This document shows, piece after piece, positions 1-64,000 of a stretch of DNA of 64,000 nucleotides. The position numbers and the translations under genes were made by a program. Origin of the DNA: Parietichytrium sp. I65-24A (Eukaryota > Sar > Bigyra > Thraustochytrida > Thraustochytriidae); NCBI GenBank assembly GCA_012862575.1, contig BLSF01000004.1:744001-808000 (forward strand), read 5' to 3'. The notes under the pieces were generated by a model. The model was not told where the DNA came from. It saw only the letters and a program-made list of their open reading frames with translations, and did no database searches. Position 1 is the first letter of the stretch; every line of letters begins with the position of its first letter.

Positions 1-1950
1 TGGGCGCTCTGCGAGAAATCTAACGGCGTGCGAAGCATGCTTATCGCTTTCCCTGGTGAAGAATCCTGCTTTCTCGTCAATCGCGCTTGGCAATTTTCAG
101 CCGCGGGTAAGAATGTGTTATCAACCCAGCACCCGGTGCTACTCGATGGTGAAGTCGTAGTCAATGGTGAAAAGAAGATCTTTCTGGTGTTTGATGTCAT
201 ATGGCTAGATGGCACAGATGTGGGGGCAACAGCAGATGTGCACGCCCGTCTCAAAGCCTGGGAGGATTTTGCGAAAACGCTTTCCCCTCAAGTGCTACTT
301 GACTCAAACCTTGTCGAAGGCACACCCGTCGTGACTTTGGGCGACATCCATTTGGTCACCAAGAAATTGTTCCCAGTTGCTGCAATTAAGAGCCTCAAAG
401 AAGCAGTCCACAAACACACCTATGACGTCGTCGGGGAAGTCCCTTGCGATGGACTGGTATTCACTCCCGTCTACAGCAGCTATTACGAATACACGGTCAA
501 AAAATTCAAACCGTTGGACGAACTCACTGTGGACTTCAAACTATTTGTTTCCGACCTGCGACCTGGCGCAGAGTCCGTTCCGTTGTACTTAACCGTGTAT
601 GCTCGCCAACCTAGGGAACGCAATAACGTGTTGGACGTTCAGACGGGTCGCGGCGTGGTGAGCGAGGAACTTCAGGCGGAAATTAAGGCCAAGTCGGCAC
701 TGGAGGCCATCGTGGAGTGTAGTTTTGATACGAGCACAGGTATCTGGGTTGCGCAGCGTGTGCGCCATGATAAGGTCAAAGATAATGGCCTCAACAATGG
801 CTGGAGTGTGCTTGAATCGATTGCCGAGCATGTGACTGTCGAAAAGCTTGTGGATCTCGTATCCGAGGGGGTTGAAGCCAACCCAGAGCCACCGCGATGG
901 TCACCAATTGAACAAGATGGAGACCATGTCCGCGATATCGCAAAGCATTACAATGAACGACAAGAGCACCGTAATCTGAATTACAATATAGTGGACATCA
1001 GAATCGAGAACCTCAGGAAGCTGAACAATTGGAGCAAAGCAGTCTTGATTCAGGAGGCTTGCCTCGGCATAACAGAATTTAAAGGTCGCATTCCTCTCTT
1101 TAGCTCTCAGCCCGAAATTCCGAACGAACTGCACGTCAAGGGTCGAGGGCCAAACCTTGCCGGATCGAAGAAGCATCAACCGAAAAGGCCCGTCCCTCTC
1201 AAAGTGCTCGACTTGGCGTGTGGCCGTGGAGGCGACATGAACAAGTGGATGGCGAACGCCGAGCTCCTGCAATATGTGGGCGTAGACATTGCATCCAAAG
1301 CTCTGGAAGAAGCCCGGTGCCGAGTTGCTGACAAAAGGCACTTCGATTTCATCGAGTTCGATGTTACCGACTCCAATCTGCTGGAGGACGAGGCCGTTGC
1401 TGAAGCAAATTTCGACATCGTCAGTTGCCAGTTTGCATTTCACTACTTTTGCGTTTCTGAGGAGCGGTGCCGAAATTTCTTCAAAATCTGCTCCACGACT
1501 CTTAAACAAGTTGACTCGGAGGATCCATATCAGCCGCTGCTTCTCATCTCTACGACAGACGAAGAAATGCTGTTGCGGCGTTTGCCGAAATTCTCGAATT
1601 CAGTCTGCCACGTGAGCTCAAAGAACCCAAACATCTCAGACAACTCCGAGAGCGATTTGGACTTTGGCAACCCGTACTCGTTCTCGCTAGGGGACGCCGT
1701 GGTGAACTGTGAAGAGTATCTAGTGCCTGTCAGGCGAGTCGCGGAGATAGCCGCAGAGCATGGATTTGATCTAGCCTTGTCGCAGAATCTTGCCTCCTAC
1801 GTGGTTGACAAAATCGCCTCGTATACGCCCATGCTGCATTCCATGGGGGTGATCGGTCGAAAGGCTGAGGGCCGTGCGCCCATTTCGCAGGATGAGTGGG
1901 AGGCCATTCAGCTCTATCGCATGCTCGTGTTTCGTCGTTCGCCTAAATAA
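1..1950 (+). CDS. mRNA capping enzyme: guanylyltransferase fused to cap guanine-N7 methyltransferase (5' end off window)
   Basis: This protein would cap nuclear pre-mRNA: GMP transfer to the 5' end, then N7 methylation of the guanine. The frame is open from base 1, so the start lies outside the window. Visible guanylyltransferase motifs in order are motif I EKSNGVR (candidate GMP-accepting Lys at bases 16-18), motif III LLDGEVV (139-159), IIIa [11 protein letters not shown], motif IV DGLVFTP (448-468), motif V VKKFKP then TVDFKL, and OB-fold motif [11 protein letters not shown] near 760-790. A class I methyltransferase follows: SAM motif [11 protein letters not shown] (1204-1236), GVDIA, the Abd1-type CQFAFHYF segment near 1430, and EYLVP near the end. 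The guanylyltransferase-then-methyltransferase order is known from giant and pox-type viruses and from kinetoplastid Cgm1; animals and fungi keep the methyltransferase separate. An N-terminal RNA triphosphatase could lie off-window. The stop is TAA at 1948-1950, followed by a T10 run at 1973-1982. Confidence 0.9.
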
Positions 1951-2611
1951 ATGCTATACAATCGCACACCCCTTTTTTTTTTAATTCGCTGGTATTGCTA
2001 AACATCACCTATGCGCTCAAATAGAACTAAAGTGCACTGAATGTCAAATACAGAAGCACTAATAGTGTACTATCTGGCGTTATGGTTAATTCTAAGAGGA
2101 GACTAGTAACAGCAAGTAGTGCGAAATTGTCCGACTGGAGGTGATGGAACTTGAAATTGTGTGAAGTCCTCCGTTGCTTCTGATGTGTAGGTCAAGTTGC
2201 TCAGATGAAATGTGCAATAGGGACTTGAAATGCCATGAAAAACACCGGAAGTACAGAGCGCATTGTTGTTGTCGTGACGGTAAAATATCGCCGTGCCAAG
2301 AAATTAACCAACTGAGATACAGCTCTGAGCCCTTGCACGACGCCAGTCCGAACGCTTACAAGGCGAGTGGTGAAGATTGTGGAGCGGCTTTGGCATGATG
2401 ATACTTCTTGGCCTAGTGTTATATTGCACAAAGGAAAGATGTGGTACGTGAATTTCTACACTTTCGAAAGACTTCGACCAATCGAGGTAGTTCGACTTGC
2501 CGGTTAGATCTGTGGCACATTGTACGAAGCAAAGTTGCTCTGCAAACCCGCAACAGACCGAGACGTTTGCTCTTGAGGCAGTCTCTTCGCTCGTATATTT
2601 CGGCCCACAAG
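1951..2611. other. Intergenic: 3' flank of capping gene and 5' flank of myosin gene
   Basis: About 660 bases with no convincing gene. An AATAAA-like string overlaps the capping-gene stop (1946-1951) and a T10 run lies at 1973-1982. The frame upstream of the myosin ATG is open back to 2441, but it has no earlier ATG and no myosin-like residues, so it is read as leader. I see no tRNA and no clear TATA box. Confidence 0.6.
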
Positions 2612-5509
2612 ATGGAGAAGCGACGCATCCAGAAGGGTCGCGTGGACGACCTCGTTCTCATCGACCAGGTCACGGAAGATGCAGTTCTTGCCACGCTGAA
2701 GAAGCGTTTCGACACCAAGGACATCTACACTTTCATTGGCCAGGTGCTTCTCTCCGTGAATCCTTTCAGTCTCGTTCCCAACATGTACGGGCCGCAGGTG
2801 ATCTCGACATACGAAGGGAAAATGTCCTTCGAGATGCCTCCTCATGTTTACGCTATCGCAGAGCAGAGCTATCGTTCACTCCGCCAAAGTGGAGCAAACC
2901 AATGCATTTTGGTGTCTGGAGAATCCGGAGCAGGAAAGACTGAAGCCGCGAAAAGACTTTTGGAGTACATCGTAACGGTGAGTGGCTCGTCTCACGACCA
3001 AAAGGTCAAGGAGGCCTTGCTCAACAGTAACCCAGTACTGGAAGCCTTTGGAAACGCGAAGACCCTGCGCAATGATAACTCTAGCAGGTTTGGCAAGTAC
3101 ATGGAAATTCAGTTTGACTTTGCCGGCGTCCCGGTAGCAGGAAAGCTCTCAAACTACCTTTTGGAGACCACTCGTGTGGTGCACCATGCGCAGGGGGAAC
3201 AAAACTACCACATCTTTTATATTTTGCTCGAAGGCATGAAGCCAGACGAAAAGGCCAAGCGCTTTCTTCCTCCAAACTGCGACGCAAGTATGTTCGCTTA
3301 CTTGAACAAGACTGTCAGGAAAGACAAGTCAGAGATGACGTACGATAGTCTTCGTGCTGCCATGAGCACCATTGGGCTGAGCGCCGAGCAGCAGGACAGT
3401 TTGATGAACACCTGTGCAGCGATTTTGTGGCTCGGAAACATCGATTTTCTCGAAGATAAGGAAGCCGGCAAAAATAGTGGCCGTACAGGCAGTGCCGTCC
3501 ACACCTCTTCAGAGTCGCAAAGCGCTTTGAAAAACGCTGCTTCATTACTGGGAGTGTCTAGCAAAGACCTTGCGTTGGTTCTTACGCAGAGACAAATTGT
3601 GACCAACGGGGAGTCGATGGACCGTGTATTGGGTTCCTCTGAGGCGGAGAAGACCCGCGATGCACTGGCGAAAGCACTCTACGGCCGCGCCTTCCAGTGC
3701 CTGGTAGGTTGGGTCAACGAGGCCATCGCCCAAAAGCACGAGGACGACGGCTACTACCGCGAGCCCAAGGCACTTGACAGTATTGGTGTTCTTGATATTT
3801 ACGGATTCGAGATTTTCGAGCAAAACAGCTTTGAGCAGCTCTGCATCAATTACTGTAACGAGAAGCTCCACCAGCTATTTATCGAGCTCACCTTGCGCGC
3901 AGAGCAAGCCGAGTACGAGGTGGAAGGGATCCCGTGGGAGCACATATCTTTTGTCAACAACAAGCCGGTTTGTGATCTCATCGAGCAAAAGACGCGGACA
4001 TCTCCCGGCATCATGGCTCTGCTCGATGAAGAGTGCTCTTTGCTTGGAAAAGTAAGCGACCAAACACTTGTGAAGAAACTCGACAAAACGCACCGCGATC
4101 ATCCGCAATACGGCGAAGTCAAGACAAGTCCTGATCACTTCATCATCAAGCATTACGCCGGTGACGTGAAGTACGCAGCGGAAGGTTTTTTGGACAAAAA
4201 CAAAGATACGTTGTACAGAGACCTAGTCGAATTGCTGGGCAAGTCGCAGGTCGATTTTGTGAAGGAGATCTTTCCTGAAGCAAAGGCAGCACGGGACCAG
4301 AAGAAGCCACCGACTGCGGCAACCCAGTTCAAGGGTCAAATGCTGGCCCTCGTGGAAACTTTGCAACAGTGCTCGCCGTCATACATTCGCTGCATTAAGA
4401 GCAATGACCAAAAGGCCGCAGGGATCTTCAACATGGAGCGCTGCCGTGAGCAGATCAGATACCTCGGAATTCTAGAAAATGTCAAGGTGCGGCGTCTTGG
4501 CTATGCCCATCGGACCCCGCTCGACGAGTTCGCGAGCAAATACAAGATGTTGAGCAAGAAAACATGGCCAAAGGGATCTGGAGACGTTCGAGAGGATGTC
4601 AAGCACATCATGGACTCTATCAACTGCGATGGGGACGGGTACACCTTTGGGCATACCAAAGTGTTCATTCGAAAGCCTATGACTTTGTTTGCTCTTGAAG
4701 AAAGCCGGGAACAGCGCATCATTCAGCTGGCCACTTCAATCCAAGATTGTTTCCGACAATATCAGGCCCGAAAGGTGCTGAAAGAGCTCCGTGAGAAGGC
4801 AATCAGCCTCTTCAACAACTCCAAGCGTCGTGGCGTGTCCTTTCGATTTTACTTTTGCGGAGACTATGTCCACGCGAAACAAAACCCTGCGATTCGGGCG
4901 GCTGTCAACAACGAGTCCATTCTCTTCGCAGACTCTGTCACTAAAATCAGGCGCGACTTCAAGGCAGAGAGCAGGCTGTGCGTCATTACGAACGAGGCAA
5001 TTCACTTCCTGAAGACAAAGAAGAAGGGCAAAGTCGACACCTTTGCGGGGCCTGCAAAACGAGCGCGTGTTCCTCTTTCGGACCTGCACAAGGTCACCTT
5101 GAGCTCCTTTGCTGATGGATTTCTTGCCCTGGAAGTTCGGCATGGCGAGGATGCTAGCCTTCTCATGCACACGAAGAGGAAAGCAGAAATCATTACCCTG
5201 CTTAAGGAACAGCAGAAAGGTCTTGAAATCAACTTCAGTGATCGCTTTGAGTACGTGTCTCACAAGCCATCCCTTTTCGGGGGATCCACTCCTCTGGAGA
5301 AGCGCTGCATCGTATTTGAGGAATCCGCTTCGGAAAAGGCGCAACCAGTGCCTCGCTGGAGCGCAATTAAGGCACCTCACGAGCAGCCAACGTTGAAGAT
5401 TTTCATCACCCCAACGCTTGGCTCCAAAGCCCTCTTGCAGCTCAACGGTAACGGCGCTCCGCTTGAAAATCGCTACGCAGGCTATACAAATGAGTCTCAA
5501 GCAGCGTAA
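2612..5509 (+). CDS. Class I myosin heavy chain with TH1 tail
   Basis: Actin-based ATPase motor that links membranes to actin, 965 residues. The start is the first in-frame ATG (context ACAAGATGG: A at -3, G at +4), giving MEKRRIQKGRVDDLVLID, a normal myosin I beginning. The motor has P-loop GESGAGKT (residues 103-110), switch I NDNSSRFGK (154-162), switch II DIYGFE (395-400) and the relay stretch NSFEQLCINYCNEKLHQLF. The TEDS position, 16 residues before DALAK, appears to be Glu, which would mean no need for activating heavy-chain phosphorylation; this was counted by eye. One IQ motif (IQDCFRQYQARK, about 710-721) should bind one light chain. A TH1 domain (about 735-930) with basic patches such as KTKKKGK should bind acidic phospholipids. 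The protein stops soon after TH1, with no SH3 or proline-rich tail, so it is a short-tailed myosin I. No intron is needed. Confidence 0.95.
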   Translation: MEKRRIQKGRVDDLVLIDQVTEDAVLATLKKRFDTKDIYTFIGQVLLSVNPFSLVPNMYGPQVISTYEGKMSFEMPPHVYAIAEQSYRSLRQSGANQCILVSGESGAGKTEAAKRLLEYIVTVSGSSHDQKVKEALLNSNPVLEAFGNAKTLRNDNSSRFGKYMEIQFDFAGVPVAGKLSNYLLETTRVVHHAQGEQNYHIFYILLEGMKPDEKAKRFLPPNCDASMFAYLNKTVRKDKSEMTYDSLRAAMSTIGLSAEQQDSLMNTCAAILWLGNIDFLEDKEAGKNSGRTGSAVHTSSESQSALKNAASLLGVSSKDLALVLTQRQIVTNGESMDRVLGSSEAEKTRDALAKALYGRAFQCLVGWVNEAIAQKHEDDGYYREPKALDSIGVLDIYGFEIFEQNSFEQLCINYCNEKLHQLFIELTLRAEQAEYEVEGIPWEHISFVNNKPVCDLIEQKTRTSPGIMALLDEECSLLGKVSDQTLVKKLDKTHRDHPQYGEVKTSPDHFIIKHYAGDVKYAAEGFLDKNKDTLYRDLVELLGKSQVDFVKEIFPEAKAARDQKKPPTAATQFKGQMLALVETLQQCSPSYIRCIKSNDQKAAGIFNMERCREQIRYLGILENVKVRRLGYAHRTPLDEFASKYKMLSKKTWPKGSGDVREDVKHIMDSINCDGDGYTFGHTKVFIRKPMTLFALEESREQRIIQLATSIQDCFRQYQARKVLKELREKAISLFNNSKRRGVSFRFYFCGDYVHAKQNPAIRAAVNNESILFADSVTKIRRDFKAESRLCVITNEAIHFLKTKKKGKVDTFAGPAKRARVPLSDLHKVTLSSFADGFLALEVRHGEDASLLMHTKRKAEIITLLKEQQKGLEINFSDRFEYVSHKPSLFGGSTPLEKRCIVFEESASEKAQPVPRWSAIKAPHEQPTLKIFITPTLGSKALLQLNGNGAPLENRYAGYTNESQAA

Positions 5510-5975
5510 AGGACTAGCTCTCGTCCGTGTTCCTGTGTTTATAATTGCACGCACGCAGAGAGCTTTTACGATTGAAATAATTGTTCATTTAATTGTCAGA
5601 AAAACTATCCCCAATCACACCTCCTCTATTATTCCGCTCTCACGCCCTCTTTAAGCCATCTTTTAAAGTTTTCCAGTTGTGGTAAATTCCAAATTTTAGC
5701 TTGTTTGACATCTCTATCTTCATTAGTCTTGTGGTTCCATGGCCAGTCTCGTACCCAATTCAAGTTATCGAAGAGCACAAATTCCCTTGATATACAAGAA
5801 TACACGCAGTTCAAGCAGAATCGAAAGAACACAAATTTCCTCGTGGTACCGTGCTTCCCACAACACCACAGTCAAGATCGCTTCCAGTCTCGCCATCATT
5901 TTCCGATTTTTGTCCGTTCTCCATCTCAACTCCCTTTAGGTCGCAAGTTTCCGTAGAATCAGAACTTCACGTCAA
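5510..5975. other. Intergenic between convergent genes
   Basis: 466 bases between the stop codons of the myosin gene (+) and the TPR gene (-), presumably both 3' untranslated regions. The sequence is moderately AT-rich. I see no repeat, RNA gene or supported reading frame. Confidence 0.6.
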
Positions 5976-7580
5976 TTACACTAATGTCAGAAAGTCACTC
6001 GGAGACAAGTCGTGCTTTAAAAGAGCTCGTCCGCGAGTGGTTCTTTTGAAGCGACCGTCAAAATATAAAGGTTCTTCCTGCACTTTCACTTCGTCGACGT
6101 TTCCAGAAGCGGAAGAAGCTTGGATCATGGGAATGCGAGGTACCCTCAGTACGCTGCTTCTCCGCCTGGCAAACTCTTTGGACTCCTCGCCCTCTTCTTC
6201 GTAGCTAGGAAGCGGAGACATCACCTCGTTCACAGAAATTGAGTCTCCATCAGAACCATCTAGAATAGTCTGAATTTTGGTAATCCATCGGGATGCCCGA
6301 ATTTGATCATCTGCGTCCGCGGCGATCGCCATTTTTCTCAAAGAAAGCCCCAGCGCTTCGTCAAACCAGCCAAGCTGTAGGCAATACAAAACGCCGTGAT
6401 TAAGAGTCTGGTTCTCAAGATTGAGATCCTTTATTCGCCGAAACACACTCAGAGCTTGTCGAAACAAGTTCATGGCATCCCAGTATCGATTGTCAAGCGC
6501 GAACGCAACGCTCAGGTTAGCGTACGCTCGCCCGACCACGACAAGGTTTTCAGCTTCTTTGCCCTCCGTGATAGCTCGGTACAGCAAACTTTTTGCGCTC
6601 TCTTTCCGTCCGGCTTTAAATGCTTCTATACCATGAACAAGCGTTGTGCGAGCGTCCTGCATTCTTCCAAAATCAAAATCCTCGTCGCCCGTCTCAGTTA
6701 AGCCGGGGAACCAAACGGTATTAGAAGGCTCATATCTGCGTATTTCTGAATCCGCCTCTTCCAAGGCCTTCAGTAGTGTCGATGACACTGCGCTGGGAAG
6801 CTCCACCTTGTTCTTTGATTCCCAACCATCCCTAAACTTCCTCTTTTCAATCTTATCCTGCTCGATGATCAAATCCGCGAGCTTCTCCTCCAGCTCTTGA
6901 ACGGTGTACTGCCTCATTTCAATAGTCTTCTTCAGCAACACGCATTGAAGCTGCTTTGATTTGAGCTGCTTTAATAACTCGTCGAGGTGAATCTTTTGGT
7001 TGTAATTTTCCCGCATGAGCTCATCGGCCCACATGGCTCGACGCTTCAGCCTTGACAACGCTTCCAGGGAAGTTGACTCCTGGTAAAATGAGCCTCCCAT
7101 TCCAATGGATGCCAGCGTGCCGCTCTCGTCATAGCTTGTGCTGTCGAGAGAGATGGACGACGAAATCGACGCGTACGAGAGGTGCGAACTCAGCGTGGCG
7201 CGATCATCGTCTTGCCCTCCCTGGCCGTCGCTGTGATTCTCTTCTGTGAACACAGGCTGCAGACCTCCTGATCTCAAGTTGGCAAGCACATCCTGCTTGC
7301 TTCCAAACAACCAGTCATCCATGCCCGAGCGACACCTTGCTGCTAAGAAACCCTGTCGTTCAATCTCTGCAACTTCTGCCCCCGGGTCGCGGCACATCTC
7401 GTCTTGCCCGGCCCAACTGCATAGCCCGCTCGACCGCCTTTCTTCCCTACAGCTTGTGCTTCGTGACACAAACTTTTGTGCACTCGACGGGGCTGCGTTT
7501 GCATTCCGGCCCAGGAACTTCGCGCCATCTTCGGCCAGTACACAAGTACTGTACTCACAGTCAGTACTTGGCTCCTGCAT
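5976..7580 (-). CDS. Coiled-coil and TPR-like repeat protein of unknown role
   Basis: 534 residues; no named family recognised. Residues 1-170 are low-complexity, Ser/Gly/Asp-rich and probably disordered. Residues about 172-258 form a charged, heptad-like helix, a probable coiled coil. Residues about 308-425 contain three helix-turn-helix pairs with TPR character, for example GRAYANLSVAFALDNRYWDA (350-369) and LNHGVLYCLQLGWFDEALGL (393-412). The tail holds an RRRSS basic site. TPR and coiled-coil regions usually mediate protein binding, so a scaffold or adaptor role is plausible but unproven. The start is uncertain: the first ATG (7580) has A at -3, but Met87 (7322, context GGC ATG G) opens the more ordinary sequence MDDWLFGSKQDV, and a promoter-like repeated GTAC motif lies between the two. 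It converges with the myosin gene and diverges from the next gene. Confidence 0.75.
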   Translation of the reverse strand: MQEPSTDCEYSTCVLAEDGAKFLGRNANAAPSSAQKFVSRSTSCREERRSSGLCSWAGQDEMCRDPGAEVAEIERQGFLAARCRSGMDDWLFGSKQDVLANLRSGGLQPVFTEENHSDGQGGQDDDRATLSSHLSYASISSSISLDSTSYDESGTLASIGMGGSFYQESTSLEALSRLKRRAMWADELMRENYNQKIHLDELLKQLKSKQLQCVLLKKTIEMRQYTVQELEEKLADLIIEQDKIEKRKFRDGWESKNKVELPSAVSSTLLKALEEADSEIRRYEPSNTVWFPGLTETGDEDFDFGRMQDARTTLVHGIEAFKAGRKESAKSLLYRAITEGKEAENLVVVGRAYANLSVAFALDNRYWDAMNLFRQALSVFRRIKDLNLENQTLNHGVLYCLQLGWFDEALGLSLRKMAIAADADDQIRASRWITKIQTILDGSDGDSISVNEVMSPLPSYEEEGEESKEFARRRSSVLRVPRIPMIQASSASGNVDEVKVQEEPLYFDGRFKRTTRGRALLKHDLSPSDFLTLV

Positions 7581-8426
7581 CCTGCATCTCCTGCAAGCCT
7601 AAGGCTCCAAGGCTCGGGGGTCACACTGGGCGGGTGTGCAATAGTACAGATGCGTAAAGAGAATACGCACAGCCAGTACCGACTGTGACTGCCACGCGCA
7701 GATAGCCCGTTGTTCTCGAGCCCTTCCCTCTCCACACTTCCTATCTTCTACCATTCCCAAATCAAATCACGTCTCCCTCTCCTTTTCTACACAATCCTCG
7801 CCTCTCTCACATCGCTCTTTTCTCACGTCGCACTTTCTTTCTATCTTTTCCTCACTCTCAAATGTAGTTGGTCCAACAACTCCCCTCCTATTCGAGGCAC
7901 TCCTAAAGACTCTCTATCCTTTCGCTTAGCGTGTGCCGAGATATTTGGCCCAGTCAGATCCGTTGAGTACACACTGTTAAAGTTCATGAGCAGAAGACTA
8001 ATAGTACCGGTAGGTGGAGCGTATGGGCCAGGTGTTTTTTCAGAATCCAGAATTCAGGAGATCGAGTGACATGGTCAGGTGGGCTACAGAGCGATTGTTG
8101 GTGTATTTGCCCTTGCTGTGAGGGTAAATGAGTGATCGTGTTGGCCAATTGCGACTTTCGTCCTGCGGCGCTGTACTGACTGTGAGCTAGGAGGTCTTCT
8201 GGGAAATTGAATTCGATCTTGGGGCATAGCGGACGACCTGCTCTTTAATCGTTTAAGCGTGGCTCTCCTGGCTTGCAGCAAAGACGCATGGCATAGATGG
8301 CATAGCATGAAATGAAAAAAGGCAGGGAAAACTTCCTCGTTCGTCGCACATTGGCAGCTTGTGCGTCGGTCGCCCTCGGCGAGCAAGCCATTGGGAGCGC
8401 GAGACGGCCGGCAAACACGAGCCAAG
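7581..8426. other. Divergent intergenic region (candidate bidirectional promoter)
   Basis: About 850 bases between the divergent TPR (-) and ankyrin/methyltransferase-like (+) genes. A pyrimidine-rich block with many CTCT and TTTC runs spans about 7725-7865. Short frames here are low-complexity products of that block. No RNA gene or TATA box could be picked out with confidence. Confidence 0.5.
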
Positions 8427-10964
8427 ATGTGGCGAAGCAAAGGCCGCTCTACAAGGAAGGCGCAAGCAAAGCGCGATGAAGACGATGAAGACCGGCGCGC
8501 CCAGACCAAGAGTGGAAAACATTGGGGCATGAAACGCGGCGCTAGTTTGAAGTGGGGAAGGGTCTCTTCCCCAGTGCGGCAAGAAAGGTACGAATTAACA
8601 ACTGAGGATCAGAAACGGTACAGCGCGAAGACCTTACACCAGCTCGAAAAAAAGTGGAAGCAGGACAAGGAGGAGAAGTATGACCTTTTGCACGATAAAA
8701 ACCAGAGCCGCCTGTTTCGGTTTTGCAAGACGACAAAGCTTCCCAGCATAGCTGAGTCTCGCAAGGAGGCTGCTCAGACACACCACAGAGGGCTTGAGTG
8801 GCGTCCGGGCACAAAACGAAAGGACTTGGCAGGGCCGCAGGAGACGTCATATCCATTTTCTGATATCAACCTGAGCGAGTTGAATCGAATCCGAGACAAC
8901 GCCATTGTTCATGATACACTGTTCGACAAGACTGCGCTTGAAGAAACAGGCAAACCTCGCGAGCGACGCACGGTGGATGGGAACGAGTGGGTCTCGAAGG
9001 CTCTTCAGAAGGTCTGTCTCAATCGAAAGAAGACGCCCGGCAAGCGGCAGAGGAGAGAGCAGCTCGATCCTGAATACGACTCGAGCGAAGACGAAGGCCG
9101 CGGAGACGAGGAGGAAGAGAGCGACGAGAGCTTCGAGAGGAGTGAAGACTGTGCTGAGGATAGTGAACAGCGGGATGACAATCTGAGTAGCATCGGCCCT
9201 GAGACCAATCACGATGCTGGCAACGAACGGGCAAATCTGGTGGCAGACTGGGTCGAAGCGATTCAAAAGAGAGACATCGACACCGATGTGCTGAAGAAGT
9301 CTCTACAGAATGCAGCAGACAGGTGGGAGAGTCTTGAAAATGCTTTGAAAACGAAAGCCAAATTTCGTACAAAAGACGGCCGATATGTTGTGAAAGAGTA
9401 TTACAAATCCAAGCGTCCGAGCGTGGCAAAATTTGAGAGTGTTCTTTTACGGAATCTGTTCAAGGAAATGATGGCGAGGGACGTTCAAGACGAGAATTTC
9501 TGTGCTGTAGATCTAATTGCTGCGACTGGCTTGGAGCCATTCATGGACATCTATATTAGAATCTACCGCGAAAACCGAGAGGAGTACGAACATGTACGGG
9601 AGCCAAGGTCTCGAGAGGATCAGATAGTAAAACTGTGCGCAGTCACTCTGTGCAAATGTGCTCAAGCGTATGCAGCACTCGATGAATGCGGTTGGGATCT
9701 GGGCCTTGCCCAACGAAAGCTCACCGGCAAAGAAGAGATCATTGACTTGCAAATGGAGGCCCAACTGCCGTGGACGCGGCTACAAGCGGCGCTTTTGGAA
9801 AGCGACGCCCAAAAGGTGAGGAATCTTGTTCCATGCATCTCAGAAAAGGAAGCATTTTTGGGGCTTTTGAAAGTTTTGAAAATGAGCAAGATTGAGTCAG
9901 ATGTATTCGAGCTTTTGTATGCCCAGATTTCTCCCGAGCAACGCAGGAAGGCTCTTCTCGTCGCAGCGTCGAACGGGTACGAGCAAGGCCTGCACCTCCT
10001 TGTGGCTAAGCGTCCAGAGAGGAAGGACCTACAAGCCGCGATCATTTTAGCTGCTAAGAGAGGCATCCACCATGTTTTGGAATCTTGCCTTTGTTTTGCG
10101 GATGAGTCGACAATTTCAAAGTGCCTGGTCACCGCGATTGCTTGCGACCAAGTGCACATCGTCCGTCGATTACTCCCACTGGCTTCCATGAACGCTAAAA
10201 TCAGAGCCATGGAGGCAGGCAAACATTTCAAAACTACTTCGAACACAGGCACTCCTGTTCTCTCGAAGAGCATGGGCTTGCTGCGGATATGGGCTGACGT
10301 GGAAGCTGTGAAGGAATCTTGTATAGCCCCTCCTCCAGGCAAAGAACGCGCCAATTTGTGCTCGACCGTGTTGGACGTCGAACTTCTCACTCGGCACCTC
10401 ATGGTTGAGCATGGAATGCGCCTCAGCCAAGCATGTGTCATCGACTTGTGCGCTGGAATTGGCGAGGCTCTCGTGGCCTTCTGTATCACCAAAGAAGTGA
10501 AGGTGGCGAGAGGAATTGTTGCGACTGACGATGAGCTGCACTTTGCTCAATCCGTTGGTAGGCGATTGGTTCTCGAGATGGAGGAAGCCATCGAGGCGAA
10601 GGCATTCTCCTCCAACGCAACGAATTCGACCGATGCAGAAAGTCCTGTCGATATCGAGTTTATCCAAGAAGACGGTGAGCTGCTCGACGGAGAAGATTGG
10701 ACCAATCTATTGGAGAGCGCTCAAATAATACTTACCACCACTGCAAGGCCACTCACCGAGTCAGAAGCTGCTTCGCTTTCTCCTGGGACGATTGTGGCAA
10801 CTTTTGTTCCGGAAGCTGAAGAAACGTCCAATAGTCAAGGCAGGGATACCTCGCACCTGGAGTTTCTTGGGTACGTCACCAATCCGCTGTACCATGAGTC
10901 GCGCATCAATTGGGAAATACATCGCCGAATTATTGAAGAGGTAGACTCTGACCGCCTCTGTTAG
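8427..10964 (+). CDS. Ankyrin-like repeat protein with C-terminal SAM-methyltransferase-like domain
   Basis: 845 residues from the first ATG, 8427 (context AAGATGT); the frame continues upstream to a GTG at 8361, but no earlier ATG exists. Residues 1-40 are strongly basic (MWRSKGRSTRKAQAKR), suggesting nuclear or RNA association. Residues about 218-252 form an acidic stretch rich in Ser, Glu and Asp. Residues about 500-590 hold ankyrin-like helix pairs (KALLVAASNGYEQGLHLLV; AIILAAKRGIHHVLESCL). From about 645 a Rossmann-like domain begins: VIDLCAGIGEALVAF resembles SAM motif I, followed by GIVATDDELHFAQ, AQIILTTTARPL and SLSPGTIVATFVPE in the order of later class I strands. The spacing recalls DOT1-type histone methyltransferases, but the DOT1 catalytic signature is not clear, so activity may be altered or lost. 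A chromatin or nucleolar role is a guess. Confidence 0.75.
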   Translation: MWRSKGRSTRKAQAKRDEDDEDRRAQTKSGKHWGMKRGASLKWGRVSSPVRQERYELTTEDQKRYSAKTLHQLEKKWKQDKEEKYDLLHDKNQSRLFRFCKTTKLPSIAESRKEAAQTHHRGLEWRPGTKRKDLAGPQETSYPFSDINLSELNRIRDNAIVHDTLFDKTALEETGKPRERRTVDGNEWVSKALQKVCLNRKKTPGKRQRREQLDPEYDSSEDEGRGDEEEESDESFERSEDCAEDSEQRDDNLSSIGPETNHDAGNERANLVADWVEAIQKRDIDTDVLKKSLQNAADRWESLENALKTKAKFRTKDGRYVVKEYYKSKRPSVAKFESVLLRNLFKEMMARDVQDENFCAVDLIAATGLEPFMDIYIRIYRENREEYEHVREPRSREDQIVKLCAVTLCKCAQAYAALDECGWDLGLAQRKLTGKEEIIDLQMEAQLPWTRLQAALLESDAQKVRNLVPCISEKEAFLGLLKVLKMSKIESDVFELLYAQISPEQRRKALLVAASNGYEQGLHLLVAKRPERKDLQAAIILAAKRGIHHVLESCLCFADESTISKCLVTAIACDQVHIVRRLLPLASMNAKIRAMEAGKHFKTTSNTGTPVLSKSMGLLRIWADVEAVKESCIAPPPGKERANLCSTVLDVELLTRHLMVEHGMRLSQACVIDLCAGIGEALVAFCITKEVKVARGIVATDDELHFAQSVGRRLVLEMEEAIEAKAFSSNATNSTDAESPVDIEFIQEDGELLDGEDWTNLLESAQIILTTTARPLTESEAASLSPGTIVATFVPEAEETSNSQGRDTSHLEFLGYVTNPLYHESRINWEIHRRIIEEVDSDRLC

Positions 10965-13030
10965 AGATGTTTTCATTCAATGACAAAAATCATCAATGCT
11001 TGCTTTACGTTTTTTCTGTCAAATTATAGCTTTTCTTTTTTTTTCCCTGAGGCCCAAGATTCTGAATTCTGGTTTATGCTGTTTTACACGGGAGAACTTA
11101 ACCTTCGAGCTTGGATTGTACCACTTTAAAAACGTTGGTTGACCCGAAGCTTGCAACTGCCCTGTTTTGGACCTTTCCTTTCTCCTGTGTACTTCCTCTA
11201 CCAGCTGCAACCGCTTGCTTTCCAACCATGCATTTGAGCCTCTTGTTGTACTCTTTCTCGCAATTAGCGCCTCCGCTCCTTTCACATGTGGCTGTACATG
11301 AGACAACGCATGTCGGAGTGCGTTTTTTGACAAGATCCAGAACAGGATTCCAAGCCCCAAACTCTGTCACATTCTCGCACATTCGCGGAATGATCTGACA
11401 CCGTGCTCTCAGTTTCGAGAAGGTGCGAGAAGGTCCTAGCATGCTAGTCCATTGCCCTTGTAAAACCGCACGCAGGCCCGAGTCTCGTCTGTTCCCAGAA
11501 CGTGCCAGTCCTGGACAGCACAAATCTGCAAAAGGCCAGAACATTCAAAACTCAAAATTCAAGATTCAAAAATTCAATTCACAGTCAAAATTCAAAATAG
11601 AGCTCACAGTGCTGTCAAAACTATCAGAATTGGCATGCGCAGAAATCCCATTGCAATGCAGAAAGCCACTCCACTGTCAGATGAGTACATGAGTACAGAA
11701 GAGTCCTCAGCGCGATTCGGTCAGACAGTGAGGAACTTGAAGCTTCGGACCCGTCGTTCGGAGATCATCACATGTTCGCAGGAGATCTCGCTCTCATTCT
11801 TCCTCTCTCTCACTCTTGCTCCCTCCGAAGTCTCCGAAGCAAAGTGGATTCGCCCAACTACCAGACACTGCCATTGTTTGCCCTGACCAAGCTCTAGGCC
11901 ATGTACCGCACTGATAGTTCGGGGGAAAAATCTTTCCAAACCAGTGATGTTGGATTGACGGTTGACTGTCCTATCCGAAATCTATGTGTAAATGTTAAGA
12001 GTCAAGTTCGTCTATGCGAAAACATGATAGCAATAGGACCCGTTTTGCGCAAATGGTCTTAAGAAGCGTCCCATAGTCCTAAATACAGATGTCTTATCGC
12101 TGTCTCCGCGCCGCACAATTCGCCTGCTTTCGGAGCTTTATGCAGCGCCGGTAGAACGTACTACCGCTCGCTACTTGCATTCGTTGTGGAAATTTGAACT
12201 TATAGGCGTAGATACGGACAAGTCTAAGAATGCGGGACTCATTTCCGTGAACATTAGGAAAAGTCTTCGACACTTACCTCGGTACAGTAGGCAGAGTAGT
12301 CTTACTGCGATTTGCGCATATTTGCGCATTGATGTTCGTACTGGTACTAGTACTGTACTTGGCGCAAGGTCATTTCCCATCGCTGTACTGACGTGCTACC
12401 GATAACAGTAGTAGCGCAGTCCTTGCTTCTGAAAAGTCGTTGTTGGCTCTCACTGAAATTTGTCAGAAAGTCACTGCACTCAGCTCCCCGCTCTCACAGT
12501 CGAAGCTTACTTTTGCTTCACTGTCATCAATCTCAATTGAGATCTCAAAAGTTCAAAAAAGATCAAGAGATCGTTTCCTCATTACACGTGGCATTCGGGA
12601 TTGCAGCTCTCACAGCTGTCATAGAGCTGTTACGAAGGCAGTGAAGTTGAACTTGGTACACTTTTGGGCTTGGGGTGCTACGTCCTATATAGGCATGGTG
12701 CTACGAGTAGCAGCTTCGAGTTGTGGTTTGAGAAATGAAGTTGAACCGATCTGATCTGTTGAAATGTATGATTTTGAGTGGCTGTAATTCTGTCCGTATG
12801 AGAGGTGCGAGAAGAAGTGCAAAGCGCAGGTGAAGAACGTGAGCGAATCAATGTGAATAAATGCGAACAACAAAGTGAGTTTCCGCCTACCTTGCCTTAT
12901 TAGTAGAAAGCACAAACAAAGGTGTGACTGCTCTGCCTCTGGCTCTGAGACACCTGTGCAAAATACCAAAATTCAAAAGATCTTGACTGTGAGGAGAGAT
13001 TGATCAAGAGAGGTCGAGAGTCAGAAGCTC

Positions 13031-13058
13031 CTCACTCACTCACTCACTCACTCACTCA
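13031..13058. repeat. (CTCA)7 microsatellite
   Basis: Seven perfect tandem copies of CTCA, about 630 bases upstream of the giant gene's ATG, followed by a C/T-rich stretch to about 13200. It is probably length-polymorphic. Confidence 0.9.
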
Positions 13059-13320
13059 GAATTTCATCCATCTTCCTTCCCCAACACCCCTCACACATCC
13101 AAGATACATCTTCCACTCTCCCTCTCCCATCCCTCTCCCTACGCCACCCCCTACCCCTCCCTCTAACACACCCGCCTCCTACGCGCCCTTACCTGCCGCT
13201 ACCCGCCCCTGCTGGGCCAGACGCGAGCCTACCACCGGCTACCCGTAACGCTAGTCCTCGTGCGCCGTGAACTTAAAGCGACTGAGAAACAGGACAGCGG
13301 AAGGCGCAGGTCGGTGGACG

Positions 13321-13385
13321 AGAGAGAGAGAGAGAGAGGAGGGACACAGCGGACCGCTCCGACCCGGTTCGGCTGACGAGCACGC

Positions 13386-13423
<38 letters not shown>

Positions 13424-13613
13424 TGGTGTGTGGTGTGAGAGTGAGAGTGAGAGAGAGTGAGAGAGTGAGAGAGTGGGTGTGAGAGAGAGGGCGAAGGTGC
13501 CCCTCAGGCGCTGCAACATAGCGCGCTGAGGTGAGTGAGTTTGTGAGTGGGAAGGCCAGGCGCTGCAACATAGCGCGGTGGCCGCTGGCGGAGAGAGAGA
13601 GAGAGAGAGAGAG
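13321..13613. repeat. GA/GTGA microsatellite cluster in the leader of the giant gene
   Basis: Purine runs on the + strand: (AG)9 at 13321-13338, (GA)n at 13388-13417, mixed GTGA/GAGA at about 13430-13490, and (GA)n at 13591-13613. They alternate with the hairpin copies. Such tracts can act as GAGA-type promoter elements or exclude nucleosomes; here that is inference. Minus-strand Ser-Leu frames across this region are artefacts of the repeat. Confidence 0.9.
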
Positions 13614-13642
13614 GGCTGGTTGACGCGCTGCAACATAGCGCG
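13508..13642. repeat. Three copies of an 18-base hairpin motif just upstream of the giant gene
   Basis: The motif GCGCTGCAACATAGCGCG occurs identically at 13508-13525, 13560-13577 and 13625-13642 (start-to-start 52 and 65 bases). Each copy has inverted arms GCGCT and AGCGC around the loop GCAACAT, and two are followed by GTG. The last copy ends 50 bases before the start codon, so if transcribed all three would form stem-loops in the 5' leader. They could equally be binding sites in DNA. Confidence 0.85.
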
Positions 13643-13692
13643 GTGATCGTGAGTTGGTCGGTGGTTGCGTCGGTGTTTCCGGACGGTGAAGG

Positions 13693-13755
13693 ATGGCAGG
13701 GCTGGCGAGCAAGCTGGCGTGGCTGGCGCTGTGCGTGGCTGGCGCGGCGATGGGC
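13693..13755 (+). other. Signal peptide of the giant protein
   Basis: The basic residue Lys7 is followed by a hydrophobic core LAWLALCVAGAA. A plausible cleavage site lies after AMG, before ERAEQP. This directs the protein into the secretory pathway. Confidence 0.85.
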
Positions 13756-16700
13756 GAGAGGGCCGAGCAGCCGACGAACGTGGAACTGTTCGTGCAGTCC
13801 GCGCAGAGCCTGGGCGTGCGGTGGGACGCGCCGACGTGGGACGGCGGTAGCGAAGTGACTAGCTACCGCGTGATGTGGGACACGGACGCGGGACGGCGCG
13901 AGGTGCAGGTGGTCAAGACGGACGTGGCGCTGGGCCCGAACGAAGTGCAGGAGGTGACCTCCTCTGCGACGCACGTGGACGAGGTGCAGGTGGTGCACAC
14001 AACCGCAGACACGGTGCGCGAGGTGCAGTCGGTGTCCACCGTAGAGTCGGTGGGCGTGAGCGGTGGGTGGTTCACGGTTACTCTGGACACGAGCTCCAGG
14101 GGAGGCGGCGTGCACACGTCCGGGTTTATTATGTATAACGCGGAGGCGGAGGGTTCCGACCACGCGTCTATGCAAGAGATTATTGAGGCCATGCCCAATG
14201 TGGAAGGGTCTGTGAGTGTCACCAGGACGGCCACCGATAACGGGCGGTACACGTGGCTCGTGACATTCTCCGGGATGGACGGCAACGTGCCGCTGATGAG
14301 CATCGGGACCATGTCCCTTGAGGGCACCAATCCCCAGGTGACTTTCGATACCGAGCAGGATGGTAACGAAATCGGTGGGACTTTTGCCCTCACATACGCG
14401 GGCGACCGTACAGAGGATTTGGCGTTTGATGCCTCTGATGCGGAGGTCAAGAGCGCGCTCGAACTTCTCCCTTCCATTGGCGAAGTGGAGGTCGTGCGCA
14501 GCGAGCCAGACGGGGAGAATGGGTTTCAGTGGACCATCACCTTCCTCTCTGATATTAACGCTGGGGACATCGAAGCTCTCGGCAAAGTGAACGGTCTCAC
14601 CGGACAAGGGGCGGCTGTGACTGTATGCGCCGACGGGTCAACCACCAGCCCCTGCAGCGGTGTTTCCACGAGTGGAAATGAACTTGGTGGAACATTTGCT
14701 CTCATTTTCGATTCAGAGACGGCAAGTGATATCCCGTTCAATGCAACGGCTTCGGAGCTGAAAGATGCTCTAGAGGCGCTCTCAACTATCGAATCTGTTG
14801 ACGTTGAGGTTGTGAGCGGCCCAGACCGAAACAAAGGCATGACCTGGCGAATCACCTTCACGGGGGAGAGCAACATCGGGCTGCAGTCTCTATTTGAATC
14901 TGACTCGAGCACCTTGTCCGGCGACGGCGCATTGCTCACAGCTCGAAAAATTCACAACGGAACATATCAGCATGTTTTTGAGGTGGAAACTGCGGCAAGC
15001 GCTGCTGGCGACATAGTCAAGGTCGTTTTTGATGGAGAAGAGTCCACGACGCAAGTAGAACTATACGACTCGTGCGACAACGTGGCAGAAAGCATCAAAA
15101 CCGCTCTCGAGGGCCTAACGTCGGTGGGCAAAGTTGGAGTGGAGGTCACTGCGAGTGCCTCTTATAGCTGCACCATACAAGTTCGCTTTGTCACCAACGC
15201 GGGCGATTTGAGCTCCAAACTAAGCTCCACAACAGTTGGAGGTAGCGGTACTTTCACTGTATCAGACTCAATTCAGGGCAGCTCATCCCCTCTTGGGGGA
15301 TCCTTGGCGCTGACGTACCAGGGACAGAGGACCGGCTATCTTTCACACTCTGCTTCTGCACAGCAGATGAAGGATGCGTTGGAAGCGCTGGATGCAATTG
15401 GCATCGTAGAGGTGGTGCGTAGTGATCCTGACGAGAATGGTGGCTATGAGTGGACGATAACTTTCGCCACTGATGTGGTTGGTCCAGATGGATCTGGGGA
15501 CCTTCCTTTGATCTTGATAGACGCAAGTGCGATGACCGGTACTCGCGCGGATTTTGCATGCAGTGTCTCAGAGCACACATCCGGCCGCGCCCCGTACTTC
15601 AACTCGTCTGGAATGTCCGCCTATGTGACCGACCTTTCCTCCCTGGAATACCTCATTCCAAATCTTGCACAGGGAGTAGCTTATTACGTCGCTGTAAGCG
15701 CGACGAATGACAACGGCGAAGGGGAACTCGCAGTGAGCCTTCCTCCCTTTCAGGAGCCCCAAAATGTGCCACCTTCGGCACCTAGAAATGCCACTCTATC
15801 GGTATTGGATGGGTCAACACTCCGCGTGAGTTTTGACGACCCTGAGGTCCTTGGCGGGGGAGACTTGGAGTCTTTCAGAGTGGAGTGGGACACAGTCGAC
15901 CTCGTGCAGGAAATTCAAACTATCAGGATGGATATTCCTCACGAGGAAGCCGTTCAAACAATCTCTACTTCGGTCTCCGGCACAGCCGCAGACGAAGTAC
16001 AAGCGATCATGGTACTCCCTACTACGGCAGTGTCCAGTGAAGTGGAGGTACAGAATGTCACCTGCGATGCCAGCGGCGGATCCTTTCGTCTTACATTTAA
16101 TGGTGCAAAGACAAATCCGATTTCGTGGGACGCGGATGCCCTTGATATCAAAGAAGCTCTGGAAGACCTTGTGACGATCAACGAAGTTGTTGTCGTAATT
16201 GGTGATGGGCAGTTGACTGCGTGTCGACAGTACGAGGTGTTGGGTGCTGTGGAACCGGAAGCAGTTCAGATCACCTTCACTTCTGTACCTCAATTTAAAG
16301 GAGCTTTGCCGTTGTTGGAGGCGGATGTTGAGGGACTTGAAGGGAACAAAAGAATCTCTGTTGCTGTGGATACGCCAGGAGCAGCAAGCGTTTCGGGATC
16401 TTTTAAACTCCGGTTCGGTGGCGTCGACACTGACGAGATCTCGATTGATTCCGATGCGACTGCGATGAAAAACGCGCTGGAAGCGCTCACCTCGATCGGG
16501 GTAGGCAATATCCAGGTCACCTCGCCGTCCTCGTATGTGTGGCTTGTGACGTTCAGTTCAGACGCTCTGGACGGATCGCTACCGGCTTTTCAGGTCGCAA
16601 GCACCGCAAATCTGTTCGGAAACGATGCAAGAGTGACCATCTGTTCCAAAGGGGAAACCGTGGGAGATTGTACTTCTATTGGGTCGTCGACAGTTGATGG

Positions 16701-19700
16701 AGCCGCAGTGCGCGGAACTTTCTCCCTCACGCTTCGCGGGCACGAGACTGCGCAGATAGACTACAACGCGGATGAAGAAGCATTCAAGACTGCTATTGAG
16801 CAGTTGCCAAACGTTGGCACTGTGAGTGTATCGCGCTCTGGCCCCACTGCACCTGGAAGCACCTACTCTTGGACCGTCACCTTTCTTACGAACCCTGGCT
16901 CCTTTCCAAAGCCTTCTTTCAGTCAAGGCGAGTTCACCGCAGACATTTCGGCCCTAACGTGCACAAGCGCAACTAACGAGGCGGATGTCTCAATTGCCAC
17001 TGTCGCTGCTGGAAGTGATCCTTTAAGTGGATCGTTTACTTTGACTGTAGGGGTCGAAACGACAGATGAACTTCCCTCGACCGCCTCCGCGACACAGGTC
17101 CAGGATGCCTTGGAGGCGCTCGCAACCGTTGGGCGTGTGCAGGTCGAGCGCACTGTTGACGAGGACCTTGGGACATGGATTGAATGGGCAGTGACCTTTA
17201 GCGCCTGCCGAGGAAACCCTCTCTCTGCAACCCATATCTGCAACATCGGAAATGTCGATTTGATGACCTACGACGAAACCAACCTTGGAGCGTCTGCTCA
17301 GCTGAGCGTCATCAAGACTCGGGCCGGAACTGGCTCTGCAAACTATCAGAGCACAGAGCTATATGATCTTTCTTCTGGTGCACCGTATACTGTTGACCTT
17401 ACAAACTTGGATCGCCAGCAGGCTTACTACGTGAGAGTCTCTGCGAAAACTGCTTGCTTTGAAACTTGTCCCGGATGCTGCTCCTATGGTGCTTTTGTTG
17501 CTACCACTCCAAAGTTTGCTCAGCCAACTTTCGGCATCCCAGGCGCTCCAAGCGCTCCGATGCTGAGATCATCTTCGGCAGACTCGCTAGTGTTGGAATG
17601 GTCTCATCCGACACAAACTGGCGGCTCTCCAATCACAGGTTATGAGCTTTGGATGGACGAATGGGCGGCAGGGTCCTACGTTCTCATATTCGATGGAACT
17701 GGATACGAAACGACTACAGCATTTGACACTGCCTCCAAGATGACACTTTCGGCTGGACGCAAGTACCGTTTCAAGGTTCGAGCTATCAACGCAATCGGTT
17801 TTGGTGAATTTTCCCCAGAAGTCATTTTCGTGGCAAGATCAGCCGCAACTGTCCCGGCGGCTCCCCTGCAACCTTTGAAAGCTGTGGCGTCGACGAGTGC
17901 GAGCCAAGCACAAATTGTGTGGGCTGCCCCAGCGGACAATGGTGGCTCGCGAATTACGGGCTATGAAATCTACAGGGACGATGGGCTTGGGGGCGACTTT
18001 TCCGGCCCCATCGTGTTTGGATCTCTAGCAACCCAGACTTTGTCTGTTCCTTTGAGTTGGTCCGGTACCTTCAAATTGTCGTACAACTCGGTCGCGTCCA
18101 GCACTCTCTCGGAGACCTCCACTGCCGAGGAATACATTGCGGCCATAGAGACAATCAGCGATATCGGGAAGGTAAAGGTGGCGATCACGAATGACGCAAG
18201 CGAACAGAAGGTCGCTATCACCTTCTTGACTTTGCATGGCGAAATCGAAGGACTCGAAATAAGTGATGCGACGTCTGCTGGGCTTTCCATAGTCATGACT
18301 GAAAGCGGCGGTGGTGACCCCGCTGTGCAGCAGATATCTGTCGCATGTGGCAGTGGCTCACTTACCAGTGGGAGCTTTTCCCTGAGCCTTTCGAGCGGAC
18401 CGTTGAGCAGTCAGACAACTTCGAATGGAGTGACATCGTTGCCCTTGGTAGCCTCCCTTTCGTTCGACGACGATGCTGACGATATGAAAGATGCTTTGAA
18501 CACTGCATTTTCTGCAGCCAATGGAGGCGAGCTTGAGTTTATTGTGGAGAGACGTGCCACGACTACTGGGTTCGACATCTATGTCGTTTTTAGCTCTGGC
18601 TTCGTACCGAGAGGCCAGGACGGGCTTCCACTCTTTGACGTCTACCAGAATGCGCTCCAATGCTCAACCTCCTCGCAGCCCCAAGTGTCTGTGACAAGTC
18701 TTGTTTCCGGAAGCCTGTCCCATCGCACGCAAGGTGTCAACGCGGGAAAGTATTTCAGGTACTACGTCAGAGCCGTCAATTCAATTGGAAAGTCTCCGCG
18801 ATCCCCAATGATCTCTGTACTTACTGCTGACGCCCCGGGCAAAGTAAATCAGCCATCGGTTAGTGATGTCACTTCCAACTCAATTGAAATTGAGTGGAAT
18901 GTGCCGTCTTCGACCAATGGCTCCCCAATCACTGGATACAGGGTGTATCAGTTTTCCGCGATCGCTCTGAACACCGTCTCGCAACCAGAGCCTGTTGTCC
19001 ACGAGGTCCAAACGATCACAGTGACTTCGGATGCTGTCGTGTCGGAAATCCAGCGCGTCACCTTGACGAACGCAGCCAGCGGTAGCTTTAGGCTCAGCAT
19101 TGCTGGAGAACAGACCTCGAGCATTGCGTACAATGCAAGCCCAGAGGATTTGCGAGTCGCCTTGGCTGCCTTGTCAAGCGTTTCGTCCAACGCTGATCCA
19201 AGTGTGAGCGTGACGGTGTCGGGAAGCGCTCCGGAGTGGGATATCACCTTCTCTGCGAAGGCGGGCGACGTGGAAGCTCTGTACGTCGACATAGACGAAA
19301 TCACTGGTACCTCGAAGGGATCTACCGTCGCAGAGGTCGTTAAGGGAGTTGCGCCACTGAGTGGCGACTTCACGATCTCTTATAAAGGCGCTGAGAGCGG
19401 ACATATTCCATTTGATGCTTCTGAAGGTGAGATGGAAGAATTTTTGCGTCAACTTTCGACTGTTGGCGTCGTTTCTGTGAGCCGTTCCACTGTGGCACTG
19501 CCACGAGCTGGATACAAATGGGATGTGACATTTCTCAGCAATGTAGGTGACCTTCCTTTGATGAGCGCAACCTCTGGACGTTTACATAGTGTTCGATACA
19601 ACTATGTGCCTGGTGCAAATGATAACAATAACGCAGCTGTGGTTGTGCAGGAGACGCAAGCTGGAACTCCGGCAACTCTTGTTTATGATGGGTTTGATGA

Positions 19701-22700
19701 GCCATCCGTTTTAAAATTTACCGCCACTGGGCTTGTTACCGGCGAAACCTATGCTTTCCAGGTAGCAGCTCTGAATGCTGCCGGCGAAGGCTCTTCGTCC
19801 TCCGCAACGTTGACTGTGATTGCGCGGGAAGGAGCGTCTCCTTTGACTACAACTGCCATCGGCTCCGCATTGTCGAAAGGTCTCTCCGGGGTTGTGAATG
19901 AGGAGCAGCATATCATGGTCTACAGCGCAGACCCGTCTTTGTGGAGTTCAAGTGAATATCTTAATTTTCGCGTTGGGGGCTCAACTGCTGAAACGAGCGA
20001 CGACTTTCATCCTAGAGATGATGATGCTTCTCGTCTAGAGCTTTTGCTTCAAAATCTGGCAGATGCCTCGGGCCGCTCGGTCGGATCCGTTCACGTGACC
20101 AAGTCTTCCCTAGACATGAGTGGCTTGGAGTCTGGCTATCTCTTTGCAGTCACTTTCCTGGGCGCGCATGGCGACATGGATATGATCGAAGTGGATGTCG
20201 AAGGAGGTCTGTCCTCGCTAAATAGCTCGGTGTCTGTAGACATTGTCGAACATGTGAAGGGCTTTGCAAATCAGTTCGTCATTGAACCAAAGAAAATGAC
20301 AGGCACGCCGGTGAAAGATGTGGACGCTTTCTCGGGCTTTGAAGGGGCGGATACTTTCTTCACAGAGTTGTGGACCTCAGACAAAAGCATCGTTGATGGT
20401 ACACATATATGGAGCACCGATGGCGGTGTTGCACGGTATCTACCAGTCCGCTACGACATTCAGGTCATTGAAACTTCTGGAGACGTAACTGGTGGCACAT
20501 TCAAATTGTCACTAGATATGTCACCATATTCTCAGGACACTTTCGGACAATCTGGCGCCATTCCGTACGATGCAGATGGGCTTGCCATGAAAGAAGCGCT
20601 TGAGGCCCTCGATGGCATTGTATCAGTTGACGTGACCGCTGAAGATCTGGGAAACAATCTACGCAAGTGGACCGTGACTTTTACTGGCGACTTTGGGCCA
20701 CTTCCTGTTCTCGAGCCAGAGTCTGCGCTTTCGGGCACCTCGACTCAGATCGCTGTTAAAAAGCTCCAGAGCGGCACGACTGAAGTGCAAACGGTAACAA
20801 TCTCCAGTACAGAATCTTTCCAGGCAGAGGAGCAGGTCATAAAAATAGATGCCAGCACTGATTCGGGGACCTTCGAAGTTACTTTTCGGGACGTCAACGA
20901 CGTAATCTCCGTTGATTTCGATGCCACTGCTGCTGAACTTGAGGCTGAGCTCGAAAAGCTTGAAAATATCGTGGATGTCAGCGTGTCTGGCAGCAGCCCA
21001 ACTTGGACTGTCACGTTCGTGGATCCTTTTGGAGATGTTCCAGAGCTTTCGGTCGCAGATATTGACCTTTCTTGCGGTGGCTCGGCCTGTGCTGCTGATG
21101 TAGAAGTTGAGGAGGTTTCGAAGGGGTATTCTCCTCTGAAGGGTACCTTTGTGCTGTCTTTTCAGGGCGAATTTACAGACAGCATTGCCTATGACGCAAG
21201 TGCGTCAACAATGAAAGAGAGACTTGAAAACCTTGCATCTGTTCAGCGCGTGGGTGTTTCACGTGAGAACCTGAACTCTGGTTTTCGCTGGACGGTAACA
21301 TTTGTGCGTAGCTTAGGTGATCTGGAATCCATGATCGCTTTACCAGAAAGGCATCAAATTGTACACATCGAGACACTTGGCGGAGATCCGACACCTTTGG
21401 ACGGGGTTTTCACGATTTCTGTCGACGATGAGAGCACGTCAATGCTTGCATCTGACGCAAGCCCTTCGAGCGTGAAAGCTGCTCTTGAAAGCCTCTCGAC
21501 TGTCCACCATCAAGTAACCGTTTCTCGAGAGGGTCCGCTTGACAAATTCGGGAGATTCCGATGGCTCGTCACCTTTCGGGGCGATATTGTCACCGTGTCA
21601 GCGGACTCGACAGCCTTGACTGGCTCTAACGCTCAGATCGACGTGGTGGAAGTTCAGTCCGGTTCTGCAAATGCACTGGAGGATAGTAGCTCTGCCGAGC
21701 TCGTTGTAGAAGAGAAGGTGGCGGGGCTTCCACATTACGTTGGGAGTTACACTCCTAGTGCAGTTGGGGATTATACTCTAGCCGTCCGTCAGCTGACGAA
21801 GGGCGGTCTCCTTGCAGACTATTTTGATAATCAATGGCTCTCTGGCACCCCAAGCTTGTCTCGGGTCGAAGAAGTCTTGGACTTTGACTGGGGCACGGGT
21901 ACTATCACAACCTTCGGTCGTGACTTTGTTTCCGCTCGATTTCAGGGTAAACTTCTTGGTCCAAGTAACGAGAACTTCACCTTCTACCTGAGCGTGAATG
22001 ACGGGGCGAAAATTTGGATTGATCACGAGCTTGTGATTGATGCTTGGGAAGCTAACGTTGATGGCGAACCAAGCGCAGAGTATCGCGTCACAAATGTTCT
22101 GCTGGAGAAGGGTAACTTTCACGATATCAAGATTGAATATCGCGAACTCACGGCTCAAGCATCACTGAAGTTGCAATGGTCCTCGTTCAGCCTCCCGCGT
22201 CAGACAATTTCTTCCAAATATTTACATCGTGCAGAACACATTGTTGGTTCGCCGTTCGCAATCAATGTTGTTCCTGGGGCCGCGGACTACCCGTACTCTA
22301 ATGCATTCGGGCCTGGCCTGGCAAGCACTGGGGTTCGTGCGGGCATTCCAACAGAGTTCTGGGTGCAAAGCTGCGATGCTACTGGCAACAATCGCACTAG
22401 CGACAACGAACTCGGCGAGGAGCAGTTTGAGGCCGAGTTGAGCGATTCCTCGAATTTGGCCATCTCTCTGGAGTACGTTGGGGAGGGACTTTACCACGCC
22501 CGCTATACTCCAATGGTAAGCGGGAGCTTCCCATTGGCAATCAAGACAATGGCAGGCACCGATATTTACTGTGGCCTTGGCGCTGCCAATAAGTGCTCGC
22601 CGTTTGTCGTCAATGTTAGCCCTGGACCAACTTCCCATCAGACAACTGATGCGACCGGGAACGGGCTGAGTAGTGCAACCGCTGGGGTAGTCTCTTCTTT

Positions 22701-25700
22701 CTCTATACAAGCTAAGGATGCTTACGGAAACAATAAAATCGTAGGCGGGGAAGCTTCGGAATTCTCTGTGCAACTGGTAGGGGCTTCCAGTGGCGTGAAT
22801 GGACTCACCGTGTCTGCGAATGTCAAAGACCTCTTGGATGGTACGTACTTTGTGTCCTACACTCTGCTACGGGCTGGCACGTATAACGTTGACGCGAGGT
22901 TTAAAGGTCAGCCCATTCTTGCAGAAGGTGCCGAAACTGTCGCGCAGGTAACCTGTGTCCATGCTGAATTTTACCCCCCAGCGTCGGTCGCAGAGGGGCC
23001 TGGCTTGACATCTGCGACTTCTGGGCAATCTGCGTCATTCACTCTCTATGCGAAAGACGCCTTCGCCAACAGTAGAGATGGCACTGGAGTGTCCATCGAC
23101 ACTCAAGGGCAATCGGATTCATTCATCGTCTCTGTTCGGGAAGCTGGGGTTGAGGATGCAGAGAAGAAGGTCGTGTCTTCTTCAAGTGTGCTCAAGCTCA
23201 CTCTGGAGCACCCATCCTCAGAAGCCAATGGGACCTTTGCTCTCACTTGGGACACTGTGTCCACGCCACAGCTGCCAGAAGACATTCCCGCAGCAGCGCT
23301 TCAACGCGTGCTAGAGAATTTGTTTGTAGAGTTTGAGTACACCGGGAATGTGCCAGAGGAAGTTTCAGAGACCCGCAGAATCGTTTTCGTGGATAGGGTT
23401 TCGGAATCAGGCAACTTGGTCTGGTCGATCACATTTGCGTCGCACTTGGATAGCTGGAGTCCAGCAAATGTCCAAGTAGACGACTCCAACCTTGACACCG
23501 GAAGCAGTATGACTCTGCAATCAGTATCGTCGACTGGAGTTTATCCAGTTCAGTATTCGGTGTGGTCAGCTGGAGAGTATGACCTCTTCGTACAGGGCTC
23601 CAATGGCGCCGACATTGAGGGCAGTCCTTTTCCTCTGACGGTTGTCATTGGAGCAGCTGATGCCACTGACTCGACCGTGGACGGGGCCGGCCTCGTTTCA
23701 GGGGTTGCCGGACAGGTTTCGAAGTTCAATGTCTTAGTCCGTGACGCACCACGTATTGAAGAACAGGTAATTTCCGCCGAGATCGAAAGTGTGCCGCTCA
23801 GGTACATGTCGCAACAGGTCATTTGTACTGGGGATTCCACTTCACAATTGTACTTTGAGTTTCTCGGTCTCACAGTCACCGTAGACGCAAGTATTTCTTC
23901 AGCCGATTTGCAAACTGAATTACGGGATAAACTTGGAGCAGATGTCACAGTTCAATATGCTGCCTCACAAAGTGCTGCATGCGAAGTCGGTTCTCCCGCG
24001 ATTACAATTGAATTTGCGACGCCGTTTGTTGGACAGCTTCCATTGCTGGAGGTCAGCTCGAACGATGGAAACAAACAGCTTGTTGTGTCAGAGTTAGTCT
24101 CCGGCAAGTCAAACATTCAACCTGCAGTCCTGGTTCTCGAATGTACTTCGCAGGTCTCGACGGTGGAGTTTTGGCTCCCGGGAGAGCTGAGTAGTTTAGG
24201 TTCAGCTTCAGTTGCCTTGGATGGTACGATTGATGAATTTCAGCAGGCCATGAATGATATTGATCCAACTGGGTACATTCAGGTGGATGTTCGCTCGCCA
24301 AGCGGACAATCAGATTTGTGCACAGGTGAAGTGGTGTGGATCACAGTCCTTAACATCTACGGGCTCGAGCAGGGGGTGATCACGCACTCGGATGAAAACA
24401 ACTATGTAACGATTACGTCAGGCATCGATGGTTACACTCCCGCGATGGGGACTTTTACGCTCAACTTTGATGGGCACACGACCTCTCCAATCTCGGTTGG
24501 CGCCACAGCTATAGAGGTCGAGAATTCCTTGGAAAGCCTTCCCAATATCGGGGAAGTCTCAGTCGAGCGCGTCGCAATCGGAAAGGATGATTCTGGACTG
24601 ACAGAATTGCCATTGTACTACGCCTGGATCGTCAGATTTGATCAAGTTGGCGTGGCTCCGACACATATTGGAGACGCGGTGCCTCTTTTCTTGGCGAACT
24701 CGGATTCTGTGACGCACCAAAGCAGTGGGCAGCTTCCACCCCATTATAACGTGCACAGAACCTCTGTCGCAGAGCATGGGAATGTCCGCGCTGAAGATGA
24801 CTCAGGGCTGATTTCCGTCACTCTGGCTCACGCTACTGAGAACTACACTCTCTCTGATAGTGGAGAAACGTTTGAACTCGTGTGTAATGCAGAGAGTGGT
24901 TCTTTTGTCGTCAAGTATATGGGTGTCCAGTCAGGTGTGATCGCGTTTGATGCAAACGAAGCCGAGCTTAACACTATACTCTCGGCCTTCCCGCATTCCG
25001 TTGTTGCGGCATTTCCAGTTGGTTGCTCTTCTGTATGCGAATCGAGCACAACTTGCAGCATTGCTCTGTCAGTTTCGAGAACCTCAAGCGGCGGCTTGCT
25101 GTCTCACCAAATGGAAGTGCAGCAAGTATCAGAAGATCCTCTTTTTAATGGTGACGTGGTCATTGCCGCAAGCACGCATGCTGTGGTTCAAAAGACTTGG
25201 TTGGGAAGTGGGCTTTATGAAATTTCATACATTCCCGCTTTGATGGGCGAATATGACATTTCTGTGACAGTCAACGGAGAGCCGGTGCAAACCGATCTGC
25301 GCACTCGGTGTGTCATTTCCCCGAGCCAAGCATCTTCTGGTCGTTCGACGCATTCCGCAAGCCCAGTTGCCGTGGAAGGTGTTGCGGAGACTTTCACGAT
25401 TCAAGCTGTAGATGCATTCGGAAACGAGCTAGATGGCGCGCTTAAAGACTCTGAATCATTCGTGGTTGTCTTGGATGGTGTGACAGAGTCCAAGTCGAAG
25501 GTTCAGATCATAGCGTCTGTTACCCAGAGCACCCCAAACACAGATGGTACATATATGGTTGAGTACCTTCCCAAAGTTGCGGCGCAATACTCTCTAAGCG
25601 CGAAGCTTCGTGCAAAGGGGGGCTTGTTGAGCACGTTTTACCGGAATGATGATCTCACAGGTGCCGTGCGTGCTTGGGACGTGAGTCTTGATGCAATTTC

Positions 25701-28700
25701 GGAGAGTCCAGAGATCTTTGCCGTGCATTGCCCCGTAGCAGTTTCCACTTGTGACTCAACTCGTCTTGACTCATCGATTGATTTTGCGTGGGGCCGCGAA
25801 AGCGCTTTTGCAGGATTCCCTTCGGAATATTTTTCGGTCGAGTGGGTTGGACTCCTTGTGTCCGAGGTCAGTGGAGCACATGTTCTTGAGCTAACGTCGG
25901 ACGGCGGCATCCGGCTCTACGTAGACTCTACAAAGGTCTTGGATACTTGGTCTGCTACCTCTTCGGGTTCCTCCGCAGAGAAGAAAACAACAACTGTACA
26001 GCTTCTGGCTGGCGCGCCAGTAGCTATCGTTCTGCAATACAAAAACAATGGTGCGTCGTCCAAAGTGCAGTTGAAGTGGCGAAAGCCGGGTCAAAGCGAA
26101 GCAACTGTCGTCCCTTCCTCGAGTCTGCTGAATGAGAGGCACGTTGCAGGATCTCCTCAGGTGGTTCGTGTTTACCCTGGTGAGGTGGACGCGTCGACTT
26201 CCACCGCCTCTGGCGATGGTCTTCTTCATGGGATCTCCCAGGAGCAGTCTTCTTTTATCATTTATGCTCGTGACTCTGGCTCGAACATCCAGCACAACGA
26301 TGCTAGTGACTCCCGCTTTGTTGTCTCTATTGAAGGTTCTGATGGTTGGGCTCTCGCTGGTCGTGTGGACGAGCTTGTGAGCGGCACACCTATTGTCGTC
26401 CCTGCTAGTGTAGTACCTAGGGACTGGACCAAGCTCTGCGCCTCTTGCGGAAGCCTTGCCCAGGGCAGTAACGCTTTGCAACATTCTGACGTGTTGACTT
26501 CTTTTGAGCTCAGTCCTGGGGACGTTCTTGTTGTTGGTGGGGAGAGGTACACAATCAGCACGGATGCAGACTTTAGTGCTGTCGATGAGACCAGAATTCT
26601 GCTTTCCCATGTGCGTGGAGGCTCATCTGTTTCCAATGAGCCAGTTTACCTGGTCGGTGGGAATACAGGAACTTACGAAGTGACATTTACTCCAGAGGTT
26701 ATTGGCGACTATAGTGTCTCTGTGAAAACTGCAAGTGTTCATGAGATCCAAGTATTTGAGACTTTTGGTTTCAGCAGCTTGGGAGGCTCTTTTATGATCA
26801 GCTCGTCGCAGGGTTCAACCGGAAAGATCGACTTTAACGTCTCGGCGTCCGAATTGAAGACTGAGCTTGAACTTTTGCTGTCGCACTCAGTTGATGTAAC
26901 CGAATCTTCTGCGGGATCATTTGGAGAGAAATCGTGGACCGTCACCTTCTCTGGCTATGAACTTGGCGATGTAGAGGATCTAATTGCAGAAAGTTTGTTG
27001 ACAGGCGAAGGTGCAAATATTAGAGTAGCGGAAACAAGGAAAGGAATCGCCTCTACTCACATCAGCGGCTCCCCGTTTACTGTAAACGTCGTCCCTGGAG
27101 TAGCTGATGCTGGGAAATCCACCGCATTCGGATCCGGCCTCGTTGCCGGAGTTGCGGGCGAAGCTGCCACCTTTTTTGTGCAAATGAAAGACAACTTCGG
27201 GAATAACAGATTAGACCCCCAAGAAGCCTCTCAGCTTGGCGTCACAGTGTTCAAGCAGACTGCAATTGTTGGTGTCGATGAAAATGAAATCCTTGTCGGG
27301 TCCGTGAGCTATGTTTCTGATGGGTTGTACGAGGTGCAATTCACGCCAGTTGTTTCTGGAGTCTACACCGTTGCGGTCGTCATGTCGCAGTCTTCCGAGG
27401 TCCAAGAGCTTGCTTTGCAATTTTCTGACGTGAACAAGCGCGGGGGTACTTTTGCTCTCACATTCGACGGAATTAAAGTAACTGATCCTTTGTCGTGGGA
27501 TATCAGCCCTGCCCAGCTTGCTGTTGCAATCAAGACTCATCTGGTTGGTTCTGAACTATCCCATGGCATAGCTTTGACTGCTCAACAGTTGGATTCCGTA
27601 CAGGTCACCAAGTCAACTTCAACGGATGGGTTTGTCATGCAAATTACTTTTGCCAGCTTTGTCGGGGATCTCGACTCTCTTAGGGTGGTTGACGCCAAAT
27701 TGCTTCCGCAGGGAAGCTCTGCCACTATTTCCGAAAATATTGCTGGAGAAATGTCGCACATCAAGACGAGTCGTACCCCTTTAGTGAATGAAGTGCAAAA
27801 GCTGACTCTTGACGCTACATCCGCTTTGGATGGCACTTTCACTCTTCAGTACATGGGTGATTCGACAGAAGCGCTTAATGCCGCCACGGTCACAGCCGAA
27901 GAACTTCAGTCGGCAATTCGAACGCTTAAAACTCTTGAGGCTGTTGAGGTATTGAGCTTGAGTAGTTCTGCGACAAAGCAAGAATTCAGAATCGTCTTTA
28001 ATGCGGAATCAAACTTGGGCGTCTCAAATGGAGTTTTCACATACGGTAACAGACCATCCATTGGTGTTGACGGTGGTAATCTAGTCGATACTACCGCGGC
28101 AATCTCAGAAACCACAGCAGGTTTTGCACCATTTGGAGCGCTAGAGATTGTTCCTGCTTCCGTAAGCGCCGCTCACTGTACTGTCTTCGAGTCCGACACC
28201 GCAGCTCCATGCCCAATATTCGATACCAGCTGCATGCTTGGGCTCAGTGGATGGCGGTACGATAGACTCGCAAATTTTACTATTGTATCTCGTGACGAGT
28301 TCGACAATGAGGTTCTTGTCGGACCAAGGAACGAGAGGCAGGTAGTGACTGTTCTCGCAGATTCTTCCCTTCTCGGAACCTTTACATTGTCTTTTCAAGG
28401 TGTGAGTACCGGGAAGCTTGCAGTAGACACTACTGCATCACAGCTAAGAGACTCACTTTCTTCTCTCACCACCCTTGGAGTCGTGAAAGTGGGTCGTAGT
28501 CTGGTAGACGAGAGCTCCACCTCTACAGGAAAGACTGCTGTCACTGAGCTCGGTTCTCGTGATGTGGTGACCTCTGAGGCACTGTCTCTCACCGCTGGAG
28601 ACTACGTTCGCATCGACGGCGATGACGAAGTGTACCTTGTGAGCTCTGTTTTAGGAACATCCTTAACATTAGCCAGCGCATGGGAGGGCTCTGATCAATT

Positions 28701-31700
28701 AGAAGCCGATATTGCGATCGTGACTGGCAGCGAGGAAGGATTTGTGTACGATGTGGAATTCGTGTCTGACTTTGGGGATCTGGAGGCCTTGGAAGTGATC
28801 GATGCGAATAGCGCTGATGCAACTGTGACCGCTTGTGAGGCGCGCAAAATCCAGAACGTTGTAGTCAGCGGGTCAGAGCCGATTGGGGGGGTTTTCACCT
28901 TATTTTTCAATGGAGAAGAAACAGAACAGCTGAAATACAACTGTGAAGCCGATGAAGTGAAGGTAGTGCTGGAACAGCTCCCAGGAATTTACACTGTGGA
29001 TGTGTCCAAGTCAAGCCCTGATGCTAACGGGGGGTCAACGTTTTCTGTCACTTTCCTTGCCACTTCGGTTACTGAGGATATTGACTTGCCAATGTTGTAC
29101 GCAGAGGGTCATCTTCTGACGGGCGCAGACGCCAAAATTGTAACAGAGGAAATTTGCCCGGCTGGTACTCAGTATGGACGAAGGAGTTCCGACTTTTTGG
29201 TGGCCATGTCTGGTGCCAGTATTGTGTCCGGCGATGTGTACTACTCTGGATCGGCAGCGCGCTATATTGGGTCGTATATGACGCCTCGAGAAGGAGACTA
29301 CGAGCTCGATATCCAAATGGCGACCAAGCATGGTCTTGTGGGCCAGTATTTCAACAACAGATGGTTATTCGACAGCCCAATCATGACCAGAGTCGACAGT
29401 TCCATCGACTTTGAATGGGAAAGCTTCATTACCGAGACAGGAAAGGACTATATCTCTGTTCGCTGGAGTGGATTTGTCAAGCCGATCTTCTCGGAGGTGT
29501 ACACATTCGAAATCGAAGTGAACGACGGAGCGCGCTTGTGGATTGGCGATGAAGTCCTCATTGACAACTTTGAGACGACCACAAAGGCTGGCTCCACTTC
29601 GATCTTCTCCGCTTCCACTTCAGCATCTCTGGAAGGAGGAAGGTTGTATTCCATCAAGTTGGAGTTTCGGGAAAACACAGATGATGCAGTGTGCAAACTT
29701 TCCTGGTCTTCTCCGTCACAGCCAAAGGAGATTGTCCCGTTTGATGCTCTCTTCAACGAGCTTGTATCGTTGGTTGGGAGCCCATTTCAGGTGACTCCAA
29801 AGGCAGTCCTCCCAAGTGAACCTACCATGATGACCCTCAATGTTGTCAGCTCGACTGCTCTCTCAGTCAGTTGGGAACCTCCAGCTTACGACGGAGGTCA
29901 CACAATTGAAGGATACAAGGTAGAATGGTGGACAACTTGGGGAACGGAGACTGTTGTTACCCTTTTGGGGAGCAGCCTCACCACGGGTGGGTTCAAGCTC
30001 GAATTCTCGAATACGGTTACACCGGAGCTATCGGTTGACATTGACGCACACGAGCTTCGCCAAGCGCTGGAGGTCTTGCAAGATGTAGGGGATGTCACCG
30101 TGCAGAAGAACATTACCGACGGAACATTCGTTCGCTGGGCCATCACATTCGATTCTTATCCTGGCGATGCCTCCGGTCAGCTGTCAATTTATTCATCAAA
30201 CCTGGCTGCGGGGGGGACTCTGGTTTTATGCGAAAATGGGGACGTTTCCGGAGGGTGCACCTCTGAGGACAGCCTTGCCGGAACTTCTCCCTCCGGATAC
30301 TGCTCGGGAAGCGCTTGCCCAGTTCTTAGTGTTTCTGAGATTGATCCTGAGAATGTCAATGTCTTTACCTACGAGATCAACGAGCTCGACGCTGGCACAA
30401 CGTACTCGGTATCCATTGCAGCAGTGAACTCGAATGCCCATAATTTGCTTCCGACTGGGCCACGTTGTGAACCTGCTGAGGAGACACCAAGATCGGTGCC
30501 GGCGAAACCAAGCGCTGTAACAAGTGTGCTTGTTGCAGGAGACTCTACGTCGCTGAAGGTCTATTGGTCTGAGCCACTGGCGTCTGAAGGTGGTGATAAT
30601 GGTGCAACGATCGAAGAGTACATGGTCGAATGGTGTGTAACCAGCAACTGCGTTTGGAAGGACTACACATCCTCCGAGACATCTTTTGTGTCTTCGCTTT
30701 TGACCGATTCAACGTACGAGTACGTCATCTCCGATCTCAAGCAAGGCGTGCCATACAACATTCGTGTTTCAGCGATCAACTCTGTGGGAACTGGGCCAAG
30801 TCAGCAGGCAGTGTCCTTGGCCGAAGCACAGCTATACGAAACTCCTCGGACGGCGCCATCCCGAATTAACGAGGGAGGTGTTAAGCTGTCCCAAATCGCA
30901 GCGAGTGCTGGTCTTGAGGGCGGATCCGTCAGAGTTGCAGATTCTATACAGTCTCTGTACGTTTCCTGGCAGTCGCCGCTGGATAATGGGGGGGCAGATG
31001 TCACTGGGTATCTGCTGGAGTGGTTCAGTACGCCCTCGGTTGTTTATGAAATCCAATCACTCGATCTTGGTGCCACTTCTGGAAGCTTCAAACTGACGTT
31101 TGATGACGAGAGCACCGACTTTTTGCCATTTGATGCAAGTGCAGCAGTCGTAAAGCGAGCTCTCGAAGGGCTTTGCGGGTTGCGCGAAGTAGATGTTACC
31201 AGGGCCGAGGAGAACGACGTCTACACTTTCAGCGTGACTTTCTCTGGTGAATTTGGGCCACAGGGGACTATCACGGCAACTCAAAACAGTGGGACTACTG
31301 TTTCTGCTTCGAAGATTGTGGATGGCTTGCTGCCGACTGAGTACGATGCCGTTGAGCTTGGCTCGGACCGAAGGAATTTCACGTTGACCGGTCTCTCAAC
31401 TGGTACCTTGTACTTTGTGCGCGTCTCTGCGATCAACAATCGCTGCTCGGGCCCATCGCAGGAGTCAGAACCGAAGTCTTCTTCACCGCCTTTGCAAAAG
31501 CCAGATGTGGTAACGAACGCACAGCTTGTCACACGGTCTGCGACCTCCGTGAAGATTATGTGGAACTCCCCTGAAAGTGATGGGGGTTCAACTATCACCA
31601 AGTACAAAATTGAGTGGGACTCAAGCAGCGATTTTATGAATCGTACTGGCTCGAGCGGATTATACGAACTAGAGGTGACTTCTGGATCAGATTGCTCCAC

Positions 31701-34700
31701 ATCACCGTGTAGTTACGTTGCAGGTAGCCTGGAGCAGGGTGTGCCAGTTTTTGTTCGCATATTTGCGTACAACTCGTTTGGATACTCTATCCGCGGAGCT
31801 ACGACAACCCCGGCGTCGGCGAAGCCTTGCACGCAACCTGGTCTGGTGCAAAATGCTGTGGTGGTTTCCGACCCGTCAACGGACTCTATGGTGGTGAAGT
31901 TCGATTCCCCGGCTAATGACGGAGGCGAGAAAGTCACCAAATTTAAGATTGAGTGGGATCTCATGGGATACGATGCACTTCTTGCAGATGCAGTCGATCC
32001 TGTCCTTTACTCTTTGAGGCGCATCCAGGTCCTTTCCTCAATTGGAAGTGATGAAACTCTTTCCGGAAATTTTATATTGCAGTTTGGTGACCACCGAACC
32101 TCCGTGCTTGCCCACGACATTTCTGCTCAGGAGCTGGAGGACGAGTTGAAGAAGTTGCCGTCCGTGGCTTCTGATGTGCGTGTGTCGCGCTCTGTGCGAG
32201 AGGCGAGTGTCAGTGCCACCGCAAACCTTGGATACAATTGGATCGTTACATTTGGTCCGTCACACACAGTGGATATTGACTTGGAGGTTTCGCTTGATGA
32301 GGGTGAGACGTTCGGAACAAGTGTAACTGGCTCTACATTGACAGATGCAAGCGGTGATGCTACGATGACAGTAAAGACTGCTATTTCACAGTACGACGGA
32401 ATGGAAGTGCAAAAGGTGAAGGTGTACAGCGCAGAAGACGATGTCTCTGGAACGTTTACGCTTACATTTAATGGGCGTAGCACGTCCGCCTTGCCTTTTA
32501 ACATCGGACCAGTCGAGCTTCAAGATGCTCTCGAAGCGCTGCCAGGTGTCGGAAAACTGCTCGTCACTCGCGAAGAGCTCCAAACTACCGAGTTTGGATT
32601 CTCTTGGACTGTTGTATTCATCTCCAACTTTGGGGAGGTTCCTCTTCTTGGGTCTTCTTCTCGGTTTCTGGGGTCAAATAGTGCGGTGGAAGTCACTGGG
32701 GTTAAGGCCGCCCAGACTCCAAGTATGGACTCCTCAGAAAAGCAGGCAAAGGTGATCAGCATCGGTGATGAAGCTTTGACCCAGGTCGGAGACACTTTCA
32801 CATACTCTATTGGGCCGAACACTGGGTCGGAGCTGGACAAAGGGGCCCAATACCATGTTCGAATTTCTGCGTGGAACGGAGTCGGAAATATTTTCGGACG
32901 CTCAACTTATGCGGAACCAGGTGTTGTCCTGGCAGAGGCATCTTTGGGTTCCGTCTCAGATCTGAGCGTGCAGTCCGTGGGAAACAATTCTCTCCTTGTC
33001 AAGTGGGCTCCTATTCCAGAGGGCTCGACTTCGACAGTTGCGTCGTACACAGTAGACTGGGACACCACTGTTAGCGCTCGTGAACAACAAGTTGTCACAA
33101 CTGCAGGGACGAATTCTGAGGGAACCTTCCGTCTGTCATTTGCTGGGCGCAACACGCAGAATATTGCGCACGATGCTTCTCCGTCTGCAATGAAGCGCGC
33201 TCTTGAAGCCCATCCGGATATTGGAGTAGTTTCAGTCACTCGATCTGAATCGAGCAATGGTGGGTTTTCCTGGGTCATCGAATTTTTGACCAATGTTGGC
33301 GATTTACCACTGCTAGAGGGTGATTCCTCTGGGCTTGGCGCTGGTGCTCGTATTTCGGTTGTTGAGTCGGTAAAAGGCAAGCCGCCAACGTTTGATGCGG
33401 GATCTGTTGGGATCACTGTGCTTCCTCTCGGATCCAGCAAATTGTCGAGAAAAAGTCCAGTACAAGCAATCACTGCGTCTACCTCTGGTGCGGATGATTT
33501 GGACGGAAGCTTCTACGTCTCCCTTATGGGACACTCTACCGTTCCAATCGAAGTGACTGCATCAGCTTCTGAGGTTAAAGCTGCCTTGGAAAGCCTTCTT
33601 CCCATCAACAGAGTAGATGTAAGCCGAGTGGAGCTGGAGCAGGAATCTGGCGCAAAGCAGTCAAACGCAGGGGTGAAGTGGTTGGTAACCTTCTCGGACA
33701 GGTTTGAGAGCGTTCCGTCTCTGATGGTGTCTTCTGATGGCGCTTTCTTTCACACTGTTGCCTGTCATGGATCTCTCCTCGGTACACAGCCTTGCGTTGA
33801 AGTAGTTGAACTTGCACTGGGTGGTGAGATTGACTCTGAGCTGCTCATTGACGGTGTAGAGACCGGAGTTCCTCACTTTGTGCGTGTCGTTGCTCAAACG
33901 GAATCCGGGTTGACCTCTGTCGCAGTGGCGCCAATATCAGTTTCTCCATCGGGTGGCGTCCCATCCAAGGTTCGGGAAGTGGTTGCTAGAGCACTTTCCT
34001 CGACTGCGATCGGGGTGTCTTGGCAACCGCCTTTGCGCCAGGGCGGTTATCCGATCTCTGGGTACACTGTGCAAGTGGACACTTCCACCTCGTTTGGTTC
34101 ACTCACACGGACTGTAAAAGTTGACAAGGACGCGACCTCTGCAGTGGTCTCTTCGCTAACGTCAGGAGGGAGTTACTATGTTCGGGTTCTTGCTTTGAAC
34201 GCACAAGGGCATAGCGAACCAATTCTTGCTGATGGAACACTGGATGCAAGGAAAATCGTCGAGCTTGTTGCTGTCGAGGGCGGATCCTTTGACTTGACAC
34301 TCGATGCAGAGCAGGCCATAAGTGTTACGTATGAAACAGATGCTGATACCCTTGCTGAAAATATTAATGCATTACAGAGCTTTAAAAGGAGCCCTGTAAT
34401 GGTGTCAAAGGTCTCGGAGAATCTTGTTGGTACTGGCAGTTGCTCCTGGCTCATCACCTTTGCTGCGTCTACTAATCTTCCAGTCGTTTCGTCAACTGGA
34501 GATAGCCCCGTAATCAAAGTCGATGGTTCAAGTAACTTTCACATCATTCGACTTGGAGATCGGTTCCCTGCCGAGCCGCTAATTCCGAGCCTTTCAGTTG
34601 TCAGTGCAACTAGCCTTGGTGTCAGCTGGAAAGCACCAGCACTGGACGGAGGGAACTCGGTCACCCACTTTGAGGTGGAGTGGAGCAACTCGTCTCTCTT

Positions 34701-37700
34701 TACCACCTTCGATTCTATCGCGTTGAACTCCACTATATGCTGCGATTTGGACAGCGTGGGATGCACTCCTGCTTCTACGTGCCAATTGAGCTTGAGCGGA
34801 GCAAAGCTGTCACGATTTCTCATTGACCAACTTGTGGAGAGCACGGAGTATTATGTTCGGATCGCTGCATACACATCCTTTGGTCTTGGCCAGATCAAGC
34901 GTACGACACCAGCTTCGAGTGTGGCTGTCGCTCAGCTCCCTCCGAAACCTTCAGCGGTTAGTATCGCTGTTAGTGAAGCAGACGTGGCAGGACATATTCA
35001 CGTGGAGTATTCAGACCCTCAGCAAAACGAGCTTGGTTTCCCGACGGAAGATGGTGGTCGAGATATTCTGGCATACCAAGTTGAGTGGGACACACGACCA
35101 GACTTTAGCACTCACTCTGTATACCAGGCAAGCACCTTTGTCGGAGATGACAATCGCAACTCTTGTGACCCCTGTGAATTGGACACGTTTGGCGCAGAAG
35201 TGCAGCAAATTCTAGTGTATACCACTGAAGGTGAAATCACCGCAGGTGAATTCAAGCTAAGCTTTGACGACAACCCGTCGTCTTGTGTCGATTTCGATAT
35301 TTCGAGTGCAGATCTCAGCACCGTTGTCAAGGGCCTCACTGGGCTGGACGTTGAAGTTTCTCGTCAGCCTATTACATCGCCTGGAAATGGATATAAATAT
35401 CTGGTAACGTTTCAAGGTACCGATGCCGATGTCTCAAGCCTGTCGCGCGCCTCCGATATGAGCACTTGCGTTGCTTTTGCAGGAAACAGTCTTGGAAGTG
35501 TGCAGATTGCTGTCTCAACAGTCATGCACGGCGGGCAAATCGTGCCTGGCACGAAGTATTACGTCCGTGCTCGTACGGTGACCTCGGAGGGAGTAAGCGC
35601 ATCAGCAACTGCTGCGTCTCCCGCATATGTCATCCCAAGGTCCTTTCCTGGCGCGCCAAGGAACGTATTGGCAAGGTCCGTGAAGGACGACTCCGAGAAG
35701 CTTTTTGTACAGTGGGATGCCCCAGATTCAAACAATGGCGCAGAGATCTCTTCCTACACGGTTGTTTCGAATGACGGAGTGACAGGCGAAAGTCAAGTTA
35801 TCCCCGTCACCTCACCAACGTTAGGTAGCTTTAGCACCACTTTGAGCGACCTCACGCCAAAGACGACGTATACAATCACCGTTTTTGCCACAAATGCGCA
35901 TGGGGACGGGAGCGCGTCCAGTGCGGCACCCTTCTGCGAATATGGGTTGGAAATCTGTGCCGCAGCGATCACAACAAGAGCGCTTCCGAATGCCCCAGTT
36001 GATATTGATCTTTCGAACGACGGAACCACAAGTGTGAACGAATTTGACTCAACTTCACTCAAGATCAGCTGGGCGGCTGACTACGATTCGGCCACAAACG
36101 TTGCAGAACTTGGATATCGTATTGAGTGGGATACCGTGCCTACGTTTTCATCAAATGGTGGAAATTCGCTCTTCAGTACGGAGGTGGACGTGAGCATAAA
36201 GGAATTTACCCTTGCCTCATTGACAATGGGTGTAAGGTATTATGTCAGAGTATTTGCCTACAATTCCCTCGGGTACGGTCCAGCAAGCGAGGTTCACAGC
36301 GCAATCCCGATGCAATCTCCAAGTGAACCAACGAGCGTTCGGCTGCGTCGCACCACCTCGGAGGATATCGGGGCGAACACCGAGCTGCTGGGAACAACCA
36401 TGCACCTTTCGTGGTCCGCTCCTCTCGATAATGGAGGTGATCCAATTGATGGGTACTTTGTTGAGTGGACTGCCACTCCGTGGTCAGAGTATACCTACTC
36501 GACTTGGTCTATAGACGTGGGAGCCTCGTCCGAAACTCAGTTTCGCCTTGCTGTGGATTCCTCGTCTTGCAACTTTTGTCGCGTGATGGCCACTGCTCAG
36601 ACGGGTTATCTCCCAATCGGTGCACAAGCCTCGGCTGTGGCAACCGCGCTACAGAATCTGCCAAATGTCGGAGACGTTACAGTGACCGCTCCTACGGGCT
36701 CTACATTTGAGGTTACTTTTCTGTCTGAGTTCGGATCAGGACTGGTTCTCAGTGCAGTTGCAGATGCAGATATCTCGATCTCTTCCACTGAGGCTCCGAA
36801 TGACCCTTTTCAAACGCAAGAAGTGCAAGTAACTGCTGAGGAGGACATTAAAACGATTGACGAAGTTCAGGTCGTTACAGTCTCCGTGGACCAGGGCGAG
36901 ACAAATTCTGGGGATTTCTCATTGTTGCTTGACACATCGACCTGTGGTCTGTGTCCTATTAAGAGCTCGAGTTTGAGTGTCGCCAGTGTAAATCATGATG
37001 GCAGTGACTTTCAGTCGAAATTGAATAGTGCCCTCGGGACGAGTTCTGTTACTGTTGCCTTGACATCGGACTCGGACGCCAGCAAGGACTATGTAGTCAT
37101 GACGGTTACCTTTGTTGGCCTCGGCAACGTCGGTGCTCTTGAGTTAGAGTCATCAGCTCTTCTTGGCACTGGAGCCGGTGTTGATTTCGAAGTCACGACA
37201 GAGGGCTCTCGCGGGTCGTATGTGCTCAGAGCGTCGACGGGCGACACGACGGACTGCATTCCTTGGGATGCCACTGAAGCCGAGCTGGAGACCATCCTCG
37301 AATCGTGGAGTGTCTTTGATGATGTGACTGTGAGTTATAGCTCGCCGACTTCGAGCGATAACAAAAACAGGCTGTATTCAATCGCCATCGATGATCCTGC
37401 AAGTAATGCCGCCGGGCTTCGTGCAGTCTACCCAGCAGTTGATGGGCTCTACTGTGATGCTATGAAGTGCGGTGCTCAAAATGACGACTGTTCTTCAGAG
37501 AAGGTAGTCGCACGCGACTTTGGAAGATGTCCTGGCTCTGTTAGCACCTGCTCTGGTTTGCTTCCAAGCTCGAAGAGTAGTTTCATCATCTACGGTCTTG
37601 AACCTGGGCAAACATATTATGCACGAATTACTGCAAGAAATGAGCTCGGGTTTGGAGTTTCAGCTCTCTCAACTCCGGAATATGTCAAAACCCCAGTTCA

Positions 37701-40700
37701 GGTGCCTGGCCTACCTTGTAATCCTTTTGTATCGAGCGATGCTGGTTCATGCGGGGCGCCAGTGCTTGTAGTCCGTTCGGCAACAGTTTTGGATGTTGCA
37801 ATTGCTGCACCGAGATTCGACGGTGGTGTTAAAGTTACACAATACAAAGTGGAATGGAGTACAGCTTCGGACTTTACCGGTGCTAATGTTGGTAGCTACG
37901 TGGTGGGTACCTCTACTTTAAGTGCAAGCGATGGTTGGGTCAGTATCTCCAGTCTAACACCTGGCGCGGAGTACTACGTCCGAGTCTCGGCGTACAATTC
38001 TGAGAAAGGTTTCGGGGATTCCATTTCCACGAATCCATCATCTGCTATCCCGACCGGTCCGGTCGCGGGTCCGGAAAATGTTATTCTGGAGAAGGATGCG
38101 GCAGACGGCAGTAGTCTTCTTGTCCGCTGGTCTCCTCCGGTGCTTACTCCGGGTGTTTTGGTGGAGAAGTACTCCGTGGAGTACTTTCAGAGAAGCCCTT
38201 CCATTCCACACTTTGGAGTAGAAGAGGTACAGACTGTCGCAAGCTTGGCAACGTCTGGAACGTTTACTCTTTCTGTTGCGGACAGTTTCACAGAGTCTCT
38301 CGGGTCTGTGAGTGTCGGCGCAGGAGACTCTTACCTGACATCTTCGAAAGACCTCACGTATTTGCTGGCTCGTGGCGATTCCTTCAAAGTTGGCTCGAAC
38401 CTTGTTCTGGTGGCGGAAACTGGCCTCTTTGAGAACGGGCGGGTCCCATTGTCCACTCCATTCAGTGGTAACACTGGAAGTTACGAAGCAATGTCGAAGC
38501 CAAAAACTGCTAACATCGCTTTTGATGCCTCCGAGGCACGCATGAAGGAGGCGCTCGAGATGCTCGAGAGCGTTGGCAAGGTGTCTGTTGCTCGATCCGT
38601 ATACTCCACAGGGTACAAATGGGAAATTACTTTTCATACTTTGTCCGGAGAGCAAAAGTTGTTGGAGTACAACGGCGTGCTTCTCGGTGGCAGCCAGACT
38701 CTTGACATTCAGCGCAAGACAACTGGCGAAAGTCCGCTCAACTACGTACAGGAGCTGGTATACTCGCCAACTACGAGACTTTCAATCGGCCCATTCACTA
38801 CAGGATCGAAGTGGTATGCGCGGGTGACCGCCTTCGTTGAAGAGCGAGGATGGGGGGATGTTGTTGTCTCAACCCCAGAATTTTTGGCCCCACAACGCGT
38901 GCCTGATGCACCCTCCAGCGTGTCCCTGAGAATCGTTGACCAGTCCACTGTTCAAGTGGCGGTTGAGGAGCCGACAAATGATGGCGGTGCTCTTGTCGAC
39001 AAGGTTAAAGTTCAAGTTGACACGAACTCTGGCTTCTCAACTCCTGTGCAAGTGGAACTAGACACCTCGTACGACATTCAACGCGTTCGCACACTCGCGT
39101 CCAAAACTGGTCTCAGTGGAACTTTTCGACTTGTTGCAGACCTAGCAGCAGAGGTGGGGGCCTTCACTCAACGTGTGTGCGACAGTAACTTTGTTGCGAC
39201 AGCATCGAATGGCGCAGACCACCTTGTATATGGAGGCACGGGTGATGGTTTCGAAGCGTGTGTCGCTCGAGGCGAGTACATCAGCTTTCTCGGACGGAAG
39301 TTTCGAGTCGCATTATCTGGAACTCTCTCTAAGACGGAGTTACCACTGGCAACCCTGGAGGATGCAGCCGTCCGAACTACCTTCGACGGCGATAGTGTCG
39401 CGGTTGGTTCGCCGGTGTATACCTTGGAGGCGTCCATCGGAGCTTGCTCCATTGATGCTGGGGGGGTCCAACTGGTGGGGGCTTTTACTTCAGTGCTTGG
39501 AAACGACTACTTTGTCGCGTCCAACCCACCGATCAACAGAGGAGACTGGGTTCGTATTGGACACCCTGTGGAAGGTCCGACGTACAGAGTCCATCTTACT
39601 AAGACTCGCACCGACGGCAATATTCCCATTGCTGACATAGTCGATGCAAGCAAGGAGGCCGCGCATTCAGGAGATGCATACAGCTATGTTCCATGTTACA
39701 GGATTCCGACCACGGCAGCGATCTCTATCGATGCAACCGCGGAAGAGATGAAAAGTAGCCTGGAACAGCTCGGCCTTGTCGGAACCGTCGACGTGGTTCG
39801 CGAAGAGGTTGGCAATGGCGTACAGTGGGAAATTTCTTTTACCTCGCTGTTCAAGGAAGGTGTTGCCGTCCCAAGGCTCGATGTCAATTACGAGGATAGC
39901 CTGAGCCCTCCGACGGACGGGGAGGCTTCCGTAGAAGTCAAGAGCGTCACGTATGCAAGTGTTTCTGGCCTCAAGTACGGCGTCCCTTACTTTGCGCGTG
40001 CTTTTGCTCGTAATTCGGAAGGTTACAGCTCATCAACGAGCGCTGTTCGTCCATCAAGCGTGGCGCCTCGAATTCTTGCCCCTGGTGTGATCACTACCCA
40101 AACCCTCAAAACGGTTTCAAACACTGAGCTTTTGGCGGAATGGGCGGCGCCTCTCGAGAACGGTGGTGTTGCCGTATCGAAGTTCGAGTTGGAATGGGAT
40201 ATTACTCCTTCTTTTGACTCGCGTCATCGTGGGGTGGCGTCGGTGTCAGCGTCATCTTCAAGCGCAGTGAACGAGGTGCGCAGAATCATTCTTAAAGGCA
40301 CTTCACTTGATGGAGTCTTCGAAGTCATCTTTGACCAGCAGCGGTCTAACCCTCTGCCATTCGACATTAGTGCGGATGATTTGAAAGATGAACTCGAGTT
40401 GCTCACAACGATTGGCCAGGGGCACATTGCTGTGGAGAGAACGTTATTTGTAGATGGCAGTACCAAGGGTTACATTTGGACGGTGACGTTTGGCGGTCTC
40501 AAGTACGGTGGTAATCTCGGATCCAGACTGGCTGTTGGAAGCGACGGTCTTGTTGCTTCGGCAACAGTAGTTGTAGAAGATGTCCGAAATGGCATCACTG
40601 GTCGACTCCCTTTCAGCTACCTAATTACTGGCCTGAGCGAGCGACTCTACTACGTCCGAATAGCGGCTTACAATGCAGAGCGCGGAACCGGGGACTTTTC

Positions 40701-43700
40701 AACACCAATGATGCTGACTCCGGCAAAAGGCGCGCCACTCGCTCCGGGAGTAGTCACTGTTGCAGCACACACCTCGTCAAGCGCAAACGTGACTTTCAGC
40801 CTTCCAGAGAGCAACGGCGGAGACCAGCTGACGAAATTTGTTGTTGAGATTGATGTCACTCCTTCGTTTACCAGTGCAGAGCTGCGGAAGGAGGAGCACT
40901 CCGTCAATGCGGGGACTGTTTATCCGGAGGATCTGATCGTGTACGATCTCATTCCTGGACGGCTTTATTACTTTAGGGCCTTCGCCGTGTCTTCCAGCGA
41001 CGGCCTCGTTCAAGTTGCAGACGGTTCGCCTTTGTATGTCTCTGGAACCCCTCATCACCCTGGGGCCGGAAGGCTTCTTCGCTCTCTTCAGGAAACGGAC
41101 CCTCTTACATTGGTTGTGGAGTACGACTCCCCTCGTCGATCCAATATGTTTGGCTCGAATGGTGCGCCAGTAACATCTGCTAAAGTCTTGCTCGCCAGGA
41201 GAGTGATCGAGATACAGCAAATTAACATCACTGGGGACATCGCTTCTGAGGTTGACGCTGAGTACAAGTTGTCCTTGGGATCGCACACGACATCTTGCCT
41301 GAGGGTTGGATCCAGTGCGGATGAGCTTTCACTTGCCTTGAATGAGCTGGAAAATGTTGACGGAGTTACTGTTGAGCTTCTTCTTGCTGCTGACTCTGAG
41401 AGAGTCCTCCTCGTCACCTTCTCCGGAAAAGTTCTTGTGAATACAAATGTCGACGAACTTGTCGCAACCAGTGTCGGAGCCTCGTCCTGCCAATCGCTCT
41501 CAGACAGCAACAGTGTAGTTCAAGTTGAGGTGTCCACCGTCCAAGACGGCGTCCAGGGCCCAGTGCCACAGATATATGAACTCCGATCATCAGGCACAAG
41601 TACGCTCAGTGGCGATTTTAAGTTGTCTTACAGCTTTGCTGGTGATATGGACGAGGCCCTGAGCGGCACCGTGACGGTTTCACAAAAAAGTCGTGAGGTG
41701 ACTACTTCCGCCAATCTTCAGTCGTCCATTGCGAGGGGTGACTACATCAAGGTCGGAGATGAAATTCATCGTGTTGCCGAAATTTCCTCTGATTCTATCA
41801 CGCTCGAAGATGTGCACACTCACGGTGTCGTTAGTGGTACGGCGTATCGAATGGACACCTCCCTCGGTGTGGTTGGTGTTGCCAATGGCCAAACCAAGGC
41901 TACGACCTCTTCTTGGACTCCCAACACCGTTTTGTCGGATGGCGACTTTGTACGCATTGAATCGTATGAGCTTTCTGTAGCTGCCAGAGCAGCAAGCGAC
42001 TTCACCCTGAGTGAAATGTATACCGGGGTCGATGCCAGTGCAGTTTCCGTGTATGAGAGGAAGCGCACCTCTGCTCTCTCCCATGATGTCTCAGCAACTT
42101 CGATGCAACAAGCGTTGGAGCTTTTACCAGGAGTAGGCTCAGTTCAAGTCAGCAGATTTGGGCCGAACCAATTTGGAGCGTACCTTTGGCGAGTCACGAT
42201 GATTGGCATGCTTGGCTCTTCGACCTGTGGGTCCACCGGGGTAGGGTCGTCTGGTTGTCTTATGGTGCATTCTTCGCTGTCAGGTGGTTCCGCAGATATT
42301 GTAGTGAACACCATTCAAGAAGGCGCAATGCCTGATTTCACTCAGCCATTTGATGCTATGGTCGTGGAAGACTACGTGGCAGAAATACAAGATATTGAGA
42401 TCGACGCCTCTGCAGGCACCTTCAACGTTGACTTTCGAAGCTCTGGGTCGCCCGCTGAGGTTCCATACGACGCGAGCGAAGGGGATATGAAATTCTGGCT
42501 GGAGCGAATCCCTTCCATCGGACGTGTCACTGTTTCAAAGACCGTATCAGGCACGGGAAGCGCTACGTGGTCGATCACATTCCTCACAAACGCAGGGGAT
42601 CTGCCACTACTGGAGCTCGACGATGCCTCTCTCACTGGAAGCGTTAGCATCACGGAAACCGAGCGAGGTCGTGTCCCACAACAAGAGATTGTGACATCAC
42701 TTGCCTCGGACGACGAAGTTGTGGTTAGAATAGCTGTTTCCAACGAAAACGGGTTCGGTCCTTTCTCTAGTGATATGCAGTCCGTTACCGGATTCGACGC
42801 GCCAACGCTGTGCCCTACAACTGCCCCTGTATCCGCAGATTGCAGGACTGCTCCACTGGTCAGCACAAATGGGCTTACTCCAGCTTACCTCAAGTCGCAG
42901 GCGCTACCTAGTGTCCCTGCCAACTTGGAGGTCGAAACCTACTCTGCTTCGCAGCTCTTGGTGTCATGGTCGGAACCTGCAAATGCAGATCTGGTCGACA
43001 TTGATCAGTATCTCGTCCAAGTCTTCCCAGAACAGTCTGTTACCAGAGAAATCCAAGTCATTGAGTTGACCTGTGATGAGACCGACCTTCGGGGTACTTT
43101 CACCCTCACGCACGACTCGAACAAATCTAGAAAGCTTGCATTCAACGCGTCTGCAGCTGTGATGAAGGCTGCTATCGAAAGCCTTCCTTCAGTTTACGGA
43201 GCCGTGACTGTTTCACGCGAGGAAATCGTGGACGGGTTGAGGTGGTCCGTGGAGTTTTCGGAGTTCCTGGGCGACCTTTCCGAAATGACCGCTGACGATT
43301 CAGGACTTGCGAGCAACCTAGGAGGTACGATTGCTTTGGACGTGACCACCAATACCGAAGGTGTCCTTCCGGAGAACTATACGGAGTTTAAAGTAAGAAG
43401 CGAGAATGCAGTGTGTGCAACCTACTTGGACGGCTCTCGCCTTGGTCCTTGCGCGAACGGGCAGCAACACTCTCAGACGATTGTTGTTGAGGCTAGCCAG
43501 GCAAGTGTTGACGGCTTTTTCGTACTTTACTTTAGAGGCTCATCGGTAAAAGTTACTGCTGACGCGACGGCCGAGGAGATGAGGGACTTTATCGAGACGC
43601 TAACCGGATTCTCCGGAGTACTGGTGAGGCTGTGGGATGGATCTACATCTTCTGAAACTATGATTCAGTGGGAAGTTACCTTTCCATCCGAGGCAGGCGT

Positions 43701-46700
43701 TCTCGAACAGATTCACGCAGAGTCTCGTAACCTCGTGGGGCTAGATGCTGAAGCTGGAGTGTATTACTCGGCAATGGTAATTTCGTCTGCTTTGAAGGAC
43801 GACATTAGTGGAGATTTTAAGCTCAGTATCGCTTCCGAGACCACCTCGGCCCTCGCCTTTGACATAAGCGATGCTGATATGCTGGCTGAACTAGAGCGGT
43901 TGAATAGTGTTGGGAAAGCACACGTGCGTAGCCGAAGTTCTTCACGAAGCGTCGCTGGACTGAAAGTTTCCATCGAATACGGAAGCTCGACGCTGATTAC
44001 CACAGTAGACCTGTGTGGTGTCGTAGCTGCTGCAGAAACATTTTGGGTCAACGATGTCGAAGTTTCTAGACACAGCTCGAATACTTGCTCCGCAGGAAGT
44101 TTGCCCTTGGCCTCGAGCTGGAACGCAAACAGCGTCCTCGGCAGCGATGACGTGAGAGTCAACGCTTACGGGACTGAGTGGCACATTCTCTTCAAGGTAG
44201 TTACCCTTGAAATGGATCTCCACATCCTGGAGAGCTTTAGAGCTGTCCCCGAGACAAGCTGGAAAGGTACCGGCGTTCAGTTGGCCACACGTCTTTCCCT
44301 TGGTAGAGTCCCAATGGAACTGATTGTTGGACAAAAACACGAGATACAGACAGTACGACTCCGAGCCACAGCGGATGCATCTGCAGCGCAATTCTCCCTT
44401 ACACTAGGTTCGAGCACTAGCTCTTGTATCTCATGGGGCGAGGACGCGGAACAAGTCAAGGCCGACATAGAGAGTATGAGTGGAGTTGATCAAGTGTCCG
44501 TCACCAGAAGCGGTGACGGGTCTGCTGATAGCCTCTTTGGGTACGTGTACACAATTGCATTTTGGGGTGACGAAATGGGATCAGCTGTCATCGATCAATT
44601 TTCTGCGCAAGTTGGAGGATCGGGATGCTCTGCACCAAGTTCTGGTACCGCAGAAGCGTTAGTGCACACTGTGCAGGACTCTTACACCCTCTTCACGACA
44701 TCGCCGTCCTATGTCGCCCTTCAAGAGGCAACAACCTACCAGGTAATCGTCTCTGCTGGCAGTGACGCCGTCGGATTTGGGCGTGTGGCGACTGCTTCCC
44801 AAGAAACCGCCTCAGTAGCCGTTGTTCCGCAGCCTCCAACTGGCCTACGTGTTGGTGAATATTACACGGATTCCTCAGTGACAGTGCACTATGCTCCACC
44901 GCTTCACGATGGTGGTGCTTCAGTGACTGCAGTCGAAATAGAATGGGACACATCGTCTACATTCGACTCTTCGAACAAGCGCAGCAAGCGAATTGAATAC
45001 GTCGACGAGGTGCAGCAGGTAACGACTTCAGCGGAGGCCGACAACATTGGGGGAAGTTTTACGCTCTCTTGGGGAGGCAAGACTACAAGTGACCTGGCTT
45101 ACGACATTTCTGCGAGTGCTTTGGCGGAGGAAATCCAGATCATCACCGGCGCGTACAATTTCGGTAAAAACCCGGTGCTCGTTCGTCGCATTGCGTATGG
45201 AAACGGCTTTAAATGGAGTGTTACCTTCACAGGACTCGAGGGAGACCTTGGCTTGATGGAGGCGGATGGCTCCAAACTGACTGGTTACGACACTCGCATT
45301 GCTGTGAGCGAAAAGGTGGCTGGTCAAAGAGATATCTTCCCTGACCACTTCACGATGGAAAAACAATCAATCCGGACAGCTGCATTGTCGGACATTTCTG
45401 GATCGTTCTCGCTCTCATTTGAGGGACAGAGTACTTCGGACATCGATTTTGATGCCGACGCGGACACGATAAAGAGTGCTCTTGAAGCTTTGTCCACCAT
45501 CCAAACAGTGAACGTTGAACGTTCTGAAATTGTGTCTGGCAGTCCAGAGCTCGGGGTCGTGTGGGTTATTGAGTTCACTCATCTCGTTGATGAAGTTCTT
45601 CAAGGAGCTGGAAACGTTGGGCTCCTCATTGCAGATGAGTCTTCGTTAGGTGGTCTTAACGCGGAGGTTCAAGTTCGCGAAATGAGAAAAGGAACAAACC
45701 CATTGGCTGTATGGATTACCGGTCTGAGCGTTGGTTCGACTTACTACGTCCGGGCCACTTCCTTCAATGTTGCTGGCTTTGGTGCGGCGTCTGAGGCTTT
45801 CTCGATGACACCAGTCCGCCGACCGGAGCAACCTCCGCAGCCAACCTTAACGGTCATCTCTTCAACCAGTTTACAGCTGACGTACTCCACGCCTGCATCT
45901 CCTATGGCAAACACAGGACTGTCCGTGACATCGATGATCTTAGAGTGGTTTACAAAGGATGGCGTGTACGCGGAGCAAACCGTTACTACTTCTGGAGTCG
46001 GAGGGATTCAAGAGATCCAGAAGATTGTTTCGTACGCTGATGGAATCATTCAAGGCCACTTTCACGTCACCTTTGGCGGCGAGAGGTCTGAGGATATGTC
46101 CTGGGATGCTACAGCTGACGATGTGAAAGCCGTGCTGGAACGCATGGAGGCAATTGGGACGGTATCAGTTACTCGAAGCAGGTCCAAGGTTGCTCTCCCA
46201 GGGCTTGCGTACCTCTCTAGCAGCGATCAACATCTCACCTGCGTCAGCAGCGGAAATTGCTTTGCGGACTTGGAAGACGGCGACTCAATCTGGTTCGCCG
46301 GGGTTGAGTTTGCAGTTTGCAGAAGCACCTCCAACACCGATAATGATATCGGACTTGGCGATAAAGACGACCCGACAACCCTTGTCAGCTTCACAAGTCC
46401 AACACCTACGAACCCAACACAGCTTCAGGTGTTCCGCGACGGTTATGGATATGAGTGGGTCATCACATTTCAAGGCGGTCACATTGGTGATCAGCCAAGC
46501 CTTGTGGCTTCGGCTTCGGATGGATGGCAAGGAGAGAATGTCGTCTTGTACTCAACCACGGTGAGGAATGGCGAGCAGCCTCTCAGCGGCACCATCTCGC
46601 TGGGTTATCTGGATTCTGTGTCATCTGAGATGGATCGCACTCCGCAGTTACCGTACAACATAAGTGCGGCGTCCATGAAGGCGGCACTTGAGGGGCTGAA

Positions 46701-49700
46701 GACCGTCTCCTCTGTCGACGTTGAGCGCTCTGTCAATGGGTTTGGATATGACTGGCGAGTAACATTTACCGGAACCTCCGGCCCTGCAGGAGTACTTTCA
46801 GTGGACTACAGTCAACTGACCGGTTCAAGCGCCAGTGCTACGGTGTCTCAGGTGCGCACTGGAGTCTTGCCCTCACAGTATGACTCTGCGATTGTATCGT
46901 TGGCCTCGGAGGGTACATTTTCTTACGACATCGTTGGACTTTTGCAAGGCTCGAGCTATGTCGCTCGAGTAATCGCGGTGAATGCAGAGGGCCGTGGTCC
47001 CACAAGTCTGGTTTCGGGCGCAGTGACTCCATCCGGGGTGCCAGGGAAACCAACGTCGGTATCGCTAATGTCGTTGAGTAACACTCAAATCAAGGTGGTG
47101 TGGTCGGAACCTGTGGACAACGGTGGCTTGCCGGTGGAAGCGTATCGAGTGGAGTGGGATGTCGTCGAAAGCTTTGCAAACATCGGCACTTCTAACTATT
47201 ACTACACCTATGTGCCGACTTCTTCTACGGGGCCATACTTCTACAACATTCTTCTGACGACTACCCATTCATACTTTGTGAGAGTGCGAGCTGTAAATGC
47301 TCGTGGGAACGGAGAATTTCAGACGAGTTCGCCAACAAGCGCAAAGCCCATGTACTTGACCCCAGGGCCACCAGAGTCTGCATCCTTGGAAGTTTTGAGC
47401 GGCATCCAACTTCGTGTGCAATGGACTGCACCAAACCCTGACCTAACTGTGTACGGTGGCAACGGTGGCAAGCCAATTACAGGCTACTTGGTCGAGTGGG
47501 ACACTGACTTTGCCTCTTCACCAACGTCGCAGTACGCGACAGTGAGCGGCTCGACTTATTCTTACACCATTGGGGAGCGAAACATCTTGACCGGCGATTC
47601 TTCCTCTCCTCTGCAGGAAGGCGAGGAATATCAAGTCCGTGTGACGGCAATAAGTGCGCAAGGATACGGGCCATCTCGTCTTACCACGCCCTCAAGTGCC
47701 GTGACAGCAGACGTCGTGCCCGACAGGCCACGAAACTTGCAAACTCAAGTTGCTTCTGAAACCTCGATCCTGCTGTCGTGGGACCTTCCAGAGAGCGATG
47801 GTGGCAGGGCTCTCGAAAGCATCACCGTCGAATGGGATCCAAATGAGAACTTTGACTCTCTGCAAACCATCGAGATCAGCTCTCAGTCTTCTATGACTGG
47901 TTCCTCCGGTTCCTACCGATTGACCTTCGGGAGTTTGTCGAGTAACGACTGCATCGACTGGGATGCTAGCGCGGAGGAACTTGAACAATTCCTTGAGTCG
48001 CAATTCGGAAACGCAATTGTAGATGTTCTGGTGACCTTGGCAGAGGACAACACTGACTATGTCAACGCTAAAATTGTTCAGTTTTTGAATCCAGTGGCTC
48101 CAGAGTTTGTTTTGGAGATCGCAGAAAATCAGAACAGTTGCACCACTCCACTCCCGGGAGATATGAGTATCGGAGGGGCTAGCATCGGAAGCGCTACGAT
48201 CCCTATCTTGCACGAATCGCAGGTTATCGCTACCGTTGCCGATGTAGTGAACGATGTGCAGACCATTACCGCTTCTGTGCTTGTTATCAATGAGCAGCAA
48301 ACTATCACCTCCAGTGTCGTTGGAGTCGATGAGGTTCAAACGATTACTACGACTGCGGACACTGTGCTGCCTGAAATACAGACTCTTTCTATCTCAACTC
48401 CGGACGTTGATGAAGAGCAAGTTGTGACTGTCTTTGCTTCCGTCGAGAACGAAATTCAGAGCATCTTGACGTGGGCAACTCACCGCGACGAGGTCCAGCG
48501 TATTTACATTAGCGCCACTGAAGAGGATGAAGTTCAGGTTCTCACACTAACGGAACCACGCATAACGCAGACCGTCACCGTGTCTGCGACAAGCGCGATT
48601 GATGATACTAAGGAAGTGCAGAGACTCAAGGTGTTTGATGTTCTGCAAACTCAGGTTCTCACTGCCGAGTCCGTAACTGCCTTCAGCGCCACAACCATTC
48701 AGGCTGTGCAGAGAATCACCATTTCTGGAAATACTGACCACTCCGGCTGGACCGGGAATGTGCAGCTAACCCTCGACAATTCGGACACGAGTTCTGGGGT
48801 GGGCACCCTTTTGGAAACGGAGACCTCTGAATCTGTATCATTTGCCGTCCAAGAGACTGACGATACTGCACTGACCAGTACAGTCAGCGGTCTTGCACAG
48901 CTTGTTACGTATGGCGTAACCGTCTCGCGCGTCTCGCAGACTTCTCAGACGTTGCAGTACGTTATTACATTTGCAGTGGAGTACGGTAATGTCCCAGAAT
49001 TTACTGTTGACCTTTCCGCGCTCTCCGGAGCGTCAAGCCCAAGCAGTGTGGTCTCTACAGTTACGGAAGGCCAGTATCCAGCATTTAAAGTGGGCTATGG
49101 CGGCAGTTGGAGCAACTGTGTGAGATATGATGACGACACGAGTCTTCAGGCTGCCATAGGTGGCCTTGGGCTGACCTCCACCGTCACACCAGCGCCTGGT
49201 ACTAATATAGTGACACACACTGTCACGGCTGGCGGAAGCCCGACTGCCCTAAGTGTGGACGCCTCTGGTTGTTCACCTCCAAGCGGCTTCACTGTCGCTT
49301 CTGACCCATCAAACGTAGGCGGAAGCTTTACACTGTCGTTCGATAGCACTACATCATGTAACTTTTGTGGGGTGTCTGGCGATCATACGACAAGTGCAAT
49401 TAGCTACAATGCTGCCGCGACTGAGGTCAAGAGTGCGCTAGAAAATCTCGCCAACATCGATGAGGTCTCGGTCAGCCGCGAGGCGGATCCGGATGAAGAA
49501 AGCACTGTGTACCTCATCACATTTAGTGGAGCTGGTGTGCGAGGTGACCTTCCCATCCTATCATACACGTCGAGCTTGACTGGAGACTCTCCGGCTATTG
49601 AAATCGCAGAAGACACTCCCGGCTACGTCGCAGGGTTCAGATTTAAATACGGCTCCAGCACTGAGTCGAGATGTGTTGCTTGGGATGCGGAAGCTTCGGG

Positions 49701-52700
49701 AACTTCCGGTGCTTCATATAAAGAGATATTGGAGGACTCGATTACAGGAAGTTCGGTGAATGTTAATCAGGATTCATTCAGCGATTCTGCAGCCAAGTAT
49801 ACGTTTACATTTGTATCTCCCGCCAGTCCAGACGCATTGAGTCTCTCAGCGACTCCCTGCGTGACAGCAGTAACTTGCAGCGGCGGAGGCTCATGTGGTA
49901 CGGACCCAATTTTAGTCAGTTCAACTAACTTGGATGGCTCTTTTCAGCTCAATGTCAACACCAACGATTGCAACCTTTGTACGACGAAATCGGCAGGAGG
50001 CACGGACCCTATTGACCTCTCCGATCCGAACAACCTTCAGACGGAACTTAACAAGATACTTGACCTGAGTGTGACTGTGTCACACGAGCAGCACACCGGC
50101 ACGAGTGGTGAGGGTTACACCTGGAGTATCACGTTTTCGGGGGCAAGTGTGGAAGGCAATATGCCCGATGATATGTTCACAATTGCGTCGCAGAATGTGC
50201 AAGGTGATGATCCGCAGCTGACGCTAACGACTGTACAGCAGGGCAACGAGATCGATCCCACTGCAACCTTCAAACTCGTTATTAACCATGGAGGCTCCAC
50301 AATTGAGATTCAGGACATTGAAGTTCAAGCCCCAGCTTCAGGATCGACAGGCGTGTCAGTGGCAGAGAAGCTGATGAGCTCTGGCCTCGAGAGTCCGATT
50401 GCGGTAGTGAAGAACTCCCTGAGTGATGGTGCTGGTGGCATTGAGTTTCTCGTAACTTTCCAGGGAACGTCAGGAACTATGGACCTGCTCTCATGCACTT
50501 CTCAGGCAAGCGACCTGAAGGTGAATGACGCAGTTCGCGGAGAATCCTCAGGTAATGGCTTGGAGTGTGACACCGAACAGATCGAGGCCGCAAATGTATT
50601 GGGCGGATCCTTTGATGTTTCGTTCGGCGGTGAAATTGCAACTATCGATCTCTCTGACGACGAAGCAGCGGTCAAGGTTGTCTTAGAGGGCCTGAGCACC
50701 ATCGGAGAGGTCTCAGTCACCAAGACGGAGTTTTGGACCGACGAGGATACTGATAGCTGGACCGGAGGTTACAATTTCACCATTGAGTTTTTAGATGGTC
50801 ACGGGAACGTGGAGGAGTTGTTGATCGATGACTATTCAGGGCTGACCGAGACTAACGATGGAGGCTCTCCCTCGGCTACAGCTGACGTTTTTGTTTTGCG
50901 GCATGGAAATGTTCTTGGCGGCAAATACAAACTGGCGTTCCAAGCGAGAGGTTCCACGGTGTTGGAGAATACCGATTTTATCGATTGGAACGCAACTCAG
51001 GAGGAGATGGAGAGCGCTCTCATGGCTCTTACATCGATCGACGAGGTCTCCGTCACTCGTTCCTCAGAAACTCGGTCAGGCGGGTCTTCATACACCATCA
51101 CATTTGATGGTTCTGGTGTTGGTGGAAATGTTGCAGAGTTGGTGGTTCCCGAATCCTGCAAGAACGTTCAGCTTTTGAGTCTGAAAGCCGGTAAGGATAT
51201 TACCGGCGGCACTTTGAAAATAAACTATGATGGTTCGAGTTCTAGCTGCTTTTCTTGGAAGGCCAGTCTAGATGTGGTCGAAGCAGCGTTCCAAAGTGTC
51301 ACCGGGTCGAGCTCTGTTTTCGTAGAGAGATCTGGAGATGCCTCCTCGGGCTCTGATTACGGCTATGACTACACAATTCGTTTCAATGATGCAAATGAGG
51401 TCCCGTCTGTATCTTTTACCGCTGAAGTCTGCGATGCCATCGCCTGTGTAGGTGGAAGCTGTGATGAGCAAATGGGATTCACCGATATTGGTGCATGCGG
51501 CGAATTGCTCACAGGAAACGGGGCTGGTTTTCAGATCTCCACCGTGACCATCGGAAACGAGGTCGCCTCAGGAAGTTCCTTTTTCGTTTCATACGGAAGT
51601 GTGGATGGCGCTGCTCTGCAGCCTGATATCTCCGACTCTGACTTTGCCGATGCCCTGGAGCAGCACAGTATGTTTGGCGCAGTTGATGTCACGCGAAGCT
51701 TCACCGGGTCGGATGGCAACCAGACCTTATCATACACCTGGACGATCACATTTTCTAACGGAGCGATCCACGATGGAACAGATCACGGCAACGATGAATG
51801 GCCTTCGGGAATCTCGAAAGCCTGGGGGATCAATGCCGGAGATATCAGCGACATTACCTGCGTCAGCTCGCTGACGGCTACAAGTGCTGGAATGGTTGTT
51901 GATTGCGATGTTGCAGAGCTTCGCCAGGGATACACTCCACTCGGCGGGTACTTTACAATCACGTTGGACTCGACCGCGTCTGACTTCATGTACAGCAAGG
52001 TCTCCGCTACATCTGGCGCAATTAGACACAACGCTCCTGATTCTGCCGCGGCTGCCTACACCTCCTCGCGCTTTGGCGAATCTGTGGAAGAGATCCTGGA
52101 GGCTATGGAGAACATCGGAGACGTTACTGTTAGTCGGAGCGCTGTTGACACTGACAATGGCGCATATGTTTGGAGCATTACTTTTGTTAGTGATGTCTGT
52201 ACCACAGATGTCATTTGCTTGAGTGCTGGTGATGTCCCGGACCTTGTACCGAATTATGGATCTCTGGAGGGCAACAATCGAAACGCCGCGGTGAGCGAGG
52301 TCCACAAAGGTAACATCCTTCGAGGCACCTTTAAGGTGCAGCTCAGTGGCCAATACTCCATTCCAATCTCTTGGGATGCATCTGGGGACGTCATGAAGAG
52401 CGCTTTGGAGGGTCTTTCCACAATTGGTCAGGTAGATGTAGCAAGCTCTCGTGTGGACAAGTATGGGTCCCGGACATGGCAAATCACATACACCGAGAAT
52501 GTCGGACAAACCCCGCCAGGCTCTGGTGACATTGCTGAGCTAAACGTCGATCCTGGCTTTATGTTTGAAACCGCGGGCACATCTACGTCGGTTTTTGACG
52601 TTGTGGAAACCCAGAAAGGATCCCTCGGAATGAGTGGAACGTTCGAAATCTCCCTCCCAGACGTTGCACCTTCTGTTCACATTCTCGATTTCGATGAGAG

Positions 52701-55700
52701 CGCAGCTGAGCTGCAACGCAAACTGAACGAGATTCACTCTGCTGTTCGAGTGAAAGTGACCAGATCTGTCTACCCTGATGTGCAAGCAGGCGGGTGGGGT
52801 AGCGCCTCGGTGCTCTCCACAGGAGAACGCGGGGGTTACCAGTGGCAAATCACGTTTCTTGGAAACCAGGGCGTCTTCAACGGGGAGAGCTGGCCACCGG
52901 GGTCTGGAGACGTCCAAAACTTGGTGTCCACATACTCTGGAACTCTGCTAGGCAACGGGGTGGATGTCGCGGTCTCTGAAACCAGCAAAGGCTCGACACC
53001 TTTGGATGGAAAATTCACTCTGTCGTTCGACGGCTCTTCCACCGATGCACTATCTTACGTTATCAGTGCTGTGGACCTTGAGACACAGCTCGAATATTTG
53101 GATTCTATTGGCGATGTTTCTGTCTATAGAAGCTTGGCAATGATGGAGGAACTACCTGGGTCAGTCAGTCTCGACACAAAGAGCGGATACATTACTGCTA
53201 CTACTGATATTCTCGGAGCTGTCAAACGTGGCGACTTGATTCGAATCGGCGGTGGCGACGGCGCAGACATGAGCAGTACGACATCCCTTGGTATTACCGG
53301 AGACCTGGTCGTGTCGGAAGGAACTGCAAAAGTTGTCAAAGGTAGCTCTACAGTGTCCACAAGTACCAACTTGAGGCCATACATTGCAGAGGGCGATTTT
53401 GTCAGGATCGATAGCGACGTATATGAGATCATTAGCACTGGAGTTGAAGTACAGACAATTAAAGCTGAATCTACTGACGGCTCGTTTCGGGTGCAATACA
53501 TTGATGAGAAATCTGACTGTGTCGCTTTTGACGCAACTGAGGCTCAGATGAAGAGCGCCATCGAAGGAATCTCGGATATCGATGAAGTATACGTTCACCG
53601 CACCAAGATTTCGGGCGGCTATGAGTTTGCGATTTATTTTGTAGGCAGCAATTTTGTTGGCGACATCCCAATGCTCGGCGCAGTAAAGGATACCTGTTCA
53701 GGAACTGGAACCTACAGCGTTTCACAGACACAGGCAGGCGATGGGTCAAACGTCTTGACACTTGACCGCAACTTCGTTGGAGAGAGCAACGACGCTTCGT
53801 TAATCTATGCCTTGGCTCCTGTTTTCGCAGTGCTTGGAGAGAAAACGGAGGTGCAGACAATCACCGTCAGGACAGCACTGGGAACCGGCTCTTTCACAGC
53901 TGGAACGTTCAAATTGTCGTACGGTGGGTCTGATAGCTCTTGCATGGCCTATGACGTTACTGAAGCCAACTTACAGGATGCGGTTCGGGATCTTGTCGGC
54001 GGGAAGGAGATTGTGGTGTCCCGCGCATTGTACAGTGAGACTTACCCTGGTGCAGGTTACGTTTTCACCGTGTACTTTGTGGACGTCACGTCGCCGTCAC
54101 CCCTTGGCATCACCGAATGTGCCACTTTTGCTCCAGATGAGACTCTGGATGTAACTGTGAAGACTGCATTCGACAGTACCTTGAGCGATGCAGTCCATCG
54201 CGAAATCCAAGAAGTGGTGGTTACTGACGAACGCAAGCTGCAGAGCTTTGTTATTCAGGTGGAGGACGTTTCAATCGCCCAAGATGCCTCTATCGCTTTG
54301 AGCTACGATGGGGGCAGTTCAGTCTGCATTCCATGGGACGCAGACGAAGCAACTGTCAAATCAGCGCTTGAAACTATAACCAACGGTCTCACTCTTAGTG
54401 TCACCAGAGTCGCAGATGCTTCTACGGGGAAGATCACCTATGCAGTTGAATTTGATGCTGATAACAGCATCTACCCATTTGAATTTGCATCATCCGTAAC
54501 ATGCCTGTCGACCAATAGGGTGCACTACGACGTGTTCCCGAACAGCTTTTCTTCGGGAATGACTTTGACGTTTGATACCAGTTCAGGATGCGCGATGTGT
54601 GATACGCTAGGCTCATACACTACTTTGGCGATTGACCCGACCCTTGAGACGGGGCCAGAATCCCTCAAAGAGCGTCTTTGGTCTTTGGCAAATGTCGGGA
54701 TGTACAACGTTGAGGTGGATTTTAGTGGACCGTCAACGAGCGCAACGCAGCAAGTCTATACCTGGAGCATAACATTCACAGGAAACTCTGTTCGTGGAAA
54801 CGTGCCAGAGCTTATTGCCTCCATCACAGGGGTGCCTGATTCTACTAGAGCGACAGTTTCCGTGTCCACAATTGTGGAGGGCAATGCGGATAGAGTTTAC
54901 CTAGGGACCGTCAACCGTGTCAGCGGCGAGGTAGTGAGCGGCAATTCTGGAACACCAGCAACCTACTTGGGCTGGAGAAAGACTGAGCAAAAGGTCTACA
55001 AAGTCTCAGGCCACAAGTGGAGGGTGAACTTTGGTAGCAATTTGGGTGACTTGGCATTGCTTTCCTACGATGTGTCTGCGCTGAAGGGTTCAGCGGCAAC
55101 TGTGGTTGCCGCCGAAGCTCTGAAGGGAGTGTTGCCGGACAGATACACGGTCACCGGTTTGAGTTCGGGGCTCTACTATTGGTTCAGGGTTGCCCTAGAG
55201 AACGAGCTTGGGCTGGGTTCATTCAGCACGAGTAACCCAAAAGACCGAGCCCGTGGCGTCACTTCCGCACCGCGCCTCCTGGAAGCTACCCATACTCTTC
55301 ATGTGGATGAGATTCAGAGCGTGACCGTGTCTGCCTCTCACATTGATGAAATTCAAACCATCACAACTTCGTGCTCTGACTTCAAGGAGATCCAAACAAT
55401 TCGAACCATAGCTGGTGGCGCCACACCAATTTCTGACGGACTACTCGAGCTTTCCTTTACTGGGCTTCTCGAAGGCAACGTAGTGTCCATCAGCACTTCG
55501 GATGAGAAGCGGGTGATCAGGCAGCAGAGAAGTGCCGGATTCGCAACTCCAGAATCAGGTGGCTTTAAGCTGAAGTATGGCACGTCATCAGAGTCAGCAT
55601 GTCTAAACCATGACGCAGATGCTACGGAGGTGCAGGATGCAATCGTGGCCATCAGCTCTGAGACTGCGATCGTATCGAGAAAATGGGTGGAGAGCGACGC

Positions 55701-58700
55701 GGGTTACACCTGGACGGTGGTCTTCCCTGATGCTGCATCCGTGGATACGTTGGTGGTAGTCGAAGGCCCAGACGATTCGTCACCGTGCAAAGACTGGACT
55801 CCCGCAGCTTCCAGTACGTACAGTATGTCAACGTCTACGCTCGACACTGTTGGGTTGGACCTGGCTTACGACATGAGCGCGGCGGATCTTAAAACCGAGC
55901 TTGAGAAGATACCCCTGATCACCGAAGTGGAGACTTCTCGCAGCCTTGCAGATAGCGGCAACGGCTATATTTGGACTGTCGCCTTTTTGCAAGATGCGGG
56001 CAACCTAGAGCAGATGACTTGCACTCCGGATGTTGACTTTGTTAATGGGGTGAATTCATGTGAGGTGACGACTATCTCTGACGGCAATGAGCTTGGCGGC
56101 TTCTTTTCAATCATCTTCGATGGGGAGCGTACGGAGAATATTGCATACGATGCCACTGCGGATGACGTGCGCGATGCGATTCAGAGCCTTGGCAGTGGAA
56201 GCGAACACGTTGTACTCGTAACGAAAACGGTGGTGGACGAAAGGACGCACTCCTACACGTGGTCCGTCACCTTCACGTCGGATATCGGAGACTTGGGTTC
56301 CATGACCGCTGTCAATTCGCTGACTGGCGCAGGATCTTCGATTTCGATTGTAGAGGAGCAGAAAGGCAACTGGCTCAGTGGATCCTTCACATTGAGTTTC
56401 GAAGGGTCCACAACTGGTGATATTGCCTACGATGCTTCGAGCGAAGATATGCAAGATGCTTTGGAGGCGCTGAGTACTGTTTACAGTGTCGAGGTTTCGA
56501 GTTCTAGCACCGACTCCGAGAGAGGCAAGAGTTGGTATGTCACATTTACATCTCCATCCAACGGTGGGGATTTGGAGCTTATGAGTGGCTCAGCGTCCCG
56601 GCTAAGCGGAGAAGGTAAAGTGGTCCTGATTCAGGAGGTTCAGAAGGGTGCTGAAGCCACTGGAACAAAAGCAACGCTTTCATTCGCGGCGCCAGAGACG
56701 GACGGTGGAGAACCGGTTTCGTCTTACCGAGTTGAGATTGATACCTCGAACACGTTCGACTCTACCAATCTTCAATGGACTGACATCGACAGCTCCGAGC
56801 TATTGTACCGTAATCAGCAGGTTGTGGTTGACGCAACTCCTGAGCCCGAGGTCCAGAAGGTGGTCATCACGGTTCCCTCGAAGATTCAGGAGCTTTCTAT
56901 TGATGATTCGGCGACTGGAGAGTTCATCCTTTCGTACAATGATCGTCCAACCGCATGCATTGACGCATCGACTCTTACTGAAGCAAGTTTGGAAAGTGCA
57001 GTTGAAGCCGCTATTTTGACATACGACGCATCAATGACCGACGCAATCAGTGCTATCACAGTCTCAACGGATAACGGGGTGGATACTTACTCAATCACCT
57101 TCAGCGCAAGCTCGGATATCTACCAACTCAAATTGCAGGGTTCCGGCACCTCCGCTGGCTGCTCGACTGATTTGAGTCCTGCTGACCCTGTTATCCAGCC
57201 ATCGCCTCTGGAAGGCGATTTCACCTTGTCTCTGGATACCTCCAGTGGATGCAATCTGTGCTTTTCGCAAGTTGATGCCGGAGCGACAATCGATATTGCT
57301 GCTGGCTCCGACGCTGCGACTGTTCAGGCCGCTCTTGAAGGCCTTGAAAACGTGGGGCTTGGAGGAGTCTCAGTGACTGTTGAACAGCACTCTGGATCCG
57401 ACGGCCACGGTATGACATATTCGATCACATTTGTGGGAGGCGCCGTGCGTGGAAATATTCCAGAAATGACAATCACTTCATCTCTTGTAGGTAACGGTAA
57501 CACTCCAGACGCAACGATCGCTACGGTTAAGAATGGAGAGGAGCTGTCCGGAACGTTCTCCCTCATCTACGGAGAAGAGCAGACAGGGCTCCTCGCTTAT
57601 TCGGCATCTTCTGCAGAAGTGAGGGATACTCTGGAAGCTTTGGACTCGATCGCCACCGCTCACGTGAGCCGCAGTGTGGCATTAGTTGAGATTGATGGGA
57701 TCACTGTCAGCTTTGTTCATGGCACGTCCAAATTGACGGCAAGTTCTTCGGTGGCTGGCTTGCTCCATAGAGGTGATACAATTTTTGTCAATGGGGAAGA
57801 GTTCAAGGTTGCTCTATCTGGCACGTTTGATGGGACAAGTATACCGCTGGGACTACCATCAGATTACACAATCAACAAGGTCATTTCTCAAACCACCAAT
57901 AGTGGCTTGGCGCTGTACAAGCAGGGTGCCGGCTATTCTTACTCCATAACTATTGAGCTGGCAGAGGGCGGGGCGGTACCAACTCCGATCAGAGCAGCTC
58001 GCAGCGCATTGGCCCCTGTAAGCTCGAAAATTTCCGTCTATGGAGGGCAATCGTTTACCCTGGATTCAGATATGAGCACGCATGTTGGATGCGACTCGTG
58101 CCTCTACTTGAGTGATCTTCAGGCAGGGTCAACTTACTACGTTCGTGTTCTTGCGCGAAATGAAGTCGGATCCTCAGTTTACTCAGAGATCATGTCATTG
58201 GTTCCTAAGCAACTGCCGTCTGCTCCGGAGAGTGTTTACCTGAGCACGACTTCTAGTATCGCTGTTCTGGTGGAGTTTGACCCTCCAACTTCAGATGGAG
58301 GGGATGCTGTTATCCGCTATGTTGTTGAAGTTGACACTTCTGAAGACTTTGACACTGCGAACAAGGTCACACAGTACGTGGAGCAAGAGTCTCTGACGGG
58401 CTCCCCTCCATACTCTACATTTGTGACCAACCTAGCTGAAAATACCAAGTACTACGCTCGAATTGCCGCTATCAACACCGTTGAAGCGCAGCAGGTTGAC
58501 CCTGTGAGTGTGGCACCATATTTTGGCTTCAACACCAACTGGCAGACCTCGACCCCGGCTTATGTGGTCACGGCTGACCAAGTTCCGCTTGCGCCATTCG
58601 ACGTTGAAGTGTCCTACGTCTCTGGTTCCGTTCTACGCGTCATTACAACAAGCCCAGAACGTGACGGGGGAGTTGGGTTGAGCAAGCTCAAAATTGAATG

Positions 58701-61700
58701 GGATCCTTCCGCAACGTTCCAGAGCTTGGACGGTACTCTGCCGTTCTGCAGCACCGTGCAAGTCATTGAAGGGAACGACAGACTTCGAGTGTTCTCGAAA
58801 ACTCCTCTTCGCTGGAGTTTTGACATTGGACGAGGCGACGATATCATCCACGCTTCAACAGGCGTAGAGTGCGATCCTCTGGAAGTTGGCGTCCCATACT
58901 ATGTTCGAGTCGCCGCATACAACGGGGTAGGGGAGTCTGGATACGGGGACTACTACACGACAGTCGTGCCAGTGGCACCGATCCAGAGTCCAGGGGCCAT
59001 CACCAGTCTCGAAGTTGAGTCGGACCTGGAGAGAGAGACCCCGATCGACTCGCTGAACGTTGCATGGACTGCTGCGACAGATGATGGCGGAAGCCGCATT
59101 ACTTCTTACAGAGTGGAGTGGGCCCAACTAGACACACCAATCTATGAAGTCCAGTCGATCACGCTGGTGAGCAACATTGCAGGTGAGCTGGAAGGGGAGT
59201 TTGATCTCTTCTTCGGGGGCAGTAGTGCGGTTAATATTCCGTACGACGCCTCTCCTGAAGACCTTCGTTACAAGCTTATGGAGATGTCCAACATTGATCA
59301 TGTCGAAGTGAAGCGAACCCAGATTGGCCATGAGCTTCAAGGGTACCGCTGGGATGTAACCTTCAAAAACCAAACCTCGAATGAAGGCGCACTTCCAAGA
59401 ATGCTAATTAATCCTCCGGTGTCAAGTGGCACTGCGTCGTACAGTGCTTACGTACGCGTGAGCACCCGAGGCTCTCGAGCTGGCGGGATGAACGAGGTTC
59501 AAGTCGTTGAAACGTCTGCCTCTGGTTCAGCTGAAATCGGAGGGTTTTTCCGCCTCTCACTGAGTGGAAACTACTCTTCGTACATTGCATACAACGCTGA
59601 GGCAGAGGAGGTCCGCGATGCCTTGCAAGGGCTTCCATCTGTCGGACTAGTGGAAGTGACTCGCTCTGGTCCGCTTACGACTGGTGTTGAGGACTACAGC
59701 TGGACTATCACCTTTTTAACTCCTGGCTCGTTGGACTCCTTTGATATTCCAGAGCTTGGTGTAGATTCCGCTCTCTTCACTTCCAGCGACGAGATCACTG
59801 CGTCTGTCACGGTGCAGGACGGCGACCTTGCGCTCAAAAATGCTGAGAGTGCTGCTCCGACGCAAGGAGACAGCGAGCTGGCATGCGACAGTTGCGTGAT
59901 CGGAGAGACCCCTCTTTCGTTTGGCTATGCCGAGGTGGATTCGACCGAAACAACTTTTGAAATCACAGGGCTCACACCAGGGGAGCAGTATTATGTTCGC
60001 GTGCTCGCAGGTAATGAGCTCGGATACGGTGTCGAGTCTAGCTGGGAAGCCGCAACTCCAGTCCTCCAGGTCCCAACGCCCCCACAAAACGTTGCCCTGT
60101 CTGTTGTGGATGGTGACTCCACCTCACTCTACATATCGTTCGACGCCTCAAGCAGCGACGGTGGATCCGAGATCAAGCAGTATGCCATCCAGTACAGTCT
60201 GGACTCTGCGTTCGGAACCTACGACTCTATTAACTATAGGTGCCCGAACTTTCCGGTGAAGGAGGTGATTACTGTGGAGACACAGTCGGCAGTTGAATTT
60301 TCCTTGACACTGGCCTACAACGGCGTGACTGTCTCCAACGGCGTGACTGGCGTGACTCCCTCCGAAATTCGAACTTTGAAGAGTGACGCAATGGCAATTT
60401 CCTCCGAGGAAACGGAGAATGACGAGGTGTATTGCCAAAGCAATGCGTGCGACAAGTCCCACGGGTCCATGCAAAGTTACTTGAACGTCCTCGCTCGCAA
60501 GCTCGGGCTGGATAGCGGCGTTAGCGTGTCTCGGTCTGACGGTGTGTCTGCGGGTCTATATATATGGACTGTGACTTTTCTTGACGATGTGCAGGAAATC
60601 GATCTGCAGAGTCCTACTTCGGGGGTGTCCATCACTCGCCAGACCACTGGGGCCACATACGGAGAGTGCGTCGGTACTCACAAGCTTGAGAGTCTACAGG
60701 ATGGGGAGCTCTACTATGCGCGCGCGTTCGCAATGAATGCAGTCGGGTACAGTGCAGCAGGGAATGCTCCATCCGCGGTGGCGCCAGTTCGGGTTCCTGA
60801 TCCACCACAAGATTTAAGTCTTGACGTGGTAAGCGGTACGAGTTTGCGCGCAGTCTTCAGTCCTGGTGACACTGGTGGCTCGGCTATCACTTCGTTTGTG
60901 GTTCAGTATGCGCTAGACAGCGGCTTCACTTCAGGTGTGCAGTCCAAAGAACTCAACTACCTTGAAGGTGGTGCTCCATTCAGCTTGACGCTCACGCAGC
61001 TCCAGCAGGGAACGCGATACTACGTTCGTGTCGCGGCTGTCAACGCCCAAGGAAGGGGCGCATGGGAGGTGACTTCACCTGCGTCGGAAGTTCCGATGTC
61101 GGTGCCAAATTCCCCAACGAACGTGCGCCTCTTGATTACGAGCAGTTCCATGCTCACAATCGCATGGGATGAACCCACTTCAACAGGTGGCGGCGACATC
61201 ACCATGTACAAGGTGGAGTGGGACAGCGATGCAAACTTTCAGTCCGCGCAAACCGCGCCATATCGTGACTCGGCAGAAGTGGAAGCGTCCAAGCACCGCT
61301 CTTTTACTGTCGAAAATCAGAAGCCCGGGGTAGCAGTGTTCGTTCGCGTCTTTGCCAAGAATGCGGTGGGATATGGAAGCGCGTCTGCTACCACCACTCG
61401 CTCGCCAAGCAATCAATTGCCTGGCAAGCCGTACAATGTCATTGCTGCAGCTGGGGGCTCTGGACAAATCCAAGTCACGTTTGAGCCACCGCACATTCCA
61501 AGCCACGGAGTGTCCTGCCAAGGTGGCGGGCCGAGCGCTACGGCAGCCGAAAGTTTGTGCCCGACGGGGATGGGAACTGATCACACATCTTGGGGCGAAG
61601 CTGACGGTGGTTCTGCTATCATCAAGTACGCTGTTGAGATTGACGTGGATCCATCATTCACTTCAACTGCAGCATACCCTCAGCGACAATCCGTCGATGT

Positions 61701-61848: not shown

Positions 61849-62909
61849 AATTCGAGTGGACTCGTCCAGGCGATTTCATATATATATATGTATGTATCTA
61901 TCATATACGTTCTCTGCGCCCGCGCAAACGCCTCCGGGACGCGTGAGATGAGAGCGCTTTCAATAACAGAGCACGTTCGCCAATCAAGCTGATTTGCCTC
62001 GACCACTTCATCGTGGAAGCAAGCTCAGCTGGTTGAGCGAGCGACGTTGTGAGCGCTTCGCGAGCCGCGCGGGCTATCAGTAGAGTCTATTTTTACTTTA
62101 CAATTTGATTCAAAAACGAAAAAAGAAATTTCAATATATATTCTTACTTGTCTTGTCTGGTAAACCCCACATCCCCACTGAGCCGTTCATACCCAGAAAC
62201 GCATCTCTCAATTGGGCCAGTACAAGGTACAACGATTTGCTCAGCCAACTCATCGAGAACTACTAATTGTAGAAAGACTTGACTGCGAACTTGTCTCTGT
62301 GTTTCAACGTGCATGTACCGGTACTGAGCTTGCCATATTGGAAGAGAAAGAGAGAAGAAGAATAGAAGAGCTCACATGACTCTAGTTTAGATCCAATTCA
62401 AAATAAAGCGAATAAGACAATGTTCAACAGTGAGTGAGTGGGCTAGCTACAAAATACCAAAATAAGATCACCGAAAGACTAAGTCGATTTGGAAAAGATT
62501 GTGGTGCGAACACCACCAACTAAAAACACTGAAACAATTATTATTACACTGCACGTGTTACTCAGTACACTGCAAAAAATACATTACGAACACATCTTAC
62601 GAACAGGAACGCGTTCCGACCTTACTCCTCGTCTAAATAATAATCTAATAGTGCACACTCGTGCGCGCTGGCGCGCAGAAGGCCGCACACAAGCACACAA
62701 ACAACGGAGGTCTTACGCGAGACTAGCGTGAAGGCTAGTGTGCGAAGGAACAAGGGAAGGTTCGCTCCGCCCAGGCGTCCCCGAGTGCGCGCAGCGTACG
62801 TCGCGCAGGGGCGCAGAGAGCAGGAGGGCTTGTAGGAGAGCAGAAAGGCGAGGGGAAAGAAGAAAAAAAGAAAGAAAGAAAGACGTGGACTTAATTTGAA
62901 AAGGTGGCC
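61849..62909. other. Intergenic between the giant gene and the right-edge frame
   Basis: AT-rich in its first 800 bases, with a short (TA)n/TATG run at 61878-61895 about 30 bases after the stop. Composition changes abruptly to GC-rich near 62650. A purine tract of GAAA repeats lies at about 62853-62883, just upstream of the next ATG. I see no supported gene; frames on both strands are short or shadow the next gene. Confidence 0.6.
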
Positions 62910-64000
62910 ATGTCGGTGCGGGCGCGGCTGGCACTGGCGCGGCTGCTGCTGCGCGGGCGTCCGAGCGCGGCGCGGCTGCTGCGGCGGCGGCGCGTGCTCG
63001 CGCGCGTGCTCGCCGGGCTGCTTCTGCTGCGCCGCGAGGCGATCCCGTACCCAGGGCTCCTGTGGCGGACGGTCCCCGCGGACGCTCCGGAACGCAATTT
63101 GCGGAACGCTTTTGTGGAGCGCATTCTGCGCTGGTTCTCGGGGCGAGAACCGGCGCGGAGGTGGTTCTCCGTGTGGGAACTGGCGCTCGGAGCGCGGTGC
63201 GCGCGAGGGGAGAAGAGCGTGGCGCAGATGTTCCTGGAAACGGTGCAGGACATGGAGGAACCGCGGGACGCCAAGAACCGGACAATCTGGGGGAGCCGCG
63301 GAGTGGGTTCCGAGAATGTGGAACCGGAAGAGTCTATAGATGCCAACTTCTGGAACCAGGTGCTGCGCGCGATGGCGTGGCCCTGGAGCCTGGCGGAGGA
63401 GGCACAACTGGGTTCCGCGATGGGCCGTTTCCCAAGACCCCGCGAGCAGCAGACGATTCTTGAGATGTTTTTGCAGGGGGAGAACTTGCCGCGCGGAAGC
63501 CCGAAATGTTCCTTGGCAAGGCAGCTCTTATGCGGGGAGAACCCGCTTGTGTCCGTGCTGAACAGACAGCACACGGGGAACCGAGTTGCCGCCCAAAACC
63601 TGGTTCTCGCCATGCTCCACGGAGAAGTGCGGGAACCGAACTGCGCCCGGCCGCGCGAGTCCCTCGCTCGCTTGTTATTAACAGAACCGATAGAAGCGCC
63701 TATCGCCCACACTTTACTCGCCGGCGAGGAGCTCGGTCGTCCGTCCTTGCTCCGTATTCTGCTAATGGATTGCCACCCGGGAACCCACCACTGGGTCCTC
63801 CTCCCACCCGCGCTGCTCGCTCGTCTGAGCGAATCCCCTACCTGGAACTCTACCCAAACACCGCATCGGCCTAGCACCTCGGCGCCGCACAAGAACCGCG
63901 CCGCAAAGAACCCGGAACCCGCTCACTCCTCCGGCGAGGACCCCACCGAGAACCGGAACCAGAACCGGAACCAGGACCAGAACCGGCCGGCGGCTCTGTA
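62910..64000 (+). CDS. Open frame reaching the window end; protein of unknown function (3' end off window)
   Basis: From ATG 62910 (context GGCCATGTC, G at -3), which follows an in-frame TAA at 62892, the frame is open for 363 codons to the right edge. It was checked codon by codon. The N-terminus (MSVRARLALARLLLRGRPSA) is rich in Arg, Leu and Ala and lacks acidic residues for over 40 positions, which looks like a mitochondrial or plastid-type transit sequence. Next come Trp/Arg-rich helices (ILRWFSGREPARRWFSVWEL), further Leu-rich helices with many 'EN/EP' turns, and from about residue 310 a low-complexity Ser/Pro then Asn/Arg/Gln tail. I recognise no family. GC is far higher than in the giant gene. 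A minus-strand frame (62891-63892) overlaps; the + frame is preferred because it is longer, starts cleanly after a stop and looks like ordinary protein sequence, but this is not proof. Confidence 0.55.
   Translation, partial: MSVRARLALARLLLRGRPSAARLLRRRRVLARVLAGLLLLRREAIPYPGLLWRTVPADAPERNLRNAFVERILRWFSGREPARRWFSVWELALGARCARGEKSVAQMFLETVQDMEEPRDAKNRTIWGSRGVGSENVEPEESIDANFWNQVLRAMAWPWSLAEEAQLGSAMGRFPRPREQQTILEMFLQGENLPRGSPKCSLARQLLCGENPLVSVLNRQHTGNRVAAQNLVLAMLHGEVREPNCARPRESLARLLLTEPIEAPIAHTLLAGEELGRPSLLRILLMDCHPGTHHWVLLPPALLARLSESPTWNSTQTPHRPSTSAPHKNRAAKNPEPAHSSGEDPTENRNQNRNQDQNRPAAL
63951..63984. repeat. Short tandem repeat in the right-edge frame
   Basis: Two perfect copies of the 12-mer AACCGGAACCAG (63951-63974) followed by a partial one, encoding an Asn-Arg-Asn-Gln run. 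Confidence 0.8.

What the first reader, a model, noticed from the sequence alone, without database searches (positions are those of the whole stretch)
13693..61848. A 48-kb single-exon gene encoding a 16,051-residue secreted protein
The sequence shows one frame without a stop for 48,156 bases, starting with a signal peptide. Proteins above 10,000 residues are rare, and giant eukaryotic genes are usually split by many introns. Continuous selection must have kept this frame open. Its job must justify a large cost.
Basis: partly seen in the sequence, partly recalled or inferred. Interest (0 to 1): 0.85.

Follow-up and report, generated by a model that had tools for sequence, protein, structure and literature searches.

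The report
Giant secreted protein with phage-type domains
An unnamed eukaryote has an unbroken 48-kb gene for an enormous, probably secreted protein, built from fibronectin-like domains that carry scores of copies of a small domain otherwise seen here in the outer proteins of bacterial viruses and in giant proteins of planctomycete bacteria.

Summary
One ATG-to-stop frame of 16,051 codons fills 13693-61848. In 53 of 53 tiles of 900 nt it scores best of six frames, and it holds no exact direct repeat of 18 nt or more, so fusion or repeat misassembly is unlikely. It predicts a 1.69-MDa acidic protein with a signal-peptide-like start.

The unit is homologous to a domain of tailed-phage virion proteins (Bxb1 tail-tip gp23, profile E 4e-37; tail sheaths, tail tubes); a viral-only profile with silent controls and the predicted fold agree. 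It also occurs in planctomycete giants, one of 15,496 aa. 54 of 83 units lie between the two halves of FN3 domains. Other long frames of the genome (12,125; 7,821; 3,539 aa) carry units, with IPT/TIG or Ig domains in two.

Best reading: a giant adhesive or cell-coat protein with phage-type modules looped out of an FN3 chain. Architecture is shown; adhesion is inferred; the lineage is unresolved.

The parts
13693..61848 (+). single open frame, 16,051 aa plus stop; predicted 1,693 kDa, pI 4.3
13693..13755 (+). signal-peptide-like N-terminus (aa 1-21; its end judged by eye)
   Evidence: no signal-peptide program available
14053..15552 (+). first array of five phage-type units (aa 121-620), between the two halves of the first FN3 domain
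16066..17307 (+). second array, four units (aa 792-1205), between the halves of the second FN3 domain
20482..21642 (+). four units (aa 2264-2650) in the FN3-free stretch before the first PA14 domain
21802..22185 (+). PA14 domain (aa 2704-2831)
   Evidence: PF07691
22639..22917 (+). filamin-type repeat (aa 2983-3075), best of four in the first quarter
   Evidence: PF00630
27103..27387 (+). filamin-type repeat (aa 4471-4565), best of two in the second quarter
29326..29745 (+). PA14 domain (aa 5212-5351), best of two in the second quarter
30913..31491 (+). FN3 domain (aa 5741-5933) with one unit between its halves; aa 5738-5936 folded as model ma974dc1eb338
47896..55104 (+). largest run: 19 units between one FN3 first half and the next second half (aa 11402-13804)
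56359..56682 (+). best-scoring unit, query of model mb79687018c10 (pLDDT 90.1)
60790..61845 (+). C-terminal run of FN3 domains without units (aa 15700-16051); no membrane anchor seen at the end

Best explanation
It is a giant secreted extracellular protein of a eukaryotic microbe, most likely an adhesive or cell-coat (matrix) molecule. Shown: FN3 domains follow each other with very short linkers; arrays of a ~87-residue domain homologous to tailed-phage virion domains lie between the first (strands A-C) and second (strands E-G) half of many of them; PA14 and filamin-type domains add to the chain. Inferred: the protein is exported, the FN3 chain is the backbone, and the unit arrays loop out sideways as many weak binding modules, so that one molecule grips a surface or a neighbouring cell at many points. 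The unit is probably a module exchanged between prokaryotes or their phages and this lineage, then multiplied within a family of giant paralogues.
For: 83 units by an iterated profile trained on the protein itself, which gives 0 hits in 26 shuffled or reversed controls. A profile made from 46 viral units alone finds 65 hits, all 65 inside the 83 units, and none in the 26 controls. Profile of 35 units against PDB sequences: Bxb1 tail tip gp23 E 4.2e-37, capsid protein 1.4e-6, tail tube 2.7e-4. At E up to 0.1, 24 of 35 units hit PHROG 10909 (major tail protein) and 23 of 35 PHROG 2839 (tail sheath). Single-sequence tblastn: 257 phage records, best E 1e-5, 39% identity; the 30 records listed are tail sheath genes. 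AlphaFold2 model of the unit: pLDDT 90.1, pTM 0.81; the top five PDB fold matches are all Bxb1 chains; in the viral library the first match is a phage tail fibre protein, TM-score 0.78, rmsd 1.7, and of the first ten the four with a named function are tail proteins. Nesting: units lie in 17 of 32 intervals from a first to a second FN3 half but in 3 of 31 from a second to the next first half, Fisher p 3.1e-4; the model of one nested block matches single titin FN3 domains of 102-107 residues over 190-192 columns. The FN3, PA14, TIG and Ig company in this protein and its paralogues is that of extracellular proteins (general knowledge). Literature: FN3 proteins of Saprolegnia parasitica of 6,547, 9,440 and 5,297 aa are expressed more in cysts than in mycelium (PMC5771568, passages); an anti-fibronectin antibody stains the material between aggregated Phytophthora parasitica zoospores (PMC7409359, passages); Ig-like surface domains of mycobacteriophage Douge bind host glycans (PMC13033339, passages).
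Against: No expression, localisation or binding data. The lineage of the genome was not resolved, so the oomycete parallels are analogies: searches for elicitin and Crinkler found nothing, but their controls were silent too. The Phytophthora authors also write that aggregation may be mediated by still uncharacterised mechanisms. The glycan-binding phage domains of PMC13033339 are called Ig-like and were not shown to be this unit; what the unit does in phages is not known to me. No PDB fold match of the unit reaches E 0.001 (best 4.4e-3). For the nested block the best-ranked fold matches are two-domain or longer FN3 proteins at TM-score 0.20-0.24, and Bxb1 is not among the 50 listed. 29 of 83 units do not lie in a first-to-second-half interval, and 19 of the 54 that do lie in one interval of 2,427 residues where FN3 halves may have been missed. 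34% of the protein is covered by no model used here. The tree has few columns and SH-aLRT 90 for the eukaryotic side, so origin and direction of transfer stay open.
Confidence: 0.6

Rival explanations
1. It is a bulk storage or cargo glycoprotein of secretory vesicles (like the >400-kDa Lpv proteins of Phytophthora zoospores) rather than a working adhesive.
For: Very large glycoproteins are kept in the large peripheral vesicles of Phytophthora nicotianae zoospores and stay in vesicles inside the young cyst (PMC3869178, passages).
Against: Diversified units (35 of them at 28% mean pairwise identity) with surface-protein domains are more than a storage protein needs (inference); 33 N-glycosylation sequons in 16,051 aa are few. 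Lpv sequence could not be compared here.
Confidence: 0.12
2. It is a structural part of flagellar hairs (tubular mastigonemes) of a stramenopile-like zoospore.
For: Three chains of PDB 9ufe (OCM5, OCM6, 'Tubular mastigoneme protein') appear among 24 matches of the unit profile.
Against: Their E-values 0.23, 1.8 and 0.54 are chance level; 9ufe is not among the first 50 fold matches; lineage unresolved.
Confidence: 0.07
3. The frame is an artefactual fusion or a misassembly of several neighbouring genes.
For: Only that no RNA evidence is at hand and that the size is extreme.
Against: 53 of 53 tiles coding in the same frame, no exact direct repeat of 18 nt or more, no stop, FN3 halves pair along the length, long related frames elsewhere in the genome.
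Confidence: 0.03
4. The likeness of the units to phage domains is convergence of a small beta-alpha-beta fold, not common descent.
For: The unit is short, and unrelated small domains also give weak profile matches (E 0.03 and above).
Against: Single-query E 1e-5 to phages and 5e-7 to Streptomyces plasmids, profile E 4e-37, detection in both directions with silent controls, fold match.
Confidence: 0.03

Closest known systems
Giant FN3 proteins of Saprolegnia parasitica (SPRG_19863, SPRG_05384, SPRG_03974)
   Same: Very long (5,297-9,440 aa), predicted secreted, FN3 domains, from a microbial eukaryote (PMC5771568, passages)
   Different: Whether they hold the phage-type unit is untested here (sequences not held); smaller; lineage of this genome unresolved
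Mycobacteriophage Bxb1 tail-tip gp23 and other unit-bearing phage tail, sheath and capsid proteins
   Same: Same domain by profile, single-sequence search and fold; three significant units in gp23
   Different: Few copies on a phage particle; no giant secreted chain
Planctomycete giant proteins with the unit (G002:C1, 15,496-aa frame; Gemmataceae G001:C104, 4,782-aa frame)
   Same: Unit in very long frames
   Different: Bacterial; far fewer unit hits (12, several weak, and 3); nesting in FN3 not examined
Lpv proteins of Phytophthora large peripheral vesicles
   Same: Very large (>400 kDa) secretory-pathway glycoproteins of a zoosporic microbe (PMC3869178, passages)
   Different: Sequence not available here; no test of homology

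Membership tests
FN3 (Pfam PF00041) multi-domain extracellular proteins | Several FN3 domains above Pfam's cut-off | tested here: met
   fn3 scores 117, 302, 143 and 192 bits in the four quarters against a cut-off of 25; 34 first halves and 34 second halves by own profiles
FN3 (Pfam PF00041) multi-domain extracellular proteins | Contiguous seven-strand domain without a large insertion | tested here: not met
   Of 32 first-to-second-half intervals, 15 are short (13-51 aa) and without units, 17 carry units (16 of 109-619 aa and one of 2,427 aa): met for the 15, not met for the 17
Phage virion unit (Bxb1 gp23 type) | Sequence homology in both directions | tested here: met
Phage virion unit (Bxb1 gp23 type) | Same predicted fold | tested here: met
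   probability 1.00, E 4.4e-3; E 4e-5
Phage virion unit (Bxb1 gp23 type) | Part of a phage or prophage structural gene | tested here: not met
   Lies in a gene next to capping-enzyme and myosin genes; no phage gene among the six other ORFs scanned with Pfam
Saprolegnia-type FN3 giants | Orthology to SPRG proteins | not testable with these tools
   No eukaryotic protein collection is held
Saprolegnia-type FN3 giants | Oomycete host | tested here: inconclusive
   Eukaryotic SSU found; elicitin and Crinkler searches empty with silent controls; FabA empty with controls that ring in 9 of 14
Known Pfam or NCBIfam domain for the unit | A model matching most units | tested here: not met
   20 Pfam families each match 1 of 35 units, best E 0.011; two NCBIfam families match 1 of 35 each, best E 0.02
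Phytophthora Lpv proteins | Sequence relation to Lpv | not testable with these tools
   Lpv sequence not held; paper passages only

The most novel reading that the evidence does not exclude
A domain of tailed-phage virions was captured by a eukaryotic microbe, multiplied to scores of copies and threaded into the loops of FN3 domains, giving a family of giant secreted proteins that use phage surface-binding modules for the cell's own attachment, in parallel with planctomycete giants that use the same module.
Probability: 0.35. Interest if true: 0.82.

Novelty: new variant of a known kind. Interest (0 to 1): 0.63.

Why it matters
Giant secreted FN3 proteins of microbial eukaryotes have been listed by name but their function is open. 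Here a defined, testable module, without a Pfam or NCBIfam model, makes up much of one of them and ties it to phage surface proteins and to planctomycete giants. It gives a profile with which such giants can be recognised in other genomes, a small domain that can be made and assayed, and a concrete case of a module shared by viruses of bacteria, bacteria and a eukaryote.

Tried and rejected
Considered and dropped: bacterial contamination (eukaryotic capping-enzyme and myosin genes on the same 952-kb contig); repeat-inflated assembly; a POTRA domain for the unit (weak Pfam POTRA_1 hits; no entry described as POTRA among the 50 fold matches listed); the mastigoneme reading (weak hits only). Led nowhere: Rfam scan of the window (0 matches); promoter and terminator scan (no excess; a bacterial consensus anyway); viral-contig search with a giant segment (no match); prokaryote-genome search with one giant unit (0 relatives), after which a Streptomyces plasmid unit was used. 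Lineage: papers on labyrinthulomycetes were looked at for genome statistics (PMC10101102, passages) and proteins (PMC12221091, passages) without a match. The 3' end of the SSU gene could not be compared with any eukaryotic collection. Alignment A3 was worse than A2 on inspection and was not used. On print: my ten paper searches listed no title or abstract start describing this unit in a eukaryote; I saw listings only for most of these papers, and most subscription journals are not held.

Full report
Observation. The frame 13693-61848 is real: ATG to stop, 16,051 codons, no N. Codon use learned from four neighbouring ORFs prefers this frame in 53 of 53 tiles, synonymous codon use correlates at 0.957, and the frame contains no exact direct repeat of 18 nt or more and no ungapped repeat of 40 nt or more. 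The window is bases 744,001-808,000 of a 952,445-base contig in a 42.5-Mb genome of 172 contigs that holds eukaryotic small-subunit rRNA 3' ends. Upstream lie an mRNA capping enzyme and a myosin with a TH1 tail, also without visible introns. So the single exon is not odd in this stretch, and a bacterial contaminant is unlikely.

Composition. Pfam finds FN3 in all four quarters, and PA14 three times and filamin-type repeats six times in the first half. What fills much of the rest is a repeat of about 87 residues, running roughly G-T/S-F-x-L-S-F-x-G-x-x-T-x-x-I-x-x-D-A-S-A-x-x-x-K-x-A-L-E-x-L-x-x-I-x-x-V-x-V-x-R ... W-x-V-T-F. An iterated profile finds 83 copies at domain E 1e-3, a few of them partial, and none in 26 shuffled or reversed controls. 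Mean pairwise identity of 35 units is 28%, maximum 44%: old duplications, each copy diverged. No Pfam or NCBIfam model matches more than one of 35 units. The models used cover 66% of the protein.

What the unit is. A profile of 35 of the 83 units (alignment A1; full-length or nearly so, mostly the best-scoring) against all PDB sequences gives Bxb1 tail-tip gp23 at E 4.2e-37 with three stretches, Bxb1 capsid at 1.4e-6 and tail tube at 2.7e-4. Of 35 units scanned singly, at E up to 0.1, 24 match PHROG 10909 (major tail protein) and 23 PHROG 2839 (tail sheath). One unit by tblastn finds 257 phage records, best E 1e-5; the 30 listed are tail sheath genes. Another finds 14 records at E up to 0.1, best 1e-3. 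A 523-aa segment finds five Streptomyces plasmids, best E 5e-7; in the one I looked at, pCQ3, the gene lies just before a major capsid gene. A profile built only from 46 viral units finds 65 places in the giant, all within the 83, and none in the 26 controls; the viral units had been located with the giant's profile in loci fetched through the Streptomyces unit, so the two sets were not collected wholly independently. The unit folds with pLDDT 90.1. Foldseek's first five PDB matches are Bxb1 chains with probability 1.00 (four) and 0.98 (one), but E is 4.4e-3 to 0.14 and none reaches 0.001; in the viral library six reach 0.001, the first being a tail fibre protein at E 4e-5 with TM-score 0.78. 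Common descent is as good as shown.

Where else. Prokaryote genomes: 12 loci relate to the Streptomyces unit, nine of them actinobacterial, two planctomycete, one Methylopila. Viral contigs: 80 loci kept of 85. Of these 92 loci, 91 show a unit with the giant's profile; the one without is the Methylopila locus L036, whose genome also gave no match with A1, while the two planctomycetes and the Actinoplanes did (3 of 4). Drawn genomes of the planctomycete's phylum: 10 of 199 with a match, often several per frame, in frames up to 15,496 aa; of the actinobacterium's phylum: 6 of 198, one match each, one of them in a 7,448-aa frame and one borderline at E 9.7e-4. The 15,496-aa planctomycete frame holds 12 unit hits, several weak.

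Nesting. Separate profiles for the first (strands A-C) and second (strands E-G) half of FN3 find 34 and 34 copies; on the 26 controls the first-half profile gives 2 hits at the limit used (1e-2) and none at 1e-3, the second-half profile none. They alternate with four exceptions. From a second half to the next first half, where no unit intervenes, the linker is 0-4 residues in 23 of 28 cases (the others -1, 18, 20, 28 and 38); from a first to a second half it is 13-51 residues (15 cases), or, where units intervene, 109-619 residues (16 cases) and once 2,427. Units occur in 17 of 32 first-to-second intervals and in 3 of 31 second-to-first intervals (Fisher p 3.1e-4; the four irregular intervals, with 9 units, left out). 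Summed from that list, 54 of 83 units lie in first-to-second intervals, 19 of them in the single 2,427-residue one where FN3 halves may have been missed; 20 lie in second-to-first intervals: 15 in the 3,328-residue stretch with the PA14 and filamin domains, four before aa 14,312 and one single. So many arrays, though not all, are loops of FN3 domains. A 199-residue block predicted from 35 window sequences (pLDDT 80.7, pTM 0.68) matches single titin FN3 domains of 102-107 residues over 190-192 columns with TM-score 0.59-0.64 by target, as expected if two halves close around an insert; but the best-ranked matches are two-domain or longer FN3 proteins at TM-score near 0.2, Bxb1 is not among the 50 listed, and in the alignment used the unit's last strand was partly matched to the FN3 strand E. 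This supports but does not prove the closure.

Family. The same genome has further open frames that match. Units were verified by profile in four: 12,125 aa (C45; 14 unit hits in the 20 kb I read, 15 IPT/TIG stretches), 7,821 aa (C27; four in the 10 kb read, no Pfam domain), 3,539 aa (C62; three, with Ig and PKD domains in the part read) and 1,645 aa (C32; two, no Pfam domain). Frames of 2,624 (C20), 1,823 (C13), 765 and 758 aa (C8) matched the search only and were not read. A quick tree of 84 units (28 of 35 non-redundant units of this protein, 14 of 15 of paralogues, 26 viral, 16 of 25 planctomycete) puts the 42 eukaryotic units on one side of a branch with SH-aLRT 90, while phage and planctomycete units are interleaved. 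With 102 columns, 52 of 81 inner branches open and warnings of long branches, mostly among paralogue units, this favours, but does not establish, one origin.

Function. Secretion rests on the signal-like start; I saw no membrane anchor at the C-terminus. The company of FN3, PA14, TIG and Ig domains is that of extracellular proteins (general knowledge). In Saprolegnia, FN3 proteins of 5,297-9,440 aa are higher in cysts than in mycelium (PMC5771568, passages); in Phytophthora parasitica anti-fibronectin staining marks the material between aggregated zoospores and the authors hypothesise that proteins with many FN3 repeats mediate cell-to-cell adhesion, while also allowing uncharacterised mechanisms (PMC7409359, passages). 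In mycobacteriophage Douge, Ig-like domains displayed on capsid and tail bind host glycans (PMC13033339, passages). These are parallels, not tests. I therefore propose a giant adhesive or coat protein in which FN3 is the chain and unit arrays are side loops that bind. Which ligand, which life stage and which lineage are open. Elicitin and Crinkler searches of the genome were empty but their controls were silent; FabA was empty with controls ringing in 9 of 14 genomes, which speaks against a plastid-type fatty acid synthase (inference; the search does not bridge introns).

Verdict. Known kind: giant secreted FN3 protein. New: the dominating module is a phage virion domain without a Pfam or NCBIfam model, often nested in FN3 domains and shared with planctomycete giants.

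Noticed in passing
window 1-1950 (+): mRNA capping guanylyltransferase and cap (guanine-N7) methyltransferase domains in one frame (open at the window's edge): a fused capping enzyme.
   Followed up: no
G002:C1, loci L131-L134: Planctomycete frame of 15,496 aa with 12 unit hits, several weak, nearly as long as the eukaryotic giant.
   Followed up: partly
G299:C45:31113-31403: Frame of 7,448 aa with one unit match (E 1.8e-6) in a genome of the actinobacterial phylum.
   Followed up: no
L022:4782-5513 (plasmid pCQ3, Streptomyces sp. W9): The unit-bearing gene lies directly before a major capsid gene: the plasmid looks like a phage-plasmid.
   Followed up: no
PDB 9ufe chains EA, BA, FA: Three tubular-mastigoneme chains appear among weak matches of the unit profile (E 0.23-1.8); a possible remote relation or chance.
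   Followed up: partly
L144:1-1977 and L142: Contig C16 ends in an SSU rRNA 3' end next to what reads by eye as a copia-like reverse-transcriptase/RNase H frame (not searched); C61 holds a partial SSU 3' end that diverges after the conserved stretch.
   Followed up: no
upstream of units: An EVQTV-like strand before the unit is seen in 100 of 121 prokaryotic or viral units, 18 of 83 giant units and 101 of 2000 random 20-mers of the giant; the prokaryotic set was fetched partly by that motif.
   Followed up: partly
window 13031-13058, 13388-13489: CTCA tandem and a 100-bp GA-rich run just before the giant gene.
   Followed up: no
window 62904-63998 (+), 63945-63986: An open frame without Pfam match downstream, running off the window, with AGAACC-type tandem repeats near the edge.
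   Followed up: no
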